Assembly: GCF_012910905.1 (NCBI RefSeq)
Contig: NZ_WTVN01000002.1
Coordinates: forward strand, 186,001-250,000
Length of the DNA stretch: 64,000 bases
Direction: 5' to 3'
DNA from: Aromatoleum toluvorans
Lineage (GTDB): Bacteria; Pseudomonadota; Gammaproteobacteria; Burkholderiales; Rhodocyclaceae
Position numbers and translations under genes: made by a program. Position 1 is the first letter of the stretch. Each line of letters opens with the position of its first letter. The notes beneath the pieces were generated by a model that saw only the letters and a list, made by a program, of their open reading frames with translations, was not told where the DNA came from and did not search any database. Of the stretch, positions 1 to 64,000 are shown one piece after another.

Positions 1-4
1 CCCC

Positions 5-988
5 ATGTGGTTCAAGAACCTGCAGATCTATCGCCTTCCCGTCGGCTGGACGATGACGGCCGCAACCCTCGAGGACCAGCTCGCGAAGAAGCGCTTCCAG
101 CCCTGCGGCAGCCAGGACCAGGAGACCCGCGGCTGGCTGTCGCCGACCGGGGACGAATTTCTCGTGCACCAGGTCGGCGGCCAGTGGCTGATCGCGCTGG
201 GCGTGGAGAACCGTCTGCTGCCCTCGTCGGTGGTCAAGCAGGAGGCCGAGGAACGCGCCGAGGCGCTGGCCGAGCAGCAGGGCTACAAGCCCGGGCGCAA
301 GCAGATGAAGGATCTGCGCGAGCAGGTTTTGCAGGAATTGCTGCCGCGCGCGTTTACGCGGCGTAGGAAGGCCTTTGCGTGGATCGACCCGGTCGGGGGG
401 TGGCTGGGCATCGATGCGCCCAGCCAGGCCCGTGCAGAGGACGTCCTGGAGGTATTGCGCCAGACCCTGGACACCCTGCCGCTCGCGCTGCTGCGCACCG
501 AGCTGTCGCCGACCAGCGCGATGGCCGACTGGCTCGCGGGCGGCGAGGCGCCCGCCGGCTTCACGATCGACCAGGACTGCGAGCTGCGTTCGGTAAGCGA
601 GGACAAGGCCGCGGTGCGCTACGTGCGCCATCCGCTCGAAGGCGACGAGGTACGCGGCCACCTGACTGCCGGCAAGCTGCCGACGCGCCTCGCGCTGACC
701 TTCGACGACCGCGTGAGCTTCGTGCTGACCGAGAAGCTCGAGGTCAAGCGCCTCGACTTCCTCGACGTGGTCAAGGAGAACCTCGACCAGCAGGGCGCGG
801 AGGACGCGCGCGCGCTGTTCGATGCCGGTTTCGCGTTGATGACCGGCGAACTGCAGCGCCTGCTGCCGGCGCTGATCGAGGCGCTGGGCGGCGAGCTGAA
901 AGGCGGCGATGCGACCGCTTTCGGCGCCGTCCCGGCACCGGCGCGCGAGCCGGCGGCCGCGGCCGTGGCGGGCGATCCGCCGTTCTGA
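5..988 (+). CDS. rdgC: Recombination-associated protein RdgC
   Basis: A 327-residue protein that begins with the typical RdgC opening MWFKNLQIYRL and has the usual family length. RdgC is a ring-shaped, sequence-independent DNA-binding protein of the nucleoid that antagonises RecA loading and is conserved in beta- and gammaproteobacteria. The ATG lies only four bases inside the window, so the ribosome binding site cannot be seen, but the N-terminus matches the family. The C-terminal tail is Ala/Pro-rich and probably flexible. It converges with the following minus-strand gene, with one base between the stops and no visible terminator. Confidence 0.93.
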   Translation: MWFKNLQIYRLPVGWTMTAATLEDQLAKKRFQPCGSQDQETRGWLSPTGDEFLVHQVGGQWLIALGVENRLLPSSVVKQEAEERAEALAEQQGYKPGRKQMKDLREQVLQELLPRAFTRRRKAFAWIDPVGGWLGIDAPSQARAEDVLEVLRQTLDTLPLALLRTELSPTSAMADWLAGGEAPAGFTIDQDCELRSVSEDKAAVRYVRHPLEGDEVRGHLTAGKLPTRLALTFDDRVSFVLTEKLEVKRLDFLDVVKENLDQQGAEDARALFDAGFALMTGELQRLLPALIEALGGELKGGDATAFGAVPAPAREPAAAAVAGDPPF

Positions 989-989
989 G

Positions 990-3968
990 TCAGCGCGCCA
1001 GCAGCTTCTCGAATTCCGCCGCCGGCAGCGGCCGGCTGAACAGGTAGCCCTGATAGCTGTCGCAGCCCTGCTCGGCGAGGAAGGCGAGCTGGGCCGGGGT
1101 CTCGACCCCTTCGGCGGTCACGGCGAGGTTGAGCTTGCGTGCGAGCGCGATGATGCCGGCGACGATCTCCCGGTCGTTGCGGTCCTGCGGGATGTTGCGC
1201 ACGAAGCTCTGGTCGATCTTGAGCACTTCGATCGGCAGGTTCTTCAGGTAGGACAGCGACGAATAGCCGGTGCCGAAGTCGTCGATCGCGAGCCGCAGGC
1301 CCATGCGGCGCAGCAGGCCGAGCTGTTCGACGGCCTGGGGCTCGTGGCCCATGATCATGCTTTCGGTGAGCTCGAGTTCCAGCGACTGCGGCGGCAGGCC
1401 GGTGGCCTCGAGGATCGCGCCGATGCGTTCGGGCAGGTCGGCCTGCCACAGCTGGCGCGCCGACAGGTTCACCGACACGTGCAGGGGCGGCAGGCCCGCG
1501 TCGGCCCACTGCCGCGCCTGGCGGCACGCGGTGCGCAGCGCCCATTCGCCGATCTGCACGATCAGCCCGCTTTCCTCGGCGAAGGCGATGAAGCGCCCGG
1601 GCGGGACCAGGCCTTCCTCGGGGTCGTTCCAGCGCAGCAGCGCTTCGCAACCGGCGATGCGGCCGCTGGCGATGTCGATCTGCGGCTGGTAGTGCAGGGC
1701 GAATCCGCCGTGGTCCAGCGCCTCGCGCAGCCGCCGCGCCAGGTTCAGGTGGCGTTGCGCCGCCTGGCCCATCGCCTCGGTGAAGAAGCGGTAGATGTTG
1801 CGCCCCTGCACCTTGGCCTGGTTCAGCGCGGTGTCGGCCTGCTGGATCAGCGGGGCGGCGGCCCGCGCGTCCTGCGGGTACACGCTGATGCCGATGCTCG
1901 CGCCGAGGTACACGGTCTGGCCGTCGGCGAGGTGCAGGGGCTCGCGCAGCTGGTCGATCAGCGTCTGCGCCGTGTGGGCGGCCTCGTCCGGCTTGGCGAG
2001 GTTTTCCAGCACGACCAGGAACTCGTCGCCGCCCCAGCGTGCGAGCGTGTCCTCTTCGCGCAGGCAGCGCTTCAGGCGCTGCGACGCGGCGAGCAGGGCT
2101 TCGTCGCCGGCGCGGTGGCCGAGGCTGTCGTTGATCGTCTTGAAGCGGTCGAGGTCGATGAACAGCACCCCGATGCAGCTGCGCTGACGCGCGGCGAGCT
2201 CGATCGCGTGCTCCAGCCGCGACTGCGCAAGCAGGCGGTTGGGCAGGTCGGTGAGCGGATCGTAATGCGCCAGGTGCTCGAGCTGCGCCTCGGACTGCTT
2301 GATGCGGCTGATGTCCGTCATCACGCCGACGTAGTGCGTCGGCCGGCGATCGTCGTCGTACACGGTGCTGATGCTGAGCCACTGCGGGTACAGCTCGCCG
2401 TTGCGGCGGCGGTTCCAGAGCTCGCCCTGCCAGTAGCCGGTGCGCATGACCTGGCCCCACATGCGGTGGTAGAAGGCGTTGTTCTGCAGGCCGGATTTCA
2501 GCAGGCGCGGCGCGCGGCCGAGTGCCTCCTCGCGCGGGAAGCCGGTCATTTCGCACCACGCGCGATTGACGCTGACGATGCGCCGTTCGAGGTCGGTGAT
2601 CATCACGCCGTCGCGCGTGCTCTCGATCACCGCGGCGGCCTGGCGCAGCGCATCGGTGGCACGCACGTTCTGCACCGCTAGCGCCGTGATCGCGGTGAAT
2701 TCGTCGATGATCGCTTCCAGTGCGCCATCCGGCGCGCGCGGCGTGGCGAAATACACGGCGAAGGTGCCGAGCACTTTCCCGTCGGCGTCGCGGAAGGGGT
2801 AGGACCAGCAGGCGCGGATGCCCGCGCGCGCGGCGATGTCGCGGAACGGCGCCCAGTTGGGGTCGCACATCACGTCGGTGGCGATCACCGCGTCGCCGCG
2901 GATGGCCGCGGTGCCGCAGGAACCCATGCCTTCCATCGGCTGCAGCTGCTCGACCGCCTCGCGATAGTAGTCCGGCAGGCTGGGGGCGGCGCCGTGGGTC
3001 AGGCGGCCGGTGCCTTCGTCGAGCAGCAGGATCGAGGCGCGCATCGCCGGTTCGAGCTGTTCGAGGCGCTGCACGACCTGTTCCAGGATCAGCGGCAGGG
3101 CGTCGCCGGCAACCAGGCGGTCGAGCACCGAGCTGCGCGCGGCCTCGAGGAGTTCCGCGCGTTTGTGCGCGGTGATGTCCGTCCAGGTGCCGACCACTTC
3201 GATGGGGCTGCCGTCGTCCCGGCGCACGACACGCAGCTGGTCGTGCAGCCAGAGCAGGCGGCCGTCGTCGGCAAGGAAGCGGTATTCGTGCTCCAGCCGG
3301 CCGTCGCGCAGCAGCCGGGCCTGCGCGTCCAGCACGGCCTTGCGGTCGCCGGGGTGCAGGTGAGCGAGCCACCAGCCCGGCGCGAGCACCTCGTCGAGGG
3401 GGCTGCCGATGATGGACTCGACGTTGCCGCTGACCCACTGCGGCAACAGGCTGCCATCGTGCATGCGCAGCGTGTACAGCACGACCGGGCTTGCCGACAG
3501 CAGGTAGGCGAGATGTTCGCTGGTGGTGCGCAGTGCGGCGCGCTCGCGCCGCAATTCGTGAAAGCGCGTGAAGGCGGCGTGCAGCGCGTCGGGCAGGTGC
3601 GCAAGGTAGTCGCCGTGCTTGACCAGGTAGCCGTCCGCGCCGGCCTTGAGCGCCGCAATCGCCGCGACCTGGTCGCCCGCGCCGGTGAGCAGCACCACCG
3701 CCAGCGGCAGCTGCTGGCGGCGCACCTCGGCAAGCAGTTCGAGGCCCGAGCCGTCGGGCAGGGCGAGATCCGACAGCAGCAGCTCGTAGGGCGGCGGCAC
3801 GTCGGCCAGCCGTGCGCGCGCCGCCGTGGCGCTGGGGACGACGTCCAGCACGATGTCCGGCGCGGCGCCGGCGAGCACGCGTTGCGCGAGGTCGGCGTCG
3901 GCGTGCGTGTCTTCGACGTAGAGGACGCGCAGGCTGCCTGCCGGTTCGGAAGTGGGTTCAGGAAACAC
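990..3968 (-). CDS. Response regulator with PAS-GAF-PAS-GGDEF-EAL domains
   Basis: A 992-residue soluble multidomain c-di-GMP protein. In order: an N-terminal receiver domain (about 13-130, [11 protein letters not shown] acidic pocket and [12 protein letters not shown] phospho-acceptor), a PAS domain (about 155-260), a GAF domain (about 285-440), a second PAS (about 450-560), GGDEF (about 570-735, ARWGGDEF) and EAL (about 745-990, [35 protein letters not shown]). An inhibitory-site motif REED lies five residues before GGDEF. Both catalytic signatures are intact, so it may act as cyclase, phosphodiesterase or both. Input is probably phosphorylation by an unlinked histidine kinase plus small-molecule sensing. 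The start is a GTG; no better start is visible. Confidence 0.9.
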
Positions 3969-4121
3969 CAGTATTGCTCGATCCGTTCGGTCGCTTCGAT
4001 GCCGCGCGCAAAGTCGACCGGATTGATGAAGTAATCATTGGTGCCGTGTCGGATGGCCCGCCGGCAGGCTGTCTGTGCGGGATTGTACCGTCGGGAAGGA
4101 GGCGCGCGGCAGAGTGCCGCG

Positions 4122-5345
4122 TCAGATGACTCCGGTATCGCGCAGGCGGGCGATGTCCGCGCCCGACAGGCCGAGCAGCGCGGACAGCACGGCGTCGGTA
4201 TGCTCGCCCAGGAGCGGCGGTGCGCTGCGGTATTCGACCGGCGTCGCCGACAGGCGCATCGGGTTCGCGACCTGGGGTACGCTGCCGAGGGCCGGGTGCT
4301 GCAGCTCGACGCGCAGGCCGCGGGCCTGCACCTGCGGGTCGGCGAAGACGTCGGCGAGCGTGTTGATCGGCCCGCAGGGCACGCCGGCGGCTTCGAGCCG
4401 CGCGATCCAGTCCGCGGTCGTGCGCCGGATCGTCAGCTTGTTGAGCAGCGGGATCAGCGTCGCGCGATGCTCCACGCGCGCCTGGTTGCTCGCGAAGCGT
4501 GGGTCGGCGGCGAGCGCGGGGTCGCCCGCGGCCTCGCAGAAGCGCGCGAACTGGCCGTCGTTGCCGATCGCGAGGATCATGTAGCCGTCGTCGGTGGGGA
4601 AGTCCTGGTAGGGGACGATGTTGGGATGCGCGTTGCCGAGCCGCCCGGGGGCGACGCCGGTGGTGAGGTAGTTCATCGCCTGGTTGGCGAGGCAGGCGAC
4701 CTGCACGTCGAGCAGCGCGAGGTCGATGTGCTGCCCTTCGCCGCTCTTCTCGCGCCACGCCAGCGCCGCCTGCACGGCGTTGGCGGCGTACAGGCCGGTG
4801 AGGATGTCGGTGAGCGCGACGCCGACCTTCATCGGCCCGCCGCCGGGCTCACCGTCGGGGCGGCCGGTGAGGCTCATCAGCCCGCCCATGCCCTGGATCA
4901 GGAAGTCGTAGCCGGCGCGCGCGGCGTAGGGGCCGTCCTGGCCGAAGCCGGTGATCGAGCAATACACGAGGCGCGGATTGACGGCTTTCAGCGACGCGTA
5001 GTCGAGGCCGTAGCGCGCCAGCCCGCCGACCTTGAAGTTCTCCAGCACGACGTCGCAGTGCGTCGCGAGCTCGCGCAGCAGGCGCTGGCCTTCCGCCTGC
5101 GTCATGTCGACGGCGATCGAGCGCTTGTTGCGGTTGGCGCCGAGGAAATAGGCCGCGACCGGCGGGTGCTGCCCGGTCGCGTCCTGGAGGAAGGGGGGAC
5201 CCCAGTGACGGGTGTCGTCGCCTTCGCCCGGGCGCTCGACCTTGATGACGTCGGCGCCGAGGTCGGCGAGGATCTGGCCGGCCCACGGGCCGGCCAGAAT
5301 GCGCGACAGGTCGAGGACGCGGATGTGCGACAGCGCCCCCGACAT
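4122..5345 (-). CDS. Class III CoA-transferase (CaiB/BaiF family), probably glutarate CoA-transferase
   Basis: A 407-residue family III CoA-transferase with the N-terminal signature VLDLSRILAGPWAGQILADLGADVIKVE. The catalytic aspartate is expected in GVALTDILTGLYA, and GYDFLIQGMGG is also typical. The enzyme moves CoA between acyl-CoA and a free acid through an aspartyl-CoA thioester. It starts 8 bp after the glutaryl-CoA dehydrogenase gene in the same orientation, so a role in activating glutarate with succinyl-CoA as donor, feeding the dehydrogenase, is the best guess. The family assignment is firm; the substrate is inferred from context only. Confidence 0.85.
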   Translation of the reverse strand: MSGALSHIRVLDLSRILAGPWAGQILADLGADVIKVERPGEGDDTRHWGPPFLQDATGQHPPVAAYFLGANRNKRSIAVDMTQAEGQRLLRELATHCDVVLENFKVGGLARYGLDYASLKAVNPRLVYCSITGFGQDGPYAARAGYDFLIQGMGGLMSLTGRPDGEPGGGPMKVGVALTDILTGLYAANAVQAALAWREKSGEGQHIDLALLDVQVACLANQAMNYLTTGVAPGRLGNAHPNIVPYQDFPTDDGYMILAIGNDGQFARFCEAAGDPALAADPRFASNQARVEHRATLIPLLNKLTIRRTTADWIARLEAAGVPCGPINTLADVFADPQVQARGLRVELQHPALGSVPQVANPMRLSATPVEYRSAPPLLGEHTDAVLSALLGLSGADIARLRDTGVI

Positions 5346-5353
5346 GGCGATGC

Positions 5354-6541
5354 TCAGTTCGCGAACGCGGCGATGCCGGTGATCGCGCGGCCGAGGATCA
5401 GCGCGTGGATGTCGTGCGTGCCTTCGTAGGTGTTCACCACTTCGAGGTTCACCAGATGACGCGCGATGCAGAACTCGTCCGAGATGCCGTTGCCGCCGAG
5501 CATGTCACGGGCGACGCGGGCGATGTCGAGCGACTTGCCGCAGGAGTTGCGCTTCATGATCGAGGTGAGCTCGACCGGCGCGTTGCCCTCGTCCTTGAGG
5601 CGGCCCAGGCGCAGGCAGCCCTGCAGGCCCAGCGTGATCTCGGTGAGCATGTCGGCGAGCTTCTTCTGGATCAGCTGGTTGGCGGCGAGCGGGCGGCCGA
5701 ACTGCTTGCGGTCCATCGTGTACTGGCGCGCGGTCTCGTAGCAGGCTTCGGCGGCGCCGAGTGCGCCCCAGGCGATGCCGTAACGCGCCGAGTTCAGGCA
5801 GGTGAAGGGTCCCTTCAGGCCGCGCACGGTCGGGAACGCGTTCTCTTCCGGCACGAACACTTCGTCCATGACGATCTCGCCGGTGATCGACGCACGCAGG
5901 CCGACCTTGCCGTGGATCGCCGGAGCGGACAGGCCCTTCCAGCCTTTCTCGAGGATGAAGCCGCGGATGTCGCCGGCGTCGTCCTTCGCCCACACGACGA
6001 ACACGTCGGCGATCGGGCTGTTGGTGATCCACATCTTGGCGCCCGACAGGCTGTAGCCGCCGTCCACCTTCTTGGCGCGCGTGACCATGCTGCCGGGGTC
6101 GGAGCCGTGGTTCGGCTCGGTCAGGCCGAAGCAGCCGATCCATTCGCCGGTCGCGAGCTTGGGCAGGTACTTCTGCTTCTGCGCTTCGGTGCCGAATTCG
6201 TTGATCGGCACCATCACGAGCGAGGACTGCACGCTCATCATCGAGCGGTAGCCGGAATCGACGCGCTCGACTTCACGCGCGATCAGGCCGTAGGCGACGT
6301 AGTTCATGCCGGCGCCGCCGTACTGCTCGGGGATGGTCGGCCCGAGCAGGCCCAGTTCGCCCATCTCGCGGAAGATCGCCGGGTCGGTCTTCTCGTGGCG
6401 GAAGGCTTCCTGCACGCGCGGCAGCAGACGCTCCTGGCAGTAGGCGCGGGCGCTGTCGCGCACCAGGCGCTCAGTCTCGGTGAGCTGGCTGTCGAGATAC
6501 AGGGGGTCGGCCCAGTCGAAAGTGACGCGGTTGCTTGCCAT
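5354..6541 (-). CDS. gcdH: Glutaryl-CoA dehydrogenase
   Basis: A 395-residue acyl-CoA dehydrogenase closely resembling Gcd[29 protein letters not shown] at the N-terminus, the FAD/substrate motifs [16 protein letters not shown] and [16 protein letters not shown], and the catalytic base in [20 protein letters not shown]. It oxidatively decarboxylates glutaryl-CoA to crotonyl-CoA in lysine/tryptophan and anaerobic aromatic degradation, passing electrons to ETF. I chose the ATG at 6541 because GAGGAGATTTCAC precedes it at good spacing; an in-frame upstream start adds five residues without a better site. It is the first gene of a two-gene operon with the CoA-transferase, divergent from a LysR gene. 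Confidence 0.94.
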
Positions 6542-6795
6542 GTGAAATCTCCTCAATGCGGCGTTTGGTCGTGGGCCGGGACCACCCGGCTCTGGTCGGT
6601 GACTGAACTCTAGTTCAGCGCAGTACCATGCGACAAACGAAAAATTCGTGGTAGCTTGTGCGTAAAACGCACTTGGTAACAGCGCAGATACCGTAGGGCA
6701 GGATGAAATCCGGCCATCGTCCCTTTCAATCGTCGCTGCGGCCGGATTCCATCCCGCCTTACGTATGCGGATTGCGCACTTTTCGGGAGATTTCG

Positions 6796-7707
6796 ATGCG
6801 CCGCAAGATCCCCAGCACTGCCTCGCTGCTCGCGTTCGAGCGTGCCGCGCGGCACGAGAGCTTCACGCGCGCGGCCGAGGAGCTGGCGCTGACGCAAAGC
6901 GCGGTGTGCCGCCAGATCGCGTCGCTGGAAGACTTCCTCGGGCTGCGCCTGTTCCGCCGCACCAAGCGCGGCGTGACGCTGACCGAGGCGGGCCTGTCCT
7001 ACAGCCGCCAGATCGGTGCGCGCCTCGACGCGATGGAGCGCGACACCCTGTCGCTGATGGCCCACCACGGCCGCGGCGCGACGATCGAGCTGGCGGTGAT
7101 GCCGACCTTCGCGACGCGCTGGCTGCTGCCGCGCCTGGGCGAATTCCTGTCGCAGCACCCCGACGTCACCGTGAACATGAACAACCGCACGCGGCCCTTC
7201 CTGTTCGCCGACACCGAGTTCGACGCCGCGCTGTATTTCGGCGACGCCGGCTGGCCCGGCACCGAGGCGCATTTCCTGATGCGCGAGAATCCGACGCCGG
7301 TGTGCAGCCCGCGCCGGCTCGCGGGCCGCGCCAGGCTCACGCCGGCCGAGATCGCCGCGCTGCCGCTGCTGCAGCAGTCGACGCGGCCCTACGGCTGGCG
7401 CGAGTGGTTCGGTTCGCTCGGAATTCAGGTCGCGCACGACATGACCGGCACGCGCTACGAGCTGTTCTCGATGCTCGCGCAGGCGGCGATGCAGGACATG
7501 GGGGTGGCGCTGATCCCGCCTTTCCTGATCCGTGAGGAGCTCGACAGCGGTCGCCTCGTGATCCCCTGCGATCACGTCTACCTCAGCGCCCGGGCCTACT
7601 ACCTCATCATTCCCGAACGCAAGGCCGAATCGGCGTCGCTGCTGGCCTTCCGCGAATGGCTGGTGGACGCCGCCGCGCAGTACCGGGCCGTCGCGGGCCT
7701 GGGCTGA
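6796..7707 (+). CDS. LysR-family transcriptional regulator (GcvA-like)
   Basis: A 303-residue LysR regulator. The winged HTH occupies about residues 1-65 ([46 protein letters not shown] is the typical pattern), followed by a periplasmic-binding-like effector domain of the GcvA subgroup. The start at 6796 follows CGGGAGATTTCG; an upstream in-frame start would add 31 unlikely residues. It is transcribed divergently from gcdH and the CoA-transferase gene across about 250 bp, the standard layout for a LysR regulator controlling its neighbour, so it probably responds to glutaryl-CoA or a related metabolite. That role is inferred from position. Confidence 0.88.
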
Positions 7708-7719
7708 GCGGGGGCGCGC

Positions 7720-9798
7720 TCAGGGGCAGTCGTCGCAGCACACGTTGTCGCGGCCGGCCTGCTTGGCGCGGTACATCAGGTCGTCGGCGCGTTTCAGCAG
7801 GGTGTCGGCGTCGTCCTCGGGGCGCAGCGTGACGACGCCGACGCTCGCGGTGACGACCCCGGCGGGTGGCGTCGGGTGCTCGCGCAAGGCCTGCTGCACG
7901 CGCTCGCCGAGCACCCTGGCGTCTGCCGCCGAGGTGTGCGGGCACAGCACCATGAACTCTTCCCCGCCCCAGCGCGCCAGCGTGTCCGTGCGGCGGATCG
8001 TGTCGCGCACGACGACCGCGCTGCGCGCCAGCACCTGGTCGCCGACGCCGTGGCCCCAGGTGTCGTTGACGTTCTTGAAGTGGTCGAGGTCGTACATCAG
8101 CAGCGACAGCGCGTGGCCGTGACGCCGCGCGCGGTCGATTTCCATCTCCAGCATGCGCTGCAGGTAGCCGCGGTTGTAGCAGCCGGTCAGCACGTCCGTG
8201 GTCGCCAGGCGCAGCAGTTCCTGCTCGTTGCGCTTGCGCTCGGTGACGTCGCGATTGACGCCGATGAGGCGCGCCGGCTTGTGGCTGTTGCCGGGCACCA
8301 GGACGGCGTTGGCGTCGATGTGGTGGATCTCGGTGCCGTGGCGCAGGATGCGGAAGGTGGTGACGAAGTCGCTGCCGGTGCGCAGGGTTTCGTCGAGCAG
8401 CGTGGTGACGTGCGGGATGTCCTCGGGCAGGATCAGGGCCGTGATGTCGTCGATGCGGCCGTGGAACTCGTTCGGCGCGAGACCGAAGAGGTCGTGCATC
8501 GTGCTGTCCCAGACGACCTTGCCGGTGTCCGGCTCGTATTCCCAGATGCCGATGTGCGCCGCGCGCGTCGCCAGCGTCAGCCGCTGCGTGAGGTGGCGCA
8601 CTTCGAGTTCGGCCTCGCGGCGCGTCGTGATATCGACCATCAGGCCGCGCAGCAGCTTCGGCAGGCCGTCTTCCGCGACCACCGTGACGATGTCCTCCAG
8701 CCACACGATGCGGCCGTCCGCGGCGATGAAGCGGTATTCGAAGCGATGCGGTTCGAGCCGGCCGGTGCACGCCGCGCAATACTGCGACGCCCATTCGCGA
8801 TCCTCGGGGTGCAGGTGCCCGACCCAGAAGCCCGGCTTCTCCCAGTCCTGCACCGGGTAGCCGAGCAGGGTCTCGGCCTTGCGGCTGACGAAGGTGAAGA
8901 CGAAGGTGTTCGCGTCCGCCTCCCACACGATGCCGTCGGTGGTGTTCACGAGGTCGAGGAAGCGCTGGTGGTGTGCCCGTGCGTCGAGTTCGCTCGCGCG
9001 ATGGGCCGCGGTTTCCTTCTCCAGCCTCGCAGTCCGCTCCTGCACGCGCTCCTCGAGGGTTGCCGTGAGCGTCTTGAGGCTGGCCCACTGCAGGCGATAC
9101 TGGCGCAGGTAGATCGTCAGCATCAGCGCGACGAATGCCCACACGGCCGCGTGCGTGACGAGGAGCTGGCGGCGCGACCCCTCGGCGCGCGCGACGAAAT
9201 CCGCCGCCGGGATCGACACGCTGATGCCGCCACGCACGTCGCCGACGCGGTAGTTCTGCTTCTGGTGGCACTTGAGGCATTCCTCGCGCACGAACAGCGG
9301 CGCCATGTAGCGGATCAGCGGGCCGCCCCCCTCGTCCAGGATCTCGCTGCGCTCCTTCTCGCCGGCCTGCTCGAAGGCCTGCAGCGCCTGCGTCTCCCAC
9401 GGGTCGGCGATATTGTTGGGGTTGATCGGGCGCAGGCTCGTGATGTGGATGCGGATGCCGCTTTCCTGCTCGATCATGCCGGCCATCTGGCGCGTCATGT
9501 AGGCAGGATTGACGGTGGTGAGGGGGATGCCCGAGGTCGTCACCGGATCGCGCTCGGGCAGTTCCAGGTACGGGTTCGGCGGGGTCGTTTCGCTCTGGCG
9601 CATGAGCACGCCGCCGGCGCGCGAGTTCCACAGGCGCATTGCCTCGATCATGCGGAAGATGTCGCGGCCCTGCTGGCGCGCCGTCGCATAGGCGGCGTTG
9701 TCGCCATGGTGCAGCATCAGCGCCAGCGACAGCGCGACAAGCACCGTCCATGCCCCGAGCGGAAGCACCCAGTAGTAGCGATCGGGGAGGCGGAGCAT
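7720..9798 (-). CDS. Membrane diguanylate cyclase with CxxCH-bearing sensor, two PAS domains and GGDEF
   Basis: A 692-residue inner-membrane protein. TM1 is about residues 10-30, a periplasmic DUF3365/Tll0287-like sensor domain spans about 31-205, and TM2 is about 212-231. A coiled linker rich in Glu/Arg, two PAS/PAC modules (about 270-385 and 395-515) and a C-terminal GGDEF domain (ARWGGEEF, with inhibitory site RRTD five residues earlier) follow. The periplasmic domain contains C174-L-K-C-H178, a CxxCH heme c attachment motif, suggesting a heme-based redox or gas sensor. No EAL domain is present, so it should act as a pure diguanylate cyclase. It converges with the LysR gene, with 12 bp between them. 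Confidence 0.88.
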   Translation of the reverse strand: MLRLPDRYYWVLPLGAWTVLVALSLALMLHHGDNAAYATARQQGRDIFRMIEAMRLWNSRAGGVLMRQSETTPPNPYLELPERDPVTTSGIPLTTVNPAYMTRQMAGMIEQESGIRIHITSLRPINPNNIADPWETQALQAFEQAGEKERSEILDEGGGPLIRYMAPLFVREECLKCHQKQNYRVGDVRGGISVSIPAADFVARAEGSRRQLLVTHAAVWAFVALMLTIYLRQYRLQWASLKTLTATLEERVQERTARLEKETAAHRASELDARAHHQRFLDLVNTTDGIVWEADANTFVFTFVSRKAETLLGYPVQDWEKPGFWVGHLHPEDREWASQYCAACTGRLEPHRFEYRFIAADGRIVWLEDIVTVVAEDGLPKLLRGLMVDITTRREAELEVRHLTQRLTLATRAAHIGIWEYEPDTGKVVWDSTMHDLFGLAPNEFHGRIDDITALILPEDIPHVTTLLDETLRTGSDFVTTFRILRHGTEIHHIDANAVLVPGNSHKPARLIGVNRDVTERKRNEQELLRLATTDVLTGCYNRGYLQRMLEMEIDRARRHGHALSLLMYDLDHFKNVNDTWGHGVGDQVLARSAVVVRDTIRRTDTLARWGGEEFMVLCPHTSAADARVLGERVQQALREHPTPPAGVVTASVGVVTLRPEDDADTLLKRADDLMYRAKQAGRDNVCCDDCP

Positions 9799-9921
9799 GG
9801 CGATAGGAGCTGCGCGATGGTCACCGGTCCATTCTAGTCCCCGTGCAATCGGATTGTCATGATGGCGCGCATTTCACGGCGCGGCGCCAGTGCCCGTTTT
9901 GGGCGCTGCCCGGAACCCGCG

Positions 9922-10332
9922 TCAGCGGCTGCCCGTGAGCCAGGGCACGTATTCCTTGTCGGTGCCGCAGATGTGATGAATGAGCCATTCGCCATACAGG
10001 AACGGCATCATCTCCTGCAGCGCCGTGGCGTCGCCGCTTTCGAACACACGCTCGAACCCCTGCAGCTGCCGCAGGATCGCGTTGTGCTCGACCTGGTGCT
10101 CGGCGATCCGCTCGTCCGGGTAGCCGGCCTGCGCGAGACGCCCTTCTTCGTAGGCGAAATGCGTCGTCACGTAATGCGCGAGATGGTCGAACACGCTGCG
10201 CGCACCGCCCGACGGGCCCTCGCCGCACAGCTGGTCGGCCAGCTCGTTGATGATCGCGATCAGTTCCGCGTGCTGCCGGTCGATTTCGGCGTCATCGACC
10301 GAATACTCGACCTTCCACTCGAAGCGGTTCAT
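9922..10332 (-). CDS. Bacteriohemerythrin
   Basis: A 136-residue hemerythrin-fold protein. The iron-ligand pattern is visible: DRQHAELIAIINEL, then HLAHYVTTHFAYEEG, EHQVEHNAIL, and HHICGTDKEYVPW near the C-terminus. Such proteins carry a non-heme di-iron centre that binds O2 reversibly, serving as oxygen carriers or sensors in microaerobic bacteria. The start at 10332 follows TTGAGGACGACACCG; the longer open frame upstream lacks protein character because it overlaps the preceding gene. It lies 11 bp after the HD-GYP gene and is probably co-transcribed with it, hinting at oxygen-linked control of c-di-GMP. Confidence 0.9.
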   Translation of the reverse strand: MNRFEWKVEYSVDDAEIDRQHAELIAIINELADQLCGEGPSGGARSVFDHLAHYVTTHFAYEEGRLAQAGYPDERIAEHQVEHNAILRQLQGFERVFESGDATALQEMMPFLYGEWLIHHICGTDKEYVPWLTGSR

Positions 10333-10343
10333 CGGTGTCGTCC

Positions 10344-11501
10344 TCAATGGCGGTGCCACAGGCCGCGCAGCACCACGACGGCGCCGCGGTGGCTGGAAAA
10401 CGGCACCATGCCTTCGATGCGGCAATCTTCCCGTGCGGTATCGTGCTGCATCGGCGTAAGCATCGGCATGCCGTCGGCCCGGACGAAGGAAAATACCAGC
10501 GGGCACGCGGTATTCGCCGTGCGCTTCTTCACGACGGCGATTTCCCCGTTCGCGAGCCGCACCGTCGCACCGGGCGGGAACACGCCGATCTCCTTGATCA
10601 TCATGCCGATCAGGCGGTTGTCGGTGGCCGAGCCCTGTTCCAGCATCAGCTTGCGCATCGCCTCGGTGGACACCATCGCCTTGCGGTAGGGCCGGTCGCG
10701 CACCATCGCGCTGTAGATGTCGGCGATCGCCAGCACGCGCGTCGGCAGGCTGATCGCGTCGCCCGAACTGCCGTCGGGGTAGCCGCTGCCGTCGAGCCGT
10801 TCATGGTGATGACGCACCGGATCGAGCCAGGTCGCCTCGCGCACGCCCAGCGACATCAGGATGGATTCGCTGTCGACCGGATGGCGCCTGATGCGCTCCT
10901 TCTGCAACGGCGTCAGCGGCGCGAGCTGCTGGTCGAGCACGTCCTGGATGTCGAGCAGGCCGATGTCGTGCGTGAGGCCCGCCTTGATCAGCGGCAGGCG
11001 CGCCTCGTCCGGCACGCCCAGCTTCTTGCCGATCAGCTCGCACAGCATCGCCGCCTGCAGGTGGTGGATCACCGCGTACGAGCTGTCGTAGTCGAGGTGC
11101 AGGTTGGCGAGCGCGGAGTCGGTGTCGTGCGTGCACGCCTCCTGGATCGTCAGCGCGATGCCTTCGATGCGCGGCACGAACTCGTCGCCCAGGCTGGCGC
11201 TCTTGTACAGGTCGAAGGTGCGCTTCAAGCGCAGCTTGAGCAGGTCGAACATCTCGAACGAGCTGTGCTCCTCGCTCACTGCGGCCAGCGGCAGCGGCGG
11301 GTGCGCCGGCTGCGCGTGCGGGACCTCGTTGCTGATGAAACAGCCGTTCGCGATCAGCACGTCGCGCTGCTTCGCGGTGTTGATGACGAAGCCGGCCTGC
11401 AGCAACAGCATCCCGGAGCCGTCATACACCGCGTAGGGAAGAGGCTCGCCGAGGCGGATATCGGTGGGCGAAACGCGTTCGAAACCTTGCCGGAGTGTCA
11501 T
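10344..11501 (-). CDS. HD-GYP domain c-di-GMP phosphodiesterase
   Basis: A 385-residue protein with an N-terminal DUF3391-like region (about 1-60, LPYAVYDGSGMLLLQAGFVI) and a central HD-GYP domain. The metal-binding HD is H178-D179 in GLTHDIGLLDI, and the diagnostic motif HHERLDGSGYP is at 232-242. HD-GYP enzymes hydrolyse c-di-GMP to pGpG or GMP. There is no transmembrane segment. The start at 11501 is chosen because homology-like sequence begins there; the preceding ribosome site is weak, so a few residues more are possible. It heads an apparent two-gene operon with the bacteriohemerythrin. Confidence 0.9.
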   Translation of the reverse strand: MTLRQGFERVSPTDIRLGEPLPYAVYDGSGMLLLQAGFVINTAKQRDVLIANGCFISNEVPHAQPAHPPLPLAAVSEEHSSFEMFDLLKLRLKRTFDLYKSASLGDEFVPRIEGIALTIQEACTHDTDSALANLHLDYDSSYAVIHHLQAAMLCELIGKKLGVPDEARLPLIKAGLTHDIGLLDIQDVLDQQLAPLTPLQKERIRRHPVDSESILMSLGVREATWLDPVRHHHERLDGSGYPDGSSGDAISLPTRVLAIADIYSAMVRDRPYRKAMVSTEAMRKLMLEQGSATDNRLIGMMIKEIGVFPPGATVRLANGEIAVVKKRTANTACPLVFSFVRADGMPMLTPMQHDTAREDCRIEGMVPFSSHRGAVVVLRGLWHRH

Positions 11502-11764
11502 CTTTGTCGCTGACAGCTGGTGGTCGGATTGTTCGTGCAGCCGGAACAGGCTAACAGGCAATCGTATGCAAGGAAATCCGCAGATCACCGTGCCGCCGCG
11601 TTCAGGACGCGCGCATTTAGCACTTTCGTAATACTGCCACACTTACCCGGATCGGGCAGGGACATTCGTGCTGTGATGCAGCATGGACAGGCGGGCGCCT
11701 GCGCGCTCATCATGGACGCCGCACCCCGCAGGCGGGATGCCTGCCTTCCAGCGGACCCACGATC

Positions 11765-12853
11765 ATGCACATCGGAATCCCGAAGGAAATCAAGACGCAC
11801 GAATACCGGGTCGGCGCGACGCCGCACAGCGTGCGCGAACTCGTCGCCCGCGGCCATCGGGTGGTGGTGGAGAAAGGCGCGGGGGCCGCCATCGGCCTGC
11901 CCGACGAGCACTATCGCGCCGAGGGCGCCGAACTCGCCGACACCGCGGAAGAAGTCTTTTCCCGCGCCGAACTGATCGTCAAGGTCAAGGAACCGCAGCC
12001 GCAGGAATGCGCGCTGCTGCGTCCCGGCCAGGTGCTGTTCACCTATCTCCATCTCGCCGCGGACCCGCAGCAGACGCGCCTGCTGCTCGCCTCCGGGGCC
12101 ACCGCGATCGCGTACGAGACGGTCACCAGCCCGTCGGGCGGCCTGCCGCTGCTCGCGCCGATGAGCGAGGTCGCCGGCCGCATGGCGATCCAGGCCGGCG
12201 CGAGCTGCCTCGAGAAGCCGCGTGGCGGATCGGGCGTGCTGCTCGGCGGCGTGCCCGGCGTCGCGCCCGCCCGCGTCGCGATCCTCGGCGGCGGCGTGGT
12301 CGGCTACAACGCCGCGCGCATGGCCGTCGGCCTGGGTGCCGACGTCACCGTCGCGGATCCCTCGCTCGACCGCCTGCGCCGGCTGGATGAACTCTTCGCC
12401 GGCCGCATCCGCACGCGCCATGCCACCGGCGGGGCGATCGAATCGCTGGTGCTGAAGGCCGACCTCACGATCGGCGCGGCGCTCGTCCCCGGCGCGCGCG
12501 CGCCCCGGCTGGTGCTGCGCGAGTGGCTGGCGCGCATGCAGCCCGGTTCGGTGCTGGTGGATGTGTCGATCGACCAGGGCGGCTGCTTCGAGAGCAGCCA
12601 TCCGACGACGCACGCCGATCCGACCTACGTCGTCGACGGCGTCGTGCATTACTGCGTGACCAACATGCCCGGCGCGGTCGCGCGCACATCGACCTTCGCC
12701 CTCAACAGCGCGACCCTGCCCTTCGTCCTCGCGCTCGCCGACAAGGGCTGGCAACGCGCGACGGAGACGGACCCGCATCTTGCCGCCGGCGTGAACATCC
12801 ATGAAGGGCGCATCGTGTGCGCCGCCGTCGCGGAGGCGTTCGCGGTGGCCTAG
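11765..12853 (+). CDS. ald: Alanine dehydrogenase
   Basis: A 362-residue NAD-dependent alanine dehydrogenase. The N-terminus MHIGIPKEIKTHEYRVGATP is diagnostic, the catalytic Lys is in IVKVKEPQ and the catalytic His in TYLHLA. The Rossmann fingerprint VAILGGGVVGYNAARMA follows, and the typical late motif is GGCFESSHPTTHADPTY. It interconverts L-alanine with pyruvate and ammonium. The length is slightly shorter than the usual 370-375 but no domain is missing. It stands alone in its orientation, downstream of a 263-bp spacer from the divergent HD-GYP gene. Confidence 0.93.
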   Translation: MHIGIPKEIKTHEYRVGATPHSVRELVARGHRVVVEKGAGAAIGLPDEHYRAEGAELADTAEEVFSRAELIVKVKEPQPQECALLRPGQVLFTYLHLAADPQQTRLLLASGATAIAYETVTSPSGGLPLLAPMSEVAGRMAIQAGASCLEKPRGGSGVLLGGVPGVAPARVAILGGGVVGYNAARMAVGLGADVTVADPSLDRLRRLDELFAGRIRTRHATGGAIESLVLKADLTIGAALVPGARAPRLVLREWLARMQPGSVLVDVSIDQGGCFESSHPTTHADPTYVVDGVVHYCVTNMPGAVARTSTFALNSATLPFVLALADKGWQRATETDPHLAAGVNIHEGRIVCAAVAEAFAVA

Positions 12854-12948
12854 CGGCACGGGATGAGGGCATCGCCGCGGCGAAGAAGGCGGGTGCCCCC
12901 AGTCATGCCCCCGAGAGGCGCCGGATTCGTCGGACGGCCGTGGACATG

Positions 12949-12990
12949 AAAAAGGCCAGAACCCTTGCGCTGCTTAGGTTTTCTGGCCTC
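12949..12990 (-). terminator. Rho-independent terminator of tRNA-Leu
   Basis: On the minus strand GAGGCCAGAAAACC pairs with the downstream GGTTCTGGCC arm and runs into TTTTTC. It lies 26 bp beyond the 3' end of the tRNA-Leu gene in the right orientation, so it most likely ends that transcript. It could also act weakly on the ald transcript coming the other way. Confidence 0.75.
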
Positions 12991-13015
12991 TATCGGACTG
13001 CCTGGAACTGCTGAA

Positions 13016-13100
13016 TGGTGCCTTGGGCGAGACTCGAACTCGCACGTCTTTCGACACTACCCCCTCAAGATAGCGTGTCTACCAATTTCACCACCAAGGC
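13016..13100 (-). tRNA. tRNA-Leu (GAG anticodon)
   Basis: An 85-nt cloverleaf on the minus strand with GCCTTGG acceptor arm pairing with CCAAGGC, an encoded 3' CCA, the class II D-arm GTGAAATTGGTAGACACG, the anticodon stem-loop CTATC-TTGAGGG-GGTAG giving anticodon GAG (reads CUC/CUU), an extended variable arm and the T-arm GTTCGAGTC. The long variable arm and A-box pattern fit leucine. It is followed by its own hairpin terminator. Confidence 0.96.
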
Positions 13101-13343
13101 TTCGTCGCCTTCCCGCGCCGGCGCGGGGCCGTCGGTGAAGAACACGAAAGGGCGCGGATTATAGCCCGGACTGCGGGGGGTGCGTCAATCCTCGCGAAAT
13201 CATGACGAAGGCTGCGACGTTTCGCGGACAGGCCGGCGGGGCGGGAACGCCCGCAGCGGCGCCCGCGCACGCTCGCGGCTGATGCCGGGCTGGTAAGATG
13301 TGCATATTTCCACGGCATCATCAGTGGTATTACCCGACGGTAC

Positions 13344-16235
13344 ATGACCGTGACCAGCCCGAGGCCAGACGCTCCCCTTCCTCCCGGCGACAACCGCCTG
13401 CCGGGTCTGCCGCAGCTGCTCGGGCTCGCGCTCGCGATCGGCCTGCTGCATGCGGTGGCGAAGCACGATTACGTGCTGTTCCATACCGTCATCGAGATGC
13501 TCCGCGTCATCGTCCTGGGCGCGGTGTTCGTCCTCGCCTGGCATACGCGCCGCTGGAGCGCGAGCAACTTCCTGCGCATCATCGGCATTTCGTCGCTGAC
13601 CGTCGCGGCGCTGGAACTGCTGCATGCGCTGACCTACAAGGGGCTGGGGATATTTCCCGGACAGAACGCGAACCTGCCCACCCAGCTGTGGATTGCGTTC
13701 CGCTACGTCGAGAGCGCTTCCTTCCTGTTTGCCGCGCTCACGCTCCGCATCCGGATGCGTCCGGGCATCCTCGCGGGTGCCTATGCGAGCGTCGGCACGC
13801 TGCTCGCCGGTGCCGTCTTCGCCGGCTATTTCCCCGATTGCTTCGTCGAGAACCAGGGGCTCACGCCGTTCAAGGTCGTCAGCGAGTACGTCATCGTCGG
13901 CATCTTCGTCGCGGCCGCGGCCGTGCTGTACCGCGAGCGCGCCCGTTTCGACGATGTCGTCGTCCGGTTGCTGATGTTGTCGCTGCTCTTCGGCGCGCTC
14001 AGCGAGCTCGCCTTCACCCGCTACGTGAGCGTCTTCGGCGCGGCCAACGAGATCGGGCACTATCTTCTTGGCATATCGACGTGGTTCCTCTACCGTGCCG
14101 TGCTGGTCACCGGCCTGATCAAGCCTTTCAACCTGCTGTTCCGCGAACTGCGCCAGCACCAGCGCAACCTCGAATCCGAGGTCGCCGAGCGCACGGCCCG
14201 GCTGCGCGCGAGCCAGGCGCTGAACACCGCGTTCATCGAGAATTCGCCGTCGATCACCCTGCTGAAGGATCTCGAGGGGCGATACACCCTGGTCAACCGG
14301 GCGTTCGAGCGCTTCTTCGGGCAATCGCGCGACGCGGTGCTCGGCAAGACGGTGTTCGACCTGCTGTCCGAGGACGCGGCGCGCGCGCTCGATCACAACG
14401 ACCGGCAGGTGCGCGCGAGCGGCGCGCCGCTGGTGATGGTCGAGCCGATCCGCGGCGTCGCGGCCGAGCGCAGCTTCGAGACCGTCCGCTTTCCGGTGTT
14501 CGACGATGAGGGCAAGGTCGCCGGCACCGGCGCGATCTTCACCGACATCACCGAACTGCGCCTCGCCGAGGCGCGCTACGGCCTGATGATCCGCACCTCG
14601 ATGGACGCGCTCGTCGTGATCGCGTCGGATGGCCGCTTCCTGGAGGTGAATGACGCGACCTGCGAGCTGAGCGGCTACCCGCGCGAGCGGCTGCTGGCGA
14701 TGCGCATTCTCGACGTCGAGGCGGAATTCGACGAGACGCGGCTGCAGGCCTTCATGCAGGACATCGCCGCGGCGGGGTCGGCGCGCTTCGACAGCCGCTG
14801 GCGGCGCGCCGACGGAAGCCTCCGCGACATCGAGGTCAGCGTCAATTACGTGAACCACACGATGCAGCCGTGCTGTTTCTGCTTCGTGCGCGACATCACC
14901 GAACGCAAGGCGTCGATGGCGCGCATCGAGCATCTGGCGCACTACGACCAGCTCACCGGCTTGCCGAACAAGCTGCTGTTCGAGCAGCACGTGCGCAGCG
15001 CGCTGCAACGCGCCGCGCTGCACGGGCGTGCGTGCGCGCTCGTCTATCTCGACCTCGACAACTTCAAGGTGATCAACGACACGCTCGGCCACGTCGTCGG
15101 CGATGCGCTGTTGCGCCAGATCGGCGCGCGCGTGCGCCAGCTGGCGGCGGACGAGCGTGGCTGCTGCCGTTTCGGCGGCGACGAGTTCCTGATCCTTGTC
15201 GAGGGGGGCGACGACGATGCCGTACCTGCGGCGCTGGCGCGGCAGTTGCTGGTCGAGTTCGCCCGCCCGGTGGCCGTCGAGGCGCACGAGCTGGTCAGCA
15301 CCGTCTCGATCGGCATTTCGGTGTTCCCGCGCGACGGGCGCGATTTCGACACGCTGTTCAAGAACGCCGATACCGCGACCTACGTCGCCAAGGCGGCCGG
15401 ACGCAACACCTACCGCTTCTTCGACGCCAGCATGCAGGCCGACGCGCTGGAGCGCATGCGCCTGCTGGGCAAGCTGCACAACGCCATCGAGCGCAAGGAG
15501 CTGCGGCTGCACTACCAGCCGCAGCTCGACCTGCGCAGCGGAGCCGTCATCGGCGCCGAAGCCCTCATCCGCTGGCAACAGCCGGAACTGGGCCTCGTGT
15601 CGCCGGCGCGCTTCATTCCGCTCGCCGAAGACAGCGGCCTCATCGTGCCCATCGGTGCCTGGGTGCTGCGCGAAGCCTGCCGTCAGGCCGCCGCCTGGCA
15701 GGAGGCGGGGCTGCCGCCCATCGTGGTCGCGGTGAACCTGTCGGTCGTGCAGTTCCGCCACGGCGACCTCGTCCGCACGGTCGCGGACGCCCTCGCCGAA
15801 AGCGGACTCGATCCGGCGCTCCTCGAACTCGAACTGACCGAATCCATCCTGATCGGCGACGTCGACGCCGTGTCGCAGGCCGTGACGCGGCTCAAGGCGC
15901 TCGGACTGCGGCTGTCGATCGACGATTTCGGCACCGGCTACTCCAACCTCGCCTACCTGAAGCGCTTCGCCTTCGACAAGCTGAAGATCGACCAGTCCTT
16001 CGTCCGCGACATGGACTCGAACGCCGACAGCTGCGCGCTGGTGCGCGCCATCGTGCAGATGGCACACGGTCTCGGGCTCGGCACGATCGCCGAAGGCGTC
16101 GAGCGCGGAGAGCTGGTCGAGCAGCTCCGCCGCCTGAACTGCGACGAAGCCCAGGGCTATCATTTCGGCCGCCCCATGCCGCCGGAAGAATTCGCCGACT
16201 ACCTCGCCCGCGCGCGCTCGCGCGCGGCCGCCTGA
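13344..16235 (+). CDS. Membrane GGDEF-EAL protein with MASE3-like sensor and PAS domains
   Basis: A 963-residue c-di-GMP protein. An N-terminal multi-pass membrane module of the MASE3 type (about residues 20-265, seven or more hydrophobic segments) is followed by a coiled linker, two PAS domains (about 285-410 and 415-530), GGDEF (about 540-695, RFGGDEF) and EAL (about 715-955, [36 protein letters not shown]). No RxxD inhibitory site precedes GGDEF (the position reads AADE), unlike the other cyclases here, so product inhibition may be absent. Both active-site signatures are complete. It starts 243 bp from the tRNA-Leu gene on the opposite strand. Confidence 0.89.
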   Translation: MTVTSPRPDAPLPPGDNRLPGLPQLLGLALAIGLLHAVAKHDYVLFHTVIEMLRVIVLGAVFVLAWHTRRWSASNFLRIIGISSLTVAALELLHALTYKGLGIFPGQNANLPTQLWIAFRYVESASFLFAALTLRIRMRPGILAGAYASVGTLLAGAVFAGYFPDCFVENQGLTPFKVVSEYVIVGIFVAAAAVLYRERARFDDVVVRLLMLSLLFGALSELAFTRYVSVFGAANEIGHYLLGISTWFLYRAVLVTGLIKPFNLLFRELRQHQRNLESEVAERTARLRASQALNTAFIENSPSITLLKDLEGRYTLVNRAFERFFGQSRDAVLGKTVFDLLSEDAARALDHNDRQVRASGAPLVMVEPIRGVAAERSFETVRFPVFDDEGKVAGTGAIFTDITELRLAEARYGLMIRTSMDALVVIASDGRFLEVNDATCELSGYPRERLLAMRILDVEAEFDETRLQAFMQDIAAAGSARFDSRWRRADGSLRDIEVSVNYVNHTMQPCCFCFVRDITERKASMARIEHLAHYDQLTGLPNKLLFEQHVRSALQRAALHGRACALVYLDLDNFKVINDTLGHVVGDALLRQIGARVRQLAADERGCCRFGGDEFLILVEGGDDDAVPAALARQLLVEFARPVAVEAHELVSTVSIGISVFPRDGRDFDTLFKNADTATYVAKAAGRNTYRFFDASMQADALERMRLLGKLHNAIERKELRLHYQPQLDLRSGAVIGAEALIRWQQPELGLVSPARFIPLAEDSGLIVPIGAWVLREACRQAAAWQEAGLPPIVVAVNLSVVQFRHGDLVRTVADALAESGLDPALLELELTESILIGDVDAVSQAVTRLKALGLRLSIDDFGTGYSNLAYLKRFAFDKLKIDQSFVRDMDSNADSCALVRAIVQMAHGLGLGTIAEGVERGELVEQLRRLNCDEAQGYHFGRPMPPEEFADYLARARSRAAA

Positions 16236-16349
16236 GCCGTCCGGCTTCCCGCCGCCGCTCCCTCCGGCAAAGCGCGCGCGAGCGTGTCGGAGTTCCTCGG
16301 GTCATGCCAGGAGAATTACTAGAATACAAGCGGCAACCGGGAGACTCAG

Positions 16350-16757
16350 TTGAAACGCTTGATTCGAGCGATCGTCGTGCTTTTCGCGGCGACCTCGCTT
16401 GCCGCCGCCGCGGCGAGCGACATCGACACCGTGTGGGCGTGCCGCTACAACGGCTCGATGTCGATCTTTTGCAGCCTGATCGCCGCGCCGGCGCCGACGA
16501 CGGTGGCGGACCCATCACCGGCACCCTCCTCCGCGACCGACATCTTTCCGACCCGCGGACCGCTTCCGCCGCTCGTGGGCACCATCGCCGCGGAGCCGGG
16601 ACTTCTCCTCGGCCAGCTCGTACGCATCCCGCTGCACAGTCCGCCGGAATATCTCGACGATGCCGCGCTGCTCGCCGACGCGGTGATGTGCGGCGGCCGA
16701 TTGAACTGCCTCGTCAACTTCGACGATGGACTGACGCCGCCACCTGTCGTCCCGTAG
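16350..16757 (+). CDS. Small exported protein of unknown function
   Basis: A 135-residue protein with a clear Sec signal peptide: MKRLIRAIVVLFAATSLAAA followed by a probable cleavage at AAA-AS. The start codon is TTG, preceded by CCGGGAGACTCAG. The mature part (about 115 residues) is Pro/Ala/Leu-rich with Cys at four positions and no domain I recognise. It is likely periplasmic or secreted. It follows the GGDEF-EAL gene by 114 bp and may or may not be in the same transcript. No function can be assigned from sequence alone. Confidence 0.6.
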   Translation: MKRLIRAIVVLFAATSLAAAAASDIDTVWACRYNGSMSIFCSLIAAPAPTTVADPSPAPSSATDIFPTRGPLPPLVGTIAAEPGLLLGQLVRIPLHSPPEYLDDAALLADAVMCGGRLNCLVNFDDGLTPPPVVP

Positions 16758-16886
16758 CGGCGCCGCTTGCGTGGAAAGCACGGCCCCGCATCGCCGCTTA
16801 TCGTCACGGGCGTCGCCAGCGCACCGGTTCTGCTGAAAACGCGGACCTCGCGCGTCGGCTGCGGCCCTGCGGTCGCCCGAGGGGGG

Positions 16887-17378
16887 TCAGAAGATCCCCA
16901 GCGCCAGGCCGGCCGCGATCCCGGCGCCCAGTTCCTTGCAGTGGTCGAGTTCCGCCGCTTCGATGTGTTTTTCCCGCAGGATCTCCTCCGGCGTCTGAGC
17001 ATGGGTGCAGACGATCAAGGCCGGGGCGACCGGCTTCAGCCGCCAACCGGTCGCGATGCGGTCGATCTGCCGCACCGCGTTGCTGCCGTCGCTGCCCGCG
17101 CACACGAGCGTCGCGTAGGGCCGGCCGTTGATGCGGTCCAGCGCCGCATAGTAGGTGCGATCGAAGAAGTCCTTCATCTGGCCCGAAATGGCCGCGAGGT
17201 TCTCCGGCGTCGCGAAGATGTAGCCGTCCGCCGCCACCACGTCGTCGGCGCCGGCCTCGCTCGCATGCAGCAGCCGCACCGCGACGGCCCCGTCCGCGGC
17301 GGCACCGGCGGCGGCCGCGCGCGCCATCTGCAGCGTGCCGCCGGTCATGGAGTGATAGACGATCAGCAAGGTCTTCAT
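16887..17378 (-). CDS. Flavodoxin-fold / NADPH-dependent FMN reductase-like protein
   Basis: A 163-residue flavodoxin-like protein. The N-terminal phosphate-binding loop is in LLIVYHSMTGGTLQMARAAA, then YIFATPENLAAISGQMKDFFDRTYY, the typical flavin-contacting segment of the WrbA/flavodoxin-2 group, and a second contact around LVCAGSDGSNA. It probably binds FMN and acts as a small oxidoreductase or electron carrier. It is monocistronic on the minus strand and converges with the small exported-protein gene. Confidence 0.8.
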   Translation of the reverse strand: MKTLLIVYHSMTGGTLQMARAAAAGAAADGAVAVRLLHASEAGADDVVAADGYIFATPENLAAISGQMKDFFDRTYYAALDRINGRPYATLVCAGSDGSNAVRQIDRIATGWRLKPVAPALIVCTHAQTPEEILREKHIEAAELDHCKELGAGIAAGLALGIF

Positions 17379-17757
17379 GCGGGGATCCTGCCGGACAACG
17401 CCGGATATGTCCGGAACAGCTTAGCAGCCGTTCGCATGCGGCGCCGAGTCGTGGCTCGGGAAGATTCGGGCACGGTTCCGGTTTCGCCGGCTGGGGCCGG
17501 GCAGGGGTGCGGTCTGTCGCACGCCCTATGCGCGGCGCCAGCCCCGAGGCTCGCGCGGATCTATATTGAAATGCGGTGGGAGTTCTACCGCATGATCGAA
17601 TGATGCGCGGTTCGGGGCGTGCGGGCTCGTGCGCCGGTCGCTGTCGGCATGCGCGGCAGGCTCGCTTCGCCCATCCACGGTCACGGCGTCGCAGGCAACG
17701 CCGCTCCGAAAACGTGTCCCCGCATGCTTGCGATTGGCTTCGAAGGGAAGTCGCGTC
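17379..17757. other. Intergenic region between flavodoxin and oxygenase genes
   Basis: About 380 bp with no convincing gene. It should hold the divergent promoters of both neighbours. The only structure seen is a 7-bp inverted repeat (ATGCGGT at 17571-17577 with ACCGCAT at 17587-17593), too short to interpret. The open frame extending upstream from the oxygenase gene is Ser/Arg-rich and does not look coding. Confidence 0.5.
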
Positions 17758-18399
17758 ATGGTGCAAGAGATCAACCGCTGGGGCGCCTCGGATGTCTTTC
17801 CGATGTTTGCCACGCTGGTGTGGAAGGTGCAGCTGAAAGCGGAGCTGCACGAACCGATGGGCGTGAAGCTGCTGGCGGTGCTGGACGAGCTACGGCGCGA
17901 CGCGGCGCCGCTCGCACCCGGCCAGGGCTGGCAGTCCGTGCAGACGCTGCACCGCCGCGCGGAATTCGCGGAGCTTGTCGCGTGCATCGACAGCGTGGCG
18001 AAGAGCGTGCTGCGATTCCTGCGTACCGGCTACGACGCCGTCGAGATCACCGGCTGCTGGGCCAACATCCTCGCCCCGGGCGCCGCGCACGCGATGCACA
18101 TGCACCCGAACAACTTCCTGAGCGGCGTCTATTACCTGCGCACATCGCCCGGCGCCGACACGATCAACTTCCACGACCCGCGCCCCCAGACCGCCCTCAT
18201 CCGGCCGCCGGTCGTCGAACTCACCGCCGAGAATACCGACCAGGTCGTCGTGAGCGTCACGAACGGCACGCTGTTGATGTTCCCGTCCTACCTGCAGCAC
18301 TCCGTCGACGCCAACGGCAGCGAACACGAGCGGGTGAGCCTCAGCTTCAACCTCATGTTCTCCGCCTTCGCCGAGAACGTGAGCAGGCCGCAGTGGTAA
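17758..18399 (+). CDS. Putative 2OG-Fe(II) oxygenase (TIGR02466-like)
   Basis: A 213-residue protein with a double-stranded beta-helix pattern: CWANILAPGAAHAMHMHPNNFLSGVYYL carries the HxH-type iron ligands, FHDPRPQT follows, and LLMFPSYLQHSVDAN...ERVSLSFNLMF contains the distal His and the Arg that would bind 2-oxoglutarate. This matches small oxygenase-like proteins annotated as TIGR02466. The substrate is unknown. The ATG at 17758 is preceded by GAAGGGAAGTCGCGTC, and family-like sequence starts soon after it, so the 43 residues upstream in frame are excluded. Confidence 0.75.
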   Translation: MVQEINRWGASDVFPMFATLVWKVQLKAELHEPMGVKLLAVLDELRRDAAPLAPGQGWQSVQTLHRRAEFAELVACIDSVAKSVLRFLRTGYDAVEITGCWANILAPGAAHAMHMHPNNFLSGVYYLRTSPGADTINFHDPRPQTALIRPPVVELTAENTDQVVVSVTNGTLLMFPSYLQHSVDANGSEHERVSLSFNLMFSAFAENVSRPQW

Positions 18400-18497
18400 C
18401 GCGATCGGACGGAGCAGCGACCGGACCGATGAAACAGGTCACCGAGGCCTTCCCGGCGACCCCGGACCTGTTCCTGAAGCCGTCACTTCGCCGGACT

Positions 18498-19046
18498 TCA
18501 GCCGGCCAGATACTCCTCGGTCGACTTGAGGGTGGCGTAGGCAAACGCCAGGGCGGCCATCATGGCTGCATGCACCTGTACTGCCGGCACCTTCACGCCA
18601 CCGAACTCCAGGTCGAGGGTCGCGCAGGCGTCGTGGATCACGCTGACGGAATAGCCCAGATCCGCCGCCGCGCGTACAGCCGCATCGACACACATGTGGC
18701 TCATCGCGCCGACGACGACCACCTCCTGCACGTCCCGCTCGTCGAGCAGGCGCTCGAGCTCCGTTTCGCGGAATGAATTGACGTGGTTCTTCACGATGAC
18801 GGGCTCGCCTTCCAGAGGCGCAACCTCGGCCTGGATTTCCGCCCCGCTCGAGCCGGGAACGAAGACCGGCTTCTCCCCCCGGGCGAACTCGTGGCGGACA
18901 TGAATGACGGGAATCCCGCGGGCGCGGGCATCGGCGATCACTTTCGCGGCATTGGCGACGGCCGCCTCGATACCGGTCAGGGGCAGCTTGCCCGACGGCG
19001 AATATTCGTTTTGCAGGTCGATGACGACCACAGCGCGCTTGCTCAT
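18498..19046 (-). CDS. Isochorismatase-family cysteine hydrolase
   Basis: A 182-residue isochorismatase-fold hydrolase. The triad is visible: Asp in AVVVIDLQNEY, Lys in the segment around GEPVIVKNHVNSF, and Cys in VVVGAMSHMCVDAAVRAAADLGY. Such enzymes hydrolyse isochorismate, nicotinamide, or N-carbamoyl compounds; the exact substrate is not evident. The start at 19046 follows CGGAGCCATC. It is divergent from a GlxA-type regulator with 105 bp between them, a frequent pairing in which the regulator controls the hydrolase. Confidence 0.85.
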   Translation of the reverse strand: MSKRAVVVIDLQNEYSPSGKLPLTGIEAAVANAAKVIADARARGIPVIHVRHEFARGEKPVFVPGSSGAEIQAEVAPLEGEPVIVKNHVNSFRETELERLLDERDVQEVVVVGAMSHMCVDAAVRAAADLGYSVSVIHDACATLDLEFGGVKVPAVQVHAAMMAALAFAYATLKSTEEYLAG

Positions 19047-19151
19047 GATGGCTCCGTTGAAAGTACTGCGAGAAAGGGTATGGATATCTTTGTCCATGAG
19101 CGGCATGCTGGTAAGTGGCGCTAACGACATCTTCGAAGGTGATATCGACAC

Positions 19152-20126
19152 ATGCCGGCTGAGCACATCATCGAGATCGGCATCCTGCTTTACCCCGGTG
19201 CGCAAATGGCGGCGGCGCTCGGCCTCACCGACCTGTTCGTTTCCGCGCAGCGAATCGCCGGCGATCGGAGAACACCCCGCATGCCGGTACTGCGTGTCAG
19301 CCACTGGCAACGGCAGGCCGGCGATGGCGCGCCGGTGCGCGTCCAGGATTCCCATCCCGATGCCTGCAGTACGTTGAAGGTGTTGATCCTGCCACCCAGT
19401 CTGGAAGAGCCCGTCTCGACCGCGTCGGCGGCACCGTACATCGACTGGTTGCGGGCGCAGCACCGCGACGGAGTCACGCTGGCGTCCGTGTGCGCCGGCG
19501 CCTTCCTGCTCGGCGAAACCGGCCTGCTCGCCGGGCGCACCATCACCACTCACTGGCACTATGAGGAGCGTTTCCGGGCCCGCTTTCCGGACGTCCATCT
19601 GGACATCGACCAGCTCATCATCGATGCCGACGACATCATCACCGCCGGCGGCGTCATGGCGTGGACGGACCTGGGACTGCGGCTGGTGGATCGCTATCTG
19701 GGCGCCGCGCTCATGATCGACACCGCAAAGATGCTCCTGGTCGATCCGCCGGGACGCCAGCAACGCTATTACAGCGCCTTCGCGCCACGGCTGGCACACG
19801 GCGACTCCGCCGTGCTCGCCGTGCAACACTGGCTTCACGAGACAGGCGCCAGGGACGTGACCCTCGCCGAGCTCGCACAGCGCGCCGGCATGGAGGAACG
19901 CACCTTTCTGCGACGCTTCCAGAAGGCTACCGGCATGACGAGCACGGAGTACTGTCAGCGCCTGCGCGTGGGCCGCGCGCGCGAGATGCTGCAGGCCAGC
20001 CGCCTGCCGATCGAGCGGGTCGCCTGGGAGGTCGGCTACGGGGACCCCGGGGCTTTTCGCAAGGTTTTCACGCGGATCGTGGGCCTCAGCCCCGGCGAGT
20101 ATCGTCGGCGCTTCAGTGCCGGATGA
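19152..20126 (+). CDS. GlxA-family transcriptional regulator (DJ-1/PfpI domain plus AraC HTH)
   Basis: A 324-residue regulator with an N-terminal DJ-1/PfpI-like domain (about 1-185, nucleophile-elbow [17 protein letters not shown]) and a C-terminal AraC-type double HTH (about 215-320, [43 protein letters not shown] and [17 protein letters not shown]). The DJ-1 half is probably a ligand sensor. It is divergent from the isochorismatase-family gene, its likely target. Confidence 0.88.
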
Positions 20127-20185
20127 TGGGAGTGCCTTGAGAACCAACGCTCTCCCATTTGCCGGGTTGATAAAGCCACGACGTA

Positions 20186-20227
20186 ACATATACTTTGATA
20201 AATCGGCCGCTCAGATAAAGTGTATGT
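20186..20227 (+). promoter_or_regulatory. hipBA promoter/operator inverted repeat
   Basis: An 11-bp inverted repeat with one mismatch (ACATATACTTT at 20186-20196 and AAAGTGTATGT at 20217-20227) overlaps a TATACT hexamer that could be the -10 box. The right arm reaches to the hipB start. This is where HipB would be expected to bind for autorepression. Confidence 0.6.
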
Positions 20228-20228
20228 G

Positions 20229-20594
20229 ATGTCGAAATCCTCCCTCGCCCTCGACTCCCTGCCTCCCGAAGTGACGGCCTCGCTGCAGACGCTGGGCGAG
20301 CAGCTTGCGCTGGCACGCCTGCGCCGCAAGGAATCCCAGAAGCAATGGGCGGGACGCCTGGGGGTGTCGGTCCCGACGCTGATCCGCCTCGAACAAGGCG
20401 ATCCCACCGTCAGGATGGGTGTCTATGCCACTGCGCTCTGGCTGCTCGGGCTATCCGGCGGTCTTGCCGAGCTCGCCGAGCCGGGCAAGGACCTGCGGGC
20501 GCTGGAGTCCGACGTCCGTCAGGCGAGCCGCCTGCGTGCGACCCGGACGCGAAGCGCGCGCGCGGTACTCGCGGGCAAGAAGGAAGGGATCTGA
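20229..20594 (+). CDS. hipB: HipB-like XRE-family antitoxin
   Basis: A 121-residue protein with an XRE helix-turn-helix (about 25-75: LGEQLALARLRRKESQKQWAGRLGVSVPTLIRLEQGD). The C-terminal part is Arg-rich. It sits directly upstream of a hipA gene with overlapping TGATG stop/start, the usual antitoxin-toxin order and coupling. HipB proteins bind and inhibit HipA and repress their operon; the inverted repeat just upstream supports that. The ATG at 20229 is preferred over a GTG nine bases earlier, which lies within the operator. Confidence 0.85.
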   Translation: MSKSSLALDSLPPEVTASLQTLGEQLALARLRRKESQKQWAGRLGVSVPTLIRLEQGDPTVRMGVYATALWLLGLSGGLAELAEPGKDLRALESDVRQASRLRATRTRSARAVLAGKKEGI

Positions 20595-21814
20595 TGAGCC
20601 CGGCCGCACCGCTGCCCGATACGCTCCATCTTTGGTATCTGGGCAATCCGGAAGTCCCCGTCCTGGTCGGGGAACTCAATCTGGTCATGGGTCGCCGCGC
20701 CGTCTCCCTGCGCTACGCCGCGTCCTGGCTCAGGCACGGCTTTGCGCTCAGCGAGGACCTTCCCCTCCGCGACATCGAGCACTTCCCGAAGGAAAAGGAC
20801 ACCGCTGCCGGCGCCGTCGACGATGCCCGGCCGGACCGCTGGGGCGAGCGCGTGATCCGCCTCGTGGACCGCCCACCGCGGCTGTCCCTCCTGGAGTTCC
20901 TGTACTACGCCGGCGACGACCGCTTCGGCGCGCTGGGTGTGTCGAGTTCCCAATCCGCCTATCTCCCCCGTCAAATCGGCCCCTTGCCGAAACTCGCCGA
21001 CGTCGATGCCGTGCACGAGGTCGTCCGTCGCGTGCTGGCCAGGGAGCCGATCGACGAAGCTCAAAGGAAACTGATCGCCCCCGGCGTCACGATGGGCGGC
21101 GCCCGCCCGAAGGCCTTGCTTCAGCTGGAAGGCGCGGAGTGGGTGCTCAAGTTCGCCGAGGATGACCGGCCGGAAGAGCCCCTGATCGAGCATGCGGCGA
21201 TGACGCTGGCCGCGAAAGCCGGGATCACCGTCGCCGAGACAAGGCCCGTCCGGTTCAGGAACGGCGCCGCCGTCGCGATCCGTCGTTTCGACCGCGAGTC
21301 GGGATGCCGTGTGCACGCCCTGTCCGCGAACGTCGCCCTGAAGGCGGCAGGCGTCGAAGCGTCCTACCCCAACCTCGCCCTTCTGCTCCGGCGGCGCGGC
21401 GTGGCCGAGTCCAACCGTGCCCAGATGCACGAGCTATTCCGGCGCCTGGTGTTCAACATCCTCATCGACAACACCGACGACCACGAGAAGAACCACGTAT
21501 TGCTGGTCCGGGCGAACCAGCAATACGTCCTGGCGCCGGCGTTCGACGTCCTGCCCATCGGCCATTCGCTGGGCTACCAGGCGATGGCGGTCGGAACGCA
21601 GGGCGCGCAATCGTCGATCGAGAACGCGCTGAGCGCGGCTGCGCATTACTGGCTGACGCCACAGGGGGCATTGGCGGAAGCCTGCAGGGTGGCGCGGGTC
21701 GTCGACGACTGGCGCGCGCATTTTGTCGCGCAGGGGGTTTCGGAGGCGGTTATTGAGGAACTGGCCGAGCATATCGACCGGCCATTCCTGCTGGAGCAGC
21801 GGCGAGCGTTGTAG
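20594..21814 (+). CDS. hipA: HipA-like serine/threonine kinase toxin
   Basis: A 406-residue HipA-family kinase. Features seen: an N-terminal HipA_N-like region, the glycine/phosphorylation loop GGARPKALLQLE (the equivalent Ser of E. coli HipA is not obvious), the catalytic NILIDNTDDHEKNHVLL with Asp and Asn, and the metal-binding Asp in LAPAFDVLP. HipA toxins phosphorylate aminoacyl-tRNA synthetases and promote dormancy. Translation is coupled to hipB through a one-base overlap. Composition is close to that of the host chromosome. Confidence 0.87.
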   Translation: MSPAAPLPDTLHLWYLGNPEVPVLVGELNLVMGRRAVSLRYAASWLRHGFALSEDLPLRDIEHFPKEKDTAAGAVDDARPDRWGERVIRLVDRPPRLSLLEFLYYAGDDRFGALGVSSSQSAYLPRQIGPLPKLADVDAVHEVVRRVLAREPIDEAQRKLIAPGVTMGGARPKALLQLEGAEWVLKFAEDDRPEEPLIEHAAMTLAAKAGITVAETRPVRFRNGAAVAIRRFDRESGCRVHALSANVALKAAGVEASYPNLALLLRRRGVAESNRAQMHELFRRLVFNILIDNTDDHEKNHVLLVRANQQYVLAPAFDVLPIGHSLGYQAMAVGTQGAQSSIENALSAAAHYWLTPQGALAEACRVARVVDDWRAHFVAQGVSEAVIEELAEHIDRPFLLEQRRAL

Positions 21815-22178
21815 GTTGCGCCTGCTGATCAGTCTGAATGGTCGGAGAGGTACTGCTGACCGACCAGCTGCGATCTGGTCAAATGCGGTCGCTAAGCGCG
21901 CTTCGGGCCTAAACGGGGGCTTTCATTTCGGTGGAACTATCGAGCACCAATCCTGTACTCCGGAAAATCGGGTTTGGCCCCTTTTCACGCTTACCCGATC
22001 ACAACCGACTCGCGTGATCTGGTGCTCGCTCTCATAGCCACGTCCCACATCGACGTACCTCTCTTGATTTGCATGCTGTAAATATATACAAATCAAGGGG
22101 TTGAAGAATAGGCTTGCTGGGCATCAAAAGAGGGCGTGGTGTCCGCTACTGTTCCCAACGGCTAACAAGGTAGCGAAC
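21815..22178. other. Spacer between hipA and the methyltransferase pseudogene
   Basis: About 360 bp with lower GC and no convincing gene. It contains a 9-bp inverted repeat, CTTGATTTG at 22063-22071 and CAAATCAAG at 22089-22097 (17-bp spacer), which lies where a methyltransferase with an N-terminal HTH, such as the SsoII group, would be expected to bind to control its operon. Confidence 0.45.
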
Positions 22179-23420
22179 ATGGTGACGGAACTGCGGACCG
22201 GACCAGACATGGATATCGATGCTGTATTTCAGTACCTGGCTGTTGCCCGCCAGCATCACACTCAAGCCGAGATCGCGAAGTTCCTGGACGTCGACGTAAA
22301 AAACCATCCGCCGCTGGGAAGCTCGTGAAACCCAACCCAAGCCGTACGCCGCCCACGCTTTACGGCAGCTTTTCCTGCCCTTCGGCGCTCCAAAGGCGGA
22401 CAGCTCAGGCTTCCGATTCATCGATCTATTCGCTGGCATCGGTGGCATCCGTGCCGCCTTTGAAGGTATTGGAGGTCGGTGCGTATTCACAAGCGAGTGG
22501 GATAGCTATGCGCAGAAGACCTACGCTGAGAACTTTCATGACGGCCACCTCATCGCGGGCGATATCACGAAGATTGAGGCCGAGTGTGTACCCGACCACG
22601 ACGTACTGCTCGCCGGCTTCCCCTGTCAGCCATTTTCGATTGCAGGTGTGAGCAAGAAGAATGCACTTGGCCGCGCGCACGGTTTCCACGACGAAACGCA
22701 GGGCACTCTGTTCTTTGATGTCTGCCGCATCATCGAGAAGAAGCGCCCGCGCGCCTTTCTGCTAGAGAACGTGAAGAACCTGACCTCGCACGACAAGGGG
22801 CGTACCTTCGACGTGATTCGCCGCTCCCTGCAGGACCTCGGCTATCACATCCACTACCGCATAATTGACGGTGCCCACTTCACTCCACAGCACCGCGAGC
22901 GGATCATCATCGTCGGATTTCGCGAGTATGTCCCTTTCGACTTCGATGCGGTCCCCCTCCCACCCAAGGGACGAACCGTTATCAGTCACATACTGCATAA
23001 GACCGACGGCACCGAACCGTGGATCGAGGCGGACGGCAACAACTATTTCGACCATGGCAACGGGCGCGTGCCTGCAAAGTACACCCTGACGGACAAGCTC
23101 TGGAAGTATCTGCAGAACTATGCAGCGAAGCACAAGGCGGCTGGCAACGGCTTCGGATTCGGCCTTGTCTATCCGAACAGCATCGCCTGAACCCTTTCGG
23201 CACGCTATTACAAGGACGGCTCCGAGATTCTCGTATGGCATGGAGAAGGCTCGAACCCGCGGCGCCTGACCCGCGTGCGCGCGCGCGGAAGGGCTTTCTC
23301 CGATAACGCTCAGGATTCCGGTGTCGGATAGTCAGGCATGCCGGCTGCTGTCGGATGCCACAGTCGTACCCCAATGACGGCGTGGTCGGCTAAACTCATA
23401 GGTTCTTATGTACCCGTACG
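22179..23420 (+). pseudogene. Dcm/M.EcoRII-type DNA cytosine-5 methyltransferase, degraded
   Basis: Read across frames, this is a full m5C methyltransferase with an N-terminal HTH (QHHTQAEIAKFLDVDV then TIRRWEARETQPKP), FIDLFAGIGGIRAAFEG (motif I), LLAGFPCQPFSIAGVSKKN (catalytic PCQ), LLENVKNL (ENV), PQHRERI and LSARYYKDG, a pattern like Dcm and M.EcoRII (CCWGG). Lesions: an A6 run at 22298-22303 shifts frame (one A fewer restores it); TGA at 23188-23190 replaces an expected Arg codon before TLSARYYKDG; the PRRLTPREC region and what follows carry small indels. The final segment AKLIGSYV ends near 23420. The ATG at 22179 follows AAGGTAGCGAAC. The catalytic core may be made as a fragment but should not be active without its C-terminus. 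Confidence 0.85.
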
Positions 23421-23466
23421 CGAGGGCGCACCGGTGCAGATGCCTGTTACGCTACCGAAGGACATC

Positions 23467-24258
23467 ATGAGTAGTGGCCGTTGGACCAAGGAGCAACTCA
23501 AGCTCGCTTTTCATCTGTATTGCCAGATCCCATTCGGCAAACTGCATTACCGAACTCCCGAAATTGCCCAATTGGCCGAACTGATCGAGCGTACGCCGTC
23601 CGCTGTCGCAATGAAGCTCGTCAATTTCGCGAGCCTCGATCCCGCGATCACTGGCAGCGGCCGCAAGGGCCTCGGCAATGCGTCGAGCGCGGATCGCGAG
23701 GTTTGGGACGAGTTTCATGCCGATTGGGAGGGGCTGGCGTTGGAATGCTCGCGCCTACGAGAGGCAATTCGCCCCGGTCAGGGCACAGTAAGCGTGAGTG
23801 CCGACAGCGATATCGCATCCGGCGGAATGGCGGATTTCACCGGCGAAACCAGACAAGTCATGACGGAGCGGCGCATCAAGCAAGACTTTTTCCGCAGAGC
23901 CGTCCTGAGCAGTTACCGCGGCCGATGTTGTATGTCGAATCTTTCCGAGCCGCGATTGTTGGTCGCAAGCCACATCGTTCCGTGGAGCAAGGACAGGGCG
24001 AACCGTTTGAACCCGAGTAACGGTTTGTGTCTCTCTGCGATACACGATAAGGCTTTCGATCTAGGCCTGCTTACACTGTCGGATGACTTGCGGATCATGG
24101 TGTCGGATGAACTTAAGCGGCGCGACGAGGCGTTCCTCAATCAAGTCATCATCCCCCTCGATGGACGCCTGATCGAGATGCCCGAACGCTTCACTCCGGA
24201 TCTGACGTTCGTGCGTCGTCACCGGTCTGATGTTTTCGTCGATAGCCAACGGAGATGA
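23467..24258 (+). CDS. HNH_2-family endonuclease-like protein
   Basis: A 263-residue protein. The N-terminal 60 residues (WTKEQLKLAFHLYCQIPFGKLHYRTPEIAQLAELIERT) resemble a DNA-binding module. The C-terminal half is an HNH nuclease of the HNH_2 type: CCMSNLSEPRLLVASHIVPWSKDRANRLNPSNGLCLSAIHDKAFD, with the His-His, Asn and final His/Asp in place. It is a probable restriction endonuclease or repair nuclease tied to the adjacent methylase. The start at 23467 is preceded by GAAGGACATC; the frame extends upstream into the methyltransferase tail by chance. Confidence 0.75.
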   Translation: MSSGRWTKEQLKLAFHLYCQIPFGKLHYRTPEIAQLAELIERTPSAVAMKLVNFASLDPAITGSGRKGLGNASSADREVWDEFHADWEGLALECSRLREAIRPGQGTVSVSADSDIASGGMADFTGETRQVMTERRIKQDFFRRAVLSSYRGRCCMSNLSEPRLLVASHIVPWSKDRANRLNPSNGLCLSAIHDKAFDLGLLTLSDDLRIMVSDELKRRDEAFLNQVIIPLDGRLIEMPERFTPDLTFVRRHRSDVFVDSQRR

Positions 24259-24261
24259 ACC

Positions 24262-24636
24262 ATGGATGCATCCGATTTTTCGGTATTCGAGTATTTGTAC
24301 CGGGACAGCGGGAACTACAAGGCTTGGGGCGAGCTTCTTCTCAGGGGCAACCTTACCGATCGCGAAATTGAGCAGATGCGTGAAAAATTTTCTGCCGGGG
24401 AATACTTCATCGCTGAGCAGCTTGGTGTTCCTTCCGTTGCCGAGCAGTTATGGGGAACGGATGGCTCTCCGAACGAATCCGATCACACGTGGCACGAATT
24501 TAGTGCCGTTCGTAACGCCACCGATCAGGACGTGAATACCATGCCAGTGTGGGGGGGCGCGAAACTGTTGTTAGAGAGGATCGTAAGTGTCAAGCGTTGG
24601 GACGAAACTCTGTCTTGTAACTGGCCTCACGGTTAG
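24262..24636 (+). CDS. Unknown small protein in the restriction-modification locus
   Basis: A 124-residue acidic protein starting 3 bp after the HNH gene, so almost certainly translated from the same mRNA. It has no recognised motif: predicted mainly helical (SVFEYLYRDSGNYKAWGELLLRGNLTDREIEQMREKF), with a Trp-rich middle. Position between an HNH nuclease and an EcoRII-type nuclease suggests an accessory role, but nothing in the sequence shows which. Confidence 0.55.
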   Translation: MDASDFSVFEYLYRDSGNYKAWGELLLRGNLTDREIEQMREKFSAGEYFIAEQLGVPSVAEQLWGTDGSPNESDHTWHEFSAVRNATDQDVNTMPVWGGAKLLLERIVSVKRWDETLSCNWPHG

Positions 24637-24722
24637 CCGGCTGACTTTGGGTGACTGCTGCGGAGGGCCTTGACTTAATAACGGCTGAATAGGAGATTGA
24701 AACCACAAATTGGCTCGATACC

Positions 24723-25412
24723 TTGATTCACAGGTTCGGTGGCCACGAATTCCCGGCGACCGCGGCATTTTCTGCGTTTGCTCGCGACACGCTTCCTCAG
24801 GAGATTGACCCGATCAAGGACCCTGATGACACATTGATGGCCTGGATGGAACATGAGGAGTTCCTGTTCCGGACATACGAACGCCACATTGTTCAACAGC
24901 GCCTGCGTCAAGGATTCGGCGATGATGGCGATGACGTCGACGCGTTCATCAGCTATTCGCTAAGTGTCCAGAACCGTCGGAAATCGCGAGTCGGGCATGC
25001 ATTCGAAGGACATCTGGAGGCCCTTTTTGCCACGAATAGTCTGAAGTTCGAACGTTCAAAGGGAAAAGGAAGGGTCACGGAAAACAATTCCAGACCAGAC
25101 TTCCTGTTCCCGAGCTTTAGTTGCTACCACGACCCTGAATTCCCCGCTGATCACCTGATTGTGCTTGGGGCCAAGACAACCTGCAAGGATCGGTGGCGGC
25201 AAGTACTTGCAGAAGCCCACCGCATCAAACGCAAACATCTGATCACCCTAGAACCCGCAATAAGCGTGCCGCAAACAGATGAAATGAAGGCAGCACATTT
25301 GCAACTTGTCTTACCGCGTGTACTGCACTCGTCTTTTACTACGACACAAGCTGAAAATCTCCTAGATGTCACCGGCTTCATTGATGAGGTAAAGAATGCC
25401 TCATTTGTTTAA
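24723..25412 (+). CDS. EcoRII C-terminal-domain type II restriction endonuclease
   Basis: A 229-residue protein matching the catalytic C-terminal domain of EcoRII: conserved SRVGHAFEGHLEALF, the acidic NNSRPDFLFPSF and GAKTTCKDRWRQVLAEA, where Lys and Arg belong to the active site of this PD-(D/E)xK branch. EcoRII and relatives such as PspGI cut at CCWGG, matching the Dcm-like methylase upstream. The N-terminal EcoRII effector domain is absent, as in PspGI. The start is doubtful: TTG at 24723 lacks a ribosome site, and the frame extends only nine codons further to a non-standard ATT (24696) next to AGGAG. The gene may be N-terminally damaged or silent. Confidence 0.75.
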   Translation: MIHRFGGHEFPATAAFSAFARDTLPQEIDPIKDPDDTLMAWMEHEEFLFRTYERHIVQQRLRQGFGDDGDDVDAFISYSLSVQNRRKSRVGHAFEGHLEALFATNSLKFERSKGKGRVTENNSRPDFLFPSFSCYHDPEFPADHLIVLGAKTTCKDRWRQVLAEAHRIKRKHLITLEPAISVPQTDEMKAAHLQLVLPRVLHSSFTTTQAENLLDVTGFIDEVKNASFV

Positions 25413-25578
25413 AGGCCTTGCGGGCTTCTCGAGGCGAAAAGGGGCCAAGCTCGATTTTTGGAGGACAGGGATTGGTCGCTCTCGGCAGCTCCTTCGAAAT
25501 GAAAGCTGCCGCTCACTCGCTGCAGGCTGGCCGACAGCATTGGCCGAGTTCCAGTCAATCGACGCGCCCGACTTCAAA

Positions 25579-25610
25579 TGAAAAAAGCTCCTTCCGGAGC
25601 TTTTTTCATT
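25579..25610 (-). terminator. Stranded ancestral gyrB terminator (bidirectional)
   Basis: A perfect hairpin, AAAAAAGCTCC-TTCC-GGAGCTTTTTT (25581-25606), flanked by A and T runs on both sides, so it can terminate in either direction. It ends the EcoRII-type gene transcript today. If the Tn7-like insertion is removed, it lies about 30 bp downstream of the gyrB stop codon in the proper orientation, so it was very probably gyrB's own terminator before the insertion. Confidence 0.85.
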
Positions 25611-25631
25611 TACTGCGTTGCCCGACGTCAA

Positions 25632-25636
25632 ATCTC
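25632..25636 (+). repeat. Target-site duplication, left copy (ATCTC)
   Basis: The 5 bp immediately outside the left transposon end are ATCTC, identical to the 5 bp outside the right end at 56078-56082. A 5-bp duplication is the hallmark of Tn7-like transposition. Confidence 0.88.
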
Positions 25637-25788
25637 TGTAGGTTCCCACAATACGTGAAAACGAGCCCTGACGGTGGCGCGCGCCTTTTCGTGATCTGTG
25701 AGAATCCTGCATCCAACCGTCTCACAAAACATGAAAGAAACCTACAACCACTGAGAAATCAGGGTCTAGAGTCTCACGGAATGAGGGC
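25637..25788 (+). repeat. Left transposon end with TnsB-like sites
   Basis: The terminal repeat occupies 25637-25662. Three copies of a roughly 20-bp motif of the form TCTCACAAAACATGAAA are seen: L1 at 25643-25662 (ending GTGAAAAC), L2 at 25718-25737 (CTCACAAAACATGAAAG) and a weaker L3 at 25769-25788. L1 and L2 agree at about 14 of 19 positions. Widely spaced sites are typical of a Tn7 left end. Confidence 0.78.
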
Positions 25789-25839
25789 CGGTCTCACGCG
25801 CGCGTTGTCGCTCTGCTTTGTCGCGGTGAGTGTTGGGTG

Positions 25840-26385
25840 TCAGTACACGTCCGTTTCCGCAGCGGTCGCCGTCGGCTCGAAGCCCTGTTCCATGAGGTGG
25901 GACGTGGAGTGGAATGTTCTGACGTTTCGCTCCCCGCTGGCAGTGATCAATCCCAGAACTCGTTCTCCTTTGTACTGATGACATACCCATTCCCTTTGCT
26001 GCGGAGATCCACCACCGATCAACATCAAAGGACATCGGACGCGCGCCTGCGGATGCCGGGCGATCGACCGGAGGGTGCGCTGGTCGAGCCAACTCATCCG
26101 AGGCGAAGCGTCCGGATGTGTGTGCCAGTCCCCCAAGTATGCGAACAAGCCTGACGATCGGTCAAAAATGATGTCTAGCTGACGACATTGCCATGCATGA
26201 TCAGGCTTGAAGCGATGACGCCGATGCATCGCGGAGGGGCCAGGGCCCACCGCGACAAACACGACTGGCTCGCCATTTTCTGCGAAATACCCGACCAACA
26301 CCCCACCTGTTTCCAAAGGATAAGCGCGATCTGCTTCGGTGATCATTTCCTGGAACGCGGTATCGCTGATCCAGAGCGGGTTCAT
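25840..26385 (-). CDS. JAB/JAMM metalloprotease (Cap3-like deconjugase)
   Basis: A 181-residue Mov34/MPN/PAD-1 (JAB) domain protein with a complete JAMM zinc site: E25 in LETGGVLVG, and H88, H90, S98, D101 in GDWHTHPDASPRMSWLD. Relatives in type II CBASS (Cap3) remove the conjugate made by the partner E1-E2 enzyme. Its ATG overlaps the stop of the E2-E1 gene (ATGA), so the two are translationally coupled. It is the last gene before the left transposon end. Role here: cleaving or maturing the modifier attached by the upstream enzyme (inferred). Confidence 0.88.
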   Translation of the reverse strand: MNPLWISDTAFQEMITEADRAYPLETGGVLVGYFAENGEPVVFVAVGPGPSAMHRRHRFKPDHAWQCRQLDIIFDRSSGLFAYLGDWHTHPDASPRMSWLDQRTLRSIARHPQARVRCPLMLIGGGSPQQREWVCHQYKGERVLGLITASGERNVRTFHSTSHLMEQGFEPTATAAETDVY

Positions 26386-28130
26386 CCGGGATTACATGCG
26401 GGGCAGGTTGGATTGACCAACAGTGGGTAGGGCGTCCACTCCGGGACGATAGAAGCATCGCCGCGGGTGAAGTCTCCGACAGCAACGTCCCAAGCAAAGT
26501 CTGAGTAGCCGCCGGGTTGGCCGGAACAGAGCGTAGCCACGGCAAGACGTGAGGCGAGCAGTGCGACCTCGTCACTATCGATTCCTGCACCGATAAACGT
26601 GGGTTGCGAGCAGCCGCCCGGTTGGATCTCGTCCGAACCGGTGTCGGCAGGAAGGCGCATGGAGTTGTCGGCCAAATTGCGTTGAAAGCAGTGCCAGCAG
26701 CCCGCCGTTTTCCCTGGGAGAATCCTTCCCACCACCCCCCCTGCGGCGCCGTGGGTTGTAGTCAACCATAGGTACGGCTTGCGAAGTTCTTGCGCGAGAT
26801 CAGCTAGGAAATGACTGACGCGGTGGGTTGCCGCAGCGTCGATGATCAGATCCACCTTCTCGCCGACCGAGCGAATGAGGTCGTAGTCGGAGAAGAAGAT
26901 GTCGTTCGGCTGGGAAGGTACGCCTATCCTTGCGTAGTACGAGGTGACGTTCGTATAGGGATACTCGTTCCGTAGGTGCTCGTCCAGTGCTGAAACCTTG
27001 GCAAACCCGGCGTGCTGCCAGCCGAGCGCCCAGCGAATCGTGTTGCCGACCTGGAGTTCGTCACAATCGACGAGGTATAGCTGCTGTATTCCTGCACGGG
27101 CCAGTTGTAGCGCCAGCGGCGAACCCAGACTGCCCAAGCCGACCACCAACGCAGACTTGGTTCGGAGCGGTCGAAGGGCTGGAGCACGTCGCATCCAGGC
27201 TTCTTCACCTCCCCAGTTCGCAGGAATGAACTGTTGTTGCACGAGCGCTGGGCGCGTGCCCTTTGCTTCCCGGTGAACCCTCACTGCGAGGAAAACCCAG
27301 TCGTCAGAACTGCGCCGCCACGCCGTTTCGTCCGGATAGACGAAGCCAGCGACAAGGACTTGGCCGCGCCTTGCTGTTTCTAGTGCCTTCTTGAACTCCG
27401 GGACGTTGGTCGTCATGAGATCGAGAAAGTACTTCTCGAACCTCAGCCCATCGCTTGGACGAGGGCGGTCCGGTAGACGCATCCAGAAACCGGTAAGCGC
27501 CTCAGAAAACGCCGGAACCGTGGTGGAGAATTCGACCAACGGTCTGCGTTTAAGGTCGGTGACCGTCTGCACTACTCCGTTGATGAAGGGGGTATCGGCC
27601 AACTGCTTTGGTACGGGGCGAACTTTTAGCGCAAGCCGCCCCGAAGCATGCTCCGGCGGTGGAGCCTGGTCGGGCACGATGATCGTACAGTTTGGCGGAT
27701 ACGGCAGGAACGAAGAGAAGGGTTCTCCGACGTGATCCTCGTTCTCGGCAACAAAGGCCGAAGAGAGTTCTGCGGCGTTGATGGCTTGCAGACGAGGTAG
27801 TTGGTCTCGAAGGAGCACAGCGAGCGTGTCCTCGCCAGGTTGCCAATCCTCCCCACCCCTGGCCAGCAAGCACAAGTTCTTGCCCAGCGGATGATGGTGG
27901 CGACTGAGCCCTGGGCCATCAAGAACCACCTGAGGCGGGAAATACGGAAACGTGTCCGGGTACTCGGCCACGAGATTCAGCGTGTCCCCTTCGTTCGGGA
28001 CCTGAACTCGGATGATGAGTCGGCCCGCTTGCCGAGCGGCCTCGTCCACACTCCACGGATAGCCCAAAGCACTGAGAGCCGTTTTCTCAGCCTCAAGTGC
28101 TTCGGGATAGCGACCCCACCAGGTCTCCAT
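26382..28130 (-). CDS. E2-E1 fusion ubiquitin-like conjugation enzyme (Cap2-like)
   Basis: A 582-residue fusion. The N-terminal E2-like domain (about 1-150) has the HHPLGKNLCLL active-site pattern with Cys87 and the downstream W-x-P...TL helix. A linker (about 150-320) follows. The C-terminal ThiF/E1 adenylation domain (about 325-582) has VVGLGSLGSPLALQLARAG (nucleotide loop), LVDCDELQVGN, a zinc knuckle of C478-x2-C481 with C576-x2-C579, and the catalytic Cys507 in GGCSQPTFIGAG. The architecture is that of CBASS Cap2, which activates a C-terminal Gly and attaches it to targets. Its start lies one base after the stop of a 43-codon gene. Confidence 0.9.
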   Translation of the reverse strand: METWWGRYPEALEAEKTALSALGYPWSVDEAARQAGRLIIRVQVPNEGDTLNLVAEYPDTFPYFPPQVVLDGPGLSRHHHPLGKNLCLLARGGEDWQPGEDTLAVLLRDQLPRLQAINAAELSSAFVAENEDHVGEPFSSFLPYPPNCTIIVPDQAPPPEHASGRLALKVRPVPKQLADTPFINGVVQTVTDLKRRPLVEFSTTVPAFSEALTGFWMRLPDRPRPSDGLRFEKYFLDLMTTNVPEFKKALETARRGQVLVAGFVYPDETAWRRSSDDWVFLAVRVHREAKGTRPALVQQQFIPANWGGEEAWMRRAPALRPLRTKSALVVGLGSLGSPLALQLARAGIQQLYLVDCDELQVGNTIRWALGWQHAGFAKVSALDEHLRNEYPYTNVTSYYARIGVPSQPNDIFFSDYDLIRSVGEKVDLIIDAAATHRVSHFLADLAQELRKPYLWLTTTHGAAGGVVGRILPGKTAGCWHCFQRNLADNSMRLPADTGSDEIQPGGCSQPTFIGAGIDSDEVALLASRLAVATLCSGQPGGYSDFAWDVAVGDFTRGDASIVPEWTPYPLLVNPTCPACNPG

Positions 28131-28131
28131 A

Positions 28132-28263
28132 TCAGCCGACCGGCCGATGGCCCGGGGGCTTAGGCGCGCCGTGCCCGGGGTTCGGGCGATTGCTGGGCGG
28201 CCCGGGCGGGACGTCCGGGTGTTCCGGCCTCTGGGGATGATCGGGTTTATTGCCTTGATTCAT
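28132..28263 (-). CDS. 43-residue proline-rich peptide ending in Gly, candidate modifier
   Basis: A 43-codon gene with a strong ribosome site (CACGAGGAATCGTCC before ATG) and its stop one base before the E2-E1 start. Fourteen of 43 residues are Pro and six are Gly; motifs such as HPDVPPGPPSNRPNPGHG repeat loosely, so the chain should be disordered. It ends PPGHRPVG, i.e. with a C-terminal Gly, the residue that E1 enzymes of this type adenylate. It is the first gene of the operon, where Bil-like systems encode a ubiquitin-like protein and CBASS encodes a CD-NTase. I do not recognise a family. It may be the transferred modifier, or a target or regulator of the enzyme. Confidence 0.72.
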   Translation of the reverse strand: MNQGNKPDHPQRPEHPDVPPGPPSNRPNPGHGAPKPPGHRPVG

Positions 28264-28407
28264 TGGACGATTCCTCGTGAAAGAGCCCGGCCATAAAGGA
28301 AGTCGCCGGACGTGTTGAAGAAGGCGGTCGCGGTCGACTGCCAACGGCGCAAGACCACACTATATACATGGGTAAGTAAAATACAACTACTTTTTATCAC
28401 ATCATAT

Positions 28408-28427
28408 AAAGTGTGGCATCACACTTT
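28408..28427. promoter_or_regulatory. Palindromic operator between the WYL regulator and the conjugation operon
   Basis: A perfect 8-bp inverted repeat, AAAGTGTG-GCAT-CACACTTT, lies in the 210-bp AT-rich divergent promoter region. It is the natural candidate for the binding site of the WYL regulator, since CapW-type proteins bind such palindromes as dimers and repress their operons. Confidence 0.65.
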
Positions 28428-28474
28428 CTACAACTGTTCGGTACAATGAGGAACCTTCAGAAGACATCGGCGTG

Positions 28475-29332
28475 ATGGGTCCCCAGCGAGACATTCAGCG
28501 TGAGCGGCTGTTCTACATAGAGTTCTTGGCGCTCTTCGTCGGCCAGGTCAGTCGAAAGGACCTGGTCTCCCGCTTCGGCATCAGCGAGCCAGCTGCTACT
28601 AAGGATCTTTCCCTGTACGCGGAGCTGGTACCAGGGATGCTGCGCTATGACCTGCGGCAGAAGTGCTATGTCCTCGGCGAAGGAGAACCCTATTTCGAGC
28701 ACGACCCGGAGCAAGCGCTCTATTCCCTGGCGGGAGAGCGGGCGATCGCAATGGATACGGAGCACGCAAGGCGACTGCCTAGCTGGGTGAATTCCAGCAT
28801 CAAGCGAGATGTCCCGTTGTCGGTTGTAGCGGCGATCACGCGATGCATCTACCAGCGGCGAAAGATGGCTGTTCGGTATGGATCGCTTTCGACGGGGGCC
28901 CGGGAACGTGTGCTGTCGCCCGTCGCCCTAGTTAATGATGGTTTGCGTTGGCACATCCGGTGCTTCGCGCATGAGCACGATGAGTTTCGGGACTACAACC
29001 TGGCGCGTTTCAGTACTGTCAGCGTGAGTGACCCGTCAGACGTAAGCCTTAACGAAGATAGGGAATGGAATACGGAGGTTCGGCTAAGACTAGTGCCGCA
29101 TCCGAAGGCTAAGCATCCCGAGACGATCTCGTTGGATTACGGAATCACTGACGGCGCCAAGTATGTGACGTTGCGAGCGTGCTTGGTTGGGTACTTTCTC
29201 AGGCATTGGCACATCGATTTCTCTGATGAGGCGACCGGCGATCCGAAAGCTCAGCAGCTTTTCCTGGATAACAAGAGGGATCTGCGGGAGGCTGGAGTAC
29301 CAAATTGGGCGTTTGAACAGGAGTTGAGCTGA
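28475..29332 (+). CDS. WYL-domain transcriptional regulator (CapW/BrxR-like)
   Basis: A 285-residue protein with an N-terminal winged HTH (about 10-65, LFVGQVSRKDLVSRFGISEPAATKDLSLYAEL), a central WYL domain (about 120-200, KMAVRYGSLSTGARERVLSPVALVNDGLRWHIRCF...YNLARF) and a C-terminal WCX-like dimerisation extension. This is the layout of CapW and BrxR, autorepressors of CBASS, BREX and other defence operons. It is divergent from the peptide/E2-E1/JAMM operon with a palindrome between them, so it probably silences that operon until infection. Start: ATG at 28475, or GTG one codon earlier. Confidence 0.87.
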   Translation: MGPQRDIQRERLFYIEFLALFVGQVSRKDLVSRFGISEPAATKDLSLYAELVPGMLRYDLRQKCYVLGEGEPYFEHDPEQALYSLAGERAIAMDTEHARRLPSWVNSSIKRDVPLSVVAAITRCIYQRRKMAVRYGSLSTGARERVLSPVALVNDGLRWHIRCFAHEHDEFRDYNLARFSTVSVSDPSDVSLNEDREWNTEVRLRLVPHPKAKHPETISLDYGITDGAKYVTLRACLVGYFLRHWHIDFSDEATGDPKAQQLFLDNKRDLREAGVPNWAFEQELS

Positions 29333-29459
29333 CCAACTGCAAGTAGGCCTGATTCGGACCTGAGGGGCGGGCACGTTGTAAGGGTGAAGCCGGTCCTCTT
29401 GTAGCGCGTCGGTCAGCGTCGACTTAGGCTTGTACCGTGGGTTGCGTGAGGTAGTGGCG

Positions 29460-29966
29460 ATGAAAGGGGCAAAAGCCCGACTGACTGAAACGGGCTTTAG
29501 GGCCGACTTGGACGACGGTCAGTGCGTTGAGCGAACCGACCTAATGGAAGTGGCAGGTGTTCTTCACGCGGCCGGTGTAACGGCAGACACCACAGTCTGC
29601 GGCGACTGGCGCGAGGGCGAGCACGTCCTGCTTTCCGGGCAGAAGATCGCCCTCAAGGTCGAATTGCGCCGTCTAGCGCGTGAGCACCAGCGCGAGGTTG
29701 ATCGCCGTCGCTTGGCTGAGCACGTGGCGATTGCCGCGTTGCTGCAAGACCCTCGTCAAAGGATGTTGCTGCTCGACGCGGCGCATAGCCGGGTCGAGCG
29801 CTGGGAGCGTGAGCGACTCTGCAGCCGCTACTACATTGAAGCGTGGCGAGAACTTCTCGCGAGTGGGCTCGGTGTACTGTGCGCACGTCTTGGGGAAGAT
29901 TCTGAGCAAGCAAGGGCGCTTCGGCAAAACAGCCCCTTTATTCCACTTCCGGATCTCGGAAATTGA
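29460..29966 (+). CDS. Conserved-looking hypothetical protein of transposon cargo
   Basis: A 168-residue protein with no domain I recognise. The first 80 residues look like a compact beta-rich fold (RLTETGFRADLDDGQCVERTDLMEVAGVL, then TTVCGDWREGEHVLLSGQKIALK), followed by a long Arg/Glu-rich helical part (REHQREVDRRRLAEHVAIAALLQDPRQRMLLLDAAHSRVERWERERL). The ATG at 29460 has GTGAGG nine bases upstream. It follows the WYL gene by 127 bp in the same direction. Function unknown. Confidence 0.5.
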   Translation: MKGAKARLTETGFRADLDDGQCVERTDLMEVAGVLHAAGVTADTTVCGDWREGEHVLLSGQKIALKVELRRLAREHQREVDRRRLAEHVAIAALLQDPRQRMLLLDAAHSRVERWERERLCSRYYIEAWRELLASGLGVLCARLGEDSEQARALRQNSPFIPLPDLGN

Positions 29967-30690
29967 CGGGCCGGCGGCTGCCTGCTGCAGGTCTAGAGTT
30001 CGATTGGGCGACTCGCCAGCACCTCGTCGACGATCTCGGACGGAACGCTGAGCATGGCCAAGCAATCTGATGGTCTGATGATCACGAAAATTGAGGGTCT
30101 CCTGAGCCCAGTTGGCAGGTATCACCTCCTTGGGGCTCCGCCCCAAACCCCGCACTCGCCGTGAGGCAGCCGGGCCAGGCTTGTAACGCCTGGCCCAGCG
30201 CCGATAGCGTGGTTTGCCTCCAAGGCGTCAAGGGTAACGCTTCGCCGCAGGCCGTCGGCCTGCGCCCTTGACCCCTCTCCAGCAAATCTATGCCAACGCG
30301 CTTGTACGGTGCATATTTTCGGAACCGACACAAGAATTTCGCCACCCAAATCGAGGGAAACGTGTTCATTTTCGGCGAGGGCGGGCTTGCAGTCGTCCGC
30401 AAGTACTTGATTCCTAGAAAACCTCATTTTTCGAGACCGAATTTTGGTCTCGGTCAGCAATGGAAGTCCAAAAGTCCATCACGAAGCTCGATTACCTCAT
30501 GTAATCAGCAGATTGGTTTCGCTGCCATCATCTTTCGTGACCAGAATCCCGACCAGAAGCATCATTTCCGGTGACCACACTCAGAACGCTCTCCAACTTG
30601 CGACCGCGCCGAGAGTCGAGATCGAACGCGCGCGGGTGGTCGCAGCGGACGACGCCTGTCCTCCGCGTGCCATGCCGCTCGCATCCCGCG
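29967..30690. other. Non-coding stretch with three strong hairpins
   Basis: No convincing gene over about 700 bp. Three perfect inverted repeats stand out: 30130-30146 (TTGGGGC-TCC-GCCCCAA), 30172-30196 (GGGCCAGGC-TTGTAAC-GCCTGGCCC) and 30246-30264 (CGCAGGCC-GTC-GGCCTGCG). None is followed by a T-run, so they are not simple terminators. This hairpin-rich style resembles plasmid or conjugative-element non-coding DNA and may be debris from such an element. Confidence 0.45.
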
Positions 30691-30902
30691 GTCGGATCGA
30701 GCGACGCCAGGTAGATATCGCCGCGATCATGAGCCTCATCCAGTCCGCGCGCTTGAACGGCCACGAGCCCTTCGCATATCTGAAGGACCCTCGCTCGCCT
30801 ACCCAGCCAGTCTCACAGCCGCATGGCCGAGCTGCTGCCCCATCGCTGGCAGCCGTCGAACTGCTGAACAGCCGCGTCAAGACGGGTTGGCCGGAGGCTT
30901 AC
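30690..30902 (+). mobile_element. IS66-family 3' remnant with right terminal inverted repeat
   Basis: The translated segment AAIMSLIQSARLNGHEPFAYLKD is the C-terminal signature of IS66 TnpC transposases; a frameshift then leads to RMAELLPHRWQPS, the usual TnpC end, in another frame. The remnant ends with GGTTGGCCGGAGGCTTAC (30885-30902), whose complement begins GTAAGC, typical of IS66 inverted repeats. The rest of the IS is gone, so it is a non-mobile relic. Confidence 0.75.
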
Positions 30903-30960
30903 GTAATTCGAACCATATGTAGCAACATACTTACTCTCATGTTCTGACAGAGGTGATGCC

Positions 30961-31215
30961 GTGACCATCACGACCCTATCAAGTCGGGAATTCAACCAGG
31001 ATGTAAGCCGCGCCAAGAGGGCCGCTGAGCAGGGTCCCGTGTTCATCACGGACCGCGGCAAGCCAGCGCACGTTCTGCTGACGTTCGAGGAGTACCAACG
31101 GCTCACCAAGCAGCGGCGCAATATCGCCGACGCACTAGCCATGCCAGGCGTTGAAGACATCGAGTTCGAGCCGCCGCGCGTACGCATCGAAATCCGGTCG
31201 GCGGACCTTTCATGA
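30961..31215 (+). CDS. Phd/YefM-family antitoxin (orphan)
   Basis: An 84-residue antitoxin of the Phd type: TLSSREFNQDVSRAKRAAEQGPVFITDRGKPAHVLLTFEEYQRL is the DNA-binding part, and PGVEDIEFEPPRVRIEIRSADLS the toxin-neutralising tail. The start is a GTG with ACAGAGGTGATGCC upstream. Its stop overlaps the ATG of a PIN-toxin gene (ATGA), the usual coupling, but that toxin gene is broken, so the antitoxin is now without a working partner here. It sits 58 bp after the IS66 inverted repeat. Confidence 0.88.
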   Translation: MTITTLSSREFNQDVSRAKRAAEQGPVFITDRGKPAHVLLTFEEYQRLTKQRRNIADALAMPGVEDIEFEPPRVRIEIRSADLS

Positions 31216-31290
31216 TGTGCGTGCTCGACAACTAACCGTGTCCGAGCGCCGGAAGGTACGCGCCGGCAAAGTTGACCAGAACTGGGCTGC
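31212..31290 (+). pseudogene. VapC/FitB-type PIN toxin, 5' fragment
   Basis: Starting at the ATGA overlap with the antitoxin, the frame reads MMCVLDN and then stops (TAA at 31233-31235). One base out of frame, the coding sequence resumes as VSERRKVRAGKVDQN, which is how PIN toxins paired with this antitoxin continue after LDTNVVSELRKV. Similarity is lost at about 31285, where a large hairpin begins. Both the frameshift and the truncation inactivate it. Confidence 0.75.
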
Positions 31291-31342
31291 TGCCGGTTTC
31301 ACGAACATCTTGTTAAGATGGGAAGATGAAACCAGCAGCAGC
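31286..31342. repeat. Large imperfect hairpin downstream of tniQ
   Basis: Arms 31286-31301 (GCTGCTGCCGGTTTCA) and 31327-31342 (TGAAACCAGCAGCAGC) pair at 15 of 16 positions and enclose a second stem, CATCTT-GTT-AAGATG (31306-31320). It marks the point where the PIN-toxin homology ends and lies 57 bp beyond the tniQ stop. There is no T-run, so it is not a classical terminator; it may be a folded insertion footprint. Confidence 0.55.
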
Positions 31343-31398
31343 CCACTCGCTCTACTGTTGTCCGAGGGGGCTTAATCACCACCACAGTAGCTTGAGTG

Positions 31399-33246
31399 CT
31401 AGGAAGGCAATCTCTCCGCGTCTCTCCACAGTGCTTCAACGACAGCCTGTAACGCAGTGTCTCGCCGGTAGAGGTATTGGCGGCTGCCGTCGATAGCAGG
31501 GCCGCAAACAGCGAAGATTCCCAGCTTCTCTAGGATCTGGATTACCCGTCTCGGACTTAGGTTCAGTTCTAATGCGATCTGGGAACCCAAGACGTAGCTC
31601 TCGCGAAAGCCGTCCAACTCAGACTTCCTGATCAAGCGCTGATCGGTGTCTGGGTCAACCGTGAAGGGGAGTATCCCACGAGCCAGCAGATGATAGGCAG
31701 TCTCCTGCTTTAGCCCGAGCCTGCGAGCAGCCTCGGGAACGGTCAAGGCTTCTTCGCGGAGCGTTTCAAGTTGTCGATCTCTCCAATCCGTAAGCTCTTC
31801 GCGATCGAAAACCCATGCTCCCATCCCCGCACGATCGGCGATAGCCGCGATGGGCAGCATTTCCCCCTCGATGACGCTCAGGATGAGATTGGGGAAAAGG
31901 GATTCTCGGTGCAGGACGAAGCGTAGGGCATCGTTAAGGCTGAGGCCAAGGCGGTCCGTGTTCTCGTGCCAATCGGGAAGGTTGGAACCCAGTACCAGCA
32001 GGTTCTCAAGAAACGAGCGGGAAAGGATCCAACTGGAAGATCTGTGTGCTTTCGGTGCAATGGCGGGTCCTAGCAGGCGATGCTCAATCAGCTGGGAGAC
32101 CCTGCGCCTCTGTAGGCCAAGGAGCTGGGCCGCGGATCGAAGATCCACCGTTTCGCGCAGCGAATCGGCGATCTGGGATAGCTCCCGGCGATCGATGCAA
32201 AGCATCTTGCGTCCCCCTGGTGTCGCCATGACATGCCCCGCGATGCGACCGGCCTTGTGCAGCAGTGCGAGCTTTCTCGGGCTGGTGGCGAGGACATGAG
32301 CCGCCTCCTTAGCGGGAATCCAGATGTGTTTCTGACGGAGATCCTTTGATAGAAGCTTGTTTCGATTCGTCAGCGGCCGGGGCCAGTTCTCCGCGATATA
32401 CGCCTCGAAGGCGTAAATGATGGCGCTAAATTCCGGTTGGGAGAACTGCTCAAACATGAATGAATAGAAACTACCAAACTGTCCGATGAACTGATTGCCG
32501 CGGCGGACGTTCTCCTGCCGTCGCGCTCGCAAATTTCGAAGCAGGCGGTGGAAACCGTCGGGCCAGTCGAGCAAGGTTTCGGCAGCATAGTGGGCGATGG
32601 GACGCACTGCCTGCATCGTGGCGAAGCGAGGGATTTTGAGCAGGATCCGCCGTCCAGGAGCAGGATCCGCGTAGGCCCCGAGAAAGACGGCCAGTCGATG
32701 CAGTTGTGCCAGCTGAAGAAACTGCAAATGCTCCGGCCCACCGTCGCAGCCGGTAAGACGGTCACGGAGTAACGTCGCGAAGATGGTCTCGATTTCGCCT
32801 GCGGCCACTGCCGGTGCCTCTTGCAGGCGTGCCCCACAGACACACCGAAGGAGCGCGCTTCGATTCCAATCCAGGGAGTGGCCGCACTGATGGCAAACGT
32901 CTACGAGCGCACAACGGTGCTCGGGACAAACGGTCAGCAGAGCAAGCTCCCATTCCTGGCGCCAATATCCTGCGAGCTTCAGACAGACGGGGCAGTACCG
33001 GCTGCCCCGCCGGTTCCATACCTTGTAGGTGTCGTACCCGGCGGGCTCCAGTTCCTGAAAGAGTCTCATGCCATGCAATGACTTGAGGTCCCAACCCAGG
33101 CGTTGTCTGATGCAGACATCGAGTGAGTCGTGGTTATCAAAGGCTGCACGGATCCCTTGAAGACCATTGCCCTCGGCGACTCGAAGGAGGAAGCCGTATA
33201 GGCCTTCCGTTTCGTGGGGCGCGGGGTGATAAATAAGGCGAGTCAC
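31399..33246 (-). CDS. tniQ: TniQ/TnsD-like target-selection protein
   Basis: A 615-residue TniQ-family protein, of TnsD size rather than the short TniQ of CRISPR-associated elements. The N-terminal TniQ domain has a zinc-binding array: RYCPVCLKLAGYWRQEWELALLTVCPEHRCALVDVCHQCGHSL and then CVCGARL (about residues 83-140). The C-terminal 300 residues hold several HTH-like blocks (AAHVLATSPRKLALLHKAGRI, AAQLLGLQRRRVSQLI, AARRLGLKQETAYHLL, IALELNLSPRRVIQILEKLG), suited to reading a DNA attachment site. The insertion point suggests that it recognises the 3' end of gyrB. Its ATG overlaps the tnsC stop. Confidence 0.87.
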   Translation of the reverse strand: MTRLIYHPAPHETEGLYGFLLRVAEGNGLQGIRAAFDNHDSLDVCIRQRLGWDLKSLHGMRLFQELEPAGYDTYKVWNRRGSRYCPVCLKLAGYWRQEWELALLTVCPEHRCALVDVCHQCGHSLDWNRSALLRCVCGARLQEAPAVAAGEIETIFATLLRDRLTGCDGGPEHLQFLQLAQLHRLAVFLGAYADPAPGRRILLKIPRFATMQAVRPIAHYAAETLLDWPDGFHRLLRNLRARRQENVRRGNQFIGQFGSFYSFMFEQFSQPEFSAIIYAFEAYIAENWPRPLTNRNKLLSKDLRQKHIWIPAKEAAHVLATSPRKLALLHKAGRIAGHVMATPGGRKMLCIDRRELSQIADSLRETVDLRSAAQLLGLQRRRVSQLIEHRLLGPAIAPKAHRSSSWILSRSFLENLLVLGSNLPDWHENTDRLGLSLNDALRFVLHRESLFPNLILSVIEGEMLPIAAIADRAGMGAWVFDREELTDWRDRQLETLREEALTVPEAARRLGLKQETAYHLLARGILPFTVDPDTDQRLIRKSELDGFRESYVLGSQIALELNLSPRRVIQILEKLGIFAVCGPAIDGSRQYLYRRDTALQAVVEALWRDAERLPS

Positions 33247-34250
33247 CGGATCCCCCCGTCGTCAGATTGCCGGTTTGATCGGCCTTCCGGGTCACGGCCC
33301 AGGCTCGCCAGTAGATCCGCAAAAGGTTCTCCAGGACGAGTCAGCGGCCGCAGATCTGACGATGCAGAAAAGGGATTGAGGCCGGGCGATGCGTCCCGCC
33401 AAACCTCCTCTTCGAATGCCTCGGCCAAGTGGTGCTGATCGATGTGGGCGCAGCCGTGGTACCTCGCCGCATCGACCGCACCGTCAGTGATCTTGCAGAC
33501 GTAGTCGATGAGCCCGAAGCTGGCGCAGTGGAACCGCTGAGCCATCTCGGGCGTACTGATTGGGATCGAGGGCAACGGCAAGGCGCTCTCAATCGCCGAC
33601 AGCAGTCCGCGGAACCGCAGGATCTCATCTACTGTGGTGAATCGGAAGGGGCCAAGATCGAAACGAGCAGAGAAACGCCGAGCAAGTTGCGGATTCAGGC
33701 GGAGGACTCGAGCGGAATCTGGCATTCCCATCAGCACAACGGGAATGCCAGCGTTGTTGATAAGGTTCTTCAGCCAGTCCGTCACCCGGGCCGCTTCGGT
33801 TCTTTTGCCGTGATCGAAAAAGTGTTGAAACTCATCGATAATCAACAGCTCGACGCCGCATATGCGGAGCAGGCGGTAGATGCGTTCCGTTTTCTGGGCT
33901 GCCGTACCTTTGTGGCTTATCGGGTCCCCCATCGCGATCAGGATCGCTTCGGCGAGGTTCTTTACTGTCGGCGGTGCTGGAGTGTCGACATTCAGCACCG
34001 GGATCTTCAGGATCTCCCCGTTGTCCTGCACTGGGTAACGTCGTTCGTACTCCTTCCGGACAGTGGTCTTGCCTGATCCGGTGAGACCGGTAATCAAGAG
34101 ACCACCGGCCTGACCGGAGTTCTTTGATTTCAGGTGTAGGCGCTCAACTCTCAGAAGGGCTTCCTGGAAGGCTGGGTGCTCGATCACCGTTTGACGGATG
34201 GAGAAGCCCTGAAGTCGGGAGGAAACTGTCACGCGCTTCGGGCGGGTCAT
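33243..34250 (-). CDS. tnsC: TnsC/TniB-like AAA+ transposition regulator
   Basis: A 335-residue AAA+ ATPase with Walker A LITGLTGSGKTTVRKEY (about 52-68), Walker B ELLIIDEFQHFFDHG, sensor-like VVLMGMPDS and the arginine-rich FSARFDLGPF segment. TnsC-type ATPases bridge the target selector (TniQ) and the transposase (TnsB/TnsA) and confer target immunity. It is shorter than Tn7 TnsC (about 555 residues), closer to TniB. Start and stop overlap the neighbouring genes by 4 bp on both sides, indicating one tightly coupled operon. Confidence 0.9.
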   Translation of the reverse strand: MTRPKRVTVSSRLQGFSIRQTVIEHPAFQEALLRVERLHLKSKNSGQAGGLLITGLTGSGKTTVRKEYERRYPVQDNGEILKIPVLNVDTPAPPTVKNLAEAILIAMGDPISHKGTAAQKTERIYRLLRICGVELLIIDEFQHFFDHGKRTEAARVTDWLKNLINNAGIPVVLMGMPDSARVLRLNPQLARRFSARFDLGPFRFTTVDEILRFRGLLSAIESALPLPSIPISTPEMAQRFHCASFGLIDYVCKITDGAVDAARYHGCAHIDQHHLAEAFEEEVWRDASPGLNPFSASSDLRPLTRPGEPFADLLASLGRDPEGRSNRQSDDGGIR

Positions 34251-36208
34251 GCGGACTCCCCTCCGTCGTGATCGCGCCGTACCGACTTGAACTGGGGAAC
34301 GGGCCCTCCGGCAGACGGGGGCAACGGCGTCGCAGGTGTTGTTTTTGGCCGCCTTGAACCGATCGACTTAGGCTTGTGCGCCGATGCGCTATCGACACCC
34401 TTCATCACCGCCTTACGTTTGCGCGTAGCCATCTTTCGGCTATGTGCGGCCGTGTGGATGAGATCCTGAAGTTCGTGCTTCTTGGCAAGAAGGGCTGCCA
34501 GAGCCTCCGGCTTTTCATTCTCCTTGCGAAGTTTGGCGCGGATTAGTTCATGCTGAATCAGGCGAAGACCCGCGGCGTATCCCTGGTCGATGGCTTGCAC
34601 CTCGAAATAGGCCTTGTGGTCCGGGTCGAAGACGTGGATGTACCCGACGTCGTCCTCGTGATACTTGACCGTAACGCGAAGGTCCTCACCGTGGCGACGG
34701 CGCAGGAGCTGAAGATCGGCATTGTTGTACCGCAGGCCATTCACCTCGACGCCATAGTGGAACACGCGTCGTTCGGTGCAGTGCGCCAGAATCACCCGGA
34801 CCTGAGCTGGTTCGGCCGGATATTCAAGGATCCGCTCTCGCTCACCCATTTCCCACTTCTTGGCCGGTGGCATGCCGATGCCGCGGTGAGGTGTTTGGTT
34901 GTAGATCTCGACGATCCACTTGGTGACGACGTGAAGTAGGGTGTCGAAGCTGATGCAGGCCAGGTTTTCGGAGTCGTATTCGCACCGCTCGGTCACATTG
35001 GAGAAAACGGTACCCGGGAGGCGATGGATCAGGTCGTGATTGATGGTTTTCAGTACTCGCTCCACTGCCCCTTTGTACTCTGGGGTCATGGCCGGGCAGA
35101 ACTGCAGTTGCACACCGAAATCCTCACAGGCCATGGCCAACGCGCTTGCATGCAGTTCCATGCCGTTGTCGCACACGAGAACCTCGAAGAATCCTCGTGC
35201 CGGCCACCGAGTCGTGATATCGGGGTAGAGCTTCAGCAGATCCTCTTTGGGAAGAATGGCTTGAGCAAGGCAGCTCAGTACCGAGTAGGCTGATGGGGTG
35301 TGAAAGCCGATGTAGAAGCCGACGATCATTCGGCTGTACTTGTCGATTGCGAGGGTGAGCCAAGGCTTTCCCAGCGGTAGCTTTGCCTTGGTGCAGAAGA
35401 CCAGGACGTTGAGGGGGGTATGGTCGATCTCCACCCGTTCGAGCAGCCTCTCCGCCTTTTGGGTGCCGAGAACCATGCGGTAGTGGCGGTCAGCTACCGC
35501 CTTGCCATGCCGTCCGGCCGTCAGCTCATAGTCTTCAAGGCACGCCATGTATCGATAGAGCGTTGCTCGTGACGGAGCCGTGACTTGGTTTTCCGGAGGC
35601 CGTGCGCGGTTGATTTGTGTAACTTGGTGGACGACTTTGTCGCAAACGGCTTTTCGGGGATGTCGCTGCTTATGGAGCAGTATGGTGTCGATCGCCATCG
35701 TGACGATCTCTTGTATCTCCGGCGACCACCTACGCCTTCTACCCAGCCGATCCCTATGGTCGACCAGGTCGGTGACGCTGGAGCCGACGGAGTACCGGTA
35801 ATTCCACCGATAGATGGACACTGGACTCGGCGGTGTTCGGTCGCCGATCTCGGCCGCGACTTCCCTGATGAGAGGCGTGAGGGCCTTGGCGGTGAATACC
35901 AGGGGGCCCTTGGCTCGAAGCCGCTGAAGATACATTTGGCGGCGCAGAGCGCGTGCCTGCAAGGGCTCCGGGTAGCTGGAAAGGTCGCGGCTGATCAGTA
36001 CCGGCGGCGCGCAGTCAGGGGAGTTTTCGAGGTCGACAACGAGTTCCCCTATCGCGCACTGACGGATAACGTCGGCCTCACGCACGTTCCAGAGCTCACC
36101 GTCTTCAGCCTCGAGTTGGATTGAACCATCCGTCAGACGGCGAACCACGAGCCAGGCACGCTGCTGGCGAAGGAAGCGCAAGCCGCGCCTAAAAGAAAAG
36201 CGTCGCAT
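34247..36208 (-). CDS. tnsB: TnsB/TniA-like DDE transposase
   Basis: A 653-residue rve-family transposase. N-terminal DNA-binding HTH region; catalytic core with the first Asp in VEIDHTPLNVLVFC, the second in EVLVCDNGMELHASALAMACEDFGVQLQFCPAMTPEYKGAVERVLKTIN and the Glu in the same run (GAVER); then a Mu-type C-terminal beta domain and a basic tail. It cuts the 3' ends and joins them to target DNA, binding the repeats at both element ends. The start at 36208 has an ideal AAGGAGTACGACG site; it overlaps the end of tnsA by 20 bp. Confidence 0.92.
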   Translation of the reverse strand: MRRFSFRRGLRFLRQQRAWLVVRRLTDGSIQLEAEDGELWNVREADVIRQCAIGELVVDLENSPDCAPPVLISRDLSSYPEPLQARALRRQMYLQRLRAKGPLVFTAKALTPLIREVAAEIGDRTPPSPVSIYRWNYRYSVGSSVTDLVDHRDRLGRRRRWSPEIQEIVTMAIDTILLHKQRHPRKAVCDKVVHQVTQINRARPPENQVTAPSRATLYRYMACLEDYELTAGRHGKAVADRHYRMVLGTQKAERLLERVEIDHTPLNVLVFCTKAKLPLGKPWLTLAIDKYSRMIVGFYIGFHTPSAYSVLSCLAQAILPKEDLLKLYPDITTRWPARGFFEVLVCDNGMELHASALAMACEDFGVQLQFCPAMTPEYKGAVERVLKTINHDLIHRLPGTVFSNVTERCEYDSENLACISFDTLLHVVTKWIVEIYNQTPHRGIGMPPAKKWEMGERERILEYPAEPAQVRVILAHCTERRVFHYGVEVNGLRYNNADLQLLRRRHGEDLRVTVKYHEDDVGYIHVFDPDHKAYFEVQAIDQGYAAGLRLIQHELIRAKLRKENEKPEALAALLAKKHELQDLIHTAAHSRKMATRKRKAVMKGVDSASAHKPKSIGSRRPKTTPATPLPPSAGGPVPQFKSVRRDHDGGESA

Positions 36209-36824
36209 CGTCGTACTCCTTTGCAAGTTGAATGAGAGAGTCGGGTGTGATCGCGCGGGTCAGGTCGCTGTGGTATCGGCCTGAAGCCAGGAGGCGATAG
36301 ACGCTGACGTCGTCACCCAGGACTGCCGAGGCGCCCCTGAAGGTCCGAGCGGGGAGGATCGACAACCGAGTCACGAGGTCGTCGAGTGCGGCGGCGTCCA
36401 ATCGACCTGCGTGGTACGCGAGCCGTTTCAGGTTCTCTAGAAGCGGCTCCGCGCGGATGTGCTCTTCGGTGAGGATCTGGAAGGCGCGCCCGATCCGGTC
36501 GTAGTGCCCCGCAATCGCCTTGAATCGCTGAGTGACGTCCGGCTTCGCGAGCTTTGCGGCCGGTTTGATCTCGACGTGGCGGATCGTTCCGTCGCAAAGC
36601 TGGAGTTCGAAATCCGGAATGTAGAAAAACGAGCCGTCCTCGGTAGAAAACTGCACCCGCTCGGGCTGTTCCCGGAACTCAAGGACGCCTGGCGAAAACT
36701 CGAACAGGTAAATCGCGTCGCGTTCGAGTAGTGATTCCCACGCAACCATGCGGCCCGTCTTTCTTGAGGGGAAGTATCCCCGTACGCGCCGGCCCGAGCG
36801 CGTAACGACTCTACGTACAGCCAT
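36189..36824 (-). CDS. tnsA: TnsA-like endonuclease
   Basis: A 211-residue TnsA-family nuclease with the PD-(D/E)xK active site: Glu in VAWESLLERDAIYLFEF, Asp in FYIPDFELQL and the VEIKP motif (Glu-x-Lys) 17 residues later; the C-terminal half is the TnsC-interaction region. TnsA makes the 5'-strand cuts, giving cut-and-paste rather than replicative transposition together with TnsB. The ATG at 36824 has GGGAGAACCGTC upstream and is preferred to a start 33 bases earlier. First gene of the core operon. Confidence 0.9.
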   Translation of the reverse strand: MAVRRVVTRSGRRVRGYFPSRKTGRMVAWESLLERDAIYLFEFSPGVLEFREQPERVQFSTEDGSFFYIPDFELQLCDGTIRHVEIKPAAKLAKPDVTQRFKAIAGHYDRIGRAFQILTEEHIRAEPLLENLKRLAYHAGRLDAAALDDLVTRLSILPARTFRGASAVLGDDVSVYRLLASGRYHSDLTRAITPDSLIQLAKEYDDATLFF

Positions 36825-37080
36825 GACGGTTCTCCCGGCTGCCAGAATCGTGGACAAGAGATAGCCCGACGATCCTTAGCAGCGCCAAGATTCGCTTCAG
36901 GTACCACCGATTTCAGGCGTAAAGATGCCCGTTTCCGGGTCTTTCACCGAAAGCCAGTAGCTCGAAAAAGTGAAGGGCGGCTTGACGCGAGGGAGAGGAG
37001 CGAACGATACTTTGAGTGCGAATCGAAGGTAGCGTCAGCTGCTTTCCGGAACGGGGCAGGCCGCAAGGTTTGTCCCGTTT

Positions 37081-37503
37081 TTACATTTGAGCGCCCTCCT
37101 TGTGTTTTCGATGGCCGCGGCCACACACGGGATGAGAAGGGGGCGCGAGTTGTCCGCCCAATGCGATGACGTCGCGCATCAGCTTGATTTGCACCGGTTG
37201 CAGGGTTTCAAAGACTTCCCAGAGCTCGTGCATCATCTTGAACAACTCAACTGACGCAGTGTTGGGGACTACGTACTTGCGCTGTGATTCTCGGACGGCT
37301 GCCTGCAGTGCGGCCTGTTCTCCTGCGTCAAGGTCGAATACCTGAATGAGTTTCGCCACGAACTCAATGGTCGGTGGCCCTTTCGTGCCGACCTCGAGAG
37401 CCGATAGATAGCTCTGCTCATACCCCATCTGCACGGCGAGGTCTGCTTGCCGCATGCTGTGATGCATACGCAATTCGCGCAGATAGATGGAGAACGGGCT
37501 CAC
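37081..37503 (-). CDS. XRE-family transcriptional regulator
   Basis: A 140-residue protein with an N-terminal XRE HTH (about 5-65: YLRELRMHHSMRQADLAVQMGYEQSYLSALEVGTKGPPTIEFVAKL) and a helical C-terminal part with a basic tail containing CGRGHRKHK. The start is a GTG without a clear ribosome site. It stands alone, 257 bp upstream of tnsA on the same strand, and could regulate the transposition genes or merely be cargo. Confidence 0.75.
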   Translation of the reverse strand: MSPFSIYLRELRMHHSMRQADLAVQMGYEQSYLSALEVGTKGPPTIEFVAKLIQVFDLDAGEQAALQAAVRESQRKYVVPNTASVELFKMMHELWEVFETLQPVQIKLMRDVIALGGQLAPPSHPVCGRGHRKHKEGAQM

Positions 37504-37630
37504 GACGGTGATTGTGGGTGTCGATGACAGCAGAGAATTTAGCGGATATTCGACGGTATATCAACATAATTGGTTGATTCGTAAAGTAATTTAATAAAAT
37601 CACTTCTGACGTTGGAAATGACCGGGTATC

Positions 37631-38520
37631 TCATAGGTGGGAGTGTGCTCCGCGTCGACTGCGCAGCAAATCATCGAGTCGTTGGTCCTCCAGTCTCTCG
37701 TTTCCCACGTCCGGCCCCCAGTCCAACGGGTCGTTTTCCAACATCGGCGGCGCGTCATGAGAAATCTCGACAATCAGGTTTTGTCGGAAATCGGTGCCCC
37801 CTTCGCCCGGATACCCCTTCGGATTCGCAATAATCCGTGTCGCACCGATGCGGTAGTCGCAAGCGGTATGCGAATGCCCATGCACCCAAAGGGCGGGCTG
37901 ATGCTCCTCGATCAATGCTTCAAGATTGCTGGCATACGCGGCGCTCACCAGATCGGCGCGAAAGCGCGGCGGGATCGACTGGATTGACGGGGCGTGGTGT
38001 GTGACGACCACCGTAGGTCCGTCGTGCGGCTTCGCCAATTCGTTTTCGAGCCATTCGCAGGCGCGCAGGTGAAAGCGCAGTGTGTCTGCGGGCGATAGCA
38101 TGACTTTCGTGGGGCCGTCCTTCACGGCGATGATCTTGCGGTAGTCCGTCATCTCCTGTTCAGCCGTATTCATCGCCTCGGCTCACCGAACAGCTTGAAA
38201 TCGGTCCACAGCGTCGTTCCGAGAAAACGCACTCCGTCGTTGACCGTCGAGCTCTTCTCAAGGAAGAACGAGCCCACGCGCTCGCCTTCGGCGCTCTTGC
38301 CGTGCAACTCGCGCAGCGTAGCCGGGAGACTCTGGCCGTAGAACTCGTGATTGTCCGCCACATAGAGCATCCAGCGGTCACGCCAGCCGCGAAACCGCTT
38401 CCACCCCTTCGTACCGACGTGGATGTCCCCCGCCAGGATCAGCACATCAAGATTGCAATCGGCGGGCTCCCATGGTTCGCCGCATTCAAGGTGCACTTCA
38501 CTCGCGATGTATAGCTTCAT
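37631..38520 (-). pseudogene. Metallophosphoesterase split into two overlapping frames
   Basis: Two minus-strand frames, 38520-38170 (116 residues) and 38173-37631 (180 residues), together make one calcineurin-type phosphoesterase: MKLYIASEVHLE, LILAGDIHVG, NHEFYG, GVRFLGTTLWTDFKLFGEPR | MTDYRKI, THHAPS, and WVHGHSHTACDYRIG. They meet at an ATGA overlap. Two motif positions are altered: SEVHLE instead of S-D-x-H-x-E (metal-binding Asp replaced by Glu), and ADNHEFY instead of GNHEFY. Either this is a decaying gene broken by a one-base shift, or a split two-subunit form coupled by the overlap. I favour decay. Confidence 0.7.
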
Positions 38521-38629
38521 GCGCGGTTGTTCAGGGGCTCCTTAAGTCAAACAGGAAAGGCGGTTCTGCTCCCATCTATTCAACCGTTCGGGAACATAGG
38601 TTGATTTGTCGCGGAGGTGGTTTCTATGG

Positions 38630-41600
38630 TCAAGACGATGCTCTTTGCATCCAAGCGCTAAGGATCGCTTCACCATCCCGTTCAATTTTGCTAACTAATG
38701 TCGCTCGGCGAGCGCTTACGTGCTCTCGATGCGCGCGCTCTACCAAGACCGCTAAGGCGGCATGGGAAGCCTCCGCAGCATCGAACTTGGGCAAGTTCAT
38801 GTGCTTAAAGATGTTGCCCACTTGGATCGAGACGTTGTGGCTCTCTACCCATTCCCGAACCGCCGGGGTGTTGAGCAGGCCACATAGAAAATAGGCGGGC
38901 CCCTTCTCGTCGAACGCGGCGAAGTAAACCTTGTGGTCGGGCACATACGGCCGGCGGCCGATCGTCGGCACGTCAGCGTGGCCGGCCACGGCGGCGTAGA
39001 AGCGGCTGGACATTTCGGGCCATACAACCTTCCATGGCTGGAAGGTGTAATCGCCCACATTATAGATTGCGTAGTAGGGTGCGCCTTTCATTTGGCGGCG
39101 GTAGGTGGAGCGGTCGCTCAAGAGCGCCTTGTAGCGCGCAAACCACGCCCGCGTTTTGGCGAGCGCTGCGCTATTCATCGCCGTTTGAGCGGACTTGTAG
39201 TCGTCGTAGCCGATGCCGCGGTTGGGGACAAAGGCGTATAGGCTTTCGTCCGCGCGCTTCGGATCAGACAAACGCAGGTAACACGCCTCGAAATCGCCAG
39301 CGCCCTTGATCAAGGGATAGAGCAAATCGGCTTCCACCCACGCGGTTTTTGCGGCCCCGATTTTCTTCTTGCCAGCATCCGGCTGGCTGAGAATCTGAAC
39401 TGAGTCGCTGTTGACGTTGACGATTGGCACAAAGTAGACCCCATTGAGGTCGGTGGTAATACCCTTGCGTCCAGCCACCCAGGCGCACGTACCGGCGAGC
39501 GTTTGCAGGGATTGATAGCGCCCCTCGGCGAGCACGGCCCACGGGGAGCCGAGTTCGTTCACCGGTGCCGCCTCGTGGACCGTGACAGTGGTCCTGGCCC
39601 GTACCTCCGGCAACGTGAGACCCACCGGAATCGTCCTCGATTCGCCGGGCACACTTTTCCACAAACGGTAGGGAATCGGATAGACTCCAGGGGTCTTTGC
39701 CTTGTCGAACACGGCGACGACGGTATGGTTCGTCGCGTCCGCGAATGGTTTGAGGGCCTTCATGTCATCGACACTGACGGGTCGTAGGTGCAGCGTTTTC
39801 GGGTCGCTCGGCACCAGCTGAAAGTTGCGGAATCCTGCAGACGACGGGTTCTTGAAGATCTCCCCGCGAATCACAAACGCCAACCGACCGGTGGATTTGA
39901 GCCACTTGTCCGCCGTCGTGTAGGTAATCATCGCTGAAATGTCCAGCTCGTTGCCTCCGTGCCGCTTGTTCTTTGAGAAGATGCCATAGTGTTCGCAGGT
40001 GGGTTTAACCCGCTCCCGGTAGGTATCCGGCAGCTTGGACCAGCGCACCCAAGGCGGATTTCCCACGATGCAGTCGAATCGATCAGCGGTCGCCGACCAG
40101 AAGAAGTTGCGCACGATTCGGAACCAGATGCCGTTCCATTTCTCGCGATGGAGGTTGAGAATTTGGGTATAAGTGTGGCTCAGGGGTGCGCGCCATTCCG
40201 TTGCCTCTGATGAGGTAAGCAATCCGGCAGCAAGGAGCCGCTCTTCGGTCTGCGTGTACTCCAAATTCTCTTCGACATCCTCGCCCATCTGCGCGAAGAC
40301 CTGATCCAACCGCTTCCGATTGAATACCAGGGATGATGGCAACTCGATCTCCAACCCCGCAAACTGGCTGCCGATGCGGTAGTGGAACACAGGTTGTCCC
40401 TTGGCCGGGTCCGGCGCGGGCGAGTAGATCGCATCGGCGAGCAGTACCGGAATCTCCAAAGCATGACCGGGGGCAGCCTTGAGGAGGTCCGCGATCTCCA
40501 TCAGGAAATTGACCCGCGCGGTCTGTACCGCCAGCGGGTTCAGGTCGAAGCCCCAGACTGATGTGCAGACATGCTCAAGAATACGGGCGGCATCCCAGTT
40601 GGCCTTGGCCGCCTCCTCGCGAATCAATCGGATCAGCACGACTAGGAAAGCGCCGGAACCGCAGGTCGGATCTAGCACCCGTTTCGTAAGCCAGGCGCCA
40701 CGCCGGGCCTTTTCGACGGTGAAGTCCACCAACCAGTCTGGCGTGTAGAACTCACCCAAGCTCTGTCGCAGCTTGCCGGGCACCAAGTCTTGATAGAGGT
40801 CGCGCAATACGTCGCGGGTGTGCGTCAGGCGATCAGTGCGGTAGAGCGACAAAGCCGCTAGGATACCCCGCAATGCTGCGACCAGTTCGGCCTGGTGAGC
40901 ACCCTCGCGGGCAACGTCAAGATACCAACTGAAGATCGCCTCCTCGACAAATCCATGGATGCCGGCTTGCTGGAAAATGCCTGCCCGCTCGATGTCCGTC
41001 GATAGCATATCCAGCAATGCACTAGGGGCCAACACCGTTGCCATTGCTTGTGCCGGCTGCCGGAGGGTCGTGAGGCCGTGGGCCGACACGATTTCCGCGG
41101 CGAGAAGCTTGATGAGGAGCGAGTTGTAGGAGTGGATGACGAACAGCCGGCCCGACATGGCTTCGTGTTCCGCTCCTCGCCAAACGAATCCGATCTCGCG
41201 GTTGACGGCTTCAGCTTGTAGTACGGACATGTCGGCTACTTGACCGTAAAGCGTGCGCCACTCCTCGAACAGCATCTTGATCTTGGAATTGCCAGGCCGG
41301 GCCAGTTCGTCGGCCAAGGCGTCGGACATGGCTTGCATGAGCGCACGACCATGGGACGAACCATGGCCGAAGTCGGCCATCAGATGGTCTACTGTGATTG
41401 CACGGCGTGTATCGGCCTGAATCGCCTGGGCGACCAAGCGCACCGCATACTCGGAGAAGGGAATGAGGTGCTGCGTGTGAATCACCCCGTCGCGCACCTG
41501 CGCGAAACAGACATGATCGCCGTCGATCGCAATGCCGATGTAGTCGTCCGGGGCGATGCCTGATTTTTCTGACTCGCGCAGCACATAGTCCAGGAGCTGC

Positions 41601-41848
41601 TTCTCGGTCGCCTTCCTGAAGGCAGCGCTGGTCTTCTTTCCCTTGAAGAGCCCAGGCGCCTTAAACTCAATAATGACGTTGTTGTAGCTACTATCCTTGT
41701 CCGCCCGCTCGGCGTCGAAATGAACGCCGAGCGCCGTTTCAAGCGCGGATACCCAGGCGATGCGAACTTCCTCTTCGCCCTGCCAGGGCCGGCTGCGCTT
41801 GGCCGCGATATGTAGGTATGCGGTCTCTAGTGCTGCGGTATTAGACAT
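38630..41848 (-). CDS. Single-chain type IIG-like restriction-modification enzyme (N6-adenine methylase)
   Basis: A 1072-residue protein. The N-terminus (about 40-110) has a PD-(D/E)xK-like nuclease pattern ending NNVIIEFKAPG (Glu-x-Lys). A helical connector follows. The gamma-class N6-adenine methyltransferase core has FYTPDWLVDF and DPTCGSGAFLV (motif I, about 393) and IVGNPPWVRW (motif IV, about 598). The C-terminal 350 residues look like a target-recognition region. Cleavage and methylation would thus reside in one chain, as in Eco57I/MmeI-type enzymes; a type I-like methylase with a separate nuclease is less likely since none is adjacent. A small HTH gene lies 106 bp upstream. Confidence 0.85.
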   Translation of the reverse strand: MSNTAALETAYLHIAAKRSRPWQGEEEVRIAWVSALETALGVHFDAERADKDSSYNNVIIEFKAPGLFKGKKTSAAFRKATEKQLLDYVLRESEKSGIAPDDYIGIAIDGDHVCFAQVRDGVIHTQHLIPFSEYAVRLVAQAIQADTRRAITVDHLMADFGHGSSHGRALMQAMSDALADELARPGNSKIKMLFEEWRTLYGQVADMSVLQAEAVNREIGFVWRGAEHEAMSGRLFVIHSYNSLLIKLLAAEIVSAHGLTTLRQPAQAMATVLAPSALLDMLSTDIERAGIFQQAGIHGFVEEAIFSWYLDVAREGAHQAELVAALRGILAALSLYRTDRLTHTRDVLRDLYQDLVPGKLRQSLGEFYTPDWLVDFTVEKARRGAWLTKRVLDPTCGSGAFLVVLIRLIREEAAKANWDAARILEHVCTSVWGFDLNPLAVQTARVNFLMEIADLLKAAPGHALEIPVLLADAIYSPAPDPAKGQPVFHYRIGSQFAGLEIELPSSLVFNRKRLDQVFAQMGEDVEENLEYTQTEERLLAAGLLTSSEATEWRAPLSHTYTQILNLHREKWNGIWFRIVRNFFWSATADRFDCIVGNPPWVRWSKLPDTYRERVKPTCEHYGIFSKNKRHGGNELDISAMITYTTADKWLKSTGRLAFVIRGEIFKNPSSAGFRNFQLVPSDPKTLHLRPVSVDDMKALKPFADATNHTVVAVFDKAKTPGVYPIPYRLWKSVPGESRTIPVGLTLPEVRARTTVTVHEAAPVNELGSPWAVLAEGRYQSLQTLAGTCAWVAGRKGITTDLNGVYFVPIVNVNSDSVQILSQPDAGKKKIGAAKTAWVEADLLYPLIKGAGDFEACYLRLSDPKRADESLYAFVPNRGIGYDDYKSAQTAMNSAALAKTRAWFARYKALLSDRSTYRRQMKGAPYYAIYNVGDYTFQPWKVVWPEMSSRFYAAVAGHADVPTIGRRPYVPDHKVYFAAFDEKGPAYFLCGLLNTPAVREWVESHNVSIQVGNIFKHMNLPKFDAAEASHAALAVLVERAHREHVSARRATLVSKIERDGEAILSAWMQRASS

Positions 41849-41954
41849 TCTGAAAATCCTGTTGCGCGTTCGTCCGAAATTTAGGGGGCGAGCGTATGCA
41901 CAACCTGCCGATTTCGTTGGTTTCCTCGCCCGACGCTCTCCGACTCCGACGAGC

Positions 41955-42272
41955 TCAGTGCGACTGTTTGGTTGGGCCGTCTTCCTTGAAACGGTCCAAC
42001 TCCCGTGCCGGGTTGCCCCCGAAACGCCCGTTTTTTCCCGCCCCCCGAGGCTTCTTGGATGCGATGTCGATGCGTGATAGCACGACCCGGTAGTCGATTC
42101 CCTGATCCGCCATCTCGCCTAGCAACGCCGCGATCACCGCGAGATGCGAGGGCACCTCACCCCGCTTGGCATAGTTGGAGAGCGAGATCCGGTTCATGCG
42201 GACCAGTTCGGCGAAGGCCTTGATCGTCAGCCCCGCCTTGCCGACATGTCGCTGAAATTCAACATAGGTCAT
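41955..42272 (-). CDS. Small HTH protein, possible controller of the restriction-modification gene
   Basis: A 105-residue protein with an XRE-like HTH (about 10-50: KAGLTIKAFAELVRMNRISLSNYAKRGEVPSHLAVIAALLGEMAD) and a basic, disordered tail. The ATG at 42272 is where family-like sequence begins; longer starts (up to 42347) are possible but AT-rich. It is directly upstream of and co-oriented with the type IIG-like gene, as controller (C) proteins are, so it probably times expression of the enzyme. Confidence 0.7.
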   Translation of the reverse strand: MTYVEFQRHVGKAGLTIKAFAELVRMNRISLSNYAKRGEVPSHLAVIAALLGEMADQGIDYRVVLSRIDIASKKPRGAGKNGRFGGNPARELDRFKEDGPTKQSH

Positions 42273-42599
42273 GGAACACATCATAACATTATGATTCGAC
42301 GACATTAATAAATTAATAGAAAAAATAAAAAAATGTTTGATAGTCATGAATTAGTGTCTAACGGTGATCGCAGTCATTAAATAATGACTGCGCTAGGTGT
42401 ATGATCGCCAGCAGTTCGAGTTGAGATGTACAAATATACAGCTAGATGGTCGGCCGCACCATGAAATGAGGCGAGTCGAGTTTTAACCGGGGCCGTCGAT
42501 TCCGAGTTTTCCAAGCGCAACGGGATCGGACCGAAGGGCGCGGCTGCGTTGGAATCGGTGTACTAGGTTGGTTTGCCGCCGGCCCGCCGGAGTAGATGC

Positions 42600-42880
42600 A
42601 GCCGCGACGAAAGTTGCTCACGGGCTCCGCTCCGTGGTCCGCTAGTCCAAGCTCATCGTCCACCAGTACAAGATGTGCTCGGCAATCTTCACGCCAACGC
42701 TCGTCATCATCGTCGATTGCGATCCATGACCTGAGTCTGTGACGAGCAGCGTACTGCAGTACCTGCTCGCAGTGGCTCCTCGCGATCCACGCCTGCTGGT
42801 CCATTCGGCTGTGCCAGGTCGCGCCCACAACGCGCGCCGCGACATCGTGTGGTCAACGCGGAATCCCGCTTTGAATCGCC
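42600..42880 (-). pseudogene. HAD-domain protein fragment
   Basis: On the minus strand the segment VVGATWHSRMDQQAWIARSHCEQVLQYAARHRLRSWIAIDDDDERW...HLVLVDDELGL matches the C-terminal half of small HAD-domain proteins often seen on mobile elements. The N-terminal half with the nucleophile motif is missing, and the downstream frame runs into unrelated sequence. Treated as a relic. Confidence 0.5.
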
Positions 42881-42940
42881 CTGTCCGCGCCAGGCCGATC
42901 TGTCAGGGGAGCGATCAATGACTTTAGCAAGTGTTGAAAG

Positions 42941-42990
42941 TTGCTTTTACATTTTACAAATTAGCGCGACATTGTAAAATGTAAAAGCAA
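42941..42990. promoter_or_regulatory. Perfect 19-bp inverted repeat upstream of the pPIWI-RE island
   Basis: Two perfectly complementary 19-bp arms, TTGCTTTTACATTTTACAA (42941-42959) and its reverse complement (42972-42990), are separated by 12 bp and end 19 bp before the first gene. The AT-rich arms likely overlap the promoter. The adjacent gene encodes an HTH, making autoregulation the simplest explanation; a transcribed hairpin in the 5' leader is the alternative. Confidence 0.75.
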
Positions 42991-43009
42991 ATGTAACGCC
43001 GGGGGTACG

Positions 43010-44311
43010 ATGTTCGCAGTGAGGCTGCAACAGCTAGTCGGTGGTGCGATCCGAGGATGGAAGATCCGGGCTGCGGCGTTCCTAGGGATCACGCGACCCA
43101 CCCTCGACCGGTATCTGCGATACGAAGCGGAAGGTCGCTTATCGGCCATTCCTGAGGCCATTCTCGCCAAGGTCGGCATCCATGCCGACGGGGAGGCTGC
43201 GACGGCGCCCCCGCGGCACGAAGCCGGCGGATCGCCTTACGACATGGTCAATCTCCTTGCGGCCGGTCTTTGCCGACTTCAAGAGCACGTTGATCAACAC
43301 GGGCATATTCAGGCGCCGTACCCCGAGGCGCTTCTCCGGGGCTTCAATCTTGCGGCCGCCCTGAACATCGAGCGGGGCACGTCCTATCCGGTCGATCTGG
43401 CGTCGCTCGTCCGTAATGCCATGAGCCCGATCTTTGAGTGGTGTCCGGAATATGGCGATGGTCAAGAGAGCGAGAGCTTCTTCGCCTCCCTCTTGATAGA
43501 GGCAGGAGCAGTGACCCCCGACTGCATCTCCATGGCGGGACTCGCTGAAGCCGACGCGGAGGAGATGTTCTACCAGCGGCTGATCGCGGCGTGCTCTGAG
43601 ATCGACGAGGCCCACGGTCAGGCGTTCTACAGCGAATGGCGCCGTGCTGTCATTGAAAATCCGGTTGCGGAGTCTCATGCGGTCTTTCTCGTTCGGTACG
43701 AGACCTTGCGGGCGTGGACCTCGATGACCAGGCAACTCGTGGATTTTTTCTATGAGCGCATCCCGGAGATCCATGCCGAGGATGGAAAGATTGCGTTGTG
43801 TCCGCTTAGTGGTACCCGCCTTAGAAAAAACAGGAATCGGTGGGCGACAGAAATGCGCGACCCTGCGGCGGAGAAGATGCTTCGGGAGAGGGGCCCGAGG
43901 TACATCGATCACACGCCCGCGACCCTCGAACTGAAGCGACCCGTGAGGGTATTCTGGGCGCTGCCGGGGTGGCATGAACTACGGCTTCACGAGGCCGTAA
44001 TGGAACGCGGTTGGAAGTCGCTCCTTTGGCCCGAGTTCGACAAGTATGATCTCTTGGTGTCGCGGCCGGGGAAAACGCGATTCGCCATTGATGTGAAGGA
44101 CCACCTTTCGCCACTTTCGCTGGCGAGATCCTTGGGGAATGTCGAGCGGCGCCGAAGACAAAAGCGCGTTCTTGTGATTCCAGATTATCTCCGTGAACGA
44201 CTTCCGCTCTACAAGACGGTCTTCCGTCGTGCCAGGCGTTCGGCGTTGATGGAGCCGGAAGTCATCATGACGGTCTCCGAGTTCCTTGATGTGCTCGAGG
44301 GGCAAGAATGA
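43010..44311 (+). CDS. pPIWI-RE island HTH-restriction-endonuclease-fold protein
   Basis: A 433-residue protein: N-terminal HTH (about 20-60, AAAFLGITRPTLDRYLRYEAEGRLSAIPEAILAKVG), a helical middle, and a C-terminal PD-(D/E)xK nuclease fold (about 330-400: LLWPEFDKYDLLVSRPGKTRFAIDVKDH, with the D...DxK core). This matches the REase-fold partner of pPIWI-RE three-gene islands described by Burroughs, Iyer and Aravind. Its stop overlaps the helicase start by 4 bp. It probably nicks or cuts DNA selected by the PIWI protein and may repress the operon through its HTH. Confidence 0.8.
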   Translation: MFAVRLQQLVGGAIRGWKIRAAAFLGITRPTLDRYLRYEAEGRLSAIPEAILAKVGIHADGEAATAPPRHEAGGSPYDMVNLLAAGLCRLQEHVDQHGHIQAPYPEALLRGFNLAAALNIERGTSYPVDLASLVRNAMSPIFEWCPEYGDGQESESFFASLLIEAGAVTPDCISMAGLAEADAEEMFYQRLIAACSEIDEAHGQAFYSEWRRAVIENPVAESHAVFLVRYETLRAWTSMTRQLVDFFYERIPEIHAEDGKIALCPLSGTRLRKNRNRWATEMRDPAAEKMLRERGPRYIDHTPATLELKRPVRVFWALPGWHELRLHEAVMERGWKSLLWPEFDKYDLLVSRPGKTRFAIDVKDHLSPLSLARSLGNVERRRRQKRVLVIPDYLRERLPLYKTVFRRARRSALMEPEVIMTVSEFLDVLEGQE

Positions 44312-47300
44312 GAGATCTCGCGGAGTTTACCAGTCGATACGGAGATCTCGTGCTTACGGGCGCATCGGGCTTGAACCGGTTCGATCTGCGCGATGTGGCA
44401 CTTGTGGACCTGTGCCTTCATTTTTCGCATCTGCATGCGCCGTCTGAGCCCGTTCACCTTCTTCCCTCCCTGCTCCAGGGGCACTTGACGACGTGGCTGC
44501 CCGAACAGGCGGCTCGGCGCCTCTTCACGCTGCGGCAGTACGCGGGAAACTTCTGTAGCCGGTTGGCTTGGAGGAAGGCGCTTACCGCGCACGCTGAGGT
44601 GAGCAATCGTGCGGCGTATCGTGTGGTCGACGGTTTCACACGGCGAAGGGACGCGGTTTCACCTTCGGTCATTGCATTCCTGGATAGCATTCTCGACGCG
44701 CGCGCCGAATATTCGGCGCGGGAATTGCGGCTCGCCGACGCGGGCCATGCGAAGGTCACGCTGACGAAGAACGCAGACGTTAGAACCGTCAGGATTCCCG
44801 ATATCCCACTCACGCCGCCGCGTCGTGTTGAGCTGCCGAGGAGAAGCGTAAACCCGCCAGTATCCGTCAAGTGGACGACGCTCTTGGACGTTGCGCGACG
44901 GGTCGATGAACGGGAGTCCGCCCCCGGCTTCCCAGGCTGGATGCCCAAGCTGAATCTCTTCAAGCGCCTTGAAAAGGTGCGAGTCGAGAGTTTGGGGGGC
45001 GGCTTCTTCAGGGACGGCGCGATCACGCTGGACGGCACAAGCCATCTTGTTGGCATGTTGTCGAGCGGCAAGAGCACGCTGCTGCATGCGCTGTTGTTCG
45101 CCTTGATCAGCCCGGGCTACGAGAAGCGTGTGTTGATCCTGTCGCCGGACACCGCGTCCGCGTCACAGTTGGTCGCTCGCCTGCATGCTCATGGATTTTC
45201 CGAGGCAACGGTGATCAGCTCGCCAAGGAACAGAGACGAGCATCTCAGCATGGCGCACTGGAACGCCCGCGGCTACCCATCTGATTCGACCCTCGAGGCA
45301 ACCGCGGCACTGACCAGCAGCCTTGGTGTCGCTTGTCCGCTGGAAGGTTTCCAGCCTCTTCCTCAGTTGGCAAACGATCCGGCGGCTCCGGGTGTGCTTA
45401 AGCTTTCTGAGAAACCGTGCCACCGGCTAAAGCAGGGTGGGCGCAGCGGTCACGAAGGCGACCGAACATGTCCGCTGATCACCTCATGTCCCGTGCACGA
45501 TCAACAGAGCCGTCTAGGAACGGCGAACGTCATAGCGATGACCGCCCCGGCATTGCTGCATATGACCGTGGACAAGGCCTTCGTGGCCGAGGAGATGTCG
45601 TTTCCGGAGTTGTTCCAGTTTCTCGCTGACGTGGTCTTGATCGATGAAGCCGACAGCGTGCAGACGCATTTTGACGAGGAGTGTACGCAGGAGAAGGATC
45701 TGCTCTCGACCAACGAGTCGGCATTCATGATCTCAAGCGTTCGGGCGGTCGTGAAGGCCATTGGTGATCGGACAGGAAGTCAGTACCAGTCGTCCGCTAA
45801 CGTGAGGTGGATTCGTGAGCTGAACCGGCTGCAGGACAGTATCTCGGCGATCTATCACTTGCTGTTGAGGCATGGCGATGCACTGCGCTGGATCACCGAA
45901 AGGAAGACATTTACAACCGCGAGCATCTTTGCCGATCTCTTGCCAAAGAATCCATTTCCCTTGGAGGAAGACGAGGTTCGACCGGAAGAGCGAGCCGGCA
46001 AGCTGGAGCAGATCGCGATCATGGCCGGGATGCTTTACGGAAAGTCGGCCACGGGAGACGAAGAGGATCAGGAAGCCGTCGGTACTGACTCCGCCAATCT
46101 CAACGATGAAATGCGTGAAGCCTACCGTTTCTTGAAGCCGATACAGGCCGATGTAATCGACGCGGTCGTCGATCAGCAGGAGGGCGAGACGATTGACCGG
46201 ATTGCGGAGGCGATCGACACGGGGGTCCTCCGGATGTTCTCGTGGCGGTCCGCTCAGCCCACGATGCGCAGGCGTGGCCGCTCGCCCGACGATCGATTCG
46301 GGAGGCCGGAAGTGCCAACCGACGCGCGGAACCGAGCTCTAGCAGTCTTGCTGGCGATGCTGACGAACGTGTGTCTTTCGAGTTTCGCGTACCTGGTTCG
46401 TAACCAAGCCGCGGTTGAGGATGAATTCGGCTTGTTGAAGGAGGATGCGTTTCGAGAGGCCAGGAGAATCCTGCGCCACTATGGCAATCTCATTCCTCGG
46501 CCCATGTTCGGGAGCGTCTTTGGGCTCATGTTCCATCAAGCGGGCGATTCGGCGCAAGGTGGAACGCTCAAGCTGGTCAACCACCTTGGCGTAGGTCGAT
46601 ACCTGTTGACGAATCTCCACGGTCTGCTGGCATACGAAGGTCAAGCCGGGCCGCATGTCCTCCTGATGTCCGGGACAAGTTGGGCGGGCGGAAACTCGCC
46701 CACCGCTTCGCCCACATTCGATGTCCAGTGGCCTGTGACCGCCATCCTCAGGCAGCCGGACGAGGAACTGGAGGCGTTGTCGCACAGCCGATACGAGTTC
46801 GTTTCCCTTGGACATGAGCCCATCAGCATTTCGGGCGCTGCGCCGGATACCCGGAGGGCGCGGTTGCGCCAAGTGGCTAACCTGCTGGGCAGGCCGGCTC
46901 CCACCGGGACGATTCTGCAAAACAAATGGCAGGACTTGGAAGAGCTTTGGGCAGGGCAGGGACTACGATCAGCTGACCGTCGGCGTGCCCTGCTTGTCAC
47001 AAACAACTACCCGGATGCGAAGCTTGTAGCGAACGAACTCGCAAGGGCCTGCGGACAGTCGCATTCGGTGTACTGCCTGGTGAGTGACCAACTTGCGCGG
47101 ACTGGCGAGTTCGAACGGGAGGCCGCACGGTCCGGGGACGAATTCCATCGGGGGGTGAACCTTCTGCCGCGATCGAGGGTAGAGGACTTCGGACGATCAC
47201 CCGAAGGGTCGGTCCTGGTCGCTCCGCTCGGACCGATCTCAAGAGGACACAACATCGTTACTCCCTCGGGGCAGGCGGCGTTGAGCACAATCTACTTCCT

Positions 47301-47805
47301 CCATCGTCCGCACCCACGGCCGGATGACCATTCCACGGTCGTCGGCATGCTAAACCGCGCGGCGATGGACCTGCAGTTGAAGCGGGATCGGCCGGCTAAG
47401 GAACCCGTATCCTTGTCGGACCTTGCCAGATGGTTCATCTCCCGCGGCCATCGCGCATTGAACGACGGGTTCGCGCTGCGCGTGTCCTACCAGGTAATGT
47501 CGCCGGAGGCACGGGCGCAATTCGCTTGGGACCTCATCACCTCTCTCTGGCAGACGATCGGGCGAGGAATACGGGGTGGCGTCCCCGTCTACGTTGGATT
47601 CATCGATCAGAAGTTCGCGCCGGGTCGGTACCAAGACCCGCCGAAGGCCGATACGGACAGTTCCAGCTGTCTCAAACAATGCCAGGAAACCCTGCGGTTG
47701 GCGATCGAGGACAGCGCCGATCGCGTCATTGCCGAACGGCTTTACAGCCCCTTTCTTGAAGCACTCGACCAACTATTTTGCGAACAAGTGAGAGGAAAAG
47801 TATGA
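44308..47805 (+). CDS. DinG/XPD-like helicase of the pPIWI-RE island
   Basis: A 1165-residue SF2 helicase. Walker A LVGMLSSGKSTLLHALL (about 246-262), four cysteines at about 343, 371, 388 and 395 spaced like the Fe-S cluster of XPD/DinG enzymes, DEAD-type box in VVLIDEADSVQ (about 446), and motif VI in LWQTIGRGIRGGVPVYV near the C-terminus. DinG-type helicases unwind DNA and DNA/RNA hybrids; in pPIWI-RE islands a large DinG-like protein is the constant third gene. It overlaps both neighbours by ATGA. Confidence 0.85.
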   Translation: MRDLAEFTSRYGDLVLTGASGLNRFDLRDVALVDLCLHFSHLHAPSEPVHLLPSLLQGHLTTWLPEQAARRLFTLRQYAGNFCSRLAWRKALTAHAEVSNRAAYRVVDGFTRRRDAVSPSVIAFLDSILDARAEYSARELRLADAGHAKVTLTKNADVRTVRIPDIPLTPPRRVELPRRSVNPPVSVKWTTLLDVARRVDERESAPGFPGWMPKLNLFKRLEKVRVESLGGGFFRDGAITLDGTSHLVGMLSSGKSTLLHALLFALISPGYEKRVLILSPDTASASQLVARLHAHGFSEATVISSPRNRDEHLSMAHWNARGYPSDSTLEATAALTSSLGVACPLEGFQPLPQLANDPAAPGVLKLSEKPCHRLKQGGRSGHEGDRTCPLITSCPVHDQQSRLGTANVIAMTAPALLHMTVDKAFVAEEMSFPELFQFLADVVLIDEADSVQTHFDEECTQEKDLLSTNESAFMISSVRAVVKAIGDRTGSQYQSSANVRWIRELNRLQDSISAIYHLLLRHGDALRWITERKTFTTASIFADLLPKNPFPLEEDEVRPEERAGKLEQIAIMAGMLYGKSATGDEEDQEAVGTDSANLNDEMREAYRFLKPIQADVIDAVVDQQEGETIDRIAEAIDTGVLRMFSWRSAQPTMRRRGRSPDDRFGRPEVPTDARNRALAVLLAMLTNVCLSSFAYLVRNQAAVEDEFGLLKEDAFREARRILRHYGNLIPRPMFGSVFGLMFHQAGDSAQGGTLKLVNHLGVGRYLLTNLHGLLAYEGQAGPHVLLMSGTSWAGGNSPTASPTFDVQWPVTAILRQPDEELEALSHSRYEFVSLGHEPISISGAAPDTRRARLRQVANLLGRPAPTGTILQNKWQDLEELWAGQGLRSADRRRALLVTNNYPDAKLVANELARACGQSHSVYCLVSDQLARTGEFEREAARSGDEFHRGVNLLPRSRVEDFGRSPEGSVLVAPLGPISRGHNIVTPSGQAALSTIYFLHRPHPRPDDHSTVVGMLNRAAMDLQLKRDRPAKEPVSLSDLARWFISRGHRALNDGFALRVSYQVMSPEARAQFAWDLITSLWQTIGRGIRGGVPVYVGFIDQKFAPGRYQDPPKADTDSSSCLKQCQETLRLAIEDSADRVIAERLYSPFLEALDQLFCEQVRGKV

Positions 47806-50441
47806 CGGCTGCGATCCACCCTTACCTCTACGAGATTGATGCAGGGATCCTTCTGGACCGACGGATCGTTCGCTATTCACTGCCGTTGGGGATCTATGGA
47901 GCGATCAAGGAGGCGCAGGGTGTCGAAGTTGACCGCAATGCAAATATTGCCGGTCTATCGGCTGTGCTGGGCTGGGCGGCTCCAAGTGTCGATCTGGTTG
48001 GCATTGAAGCGGAGTCGTACGGCGAGCCGACTTCGATCACACTGATCGCCATCGACCCGGCCAGTTCCGTCGACGAGATTAGGCGGGAGATCGAGGTGGC
48101 CGTGGCCATATGGCTCGGTATCGTTCTACCAGACAAGTCCTCCGCAATTATCGCGATGCTTCAGGACGGGCGGAGCTTGAGAGGTAAGCCATGCAAAGAA
48201 GTGACGATCGATCCGCGTGTCACGTGGAATGGCGCGTGCCCTGTTCCCAAGGACCCCGCTCTATTCAACCTTATCACGCTTGCGGCAGCGCGGGCGCTTG
48301 AAGGGAAGGCGGTAAACGAAGGAACCTGCAACGAGGGCGTCCTTGTGTCGTCCGGCCCCCAACGCAGCCTCTACTCCGGCAAGACGTTGCTTCGATATGA
48401 GCCCTCCCGCGTCGAGCGGAAATCGGGGCCAGGATGGTGGACCGAGCTGTTTAGCGTTGCGGCGGTGTCCACGCCCGAGAGCGACAAGTTACGCGTTTCC
48501 GTGAACGTGGGAATTCGGAACTTCGGTTCCGTTCACGCTGCACGCCTGAGCTGGACGCGCGCAAGAAGTATGGACGTGTTCCTTCCGGTGGATCCCGCCT
48601 TGAACACAGGCGCCGGCCGCATGCGATGCGTGGACCTTGCCACCACGCGACAGGATTGGCGGAATGCGTCCGAAGGCAAGAATGGAAACGACAGCGCCGA
48701 CAGGCGAGTGCTGAAGGCGATACTTGGCATGTCTGGCATCCCGTTCGACGAGGCGGAGTTGGGCATGAGCAGCATTATTGGTGATCGCGTTGGTCTCTAT
48801 CCGAGATTCGGGACTGTCCATGGAGATCAATGGGCGCCAGGTGGGACGGGCTTACCAAGTCCCGAGAGGGCGGCGTACCTGGACAATCTGGATCGCCATC
48901 TTGGAGCGGCGGGATTTCATCGAGTTGACATGGAGCGCGTCACCCGGAAAGGGCCTCGCACAAGGGCCGTGGTGGGAATTGGCGGGACGCCAGCCGAGCT
49001 CCGTGCTGCATTGGGACGCTCGGCACATTCTCTGGATAAGAGCGGTGAAAGTCACTTGGTCCTGCTCAAGGCCAGAGAGAGCGGAACAGACCTGGTCTCG
49101 CAGGCGGTTTGCAAGACGATAGGCAATCCCGACGAGGTGATTGGAAACCGGTGGCACTATTCCGAAGGGCCATCGTTGGTCATCGACACCATCCCAGCTG
49201 GATCTCTCGCGGAGATGGTCGATGACATTGATCGGACTCGACTCGCGGGGCTAGCCAAGGAAAAGCGGTGGAAAGTCGAGAAGTATTTGCTCGATGCGCG
49301 CGACAAGCAGGCACGTCAAGCGATGAGGGAATATCTTGATTCCCAGCAGCCAGTACCTGTCGGGCCTTGGATGGCCTTGCTTGAGATGAACAAGGCGTTG
49401 AGGGAGCGATCGGCTCGCGATCCTTACCTGCTCACGTACCAAGTGATCTCCGAAAGACAGGGTGTTGCACAGGTGCGGCTTTTCGATCCGGATGACGATC
49501 GCGCTGATGTGGGCACGGATCAAGAAGACGCCGAGGAGGACCCGGACCAACTCGCCTATCAAAATGCGTTCCTCGACCTCCTTCGCGCCTACGGCGTTTG
49601 TCCTGTGGAGCGACAGGATGTCCGCCTTGCGGCGTGGTGGATGATCGACGTACATGGACGCCAGGAGTATCAGGCGGGGGAGCGAGGAGGGCTTGCCACA
49701 CCGGTATACGTGGAGTGTCACGGCGGGACGATCTCGGTGTGTCTACTCGGCCCCGACGAGTCGGTGCATCGTTGCTCGTATCCCGAGGCGATCCGGCGGA
49801 TCTCCATGAGAGAGGTGCTCAATCTGAGAACCGCAAAGAAGATGGAGCGAACAGCAAGAGTCGGGCAGTTCTTCGCCCAAGCGACGCCACGGGATCGATA
49901 CCCCACCGTCTTGTTTGTCGAGGCGACGAATATCCGGCAGTCTGTCCCGGGCCTGCAAAACAGTTTGAACTTTCAGTTCGACGCCTTGCGACTCGGCGCT
50001 GTTGGCGGTGCGGCGCCGATCAGAGAGATTTCGCCGGAGGACAACATCGCGATCGTGCGGATCACCGACGAGGCGGCCAAGGCGCCGTGCTACTGGGTAG
50101 AAGGAAACGTTCAGGGCACTACGGCTGGTGTTTTCAAGGAACCGACCTCGGAGCGAACGTACTGGGTGAGCCGAGGGTTGCCAACCCCCCTTCAGCGAAG
50201 CCTGGCAACGGTGAGTGCAAACAAGAAGTCGCGACACGAGTCAGGGGCGGGGCAACTCAAACACCGACGTTTCCCGTCCTTGAGCGAGGTATCGGTAATG
50301 GTCAAAGGGAAAAACGACGACGCACTGGGCTTAGTGCTGCTGACACGGCAAATGATGCAATGCCACATTGCGACTGACGAGAGGACCATACTTCCCTTCC
50401 CGTTGCATGAAGCCGGCTTACTTGCCGGAGCGGTCCGATAA
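47802..50441 (+). CDS. pPIWI-RE protein (Argonaute/PIWI superfamily)
   Basis: An 879-residue protein with the layout of pPIWI-RE: an N-terminal unique region, a MID-like domain in the middle and a C-terminal RNase H/PIWI domain. Visible signatures are YPTVLFVEATNIRQSVPGLQN (about 697-717), IVRITDEAAKAPCYWVEGN, ERTYWVSRGLPTPLQRS (about 783-799) and the C-terminal ILPFPLHEAGLL; the conserved Arg and Glu that name the family fall in the MID-PIWI core. Such proteins are thought to use nucleic-acid guides against invading DNA or R-loops. The start has GAGAGGAAAAGT upstream. Assignment is by pattern and by its two partners. Confidence 0.85.
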   Translation: MTAAIHPYLYEIDAGILLDRRIVRYSLPLGIYGAIKEAQGVEVDRNANIAGLSAVLGWAAPSVDLVGIEAESYGEPTSITLIAIDPASSVDEIRREIEVAVAIWLGIVLPDKSSAIIAMLQDGRSLRGKPCKEVTIDPRVTWNGACPVPKDPALFNLITLAAARALEGKAVNEGTCNEGVLVSSGPQRSLYSGKTLLRYEPSRVERKSGPGWWTELFSVAAVSTPESDKLRVSVNVGIRNFGSVHAARLSWTRARSMDVFLPVDPALNTGAGRMRCVDLATTRQDWRNASEGKNGNDSADRRVLKAILGMSGIPFDEAELGMSSIIGDRVGLYPRFGTVHGDQWAPGGTGLPSPERAAYLDNLDRHLGAAGFHRVDMERVTRKGPRTRAVVGIGGTPAELRAALGRSAHSLDKSGESHLVLLKARESGTDLVSQAVCKTIGNPDEVIGNRWHYSEGPSLVIDTIPAGSLAEMVDDIDRTRLAGLAKEKRWKVEKYLLDARDKQARQAMREYLDSQQPVPVGPWMALLEMNKALRERSARDPYLLTYQVISERQGVAQVRLFDPDDDRADVGTDQEDAEEDPDQLAYQNAFLDLLRAYGVCPVERQDVRLAAWWMIDVHGRQEYQAGERGGLATPVYVECHGGTISVCLLGPDESVHRCSYPEAIRRISMREVLNLRTAKKMERTARVGQFFAQATPRDRYPTVLFVEATNIRQSVPGLQNSLNFQFDALRLGAVGGAAPIREISPEDNIAIVRITDEAAKAPCYWVEGNVQGTTAGVFKEPTSERTYWVSRGLPTPLQRSLATVSANKKSRHESGAGQLKHRRFPSLSEVSVMVKGKNDDALGLVLLTRQMMQCHIATDERTILPFPLHEAGLLAGAVR

Positions 50442-50900
50442 CGGTAGCGATTGGGGCGAGCAGATCACACTCGGAACTTCATGGGGGGATGAGAACGAGG
50501 ATTATCTGTAAGGCGGCTGGGCAACTCGCCCCAGCAGGCGGCTGGTCAGGAATGGATCAGCGGTAGGGGGCCGATGGCTGCCAGCGATGTGGCGACAACT
50601 CGCCGATGCGGCTGGTCGGCGTCGCCGGCGCTCCCGATCTTCCGCCTCTCGGCCCTATGTGTATCTAACATAAGGCCGACGATACGTCATCGCTCCGCTC
50701 ATACGCACATGTCCGGCGGTCGGTGCGGATGTTCCACTTGTATTTGAATCGTGGGAACCGATTGCATGCTTAGAACGGCCAATACCTTAGGGGTGCCGTT
50801 CTTGCCCCGACTCACCCAACTCATACCGTGGGGATAGTCCAGACGCTGTCGGGAGATTGGCGCATGCTGCTGGCGTCCCACATGTTGTCCGTGATGCCTA
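50442..50900. other. Spacer after the pPIWI-RE island
   Basis: About 460 bp with no convincing gene. It contains several loosely repeated GGCGGCTGG/TGCGGCTGGT segments at 50.5-50.63 kb. A minus-strand open frame (50699-50959) overlaps the next gene and has no recognisable features. Confidence 0.4.
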
Positions 50901-51182
50901 TCAGCGCGCTGCCCGTTTGGCTTCCATCGCTTTGATCCGCAGATTCGAGGCATCGACAAAAGCCAGAGCGTCGTCCATGGCGGTGCAGGCCCGGACGGTT
51001 GTCTTCATCATCTGCTCAATCATCCTCTCCAGCATCTTCTCATCGTCGTTCGGACTGAACGACGCCGCCGCCCGGCGCAGGAACTCGCCCATCGACAGAT
51101 TGGCATCCCGGGCCATTTTGGCAATCATCGCCTTCTCCTGGGCGGTCACAAGGACCGCGATTGGTTCGGTAGCATTAGCCAT
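50901..51182 (-). CDS. Ribbon-helix-helix-like DNA-binding protein
   Basis: A 93-residue protein with an RHH-like N-terminus (IAVLVTAQEKAMIAKMARDANLSMGEFLRRAAASF), as found in plasmid mobilisation (MobC-like) and antitoxin proteins, and a helical C-terminus. No relaxase or toxin gene accompanies it. It lies downstream of the Gabija-like pair on the same strand with 176 bp between, so it may be separate cargo. Start ATG at 51182, preceded by GGGAGTAATC. Confidence 0.65.
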   Translation of the reverse strand: MANATEPIAVLVTAQEKAMIAKMARDANLSMGEFLRRAAASFSPNDDEKMLERMIEQMMKTTVRACTAMDDALAFVDASNLRIKAMEAKRAAR

Positions 51183-51358
51183 TGATTACTCCCTGATGTA
51201 CATGATCAGCACATTTCCGGTGTAGGGCGTGTGAAGACAAAATCAAGTCCTTTGTAGCTACCGAAACTGTCTGGAGAATCGGGGGCAGGCCACTACTGCC
51301 GTTGACGCCGAGTAGCTCACTACATGAGCTTGGCGACGTGCGTGGCCGACGCTCAAGC

Positions 51359-53344
51359 CTATTCAGGGATCGGTTGAACCTCCGCAGGTAAGAACCACTT
51401 GTTCTTCTGGGCGTAGGCAAGCGCCTGGCCTGCATCGCGCGCCCAGAGCACAAGGGCCAAGCTCTCCTTCGCCCGACTGCACGTCACGTAGAGAAGACGG
51501 AGCGTGCGGTCAATCGACGTTTCCTTGTGCGTCTCCACGTTTTTGACGTCTGAGTCTCCCAGGGGAGATCCGAACAGCCTGTCGTAGGCGAACAAGAAAC
51601 CCCCCGCATCCTCGTCGTCCATCACCACCATCACATGCTCAAACTCAGACCCCTTGACCACTTGGTGGGTCGCGAGGTGGGAATTGCCGCTCAGGTAGGT
51701 CTTGAACCTCCGAATCTGGCTCCAAGGCGAGGCGAAAAGCGTATGCCAGCCCCGAGCCAGTCGGTTCTCCACGCCCTCTTTCTGTCGTGACTCTGGCGCA
51801 TCTGGAGGCGGCCGGGTGTCGTTAAAGGCTGCGAGCAGCCTCTTGTCTGGCTCGAACAGACTGCTCTGAACTATGGGTGCCAATACCTCTCGCACCGTTG
51901 CCGAAGGGTTCGAGCAAGCTGCAGCGAAGTCTTCGACTGCACGCTGATAGGCCTTCAGCTGCTGAGCACGAGCCTCGCCGTCAGCAGGAAGGTTCAGAAG
52001 CCGGTCGTAGCGATGAAGGACCTCAGTGACAGCGAAGTCCGATGAAACTTGACCACCGTTGACGCAATCGGCGAGGTCGATCATCTCGCGCAATAGAACT
52101 TGCACCGCCGCCGGACCGGAAGTGTCACCGGTCGCATCAGGTCGGACCGAGTCGGGGTCGAGCAGAGCGAGAGCCTCAAACACCTGAAGGAAATCTCCGC
52201 GCCGGGCCACCAGAGCATGCTCCAGGGCAAGAATCTTGTGCCCGGGATTGCCCGGTCGCCACTCGGCAGCGCCAGTTGCGGCCTCCATCGCCGACTCGCA
52301 GAGAGCCTCCCGTCGCAGCTTCTCTTCGGGCGTAGCCGCAGTGCCGCCGATGAACACTCGCACGAGCCCGGACGACTTCTCTTCGCGAGGATGCTGGCGA
52401 ACGGCCTTCTTGGACTGCGTTCGCCCCTCCAAATCGGAATCCCAAATCTCGTTGATGAGGTCAACTATGCGGCGCTGACTTCTGTGGTTCATCTCCAGTT
52501 TTGGGGTCGCCCACTCCGGCGGAATAATGCTCGGAAGGTCTGCATGCCCATCCATATAGATGCGCTGGCGGTGGTCGCCGAGCAAGCCCAGCATCAACCG
52601 AGACGGGGCCTCAGCCACGACTTCCAACAGGGCGTCGAGAACGCTCTTCATCGTGTCCTGAGACTCGTCGATCAGGATGACCGGATGCTGGTCGCGAAGG
52701 ATGCGGCGCAGCGTGGGCTTTTGCTTGAGTAGCCACGCGGCCACGCTCAGGACTTCTGCATGGCTTAGGGCACCGTCACCGTATCGTTTCCGGTCTGGGC
52801 TGTAGGTGAATCGTTGGGTCGCGGACAGAGCCACAGCCTTGGCCTCAAATTCCGCAATCGTCTTCTTGTCCTTGTCGGTTGGCCCTTTCTTCCGACCAGT
52901 TGCCGCTTCGCGTGCCTTCTCTAGCGCGAGAGCGTTCAGCGCCAGAAGCGCATCGCGGATGTCGTCGTCGAAGCCTGCGATCAAGTCCCAGCAAAACGAG
53001 TGGATGGTCGCGACCTGAGTGAGGTCGTTATTCCCAAGCCGGCCGGTGACCACCAACGCGGCGTTCTTCGTGTACGTGATGACACGAATCGTCTGAGCTC
53101 GCGCCCTCAGCTCTCGCGCGAATCGCAGGTCAAGGTCACCCGCCGCAGGCTTGGATTCTATCTGCGCACTTCCCGGCCCGATGCCGGTGAGCTTGCGAAG
53201 CACTGCCACCAACGTCCGCGTCTTGCCGGAGCCGGCTCCGGCAAAGAGAAAGAAGCTCCTCGGCGGCGTGCTGGTGACGTACGCGACGATTTCGTCGACG
53301 ACGCCAGCGTCGCGCTCATTCGGATCATCCTTCGAGCCGACCAT
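51359..53344 (-). CDS. gajB: UvrD/PcrA-like helicase, Gabija GajB-like
   Basis: A 661-residue SF1 helicase: Walker A FLFAGAGSGKTRTLVAVL (about 30-47), motif II PVILIDESQDT, motif III/IV around LLGDHRQRIYMDGHADLP, motif V HQVVKGSEFEHVMVVMDDED and motif VI LRLLYVTCSRAKESLALV. Its start overlaps the stop of the OLD-nuclease gene (TGATG), so the two are coupled. In Gabija, GajB assists GajA in sensing and degrading phage DNA. It is larger than the classical GajB (about 500 residues). Confidence 0.82.
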   Translation of the reverse strand: MVGSKDDPNERDAGVVDEIVAYVTSTPPRSFFLFAGAGSGKTRTLVAVLRKLTGIGPGSAQIESKPAAGDLDLRFARELRARAQTIRVITYTKNAALVVTGRLGNNDLTQVATIHSFCWDLIAGFDDDIRDALLALNALALEKAREAATGRKKGPTDKDKKTIAEFEAKAVALSATQRFTYSPDRKRYGDGALSHAEVLSVAAWLLKQKPTLRRILRDQHPVILIDESQDTMKSVLDALLEVVAEAPSRLMLGLLGDHRQRIYMDGHADLPSIIPPEWATPKLEMNHRSQRRIVDLINEIWDSDLEGRTQSKKAVRQHPREEKSSGLVRVFIGGTAATPEEKLRREALCESAMEAATGAAEWRPGNPGHKILALEHALVARRGDFLQVFEALALLDPDSVRPDATGDTSGPAAVQVLLREMIDLADCVNGGQVSSDFAVTEVLHRYDRLLNLPADGEARAQQLKAYQRAVEDFAAACSNPSATVREVLAPIVQSSLFEPDKRLLAAFNDTRPPPDAPESRQKEGVENRLARGWHTLFASPWSQIRRFKTYLSGNSHLATHQVVKGSEFEHVMVVMDDEDAGGFLFAYDRLFGSPLGDSDVKNVETHKETSIDRTLRLLYVTCSRAKESLALVLWARDAGQALAYAQKNKWFLPAEVQPIPE

Positions 53345-55641
53345 CAGACTGGCCCCGTCTTCGACGGCGCCAACTCCTTGTCGAGCCACGCCAGCGCATC
53401 GGCGATGTAGGCTGGGCAAGCAAACTTGTCGCCCATGCTGATACGCTCAAACATGGTTGTAGCAAACTCGGCCTTGGCGAACTTTTCACGCAGCATGGCA
53501 TGAAGCTCTTTGCAGAGCGCCGCAGGGTCTGGCTCCGCAAGAACGGTATCAACGACGACACGCAAGGGACCAATCACCTTCGGCAGGGCTACCTCGCCGG
53601 CGGCAGGTTTCTTGCCCGTCTCTTGCCCGATGGCTTTGAACCAGTCAAGGTTCGTCAGTATCAAGGAGTCCTCAAACGAGCTTGGCCAAGGGCCGTTCTT
53701 TGGGACGGGAACCTGCCATGCAAATCTGACCCGCCCGCCGTTTCCGTTGCTCCAGGTCTGGTCTGCCTCGGCCGGCTCTGCCAACAGGTGCAGTTCCTTC
53801 TTCTTGGGGTGCCAGCCATTGAGCGTGTCATTCCCGCACTCGAGCCCTTTCGGGTCAACGATTGCTGCCGCCTTCCGTACGGTCTTCCCGTTTGCGTCCT
53901 TCGTCACCTCCACCGGGTCCACGTCGGTGATGACGACCGTGGGAATTCCCAGCCTCTCAACGAGCGGGCGCAGCCGGTGCGCGTGACGCCCGCCGAGGTC
54001 GAGGAAGGAGATGTAGCGCTTGTCGAGCTTCTGGAAATCGCGCTCGATGAACAGGGGAACGAGCATCCTCTCTGCAGCCCCTTCTACGAAGATTGCAGCA
54101 TCGGCGAACAGTAGGTCCGTGTGCTGCACTCGGAAGTACCGCTCCGCAAAGGTCCGAGTCTCCTTGTCGGTTCCAAAGGCCGTGGCGAGGTCGATAACGT
54201 CAGAGCATGGCATCGCGCCTGCTGGTGACGGAATCCGCCGTACGTAGCGCAGCCGATCGAAATTCTCGGCGTGAGCCAAGTGACTCGCATGAGTACTGAT
54301 GACCAGTTGACTGCTCAGGTGCGCATGCTCTGGGGCGGTCGGGCTGATGAGCTCGGACGCACGTTGCGGAAAGATACGCTGTACCTGAACATGCAGATGG
54401 GCCTCGGGCTCCTCCACCAGCACGAGATGCACAGCAGCGGGACTACCTTCGGAGGGCTTTAGCCGGGAGTCTCTGAACGAGACCAACTGGTAGCTCAGCG
54501 ATTGCAGGTTCTGGTAGCCCAGCCCGATTGAATACTCGGGAAGGTAAATATCCGCCTGCGCGTCATCGAGGCGGTACTGCACGGCTGTACTGTGGTCGAG
54601 CAAATCGCCAGTCTGTATGCGAGTTCTGAAGTGGATCTCTTGGGGATCATGCAGGGTTGGATACCCGAGCTTCTTCACGTGCTCAATGGAAGGTGTCAAC
54701 GCGACTTTGATGCGAGCGTCAAGGTCTTCCTGGGCTTGGGCGATGGCTGCGATCAGTTCGGGCTGATGGCCATGGCCAGTCGTCGCTATGTTCAGGTGCT
54801 GACGGGCGTATTTCAGAAGCTGGTTGGAAAACAGGCCAACACGATGCGTACCTGAGCTGGATCGTGACTCTGCTTCCTCGGTCCCGAATCCGCGTTGCGC
54901 GGCAACGAAGTCGACGCGCAATAGCTTGGAGAGCTTTGTCCGGTCGACGGCTGCCGCTTTTGGCGACAAGCCCTGCGGCGCACCCGCGGGTGGATTCGCG
55001 AGCGGTCCCAATGCCGGGTCCAGCCTGTAGACAAGAATGCAACCAAGGTCGGCAGGATGACGAAGCCAGTAGTCGATGAGGTCTACAGGCCAGGCGTGAG
55101 CCTGCTTCTTGAAGTCTTTGACCGGATGACGAGCCTCACGGTATCGCCAGGCCAGTCGTTGAAGGTCCTCTACCGAGGAAGCGGGCTCAAGGCGGAGGCG
55201 AACCCCTACGGCGCCGCCGTCCCAGTTGAGCGAGGTGATGAAAGGCGCAACAAGGTTGTAGGACCCAGGCTGCGCATCGAACCACAGGTCCAATGTGGGC
55301 ATGGAACCCAGGAGCGTTGCCAGCTGCTCCTTCCACTTCTCGACGTCACCCGCGGCCGATGCAGGGTCCTCTGTCAATTTTTCCCACTCAGAACCGAGTG
55401 CTCTCAGCGCGGGCCATTGGTCAAGGCTGATGTCGAAAGCACCGAAGACCTGGCTCGCGGCCAGGAAGTTGCGGATCGCTATGAGGATGGATGTCTTGCC
55501 ACTGTTGTTGGCACCGACCAAGACTGTCGCTTTCTTGTCGATCTGGACCCGGGTCTGCGCCAGTCGGCGAAACCGGCTGAGCTCGATGCACGAGAGGCTG
55601 ACTATGGGTGCTAGATGGGGCTTTGCCCACGGCTCGCTCAT
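53344..55641 (-). CDS. gajA: OLD-family ATPase-TOPRIM nuclease, Gabija GajA-like
   Basis: A 765-residue protein with an N-terminal ABC-type ATPase (Walker A VLVGANNSGKTSIL about 41-54, Walker B LVLVEEPEAHLHV about 405) and a C-terminal TOPRIM domain (AIFVEGAAERMLVPLFIE about 519 with the catalytic Glu, and VVITDVDPVE about 572 with DxD). Partnering with a UvrD-like helicase makes it a class 2 OLD protein, the group containing GajA. It is longer than classical GajA (about 580 residues), with an extended C-terminus. Start ATG at 55641 after CAAGGAACGTAG. Whether it is true Gabija or a sister system needs a profile search. Confidence 0.82.
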   Translation of the reverse strand: MSEPWAKPHLAPIVSLSCIELSRFRRLAQTRVQIDKKATVLVGANNSGKTSILIAIRNFLAASQVFGAFDISLDQWPALRALGSEWEKLTEDPASAAGDVEKWKEQLATLLGSMPTLDLWFDAQPGSYNLVAPFITSLNWDGGAVGVRLRLEPASSVEDLQRLAWRYREARHPVKDFKKQAHAWPVDLIDYWLRHPADLGCILVYRLDPALGPLANPPAGAPQGLSPKAAAVDRTKLSKLLRVDFVAAQRGFGTEEAESRSSSGTHRVGLFSNQLLKYARQHLNIATTGHGHQPELIAAIAQAQEDLDARIKVALTPSIEHVKKLGYPTLHDPQEIHFRTRIQTGDLLDHSTAVQYRLDDAQADIYLPEYSIGLGYQNLQSLSYQLVSFRDSRLKPSEGSPAAVHLVLVEEPEAHLHVQVQRIFPQRASELISPTAPEHAHLSSQLVISTHASHLAHAENFDRLRYVRRIPSPAGAMPCSDVIDLATAFGTDKETRTFAERYFRVQHTDLLFADAAIFVEGAAERMLVPLFIERDFQKLDKRYISFLDLGGRHAHRLRPLVERLGIPTVVITDVDPVEVTKDANGKTVRKAAAIVDPKGLECGNDTLNGWHPKKKELHLLAEPAEADQTWSNGNGGRVRFAWQVPVPKNGPWPSSFEDSLILTNLDWFKAIGQETGKKPAAGEVALPKVIGPLRVVVDTVLAEPDPAALCKELHAMLREKFAKAEFATTMFERISMGDKFACPAYIADALAWLDKELAPSKTGPV

Positions 55642-55993
55642 CTACGTTCCTTGGAAAACTTGGGGCCATTCGAAATCTGGCACTCGCGTTGCACAGCGAC
55701 CCGCGCGTCCAGGTACCGGTTGGCTGTTCACCAAAATCAGTAGTCGTCGCCCGTACCGTCAATAACATGCACTTGATCATTCATTCAACGGGGGGGACCA
55801 AAGGGTCGCATGGGTCGATGGCAGTCATGCTAGCACATAGGCATGAATGACTGCTAAGGCCAAGGAGAGTCGGGTTACCCAGGGGGAATGCTGGGTGCGG
55901 ATGTCCTACGTGGCCGCGGGGCGTCGCCTTGAACGGGCTATTGGACGTCCGTGTTCGAGGCCGCCAAGATCTGAAGATGCGAGTGGTTCCTCA

Positions 55994-56025
55994 ACAAAAA
56001 AGCCCCGCCGATTGCTCGGCGAGGC
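55994..56025 (-). terminator. Replacement gyrB terminator inside the transposon right end
   Basis: On the minus strand GCCTCGCCGA-GCAA-TCGGCGGGGC is followed by TTTTTTG, a good intrinsic terminator about 55 bp beyond the gyrB stop codon. It lies inside the element, next to the inner TnsB-like repeat, so the transposon supplies its host gene with a new 3' end and insulates its cargo from gyrB transcription. Confidence 0.85.
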
Positions 56026-56031
56026 TACGCT

Positions 56032-56077
56032 GTTTTCATTTTGGTGAGATTGTTTTCACTTATTCTGAGAACCTACA
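56032..56077 (-). repeat. Right transposon end with two abutting TnsB-like sites
   Basis: Read inward on the minus strand from 56077: TGTAGGTTC, then site R1 (56052-56071, ending GTGAAAAC) and, directly adjoining, site R2 (56032-56051, AATCTCACCAAAATGAAAAC). The terminal 26 bp match the left end at 23 positions in inverted orientation. Closely packed sites are typical of a Tn7 right end. Confidence 0.85.
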
Positions 56078-56080
56078 ATC

Positions 56081-56082
<2 letters not shown>
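56078..56082 (+). repeat. Target-site duplication, right copy (ATCTC)
   Basis: ATCTC directly follows the right end and equals 25632-25636. On the minus strand it reads GAGAT and includes the last two bases of the gyrB stop codon TGA, so the insertion leaves gyrB's reading frame and stop intact. Confidence 0.88.
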
Positions 56083-58645
<2,563 letters not shown>

Positions 58646-58673
58646 CTACGTGCCGGCGTCGGGCCGGCGCGCG

Positions 58674-59780
58674 TCAGATGCGCATCGGCATCACAACATA
58701 CTTGAAGCGGTCGTTGCCGGGCAGGGTCACCAGCGCGCTGGAGTTGCCGTCGTTGAAGCGCCACTCGACCTGGTCCTCGTGGATGTTGGTGAGCACGTCG
58801 AGGAGATAGGTGACGTTGAAGCCGATGTCGAGCGGGTCGCCGTGGTAGTCGACTTCGAGTTCTTCCTGCGCTTCTTCCTGTTCGGCGTTGGTGCTGGCGA
58901 TCTTGAGCAGGCCGTCGCCGAGCACGAGGCGCACGCCGCGGAACTTGTCGTTGGTCAGGATCGCGACGCGCGACAGGGTCGCGAGCAGCGGCGCGCGCTC
59001 GAAGGTCAGCATCTTCGGGTGGTTCTGCGGGATCACGCGCTCGTAGTCGGGGAACTTGCCGTCGATGAGCTTGGAGACGAGCTCGATCGGGCCGAAGCGG
59101 AACACCACCTGGTTGCCGGCGAGGATCACTTCCAGCGGGTCCTCGCTGTCGGCGAGCTGGCGCGCGAGCTCCATGACGGTCTTGCGCGGCAGGATCACTT
59201 CGCTGCGCGGCAGATCGCCCTCGACGGGGTTCGACGCGAAGGCGAGGCGGTGGCCGTCGGTCGCGACCATGCGCAGCTCGCCGCCGGCGACGATCAGCAG
59301 CAGGCCGTTGAGGTAGTAGCGGATGTCCTGCTGCGCCATCGAATAGGCGACCTGGGCGAGCTGGCGCTTGAAGCTCTTCTGGCTCACGGTGAAGCGCGTT
59401 GCGTCGCCGTCGGGCAGGTTCATGCGCGGGTAGTCGGCGGCGGGCAGGGTCTGCAGCGCGAAGCGGCTGCGGCCGGCCTTGACGGTGAGGCGCTTGTCGT
59501 CGAGCGTGAGCACCACTTCGCCCTCGTTCGGCAGCGCGCGCAGGATGTCCTGCAGCTTCTTCGCCGCGACGGTGATGTTGGCGTCCTCGCCGCCGATGTG
59601 GCCGCCGGTGGTCGTGCGGATCTGGATCTCGATGTCGGTGGCGAGCAGCGTGAGCTGGTCACCGCGTTTCTCGATCAGCACGTTCGACAGGATCGGGAGC
59701 GTGTGGCGCTTTTCGACGATGCCGGCAACCGACTGCAGCGGGGCGAGGAGCGCATCGCGGGTGGTGGTGAGCAGAAGCAT
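58674..59780 (-). CDS. dnaN: DNA polymerase III beta sliding clamp
   Basis: A 368-residue clamp subunit with the normal N-terminus MLLLTTTRDALLAPLQSVAGIVEKRHTLPILSNVL, the central motif PRMNLPDGDATRF, YYLNGLLL and the C-terminal YVVMPMRI that lines the peptide-binding pocket. It forms the ring that tethers Pol III to DNA. It lies 83 bp after dnaA and 85 bp before gyrB on the same strand. Confidence 0.97.
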   Translation of the reverse strand: MLLLTTTRDALLAPLQSVAGIVEKRHTLPILSNVLIEKRGDQLTLLATDIEIQIRTTTGGHIGGEDANITVAAKKLQDILRALPNEGEVVLTLDDKRLTVKAGRSRFALQTLPAADYPRMNLPDGDATRFTVSQKSFKRQLAQVAYSMAQQDIRYYLNGLLLIVAGGELRMVATDGHRLAFASNPVEGDLPRSEVILPRKTVMELARQLADSEDPLEVILAGNQVVFRFGPIELVSKLIDGKFPDYERVIPQNHPKMLTFERAPLLATLSRVAILTNDKFRGVRLVLGDGLLKIASTNAEQEEAQEELEVDYHGDPLDIGFNVTYLLDVLTNIHEDQVEWRFNDGNSSALVTLPGNDRFKYVVMPMRI

Positions 59781-59863
59781 GGCGTCTTGTAATTCCGGTT
59801 GAAGTTATTCCGTGGTTCCGGGCAAGGGGGGATGACTGCAGGGGAGTTGCATCGGGCGGGCGC

Positions 59864-61333
59864 TCATCCGCGCAGCACCTGCGTGAGCACGTGCACGTCG
59901 TGGTTGAGCTGCTGGTCGGAGAGGCGCAGGTCGGCGATCGTGCGGCAGGCGTGCAGCACCGTCGTGTGGTCGCGCCCGCCGAAGGCTTCGCCGATCGCCG
60001 GCAGCGACATCGGCGTGAGGTCCTTCGCGAGCCACATCGCGACCTGGCGCGGGCGCGCGATCACGCGCGTGCGCTTCTTCGAGTGCATGTCGGCGACCTT
60101 GATCTTGTAGTAGTCGGCGACCGTCTTCTGGATGTGCTCGATCGTGAGCTGGCGGTTGTGCGCGTTGAGGAGGTCCTTGAGCGCGTCCTTGGCGACTTCG
60201 AGCGAGATGCCGCGGCCGTGGAAGCGCGCGAAGGCGACGACCTTGTTCAATGCGCCTTCGAGCTCGCGCACGTTCGAGCGCAGGTTCTTGGCGATCAGGA
60301 AGGCGACGTCGTCGGTGAGCTCGACGCGCAGCGCCTCGGCCTTCTTCTGCAGGATCGCGACGCGCATCTCGAGCTCGGGCGGCTCGATCTGCACCGTGAG
60401 GCCCCAGTCGAAGCGCGAGATCAGGCGGTCTTCGAGGCCCTGGATGTCCTTCGGGTAGGTGTCGCAGGTGATGACGATCTGCTTGCGCGCCTCGGTGAGC
60501 GCGTTGAAGGCGTGGAAGAACTCTTCCTGCGTGCGGTTCTTGTTGTTGAAGAACTGGATGTCGTCGATCAGCAGCAGGTCGAGCGAGCGGTAGTAGCGCT
60601 TGAAGGCGTCGAAGCTCTTCTGCTGGTAGGCGCGCACGACGTCGGCGTAGTAGTCCTCGACGTGCACGTAGCGGATCACCGCGCGCGGGTTGCGGCGGTA
60701 GACGGCGTTGCCGATCGCGTGCACGAGGTGGGTCTTGCCGAGGCCGACGCCGCCGTACACGAACAGCGGGTTGTAGGACGTGCCGGGATTCTGTGCGACC
60801 TGCATCGCGGCGGCGCGGGCGAGGTCGTTGGCGCGGCCGGTGACCAGCGTGTCGAAGGTGAAATCGGGGTTGAGGCGCGTCTTCTCGTAGGCGAGATCGG
60901 CGGAGTTCGAGGCCGGGGCGATGTCCGGTTCCGGGCGCGTGATGATGGCGGGCGCGGCCGGAGCGGTGTTCGCCGCGGTACTTTCGGAGCCTTCCGCGGC
61001 GACCGGCGCCGCGGGGGCAGCCGCGACGGGCGTGCGCGCGACCGCGCGCGTGTTGCCCGCTTCGGACATCACGAGTTCGAGCGCCATCGGCCCGCCGTGG
61101 AATTCCTCGCCCAGCTCGGCGATGCGCTTGAGGTAGCGTTCGCGCACCCACTGCATGACGAAGCGGTTGGGGGCGAGCACCCGCAGCGACGGTTCGTCGC
61201 CCGCGCCGGCCTCCGCGCGCAGCGTCTTGATCCACGTGTTGAACTGCTGGGGCGGCAGTTCGCTTTCAAGGCGCGACAGGCAGAAGGACCAGAAATCTCG
61301 ATTCACGGACTCGAAGGCTAGGGCTTGGGGCAC
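59864..61333 (-). CDS. dnaA: Chromosomal replication initiator DnaA
   Basis: A 489-residue DnaA with four domains: domain I ([25 protein letters not shown]), a long Ala/Pro-rich domain II linker, AAA+ domain III ([17 protein letters not shown] Walker [23 protein letters not shown] Walker B, arginine-finger region) and domain IV with the DnaA-box reader [15 protein letters not shown]. It opens oriC. The start is GTG with AGGAAATC upstream. A DnaA box 170 bp upstream suggests autoregulation and the origin itself. Confidence 0.96.
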
Positions 61334-61591
61334 GATTTCCTGAATGCCTCGCCCGGCCCCGCGGATGCGGCAAACTGGACGGTGGCATGAGCTTGTTTCG
61401 GGGCGCGCCCGGCCGCCGGCGCAGCGCTGCCGGGCGTGATCGGCGGCGCGTGCGAAGCGGTCGGAAGCGGAAACGCCAGATTTTACCCCCCCGCGCCAGA
61501 GTTATCCACAGCCCCGGCCAAAAATTGTGCTTGACAAACAGGGTATTATCCCATTAAATCCGCGGTTTGACCCTTTCACTGGCCAACCGAA
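61334..61591. other. dnaA-rpmH intergenic region, candidate oriC portion
   Basis: A 258-bp divergent region. It contains a perfect DnaA box TTATCCACA at 61502-61510 and an AT-richer stretch next to it (61515-61560). Only one perfect box is seen, so the full origin may need weaker boxes or lie partly elsewhere. It also carries the promoters of dnaA and rpmH. Confidence 0.6.
61531..61559 (+). promoter_or_regulatory. rpmH promoter
   Basis: A consensus -35 TTGACA (61531-61536) and a -10-like TTAAAT (61554-61559) with 17-bp spacing, 33 bp upstream of the rpmH start. It lies 20 bp after the DnaA box, so DnaA could influence it. Confidence 0.6.
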
Positions 61592-61726
61592 ATGAAACGC
61601 ACCTATCAGCCTTCCGTCGTCCGTCGCAAGCGCACCCACGGTTTCCTGGTCCGCATGAAGACCCGCGGCGGTCGCGCCGTCATCCGCGCTCGCCGCGCCA
61701 AGGGCCGTCATCGCCTCGCCGTCTGA
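61592..61726 (+). CDS. rpmH: 50S ribosomal protein L34
   Basis: A 44-residue L34: [20 protein letters not shown] and the basic C-terminus [11 protein letters not shown] are canonical, and the length is exactly that of the family. First gene of the rpmH-rnpA-yidD-yidC cluster; rnpA begins one base after its stop. Confidence 0.97.
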
Positions 61727-61727
61727 G

Positions 61728-62087
61728 GTGATCAGCCCGCCGGGCGTTGATCAGAGATTTCTCAGCGCCTACAGATTACGAAAAACGGATGAGTATTCAT
61801 CCGTTTTTGCTTTTCGGCGGGCGCTCAAGGGACGGTTCTTCGTCGTTCATTATCGTCCCAACGAACTCGGCACGGCGCGCCTCGGCGTCGTCGTGGCGAA
61901 GAAGCTGGCGAAACGCGCCAACGTGCGCAACCTGGTGAAACGCATCGTGCGCGAACAGTTTCGCAAAACTCGTGCGGTTCTTCCCCATCACGACCTGGTC
62001 GTGCGCCTCAACGCGCCCGTCCGGGATGCCACGCGCGCGATGATCAACGACGACATCGCGCAGCTCTTCGCGCGGCTGCGACCGTGA
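61728..62087 (+). CDS. rnpA: Ribonuclease P protein component
   Basis: A 119-residue RnpA with the RNA-binding signature [29 protein letters not shown]. It pairs with the RnpB RNA to remove 5' leaders from tRNA precursors. The GTG start at 61728 comes one base after the rpmH stop; the N-terminal [25 protein letters not shown] is normal for the family. Its stop overlaps the yidD start by one base. Confidence 0.95.
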
Positions 62088-62296
62088 TGAAGTCCCTGCT
62101 CCTCGGCCTGCTGCGCGTCTATCGTTACGCGATCAGCCCGATGCTGGGGCGCAACTGCCGTTTTCATCCCAGTTGTTCGGAATATGCGGCCGAGGCCGTC
62201 CAGCGCCATGGCGCCCTCAAGGGCGGGTGGTTGGCGGTCAAGCGGGTGGGCCGTTGCCACCCATTCCATCCGGGCGGGTATGATCCCGTTCCCTGA
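62087..62296 (+). CDS. yidD: Membrane protein insertion efficiency factor YidD
   Basis: A 69-residue protein with the YidD core [21 protein letters not shown] and [22 protein letters not shown]. YidD is a peripheral membrane protein helping YidC-mediated insertion. The ATG at 62087 overlaps the rnpA stop (TGATG). It lies directly before yidC. Confidence 0.95.
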
Positions 62297-62322
62297 CTCT
62301 TCCCAGAACGTACAAGAATCCG

Positions 62323-63984
62323 ATGGACCAGCGTCGACTGATACTTTTCCTCATCTTCTCCTTCGCCGTGATCATGCTGTGGGAGGGCTGGCAGAAGCAT
62401 AACCGTCCCGCCCCCGCGCCGACCGCGGCGGTGACCGGGCAGCAGGCGCCGGGTTCGTCCGCCGCGCCCGGCGCGGTGCCGACGCCGAGCGCCAACATCG
62501 GCGGCGTGCCCGCGCTGCCCGAGGCCCGCGCGGCCGCATCGAACGCGCCGCGCATCACGGTGCGCACCGACGTCATGGTCGCGGAAGTCTCGGCCGAGGG
62601 TGGCAGCATCGTGCGGCTGGAACTCACGCAGCACAAGTCCAAGGCGGACGTGTCGCGCAACTTCGTGCTGTTCGACGACGGCGCCGAGCATCTGTACGCG
62701 GCGCAGTCGGGCCTGATCGGCGACGGCCTGCCGAACCACAAGACGGTGTATGCGCTGCCCGCCGGCGAGCAGGTGCTCAAGGACGGCCAGGACAGCGTCA
62801 CGCTGCGGCTGGAGGCGCCGGTGCAGAACGGCGTGAAGGTCACCAAGCTGATGACCTTCCACCGCGGCAGCTACCTGGTCGATGTCGCGTACGAGATCGA
62901 CAACGGCGGCGCCGCACCGCTGAACGCGCACGCTTACTTTCAGATGACGCGCGACGGCAAGCCCGCCGAGACGGTCGAGGGCTTCGGCGTCAACGTGTTC
63001 ACCGGCCCGGCCTTCTACAGCGAGGCCGAGAAGTTCCAGAAGGTGAAGTTCGAGGACATCGACAACGGCAAGGCCAAGTTCGTGAAGAAGGCGAGCGACG
63101 GCTGGGTGGCACTGGTGCAGCACTACTTCGTCAGCGCCTGGCTGCCGCAGGAAGGCGTGGAGCGCGAGTTCTTCGCCCGCAAGGTGGGTGACGGCCTGTA
63201 TTCGTCGGGCCTGATCCTGCCGGTCGCGGCGGTGGCGCCGGGCGCGAAGGGCATGGTGTCGTCGCGCCTGTACGCGGGGCCGCAGGAGCTGAACAAGCTC
63301 GAAGGCATCGCCAAGGGCCTCGAGCTGGTGGTCGACTACGGCTGGCTGACGGTGATCGCGGCGCCGCTGTTCTGGGTGCTGTCGTGGTTCCACAAGATCC
63401 TCGGCAACTGGGGCTGGGCGATCATCCTCGTGACCGTGCTGATCAAGGCGGCGTTCTTCCCGCTGTCGGCCGCGAGCTACAAGTCGATGGCCAAGATGCG
63501 CGTGCTGGGGCCGCGCATGCAGCGCCTGAAGGAGCTGTACGGCAACGACAAGGCCAAGCTGCAGCAGGAGATGATGGAGATGTACAAGCGGGAGAAGATC
63601 AACCCGCTGGGCGGCTGCCTGCCGATCCTCGTGCAGATCCCGGTCTTCATCTCGCTGTACTGGGTGCTGCTGGGCAGCGTCGAGATGCGCCACGCGCCGT
63701 GGCTGGGCTGGATCCAGGATCTGTCGGCGAAGGACCCGTACTTCATCCTGCCGATCATCATGGGCGTGTCGATGCTGATCCAGACCAAGCTCAACCCGAC
63801 GCCGCCGGATCCGATCCAGGCGAAGGTGATGCTCGCGATGCCGATCGTGTTCACTTTCATGTTCCTGTGGTTCCCGTCCGGCCTGGTGCTGTACTGGGTG
63901 GTGAACAACGTGCTGTCGATCGCGCAGCAGTGGCAGATTACGAGGATGATCGAAGGTGGAAAGTCCGGCGCGAAGCCTGCCTGA
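62323..63984 (+). CDS. yidC: Membrane protein insertase YidC
   Basis: A 553-residue YidC (Oxa1 family). N-terminal TM anchor (LILFLIFSFAVIMLWEGW), Pro/Ala-rich linker, large periplasmic beta domain (about 70-345), then the five-helix core: WVLSWFHKILGNWGWAIILVTVLIKAAFFPLSAASYKSMAKMR, NPLGGCLPILVQIPVFISLYWVLL, and the C-terminal GLVLYWVVNNVLSIAQQW. It inserts and folds inner-membrane proteins alone or with SecYEG. Complete within the window. Confidence 0.96.
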   Translation: MDQRRLILFLIFSFAVIMLWEGWQKHNRPAPAPTAAVTGQQAPGSSAAPGAVPTPSANIGGVPALPEARAAASNAPRITVRTDVMVAEVSAEGGSIVRLELTQHKSKADVSRNFVLFDDGAEHLYAAQSGLIGDGLPNHKTVYALPAGEQVLKDGQDSVTLRLEAPVQNGVKVTKLMTFHRGSYLVDVAYEIDNGGAAPLNAHAYFQMTRDGKPAETVEGFGVNVFTGPAFYSEAEKFQKVKFEDIDNGKAKFVKKASDGWVALVQHYFVSAWLPQEGVEREFFARKVGDGLYSSGLILPVAAVAPGAKGMVSSRLYAGPQELNKLEGIAKGLELVVDYGWLTVIAAPLFWVLSWFHKILGNWGWAIILVTVLIKAAFFPLSAASYKSMAKMRVLGPRMQRLKELYGNDKAKLQQEMMEMYKREKINPLGGCLPILVQIPVFISLYWVLLGSVEMRHAPWLGWIQDLSAKDPYFILPIIMGVSMLIQTKLNPTPPDPIQAKVMLAMPIVFTFMFLWFPSGLVLYWVVNNVLSIAQQWQITRMIEGGKSGAKPA

Positions 63985-64000
63985 TACCATCGCCGCCGTC
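63956..64000 (+). CDS. mnmE: Start of tRNA modification GTPase MnmE (partial)
   Basis: After yidC, mnmE is the usual next gene. In the frame overlapping the yidC end, a GTG at 63956 (with GAGGATGATCGAAG upstream) opens MESPARSLPDTIAAV, and DTIAAV is how MnmE proteins begin. The window ends after 15 codons, so the call rests on this short match and gene order. Confidence 0.5.
   Translation, partial: MESPARSLPDTIAAV

Follow-up and report, generated by a model that had tools for sequence, protein, structure and literature searches.

Tn7 encodes TnsA, TnsB and TnsC together with a TniQ-family selector, has TGT...ACA ends with several TnsB-type repeats, generates a 5-bp duplication and inserts in a single orientation just past the stop codon of an essential conserved gene, glmS; it is said, in the title of a 1986 paper by Gay, to insert into the glmS terminator. 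In the sections of PMC2918618 used here, the binding site of Tn7 lies in coding sequence and the insertion point itself is not recognised. In the type I-F3 branch of the CRISPR-associated transposons (CASTs), Tn7017 has a TniQ-targeted site at parE, as stated in the part of PMC11406308 drawn on. Benler et al. (2021; PMC8649781), in the excerpts used, describe Tn7-like elements in safe sites, carrying restriction-modification, Gabija and PIWI systems; the string 'gyr' is absent from the main text. The literature searched contained no description of gyrB as a Tn7-type site.

The DNA analysed here (the window, 64,000 nucleotides from Aromatoleum toluvorans) contains a complete Tn7-like transposon of 30,441 bp (25637-56077), which shares with Tn7 the TnsABC proteins, a TniQ-family selector, the architecture of the ends, the 5-bp duplication, the single orientation and a position just past the stop of an essential conserved gene, and differs from it in the attachment gene, which is gyrB. 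An earlier note on this DNA had placed such an element at the gyrB stop codon, and the claim stands, with its ends, coordinates and ATCTC duplication. The left-end terminal inverted repeat, starting with TGTAGG (25637-25662, plus strand), and its right-end counterpart (56052-56077, minus strand) are, as the note said, identical at 23 of 26 positions; among 50 shuffled sequences, no pair of ends beside the same duplication did better than 12/26. One copy of the target-site duplication lies at the far, left end (25632-25636), the other on the gyrB side (56078-56082), where it overlaps the gyrB stop codon (56081-56083); no strand is assigned to either. The duplication spans the last two bases of the TGA, thus the stop codon is rebuilt. 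The motif TCTCANANAWNANGAAAA, which was composed from the element's own ends, occurs with up to two mismatches three times in the 64 kb, always inside the element ends (shuffle mean 0.21): inverted in the left end (25686-25703, minus), again in the left end (25720-25737, plus) and within the right-end terminal repeat (56053-56070, minus). With a second, abutting right-end repeat recognised by eye (56032-56049, minus), these are the additional TnsB-like repeats claimed before. Within its own genome, the leading 120 bp of the left end have no match other than themselves. The empty site that had been predicted for relatives was found in a genome of the same genus (G006), to which the joined flanks of the window align ungapped over about 80 bp (BLAST, 59 bp at 91.5%).

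The transposition genes named in the note, including the 615-residue TniQ/TnsD-like selector, have Pfam support, and all are on the minus strand. TnsA endonuclease (36189-36857) has a Pfam match and a TnsA-like NCBIfam match below cut-off; in the TnsB transposase (34247-36226) the C-terminal Mu domain scores above and the integrase core below the Pfam cut-off; TnsC (33243-34250, Pfam) is a TniB/AAA ATPase. The putative target selector (31399-33246) has an N-terminal TniQ domain (PF06527, E 9e-14) and HTH_17 near its C-terminus. Its N-terminal part matches solved TniQ/TnsD chains, and no convincing solved relative of the C-terminal half was found by sequence. The nearest solved relatives of the window TnsB are the TnsB proteins of the I-F3 CASTs Tn6677 and PseCAST (E 5.9e-62), whereas Tn7 TnsB is only distantly related (E 1.5e-17). 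The attachment site is not glmS and no TnsE family match was found among the ORFs scanned with Pfam, so the element is Tn7-like and not Tn7 proper. Neither is it a CRISPR-associated transposon: among the Pfam and PADLOC matches of the ORFs scanned, the sole CRISPR-associated entries are generic WYL models and there is no Cas protein, and the window has no Rfam match and no direct-repeat family of at least 22 nt. As a further point of comparison with the I-F3 CASTs, some of the gyrB elements described below encode two TniQ proteins; one was found in the window element.

The cargo includes anti-phage genes and, in a further difference from Tn7 that the note did not mention, lies on both sides of the tns genes: about 19 kb of it separates tnsA from the gyrB-facing end, and there is additional cargo beyond tniQ. 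Matches to Pfam and PADLOC identify a JAB-domain protease (25840-26385, minus), an E2-E1 (ThiF) fusion (26382-28130, minus; also NCBIfam), a WYL-domain regulator (28472-29332, plus), a type IIG restriction-methylation enzyme (38630-41848, minus), a three-gene pPIWI-RE island (43010-50441, plus; genes at 43010-44311, 44308-47805 and 47778-50441) and a Gabija system (51359-55641, minus; gajB 51359-53419, gajA 53344-55641). Restriction-modification, Gabija and PIWI systems are also cargo in the excerpts of the Benler et al. catalogue. The attachment gene gyrB (56081-58594, minus, Pfam), whose last 60 bp or so would be the binding region of the selector, adjoins dnaN and dnaA (59864-61333), both supported by Pfam. 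The gene parE is a paralogue of gyrB.

A single element at this position would be compatible with a chance landing of a non-selective Tn7- or Tn5053-like transposon. The note had proposed a search for related elements at other gyrB 3' ends, and they are present in the host family and elsewhere in beta- and gammaproteobacteria. The TniQ model matched in 34 of 395 host-family genomes; all 23 genomes with a full-length homologue were gyrB-linked, 16 of them on the same contig and seven by a Tn7-type end just past the gyrB stop. The window TniQ used alone gave no match to the named genome contigs, and the named loci came from the TnsB alignment instead. Retrieved through TnsB alone, 54 of 80 such loci in beta- and gammaproteobacteria share a contig with gyrB and sit downstream of it, with the gyrB 3' end toward the element and the tns genes on the gyrB strand, i.e. 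the arrangement is orientation-specific. By our own arithmetic, a 45-kb stretch of a 4-Mb genome should receive about 1% of the loci, and the insertion offsets cluster 2-16 bp past the stop. The recurrence at gyrB refutes chance landing, which we regard as next to impossible. In G130 the tns genes are inverted within the element. It must be noted that coordinates alone were not accepted as evidence of linkage in named contigs; L143 was dropped as gyrB-adjacent because, despite neighbouring coordinates, the two genes are on separate contigs (5,899 and 12,919 bases).

In only six of the 26 unlinked TnsB loci (L177, L185, L186, L190, L193 and L198) does the contig run on for more than 45 kb on the expected side without a gyrB. 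The C-terminal half of the selector scored at least 107 bits in gyrB-linked loci with a matched long selector and 17-69 bits in five of these six; L177, with a well-matching selector (192 bits) away from gyrB, is a true exception. Paired ends with perfect 5-bp duplications were found at 13 of 25 assembled sites and not at the other 12. In the 12 full-size elements with duplications 18-24 of the 26 repeat positions match (shuffles, at most 14). Among 57 readable distinct gyrB flanks, 54 show a TGTAG, TGTCG or TGTCA start 2-39 bp past the stop (median 5), counts that do not measure prevalence, since the flanks were drawn from genomes selected by TniQ or TnsB matches. Insertion is mostly 2-16 bp past the stop, compared with about 20 in Tn7 (PMC2918618, sections used). 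At class level, six of 369 sparsely sampled genomes, including that of the window, match the TniQ model at E <=1e-25, only some of them over the full length. The gyrB-attached Tn7-like elements with a common, homologous long selector form a widespread family. The earlier note had called gyrB a less described attachment site, which understates the matter: the site is widely used, and the literature searched yielded no description of it.

The insertion point could also be set by structure or sequence behind gyrB, such as the terminator or older ends, rather than by the coding end. Ends stacked on one another and relics of ends are often seen behind gyrB, and the older of these could draw new ones to the site. 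The post-stop sequences, however, vary from host to host and are not the same in occupied and in empty sites, whereas the last gyrB codons are conserved, and the Tn7 precedent, with its coding binding site and unrecognised insertion point (PMC2918618, as cited above), also points away from this explanation, which we consider quite improbable. The window element is very probably a gyrB-attached, TniQ-directed Tn7-like cut-and-paste transposon that brings its own terminator for gyrB. The TniQ/TnsD-type protein would recognise the conserved coding end of gyrB, TnsC would hand over to TnsA-TnsB, directing them to insert in one orientation a few bp past the stop, and the terminator in the right end would then end gyrB transcription. 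The element may be active at present.

The selectors and the transposases may have partly separate histories. With profiles built from the same 61 loci, elements of the TGTAGCG type score 240-265 bits for TniQ and 78-119 bits for TnsB. In tree tests, whose groups were named after the trees had been inspected, G127 is the sole remaining discordance (TniQ, p 0.0117; TnsB, p 0.0046). G328 and G404 also appeared discordant between the TniQ and TnsB trees when their grouping was tested without G127 (p-AU 0.0018). The omission of G127 from the group made this first test unfair; with G127 included the grouping was not rejected (p 0.145), nor was the alternative for TnsB (p 0.143), and this candidate was dropped.

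The terminator is a further difference from Tn7. An intrinsic terminator with an 11-bp stem and a T run lies inside the right end in the gyrB sense (55996-56026, minus), and is proposed to replace that of gyrB; another, in the same sense, lies outside the left end (25581-25606, minus) and would be the displaced gyrB terminator. In the empty site of G006 the counterpart of the latter is found shortly past the gyrB stop. Judged from these positions, the insertion cuts gyrB off from its terminator, and the end next to gyrB carries another, an arrangement that is new here. With the element inserted between gyrB and its terminator, a right end with its own terminator would let transcription of the essential gene still end properly. 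The right end contained a terminator in 38 of 53 flanks. Of the 12 complete elements, 10 had one inside the right end, two had one inside the left end and 10 had one immediately beyond the left end, on its outer side; 11 of 240 random internal windows gave a terminator.

The right-end terminator could be unrelated to gyrB and serve only to protect genes of the element from read-through, an arrangement seen in many mobile elements; the hairpin would stop gyrB read-through into the cargo either way, and 15 of the 53 flanks, among the complete elements those of G106 and G130, have no terminator as defined by the script. Against this stand the enrichment at the gyrB-facing and not at the far end, and the terminators just outside the far end, as expected if gyrB had been severed from its own. 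Moreover, right ends with apparent terminators (by eye) persist behind gyrB in G001, G013 and G014. Neither G013 nor G014 has a TniQ match genome-wide, and neither TnsB nor TniQ was found within the 40 kb read in G013 or the 11.6 kb read in G014; in G001 a single match to TniQ, weak and partial, was found, and the contig stops 598 bp further on. We give the shielding explanation a real, if less than even, chance of being right.

G013 retains the right end of the window element and a piece from beyond tniQ, and reads as its decayed cousin. In G150 both ends and the duplication surround 1.77 kb without tns genes; we take this to be a collapsed derivative belonging to a different end type. Ends with a duplication lacking tns genes, and ends apart from these genes, had been named in the note as speaking against it; both were encountered in part, in G150 and G013, and have these ordinary explanations.

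In a broader reading, which we put forward tentatively and hold somewhat short of probable, gyrB would be a major undescribed Tn7-type site, with a selector family that serves divergent transposases and has passed from one to another; portable terminators would repair gyrB transcription and persist after decay as the gyrB terminator of the host, and in this genus the DNA following gyrB would consist of layered transposon ends. With these elements gyrB, essential and nearly universal, is added to the few safe sites of the Tn7 type, and dozens of natural examples make recognition of DNA by the selector testable by comparison. A suggested answer to how insertion behind an essential gene can be harmless is that the element brings the terminator that it displaces. 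The site is a candidate for site-specific insertion of DNA into laboratory strains, and in many Beta- and Gammaproteobacteria the region behind gyrB offers a fixed address for the search for defence genes.

The transposon at 25637-56077 of the window is bounded by inverted repeats starting with TGTAGG (23 of 26 positions identical) and flanked by the target-site duplication ATCTC. The gyrB-side copy of ATCTC shares bases with the gyrB stop codon (56081-56083), so that the insertion rebuilds TGA. An internal repeat motif is restricted to the element ends (three matches with at most two mismatches in 64 kb vs. a shuffle mean of 0.21). The tnsA, tnsB and tnsC genes and the gene of the 615-residue TniQ protein, the putative target selector, are all on the minus strand, as is gyrB; dnaN and dnaA lie on the far side of gyrB. 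Among solved structures the window TnsB was nearest to the TnsB of I-F3 CAST (E 5.9e-62), compared with E 1.5e-17 for Tn7 TnsB. Neither TnsE nor, apart from generic WYL models, Cas proteins were found among the scanned ORFs, no direct-repeat array was found, and there was no match in Rfam. The cargo consists of Gabija, a pPIWI-RE island of three genes and a type IIG restriction enzyme, plus a JAB protease and E2-E1 fusion pair. This pair (25840-28130) matches the 6A-MBL cap2_3 model weakly, and no cyclase was recognised among the neighbouring scanned ORFs. Just outside the left end, the one distant from gyrB, are genes of an HNH endonuclease (23338-24258) and an EcoRII-C restriction enzyme (24723-25412); this stretch (23338-25412) varies among relatives and may represent an earlier island in the same place.

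The empty site was found in the same-genus genome G006, where gyrB is followed by what is the left flank of the element in the window. Joined together, the two window flanks align with this site ungapped over about 80 bp (BLAST: 59 bp at 91.5%). The matching left flank contains a strong terminator hairpin (25581-25606; folding energy of the stretch -23.6 kcal/mol, z -6.1), thus the insertion put 30 kb between gyrB and this terminator.

A TniQ alignment model built from the window and two relatives matched 34 of 395 genomes of the host family, Rhodocyclaceae, at E 1e-15 or better, 23 of them over at least 500 of the 626 model positions. In 16 of these 23, the window included, gyrB is on the same contig within 30 kb and faces the element, even in G130, where tns runs in the opposite direction; in the remaining seven gyrB is on a different contig, but a Tn7-type end follows its stop codon. 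Of the 11 partially matching genomes, G113 has the element and gyrB on one contig, four (G282, G273, G150, G408) have an end behind gyrB, G343 is doubtful, three (G191, G319, G112) have no end there, and G029 and G412 fell outside the reading of gyrB flanks. In 13 of 25 assembled sites two ends form a pair, separated by 1.8 to 35.6 kb and flanked by a perfect 5-bp duplication. Twelve of these are full-size elements, in which 18-24 of 26 terminal positions match (50 shuffles of each gave 14 at best); the remaining one is the small element of G150. By the script criterion no such pair was found at the other 12 sites; among them are contig ends and stacked elements, and three (G191, G319, G112) have no end whatsoever. 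The G150 element (locus L116) takes up 1768 bp behind gyrB, with both ends and the duplication and without tns genes; its ORFs resemble an IS3-type element.

The named genomes were scanned by TnsB alignment, without regard to gyrB or TniQ, and the best 80 of 207 confirmed loci were kept. In 54 of these 80, gyrB is upstream of tns on the same strand. It lies within the fetched locus in 30 and was placed by contig match and coordinates in 17 (distances for L187 and L199 were worked out by hand; gyrB of L199 is partial), two are second elements on already linked contigs (L134, L144), and five (L122, L135, L160, L164, L172) are contigs already examined in the other genome set. The hosts include Azospira oryzae, Rhodocyclus tenuis, Thauera sp. 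2A1, Zoogloea sp. LCSB751, Dechloromonas agitata, Chromobacterium, Bordetella pseudohinzii, Variovorax and Duganella, and the gammaproteobacteria Methylomonas sp. LW13, Methylobacter, Marinobacterium lacunae and Pseudomonas sp. T1-3-2. The Zoogloea strain (L167) is also, according to PMC10293859, the source of the comM-targeting Tsy element.

Of the 26 unlinked loci, 19 have under 45 kb of contig on the side where gyrB is expected, so their linkage cannot be judged, L175 was outside the gyrB search, and six (L177, L185, L186, L190, L193, L198) have room there yet no gyrB. The C-terminal half of the selector scored at least 107 bits in the linked loci with a long selector matched (eight others, with no selector or only its N-terminal part matched within the locus, are outside this comparison). 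Five of the six clearly unlinked loci scored 17-69 bits; L177, at 192 bits, is the exception. In L185 (Chitinimonas viridis) a TGTCG-type right end (7752-7810), 2.2 kb before tnsB, follows a DUF1513 gene adjoining an imelysin gene, not gyrB, and the C-terminal half of its selector barely matches; another TGTCG-type end is behind gyrB on a different contig of this genome. L185 is a relative with a different selector using another site.

After dropping two duplicate records and a flank stopping at a contig end, 57 gyrB flanks were judged. In 54 an end starting with TGTAG, TGTCG or TGTCA begins 2-39 bp behind the stop codon (median 5, all but one within 16 bp); G191, G319 and G454 have no such start. 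The scripted tally lacks G191 and G319 and thus comprises 55 flanks. According to PMC2918618, Tn7 binds 36 bp of coding sequence at glmS, and its insertion point lies about 25 bp from there, some 20 bp behind the stop. The last 20 gyrB codons are conserved, and by analogy with Tn7 the selector should bind within them. Stubs of another end, 8-10 bp long, separate the gyrB stop from the current right end in four loci (L056, L057, L059 and L070, from G328, G404, G359 and G072), and give the impression of a newer element inserted into an older one. Elements also occur in tandem. L136 (G072) is two elements, with a left end (a weak match, E 1) and a new right end 5 bp apart just past tniQ (15032-15056), and L132/L134 and L144/L157, with two TnsB genes per contig 6.6/28.9 and 6.8/30.1 kb behind gyrB, are stacked at one site.

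Three end types occur at gyrB: TGTAGG, TGTC(G/A) and TGTAGCG/TGTAGATG. When the profiles of both proteins came from one set of 61 named loci, third-type elements scored 240-265 bits for TniQ, along most of the protein, vs. 78-119 bits for TnsB. Mean pairwise identity between the first and third types gives a smaller contrast (TniQ 19.8%, TnsB 17.3%), and within the first type TnsB is better conserved than TniQ (51.1 vs. 36.9%). G127 pairs a first-type TniQ with a divergent TnsB. These data fit, without proving, an exchange of the selector between transposase lineages. In many gyrB elements (many of L155-L173) the long TniQ is accompanied by another, short one that lacks the C-terminal half, possibly a second targeting route.

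The string 'gyr' is absent from the main texts of PMC10293859, PMC8649781 and PMC11406308, 'gyrase' does not occur in the available text of PMC10702557 on Tn7-like islands in Burkholderia, and in PMC12452197 gyrB serves for phylogeny. No description of gyrB as a Tn7-type attachment site was found in the literature searched, subscription papers and supplements aside; gyrB is therefore a new attachment site, with a new element family inside the known Tn7-like kind.

Terminators in gyrB sense were predicted by script with one definition (hairpin of -8 kcal/mol or better, at least six T in eight). Of 58 flanks, 53 were counted (G191, G319 and G454 have no end, G281 and G071 are too short), and 38 of these have a terminator within 250 bases of the stop. 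Among 12 complete elements it is present in the right end of 10 and inside the left end of two, one being the window element; of 240 random internal windows 11 have one. Another lies just outside the left end in 10 of the 12, as expected of a displaced gyrB terminator. The right-end stretch of the window folds with z -3.9; a general terminator scan of positions 50-58 kb revealed no overall excess (5 found, 6.1 expected), and its longest stem is the right-end hairpin. We found no earlier description of this terminator feature.

The gyrB flanks were readable in 15 of 16 same-genus relatives. Right-end models matched those of G001, G014 and G013 (TGTCG type), the last with a second, TGTAGG-type match about 70 bp further out, and that of G003 (TGTAGCG type); G005 and G012 matched weakly, and the other nine relatives not significantly. 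No TnsB or TniQ was detected in the stretches read behind gyrB, to which the TnsB search was limited: 40 kb in G013, 11.6 kb in G014 and 20 kb in G002, G004, G010, G015 and G016 (the G001 contig stops 598 bp on, and G003 was outside the extended reading). G013 has kept 82 bp of the right end of the window element at 98.8%; the terminator that follows is, as judged by eye, identical to that of the window element but for one change. A 317-bp segment from past tniQ is retained as well, at 98.1%. These findings suggest that ends outlive the elements and may act as terminators of gyrB.
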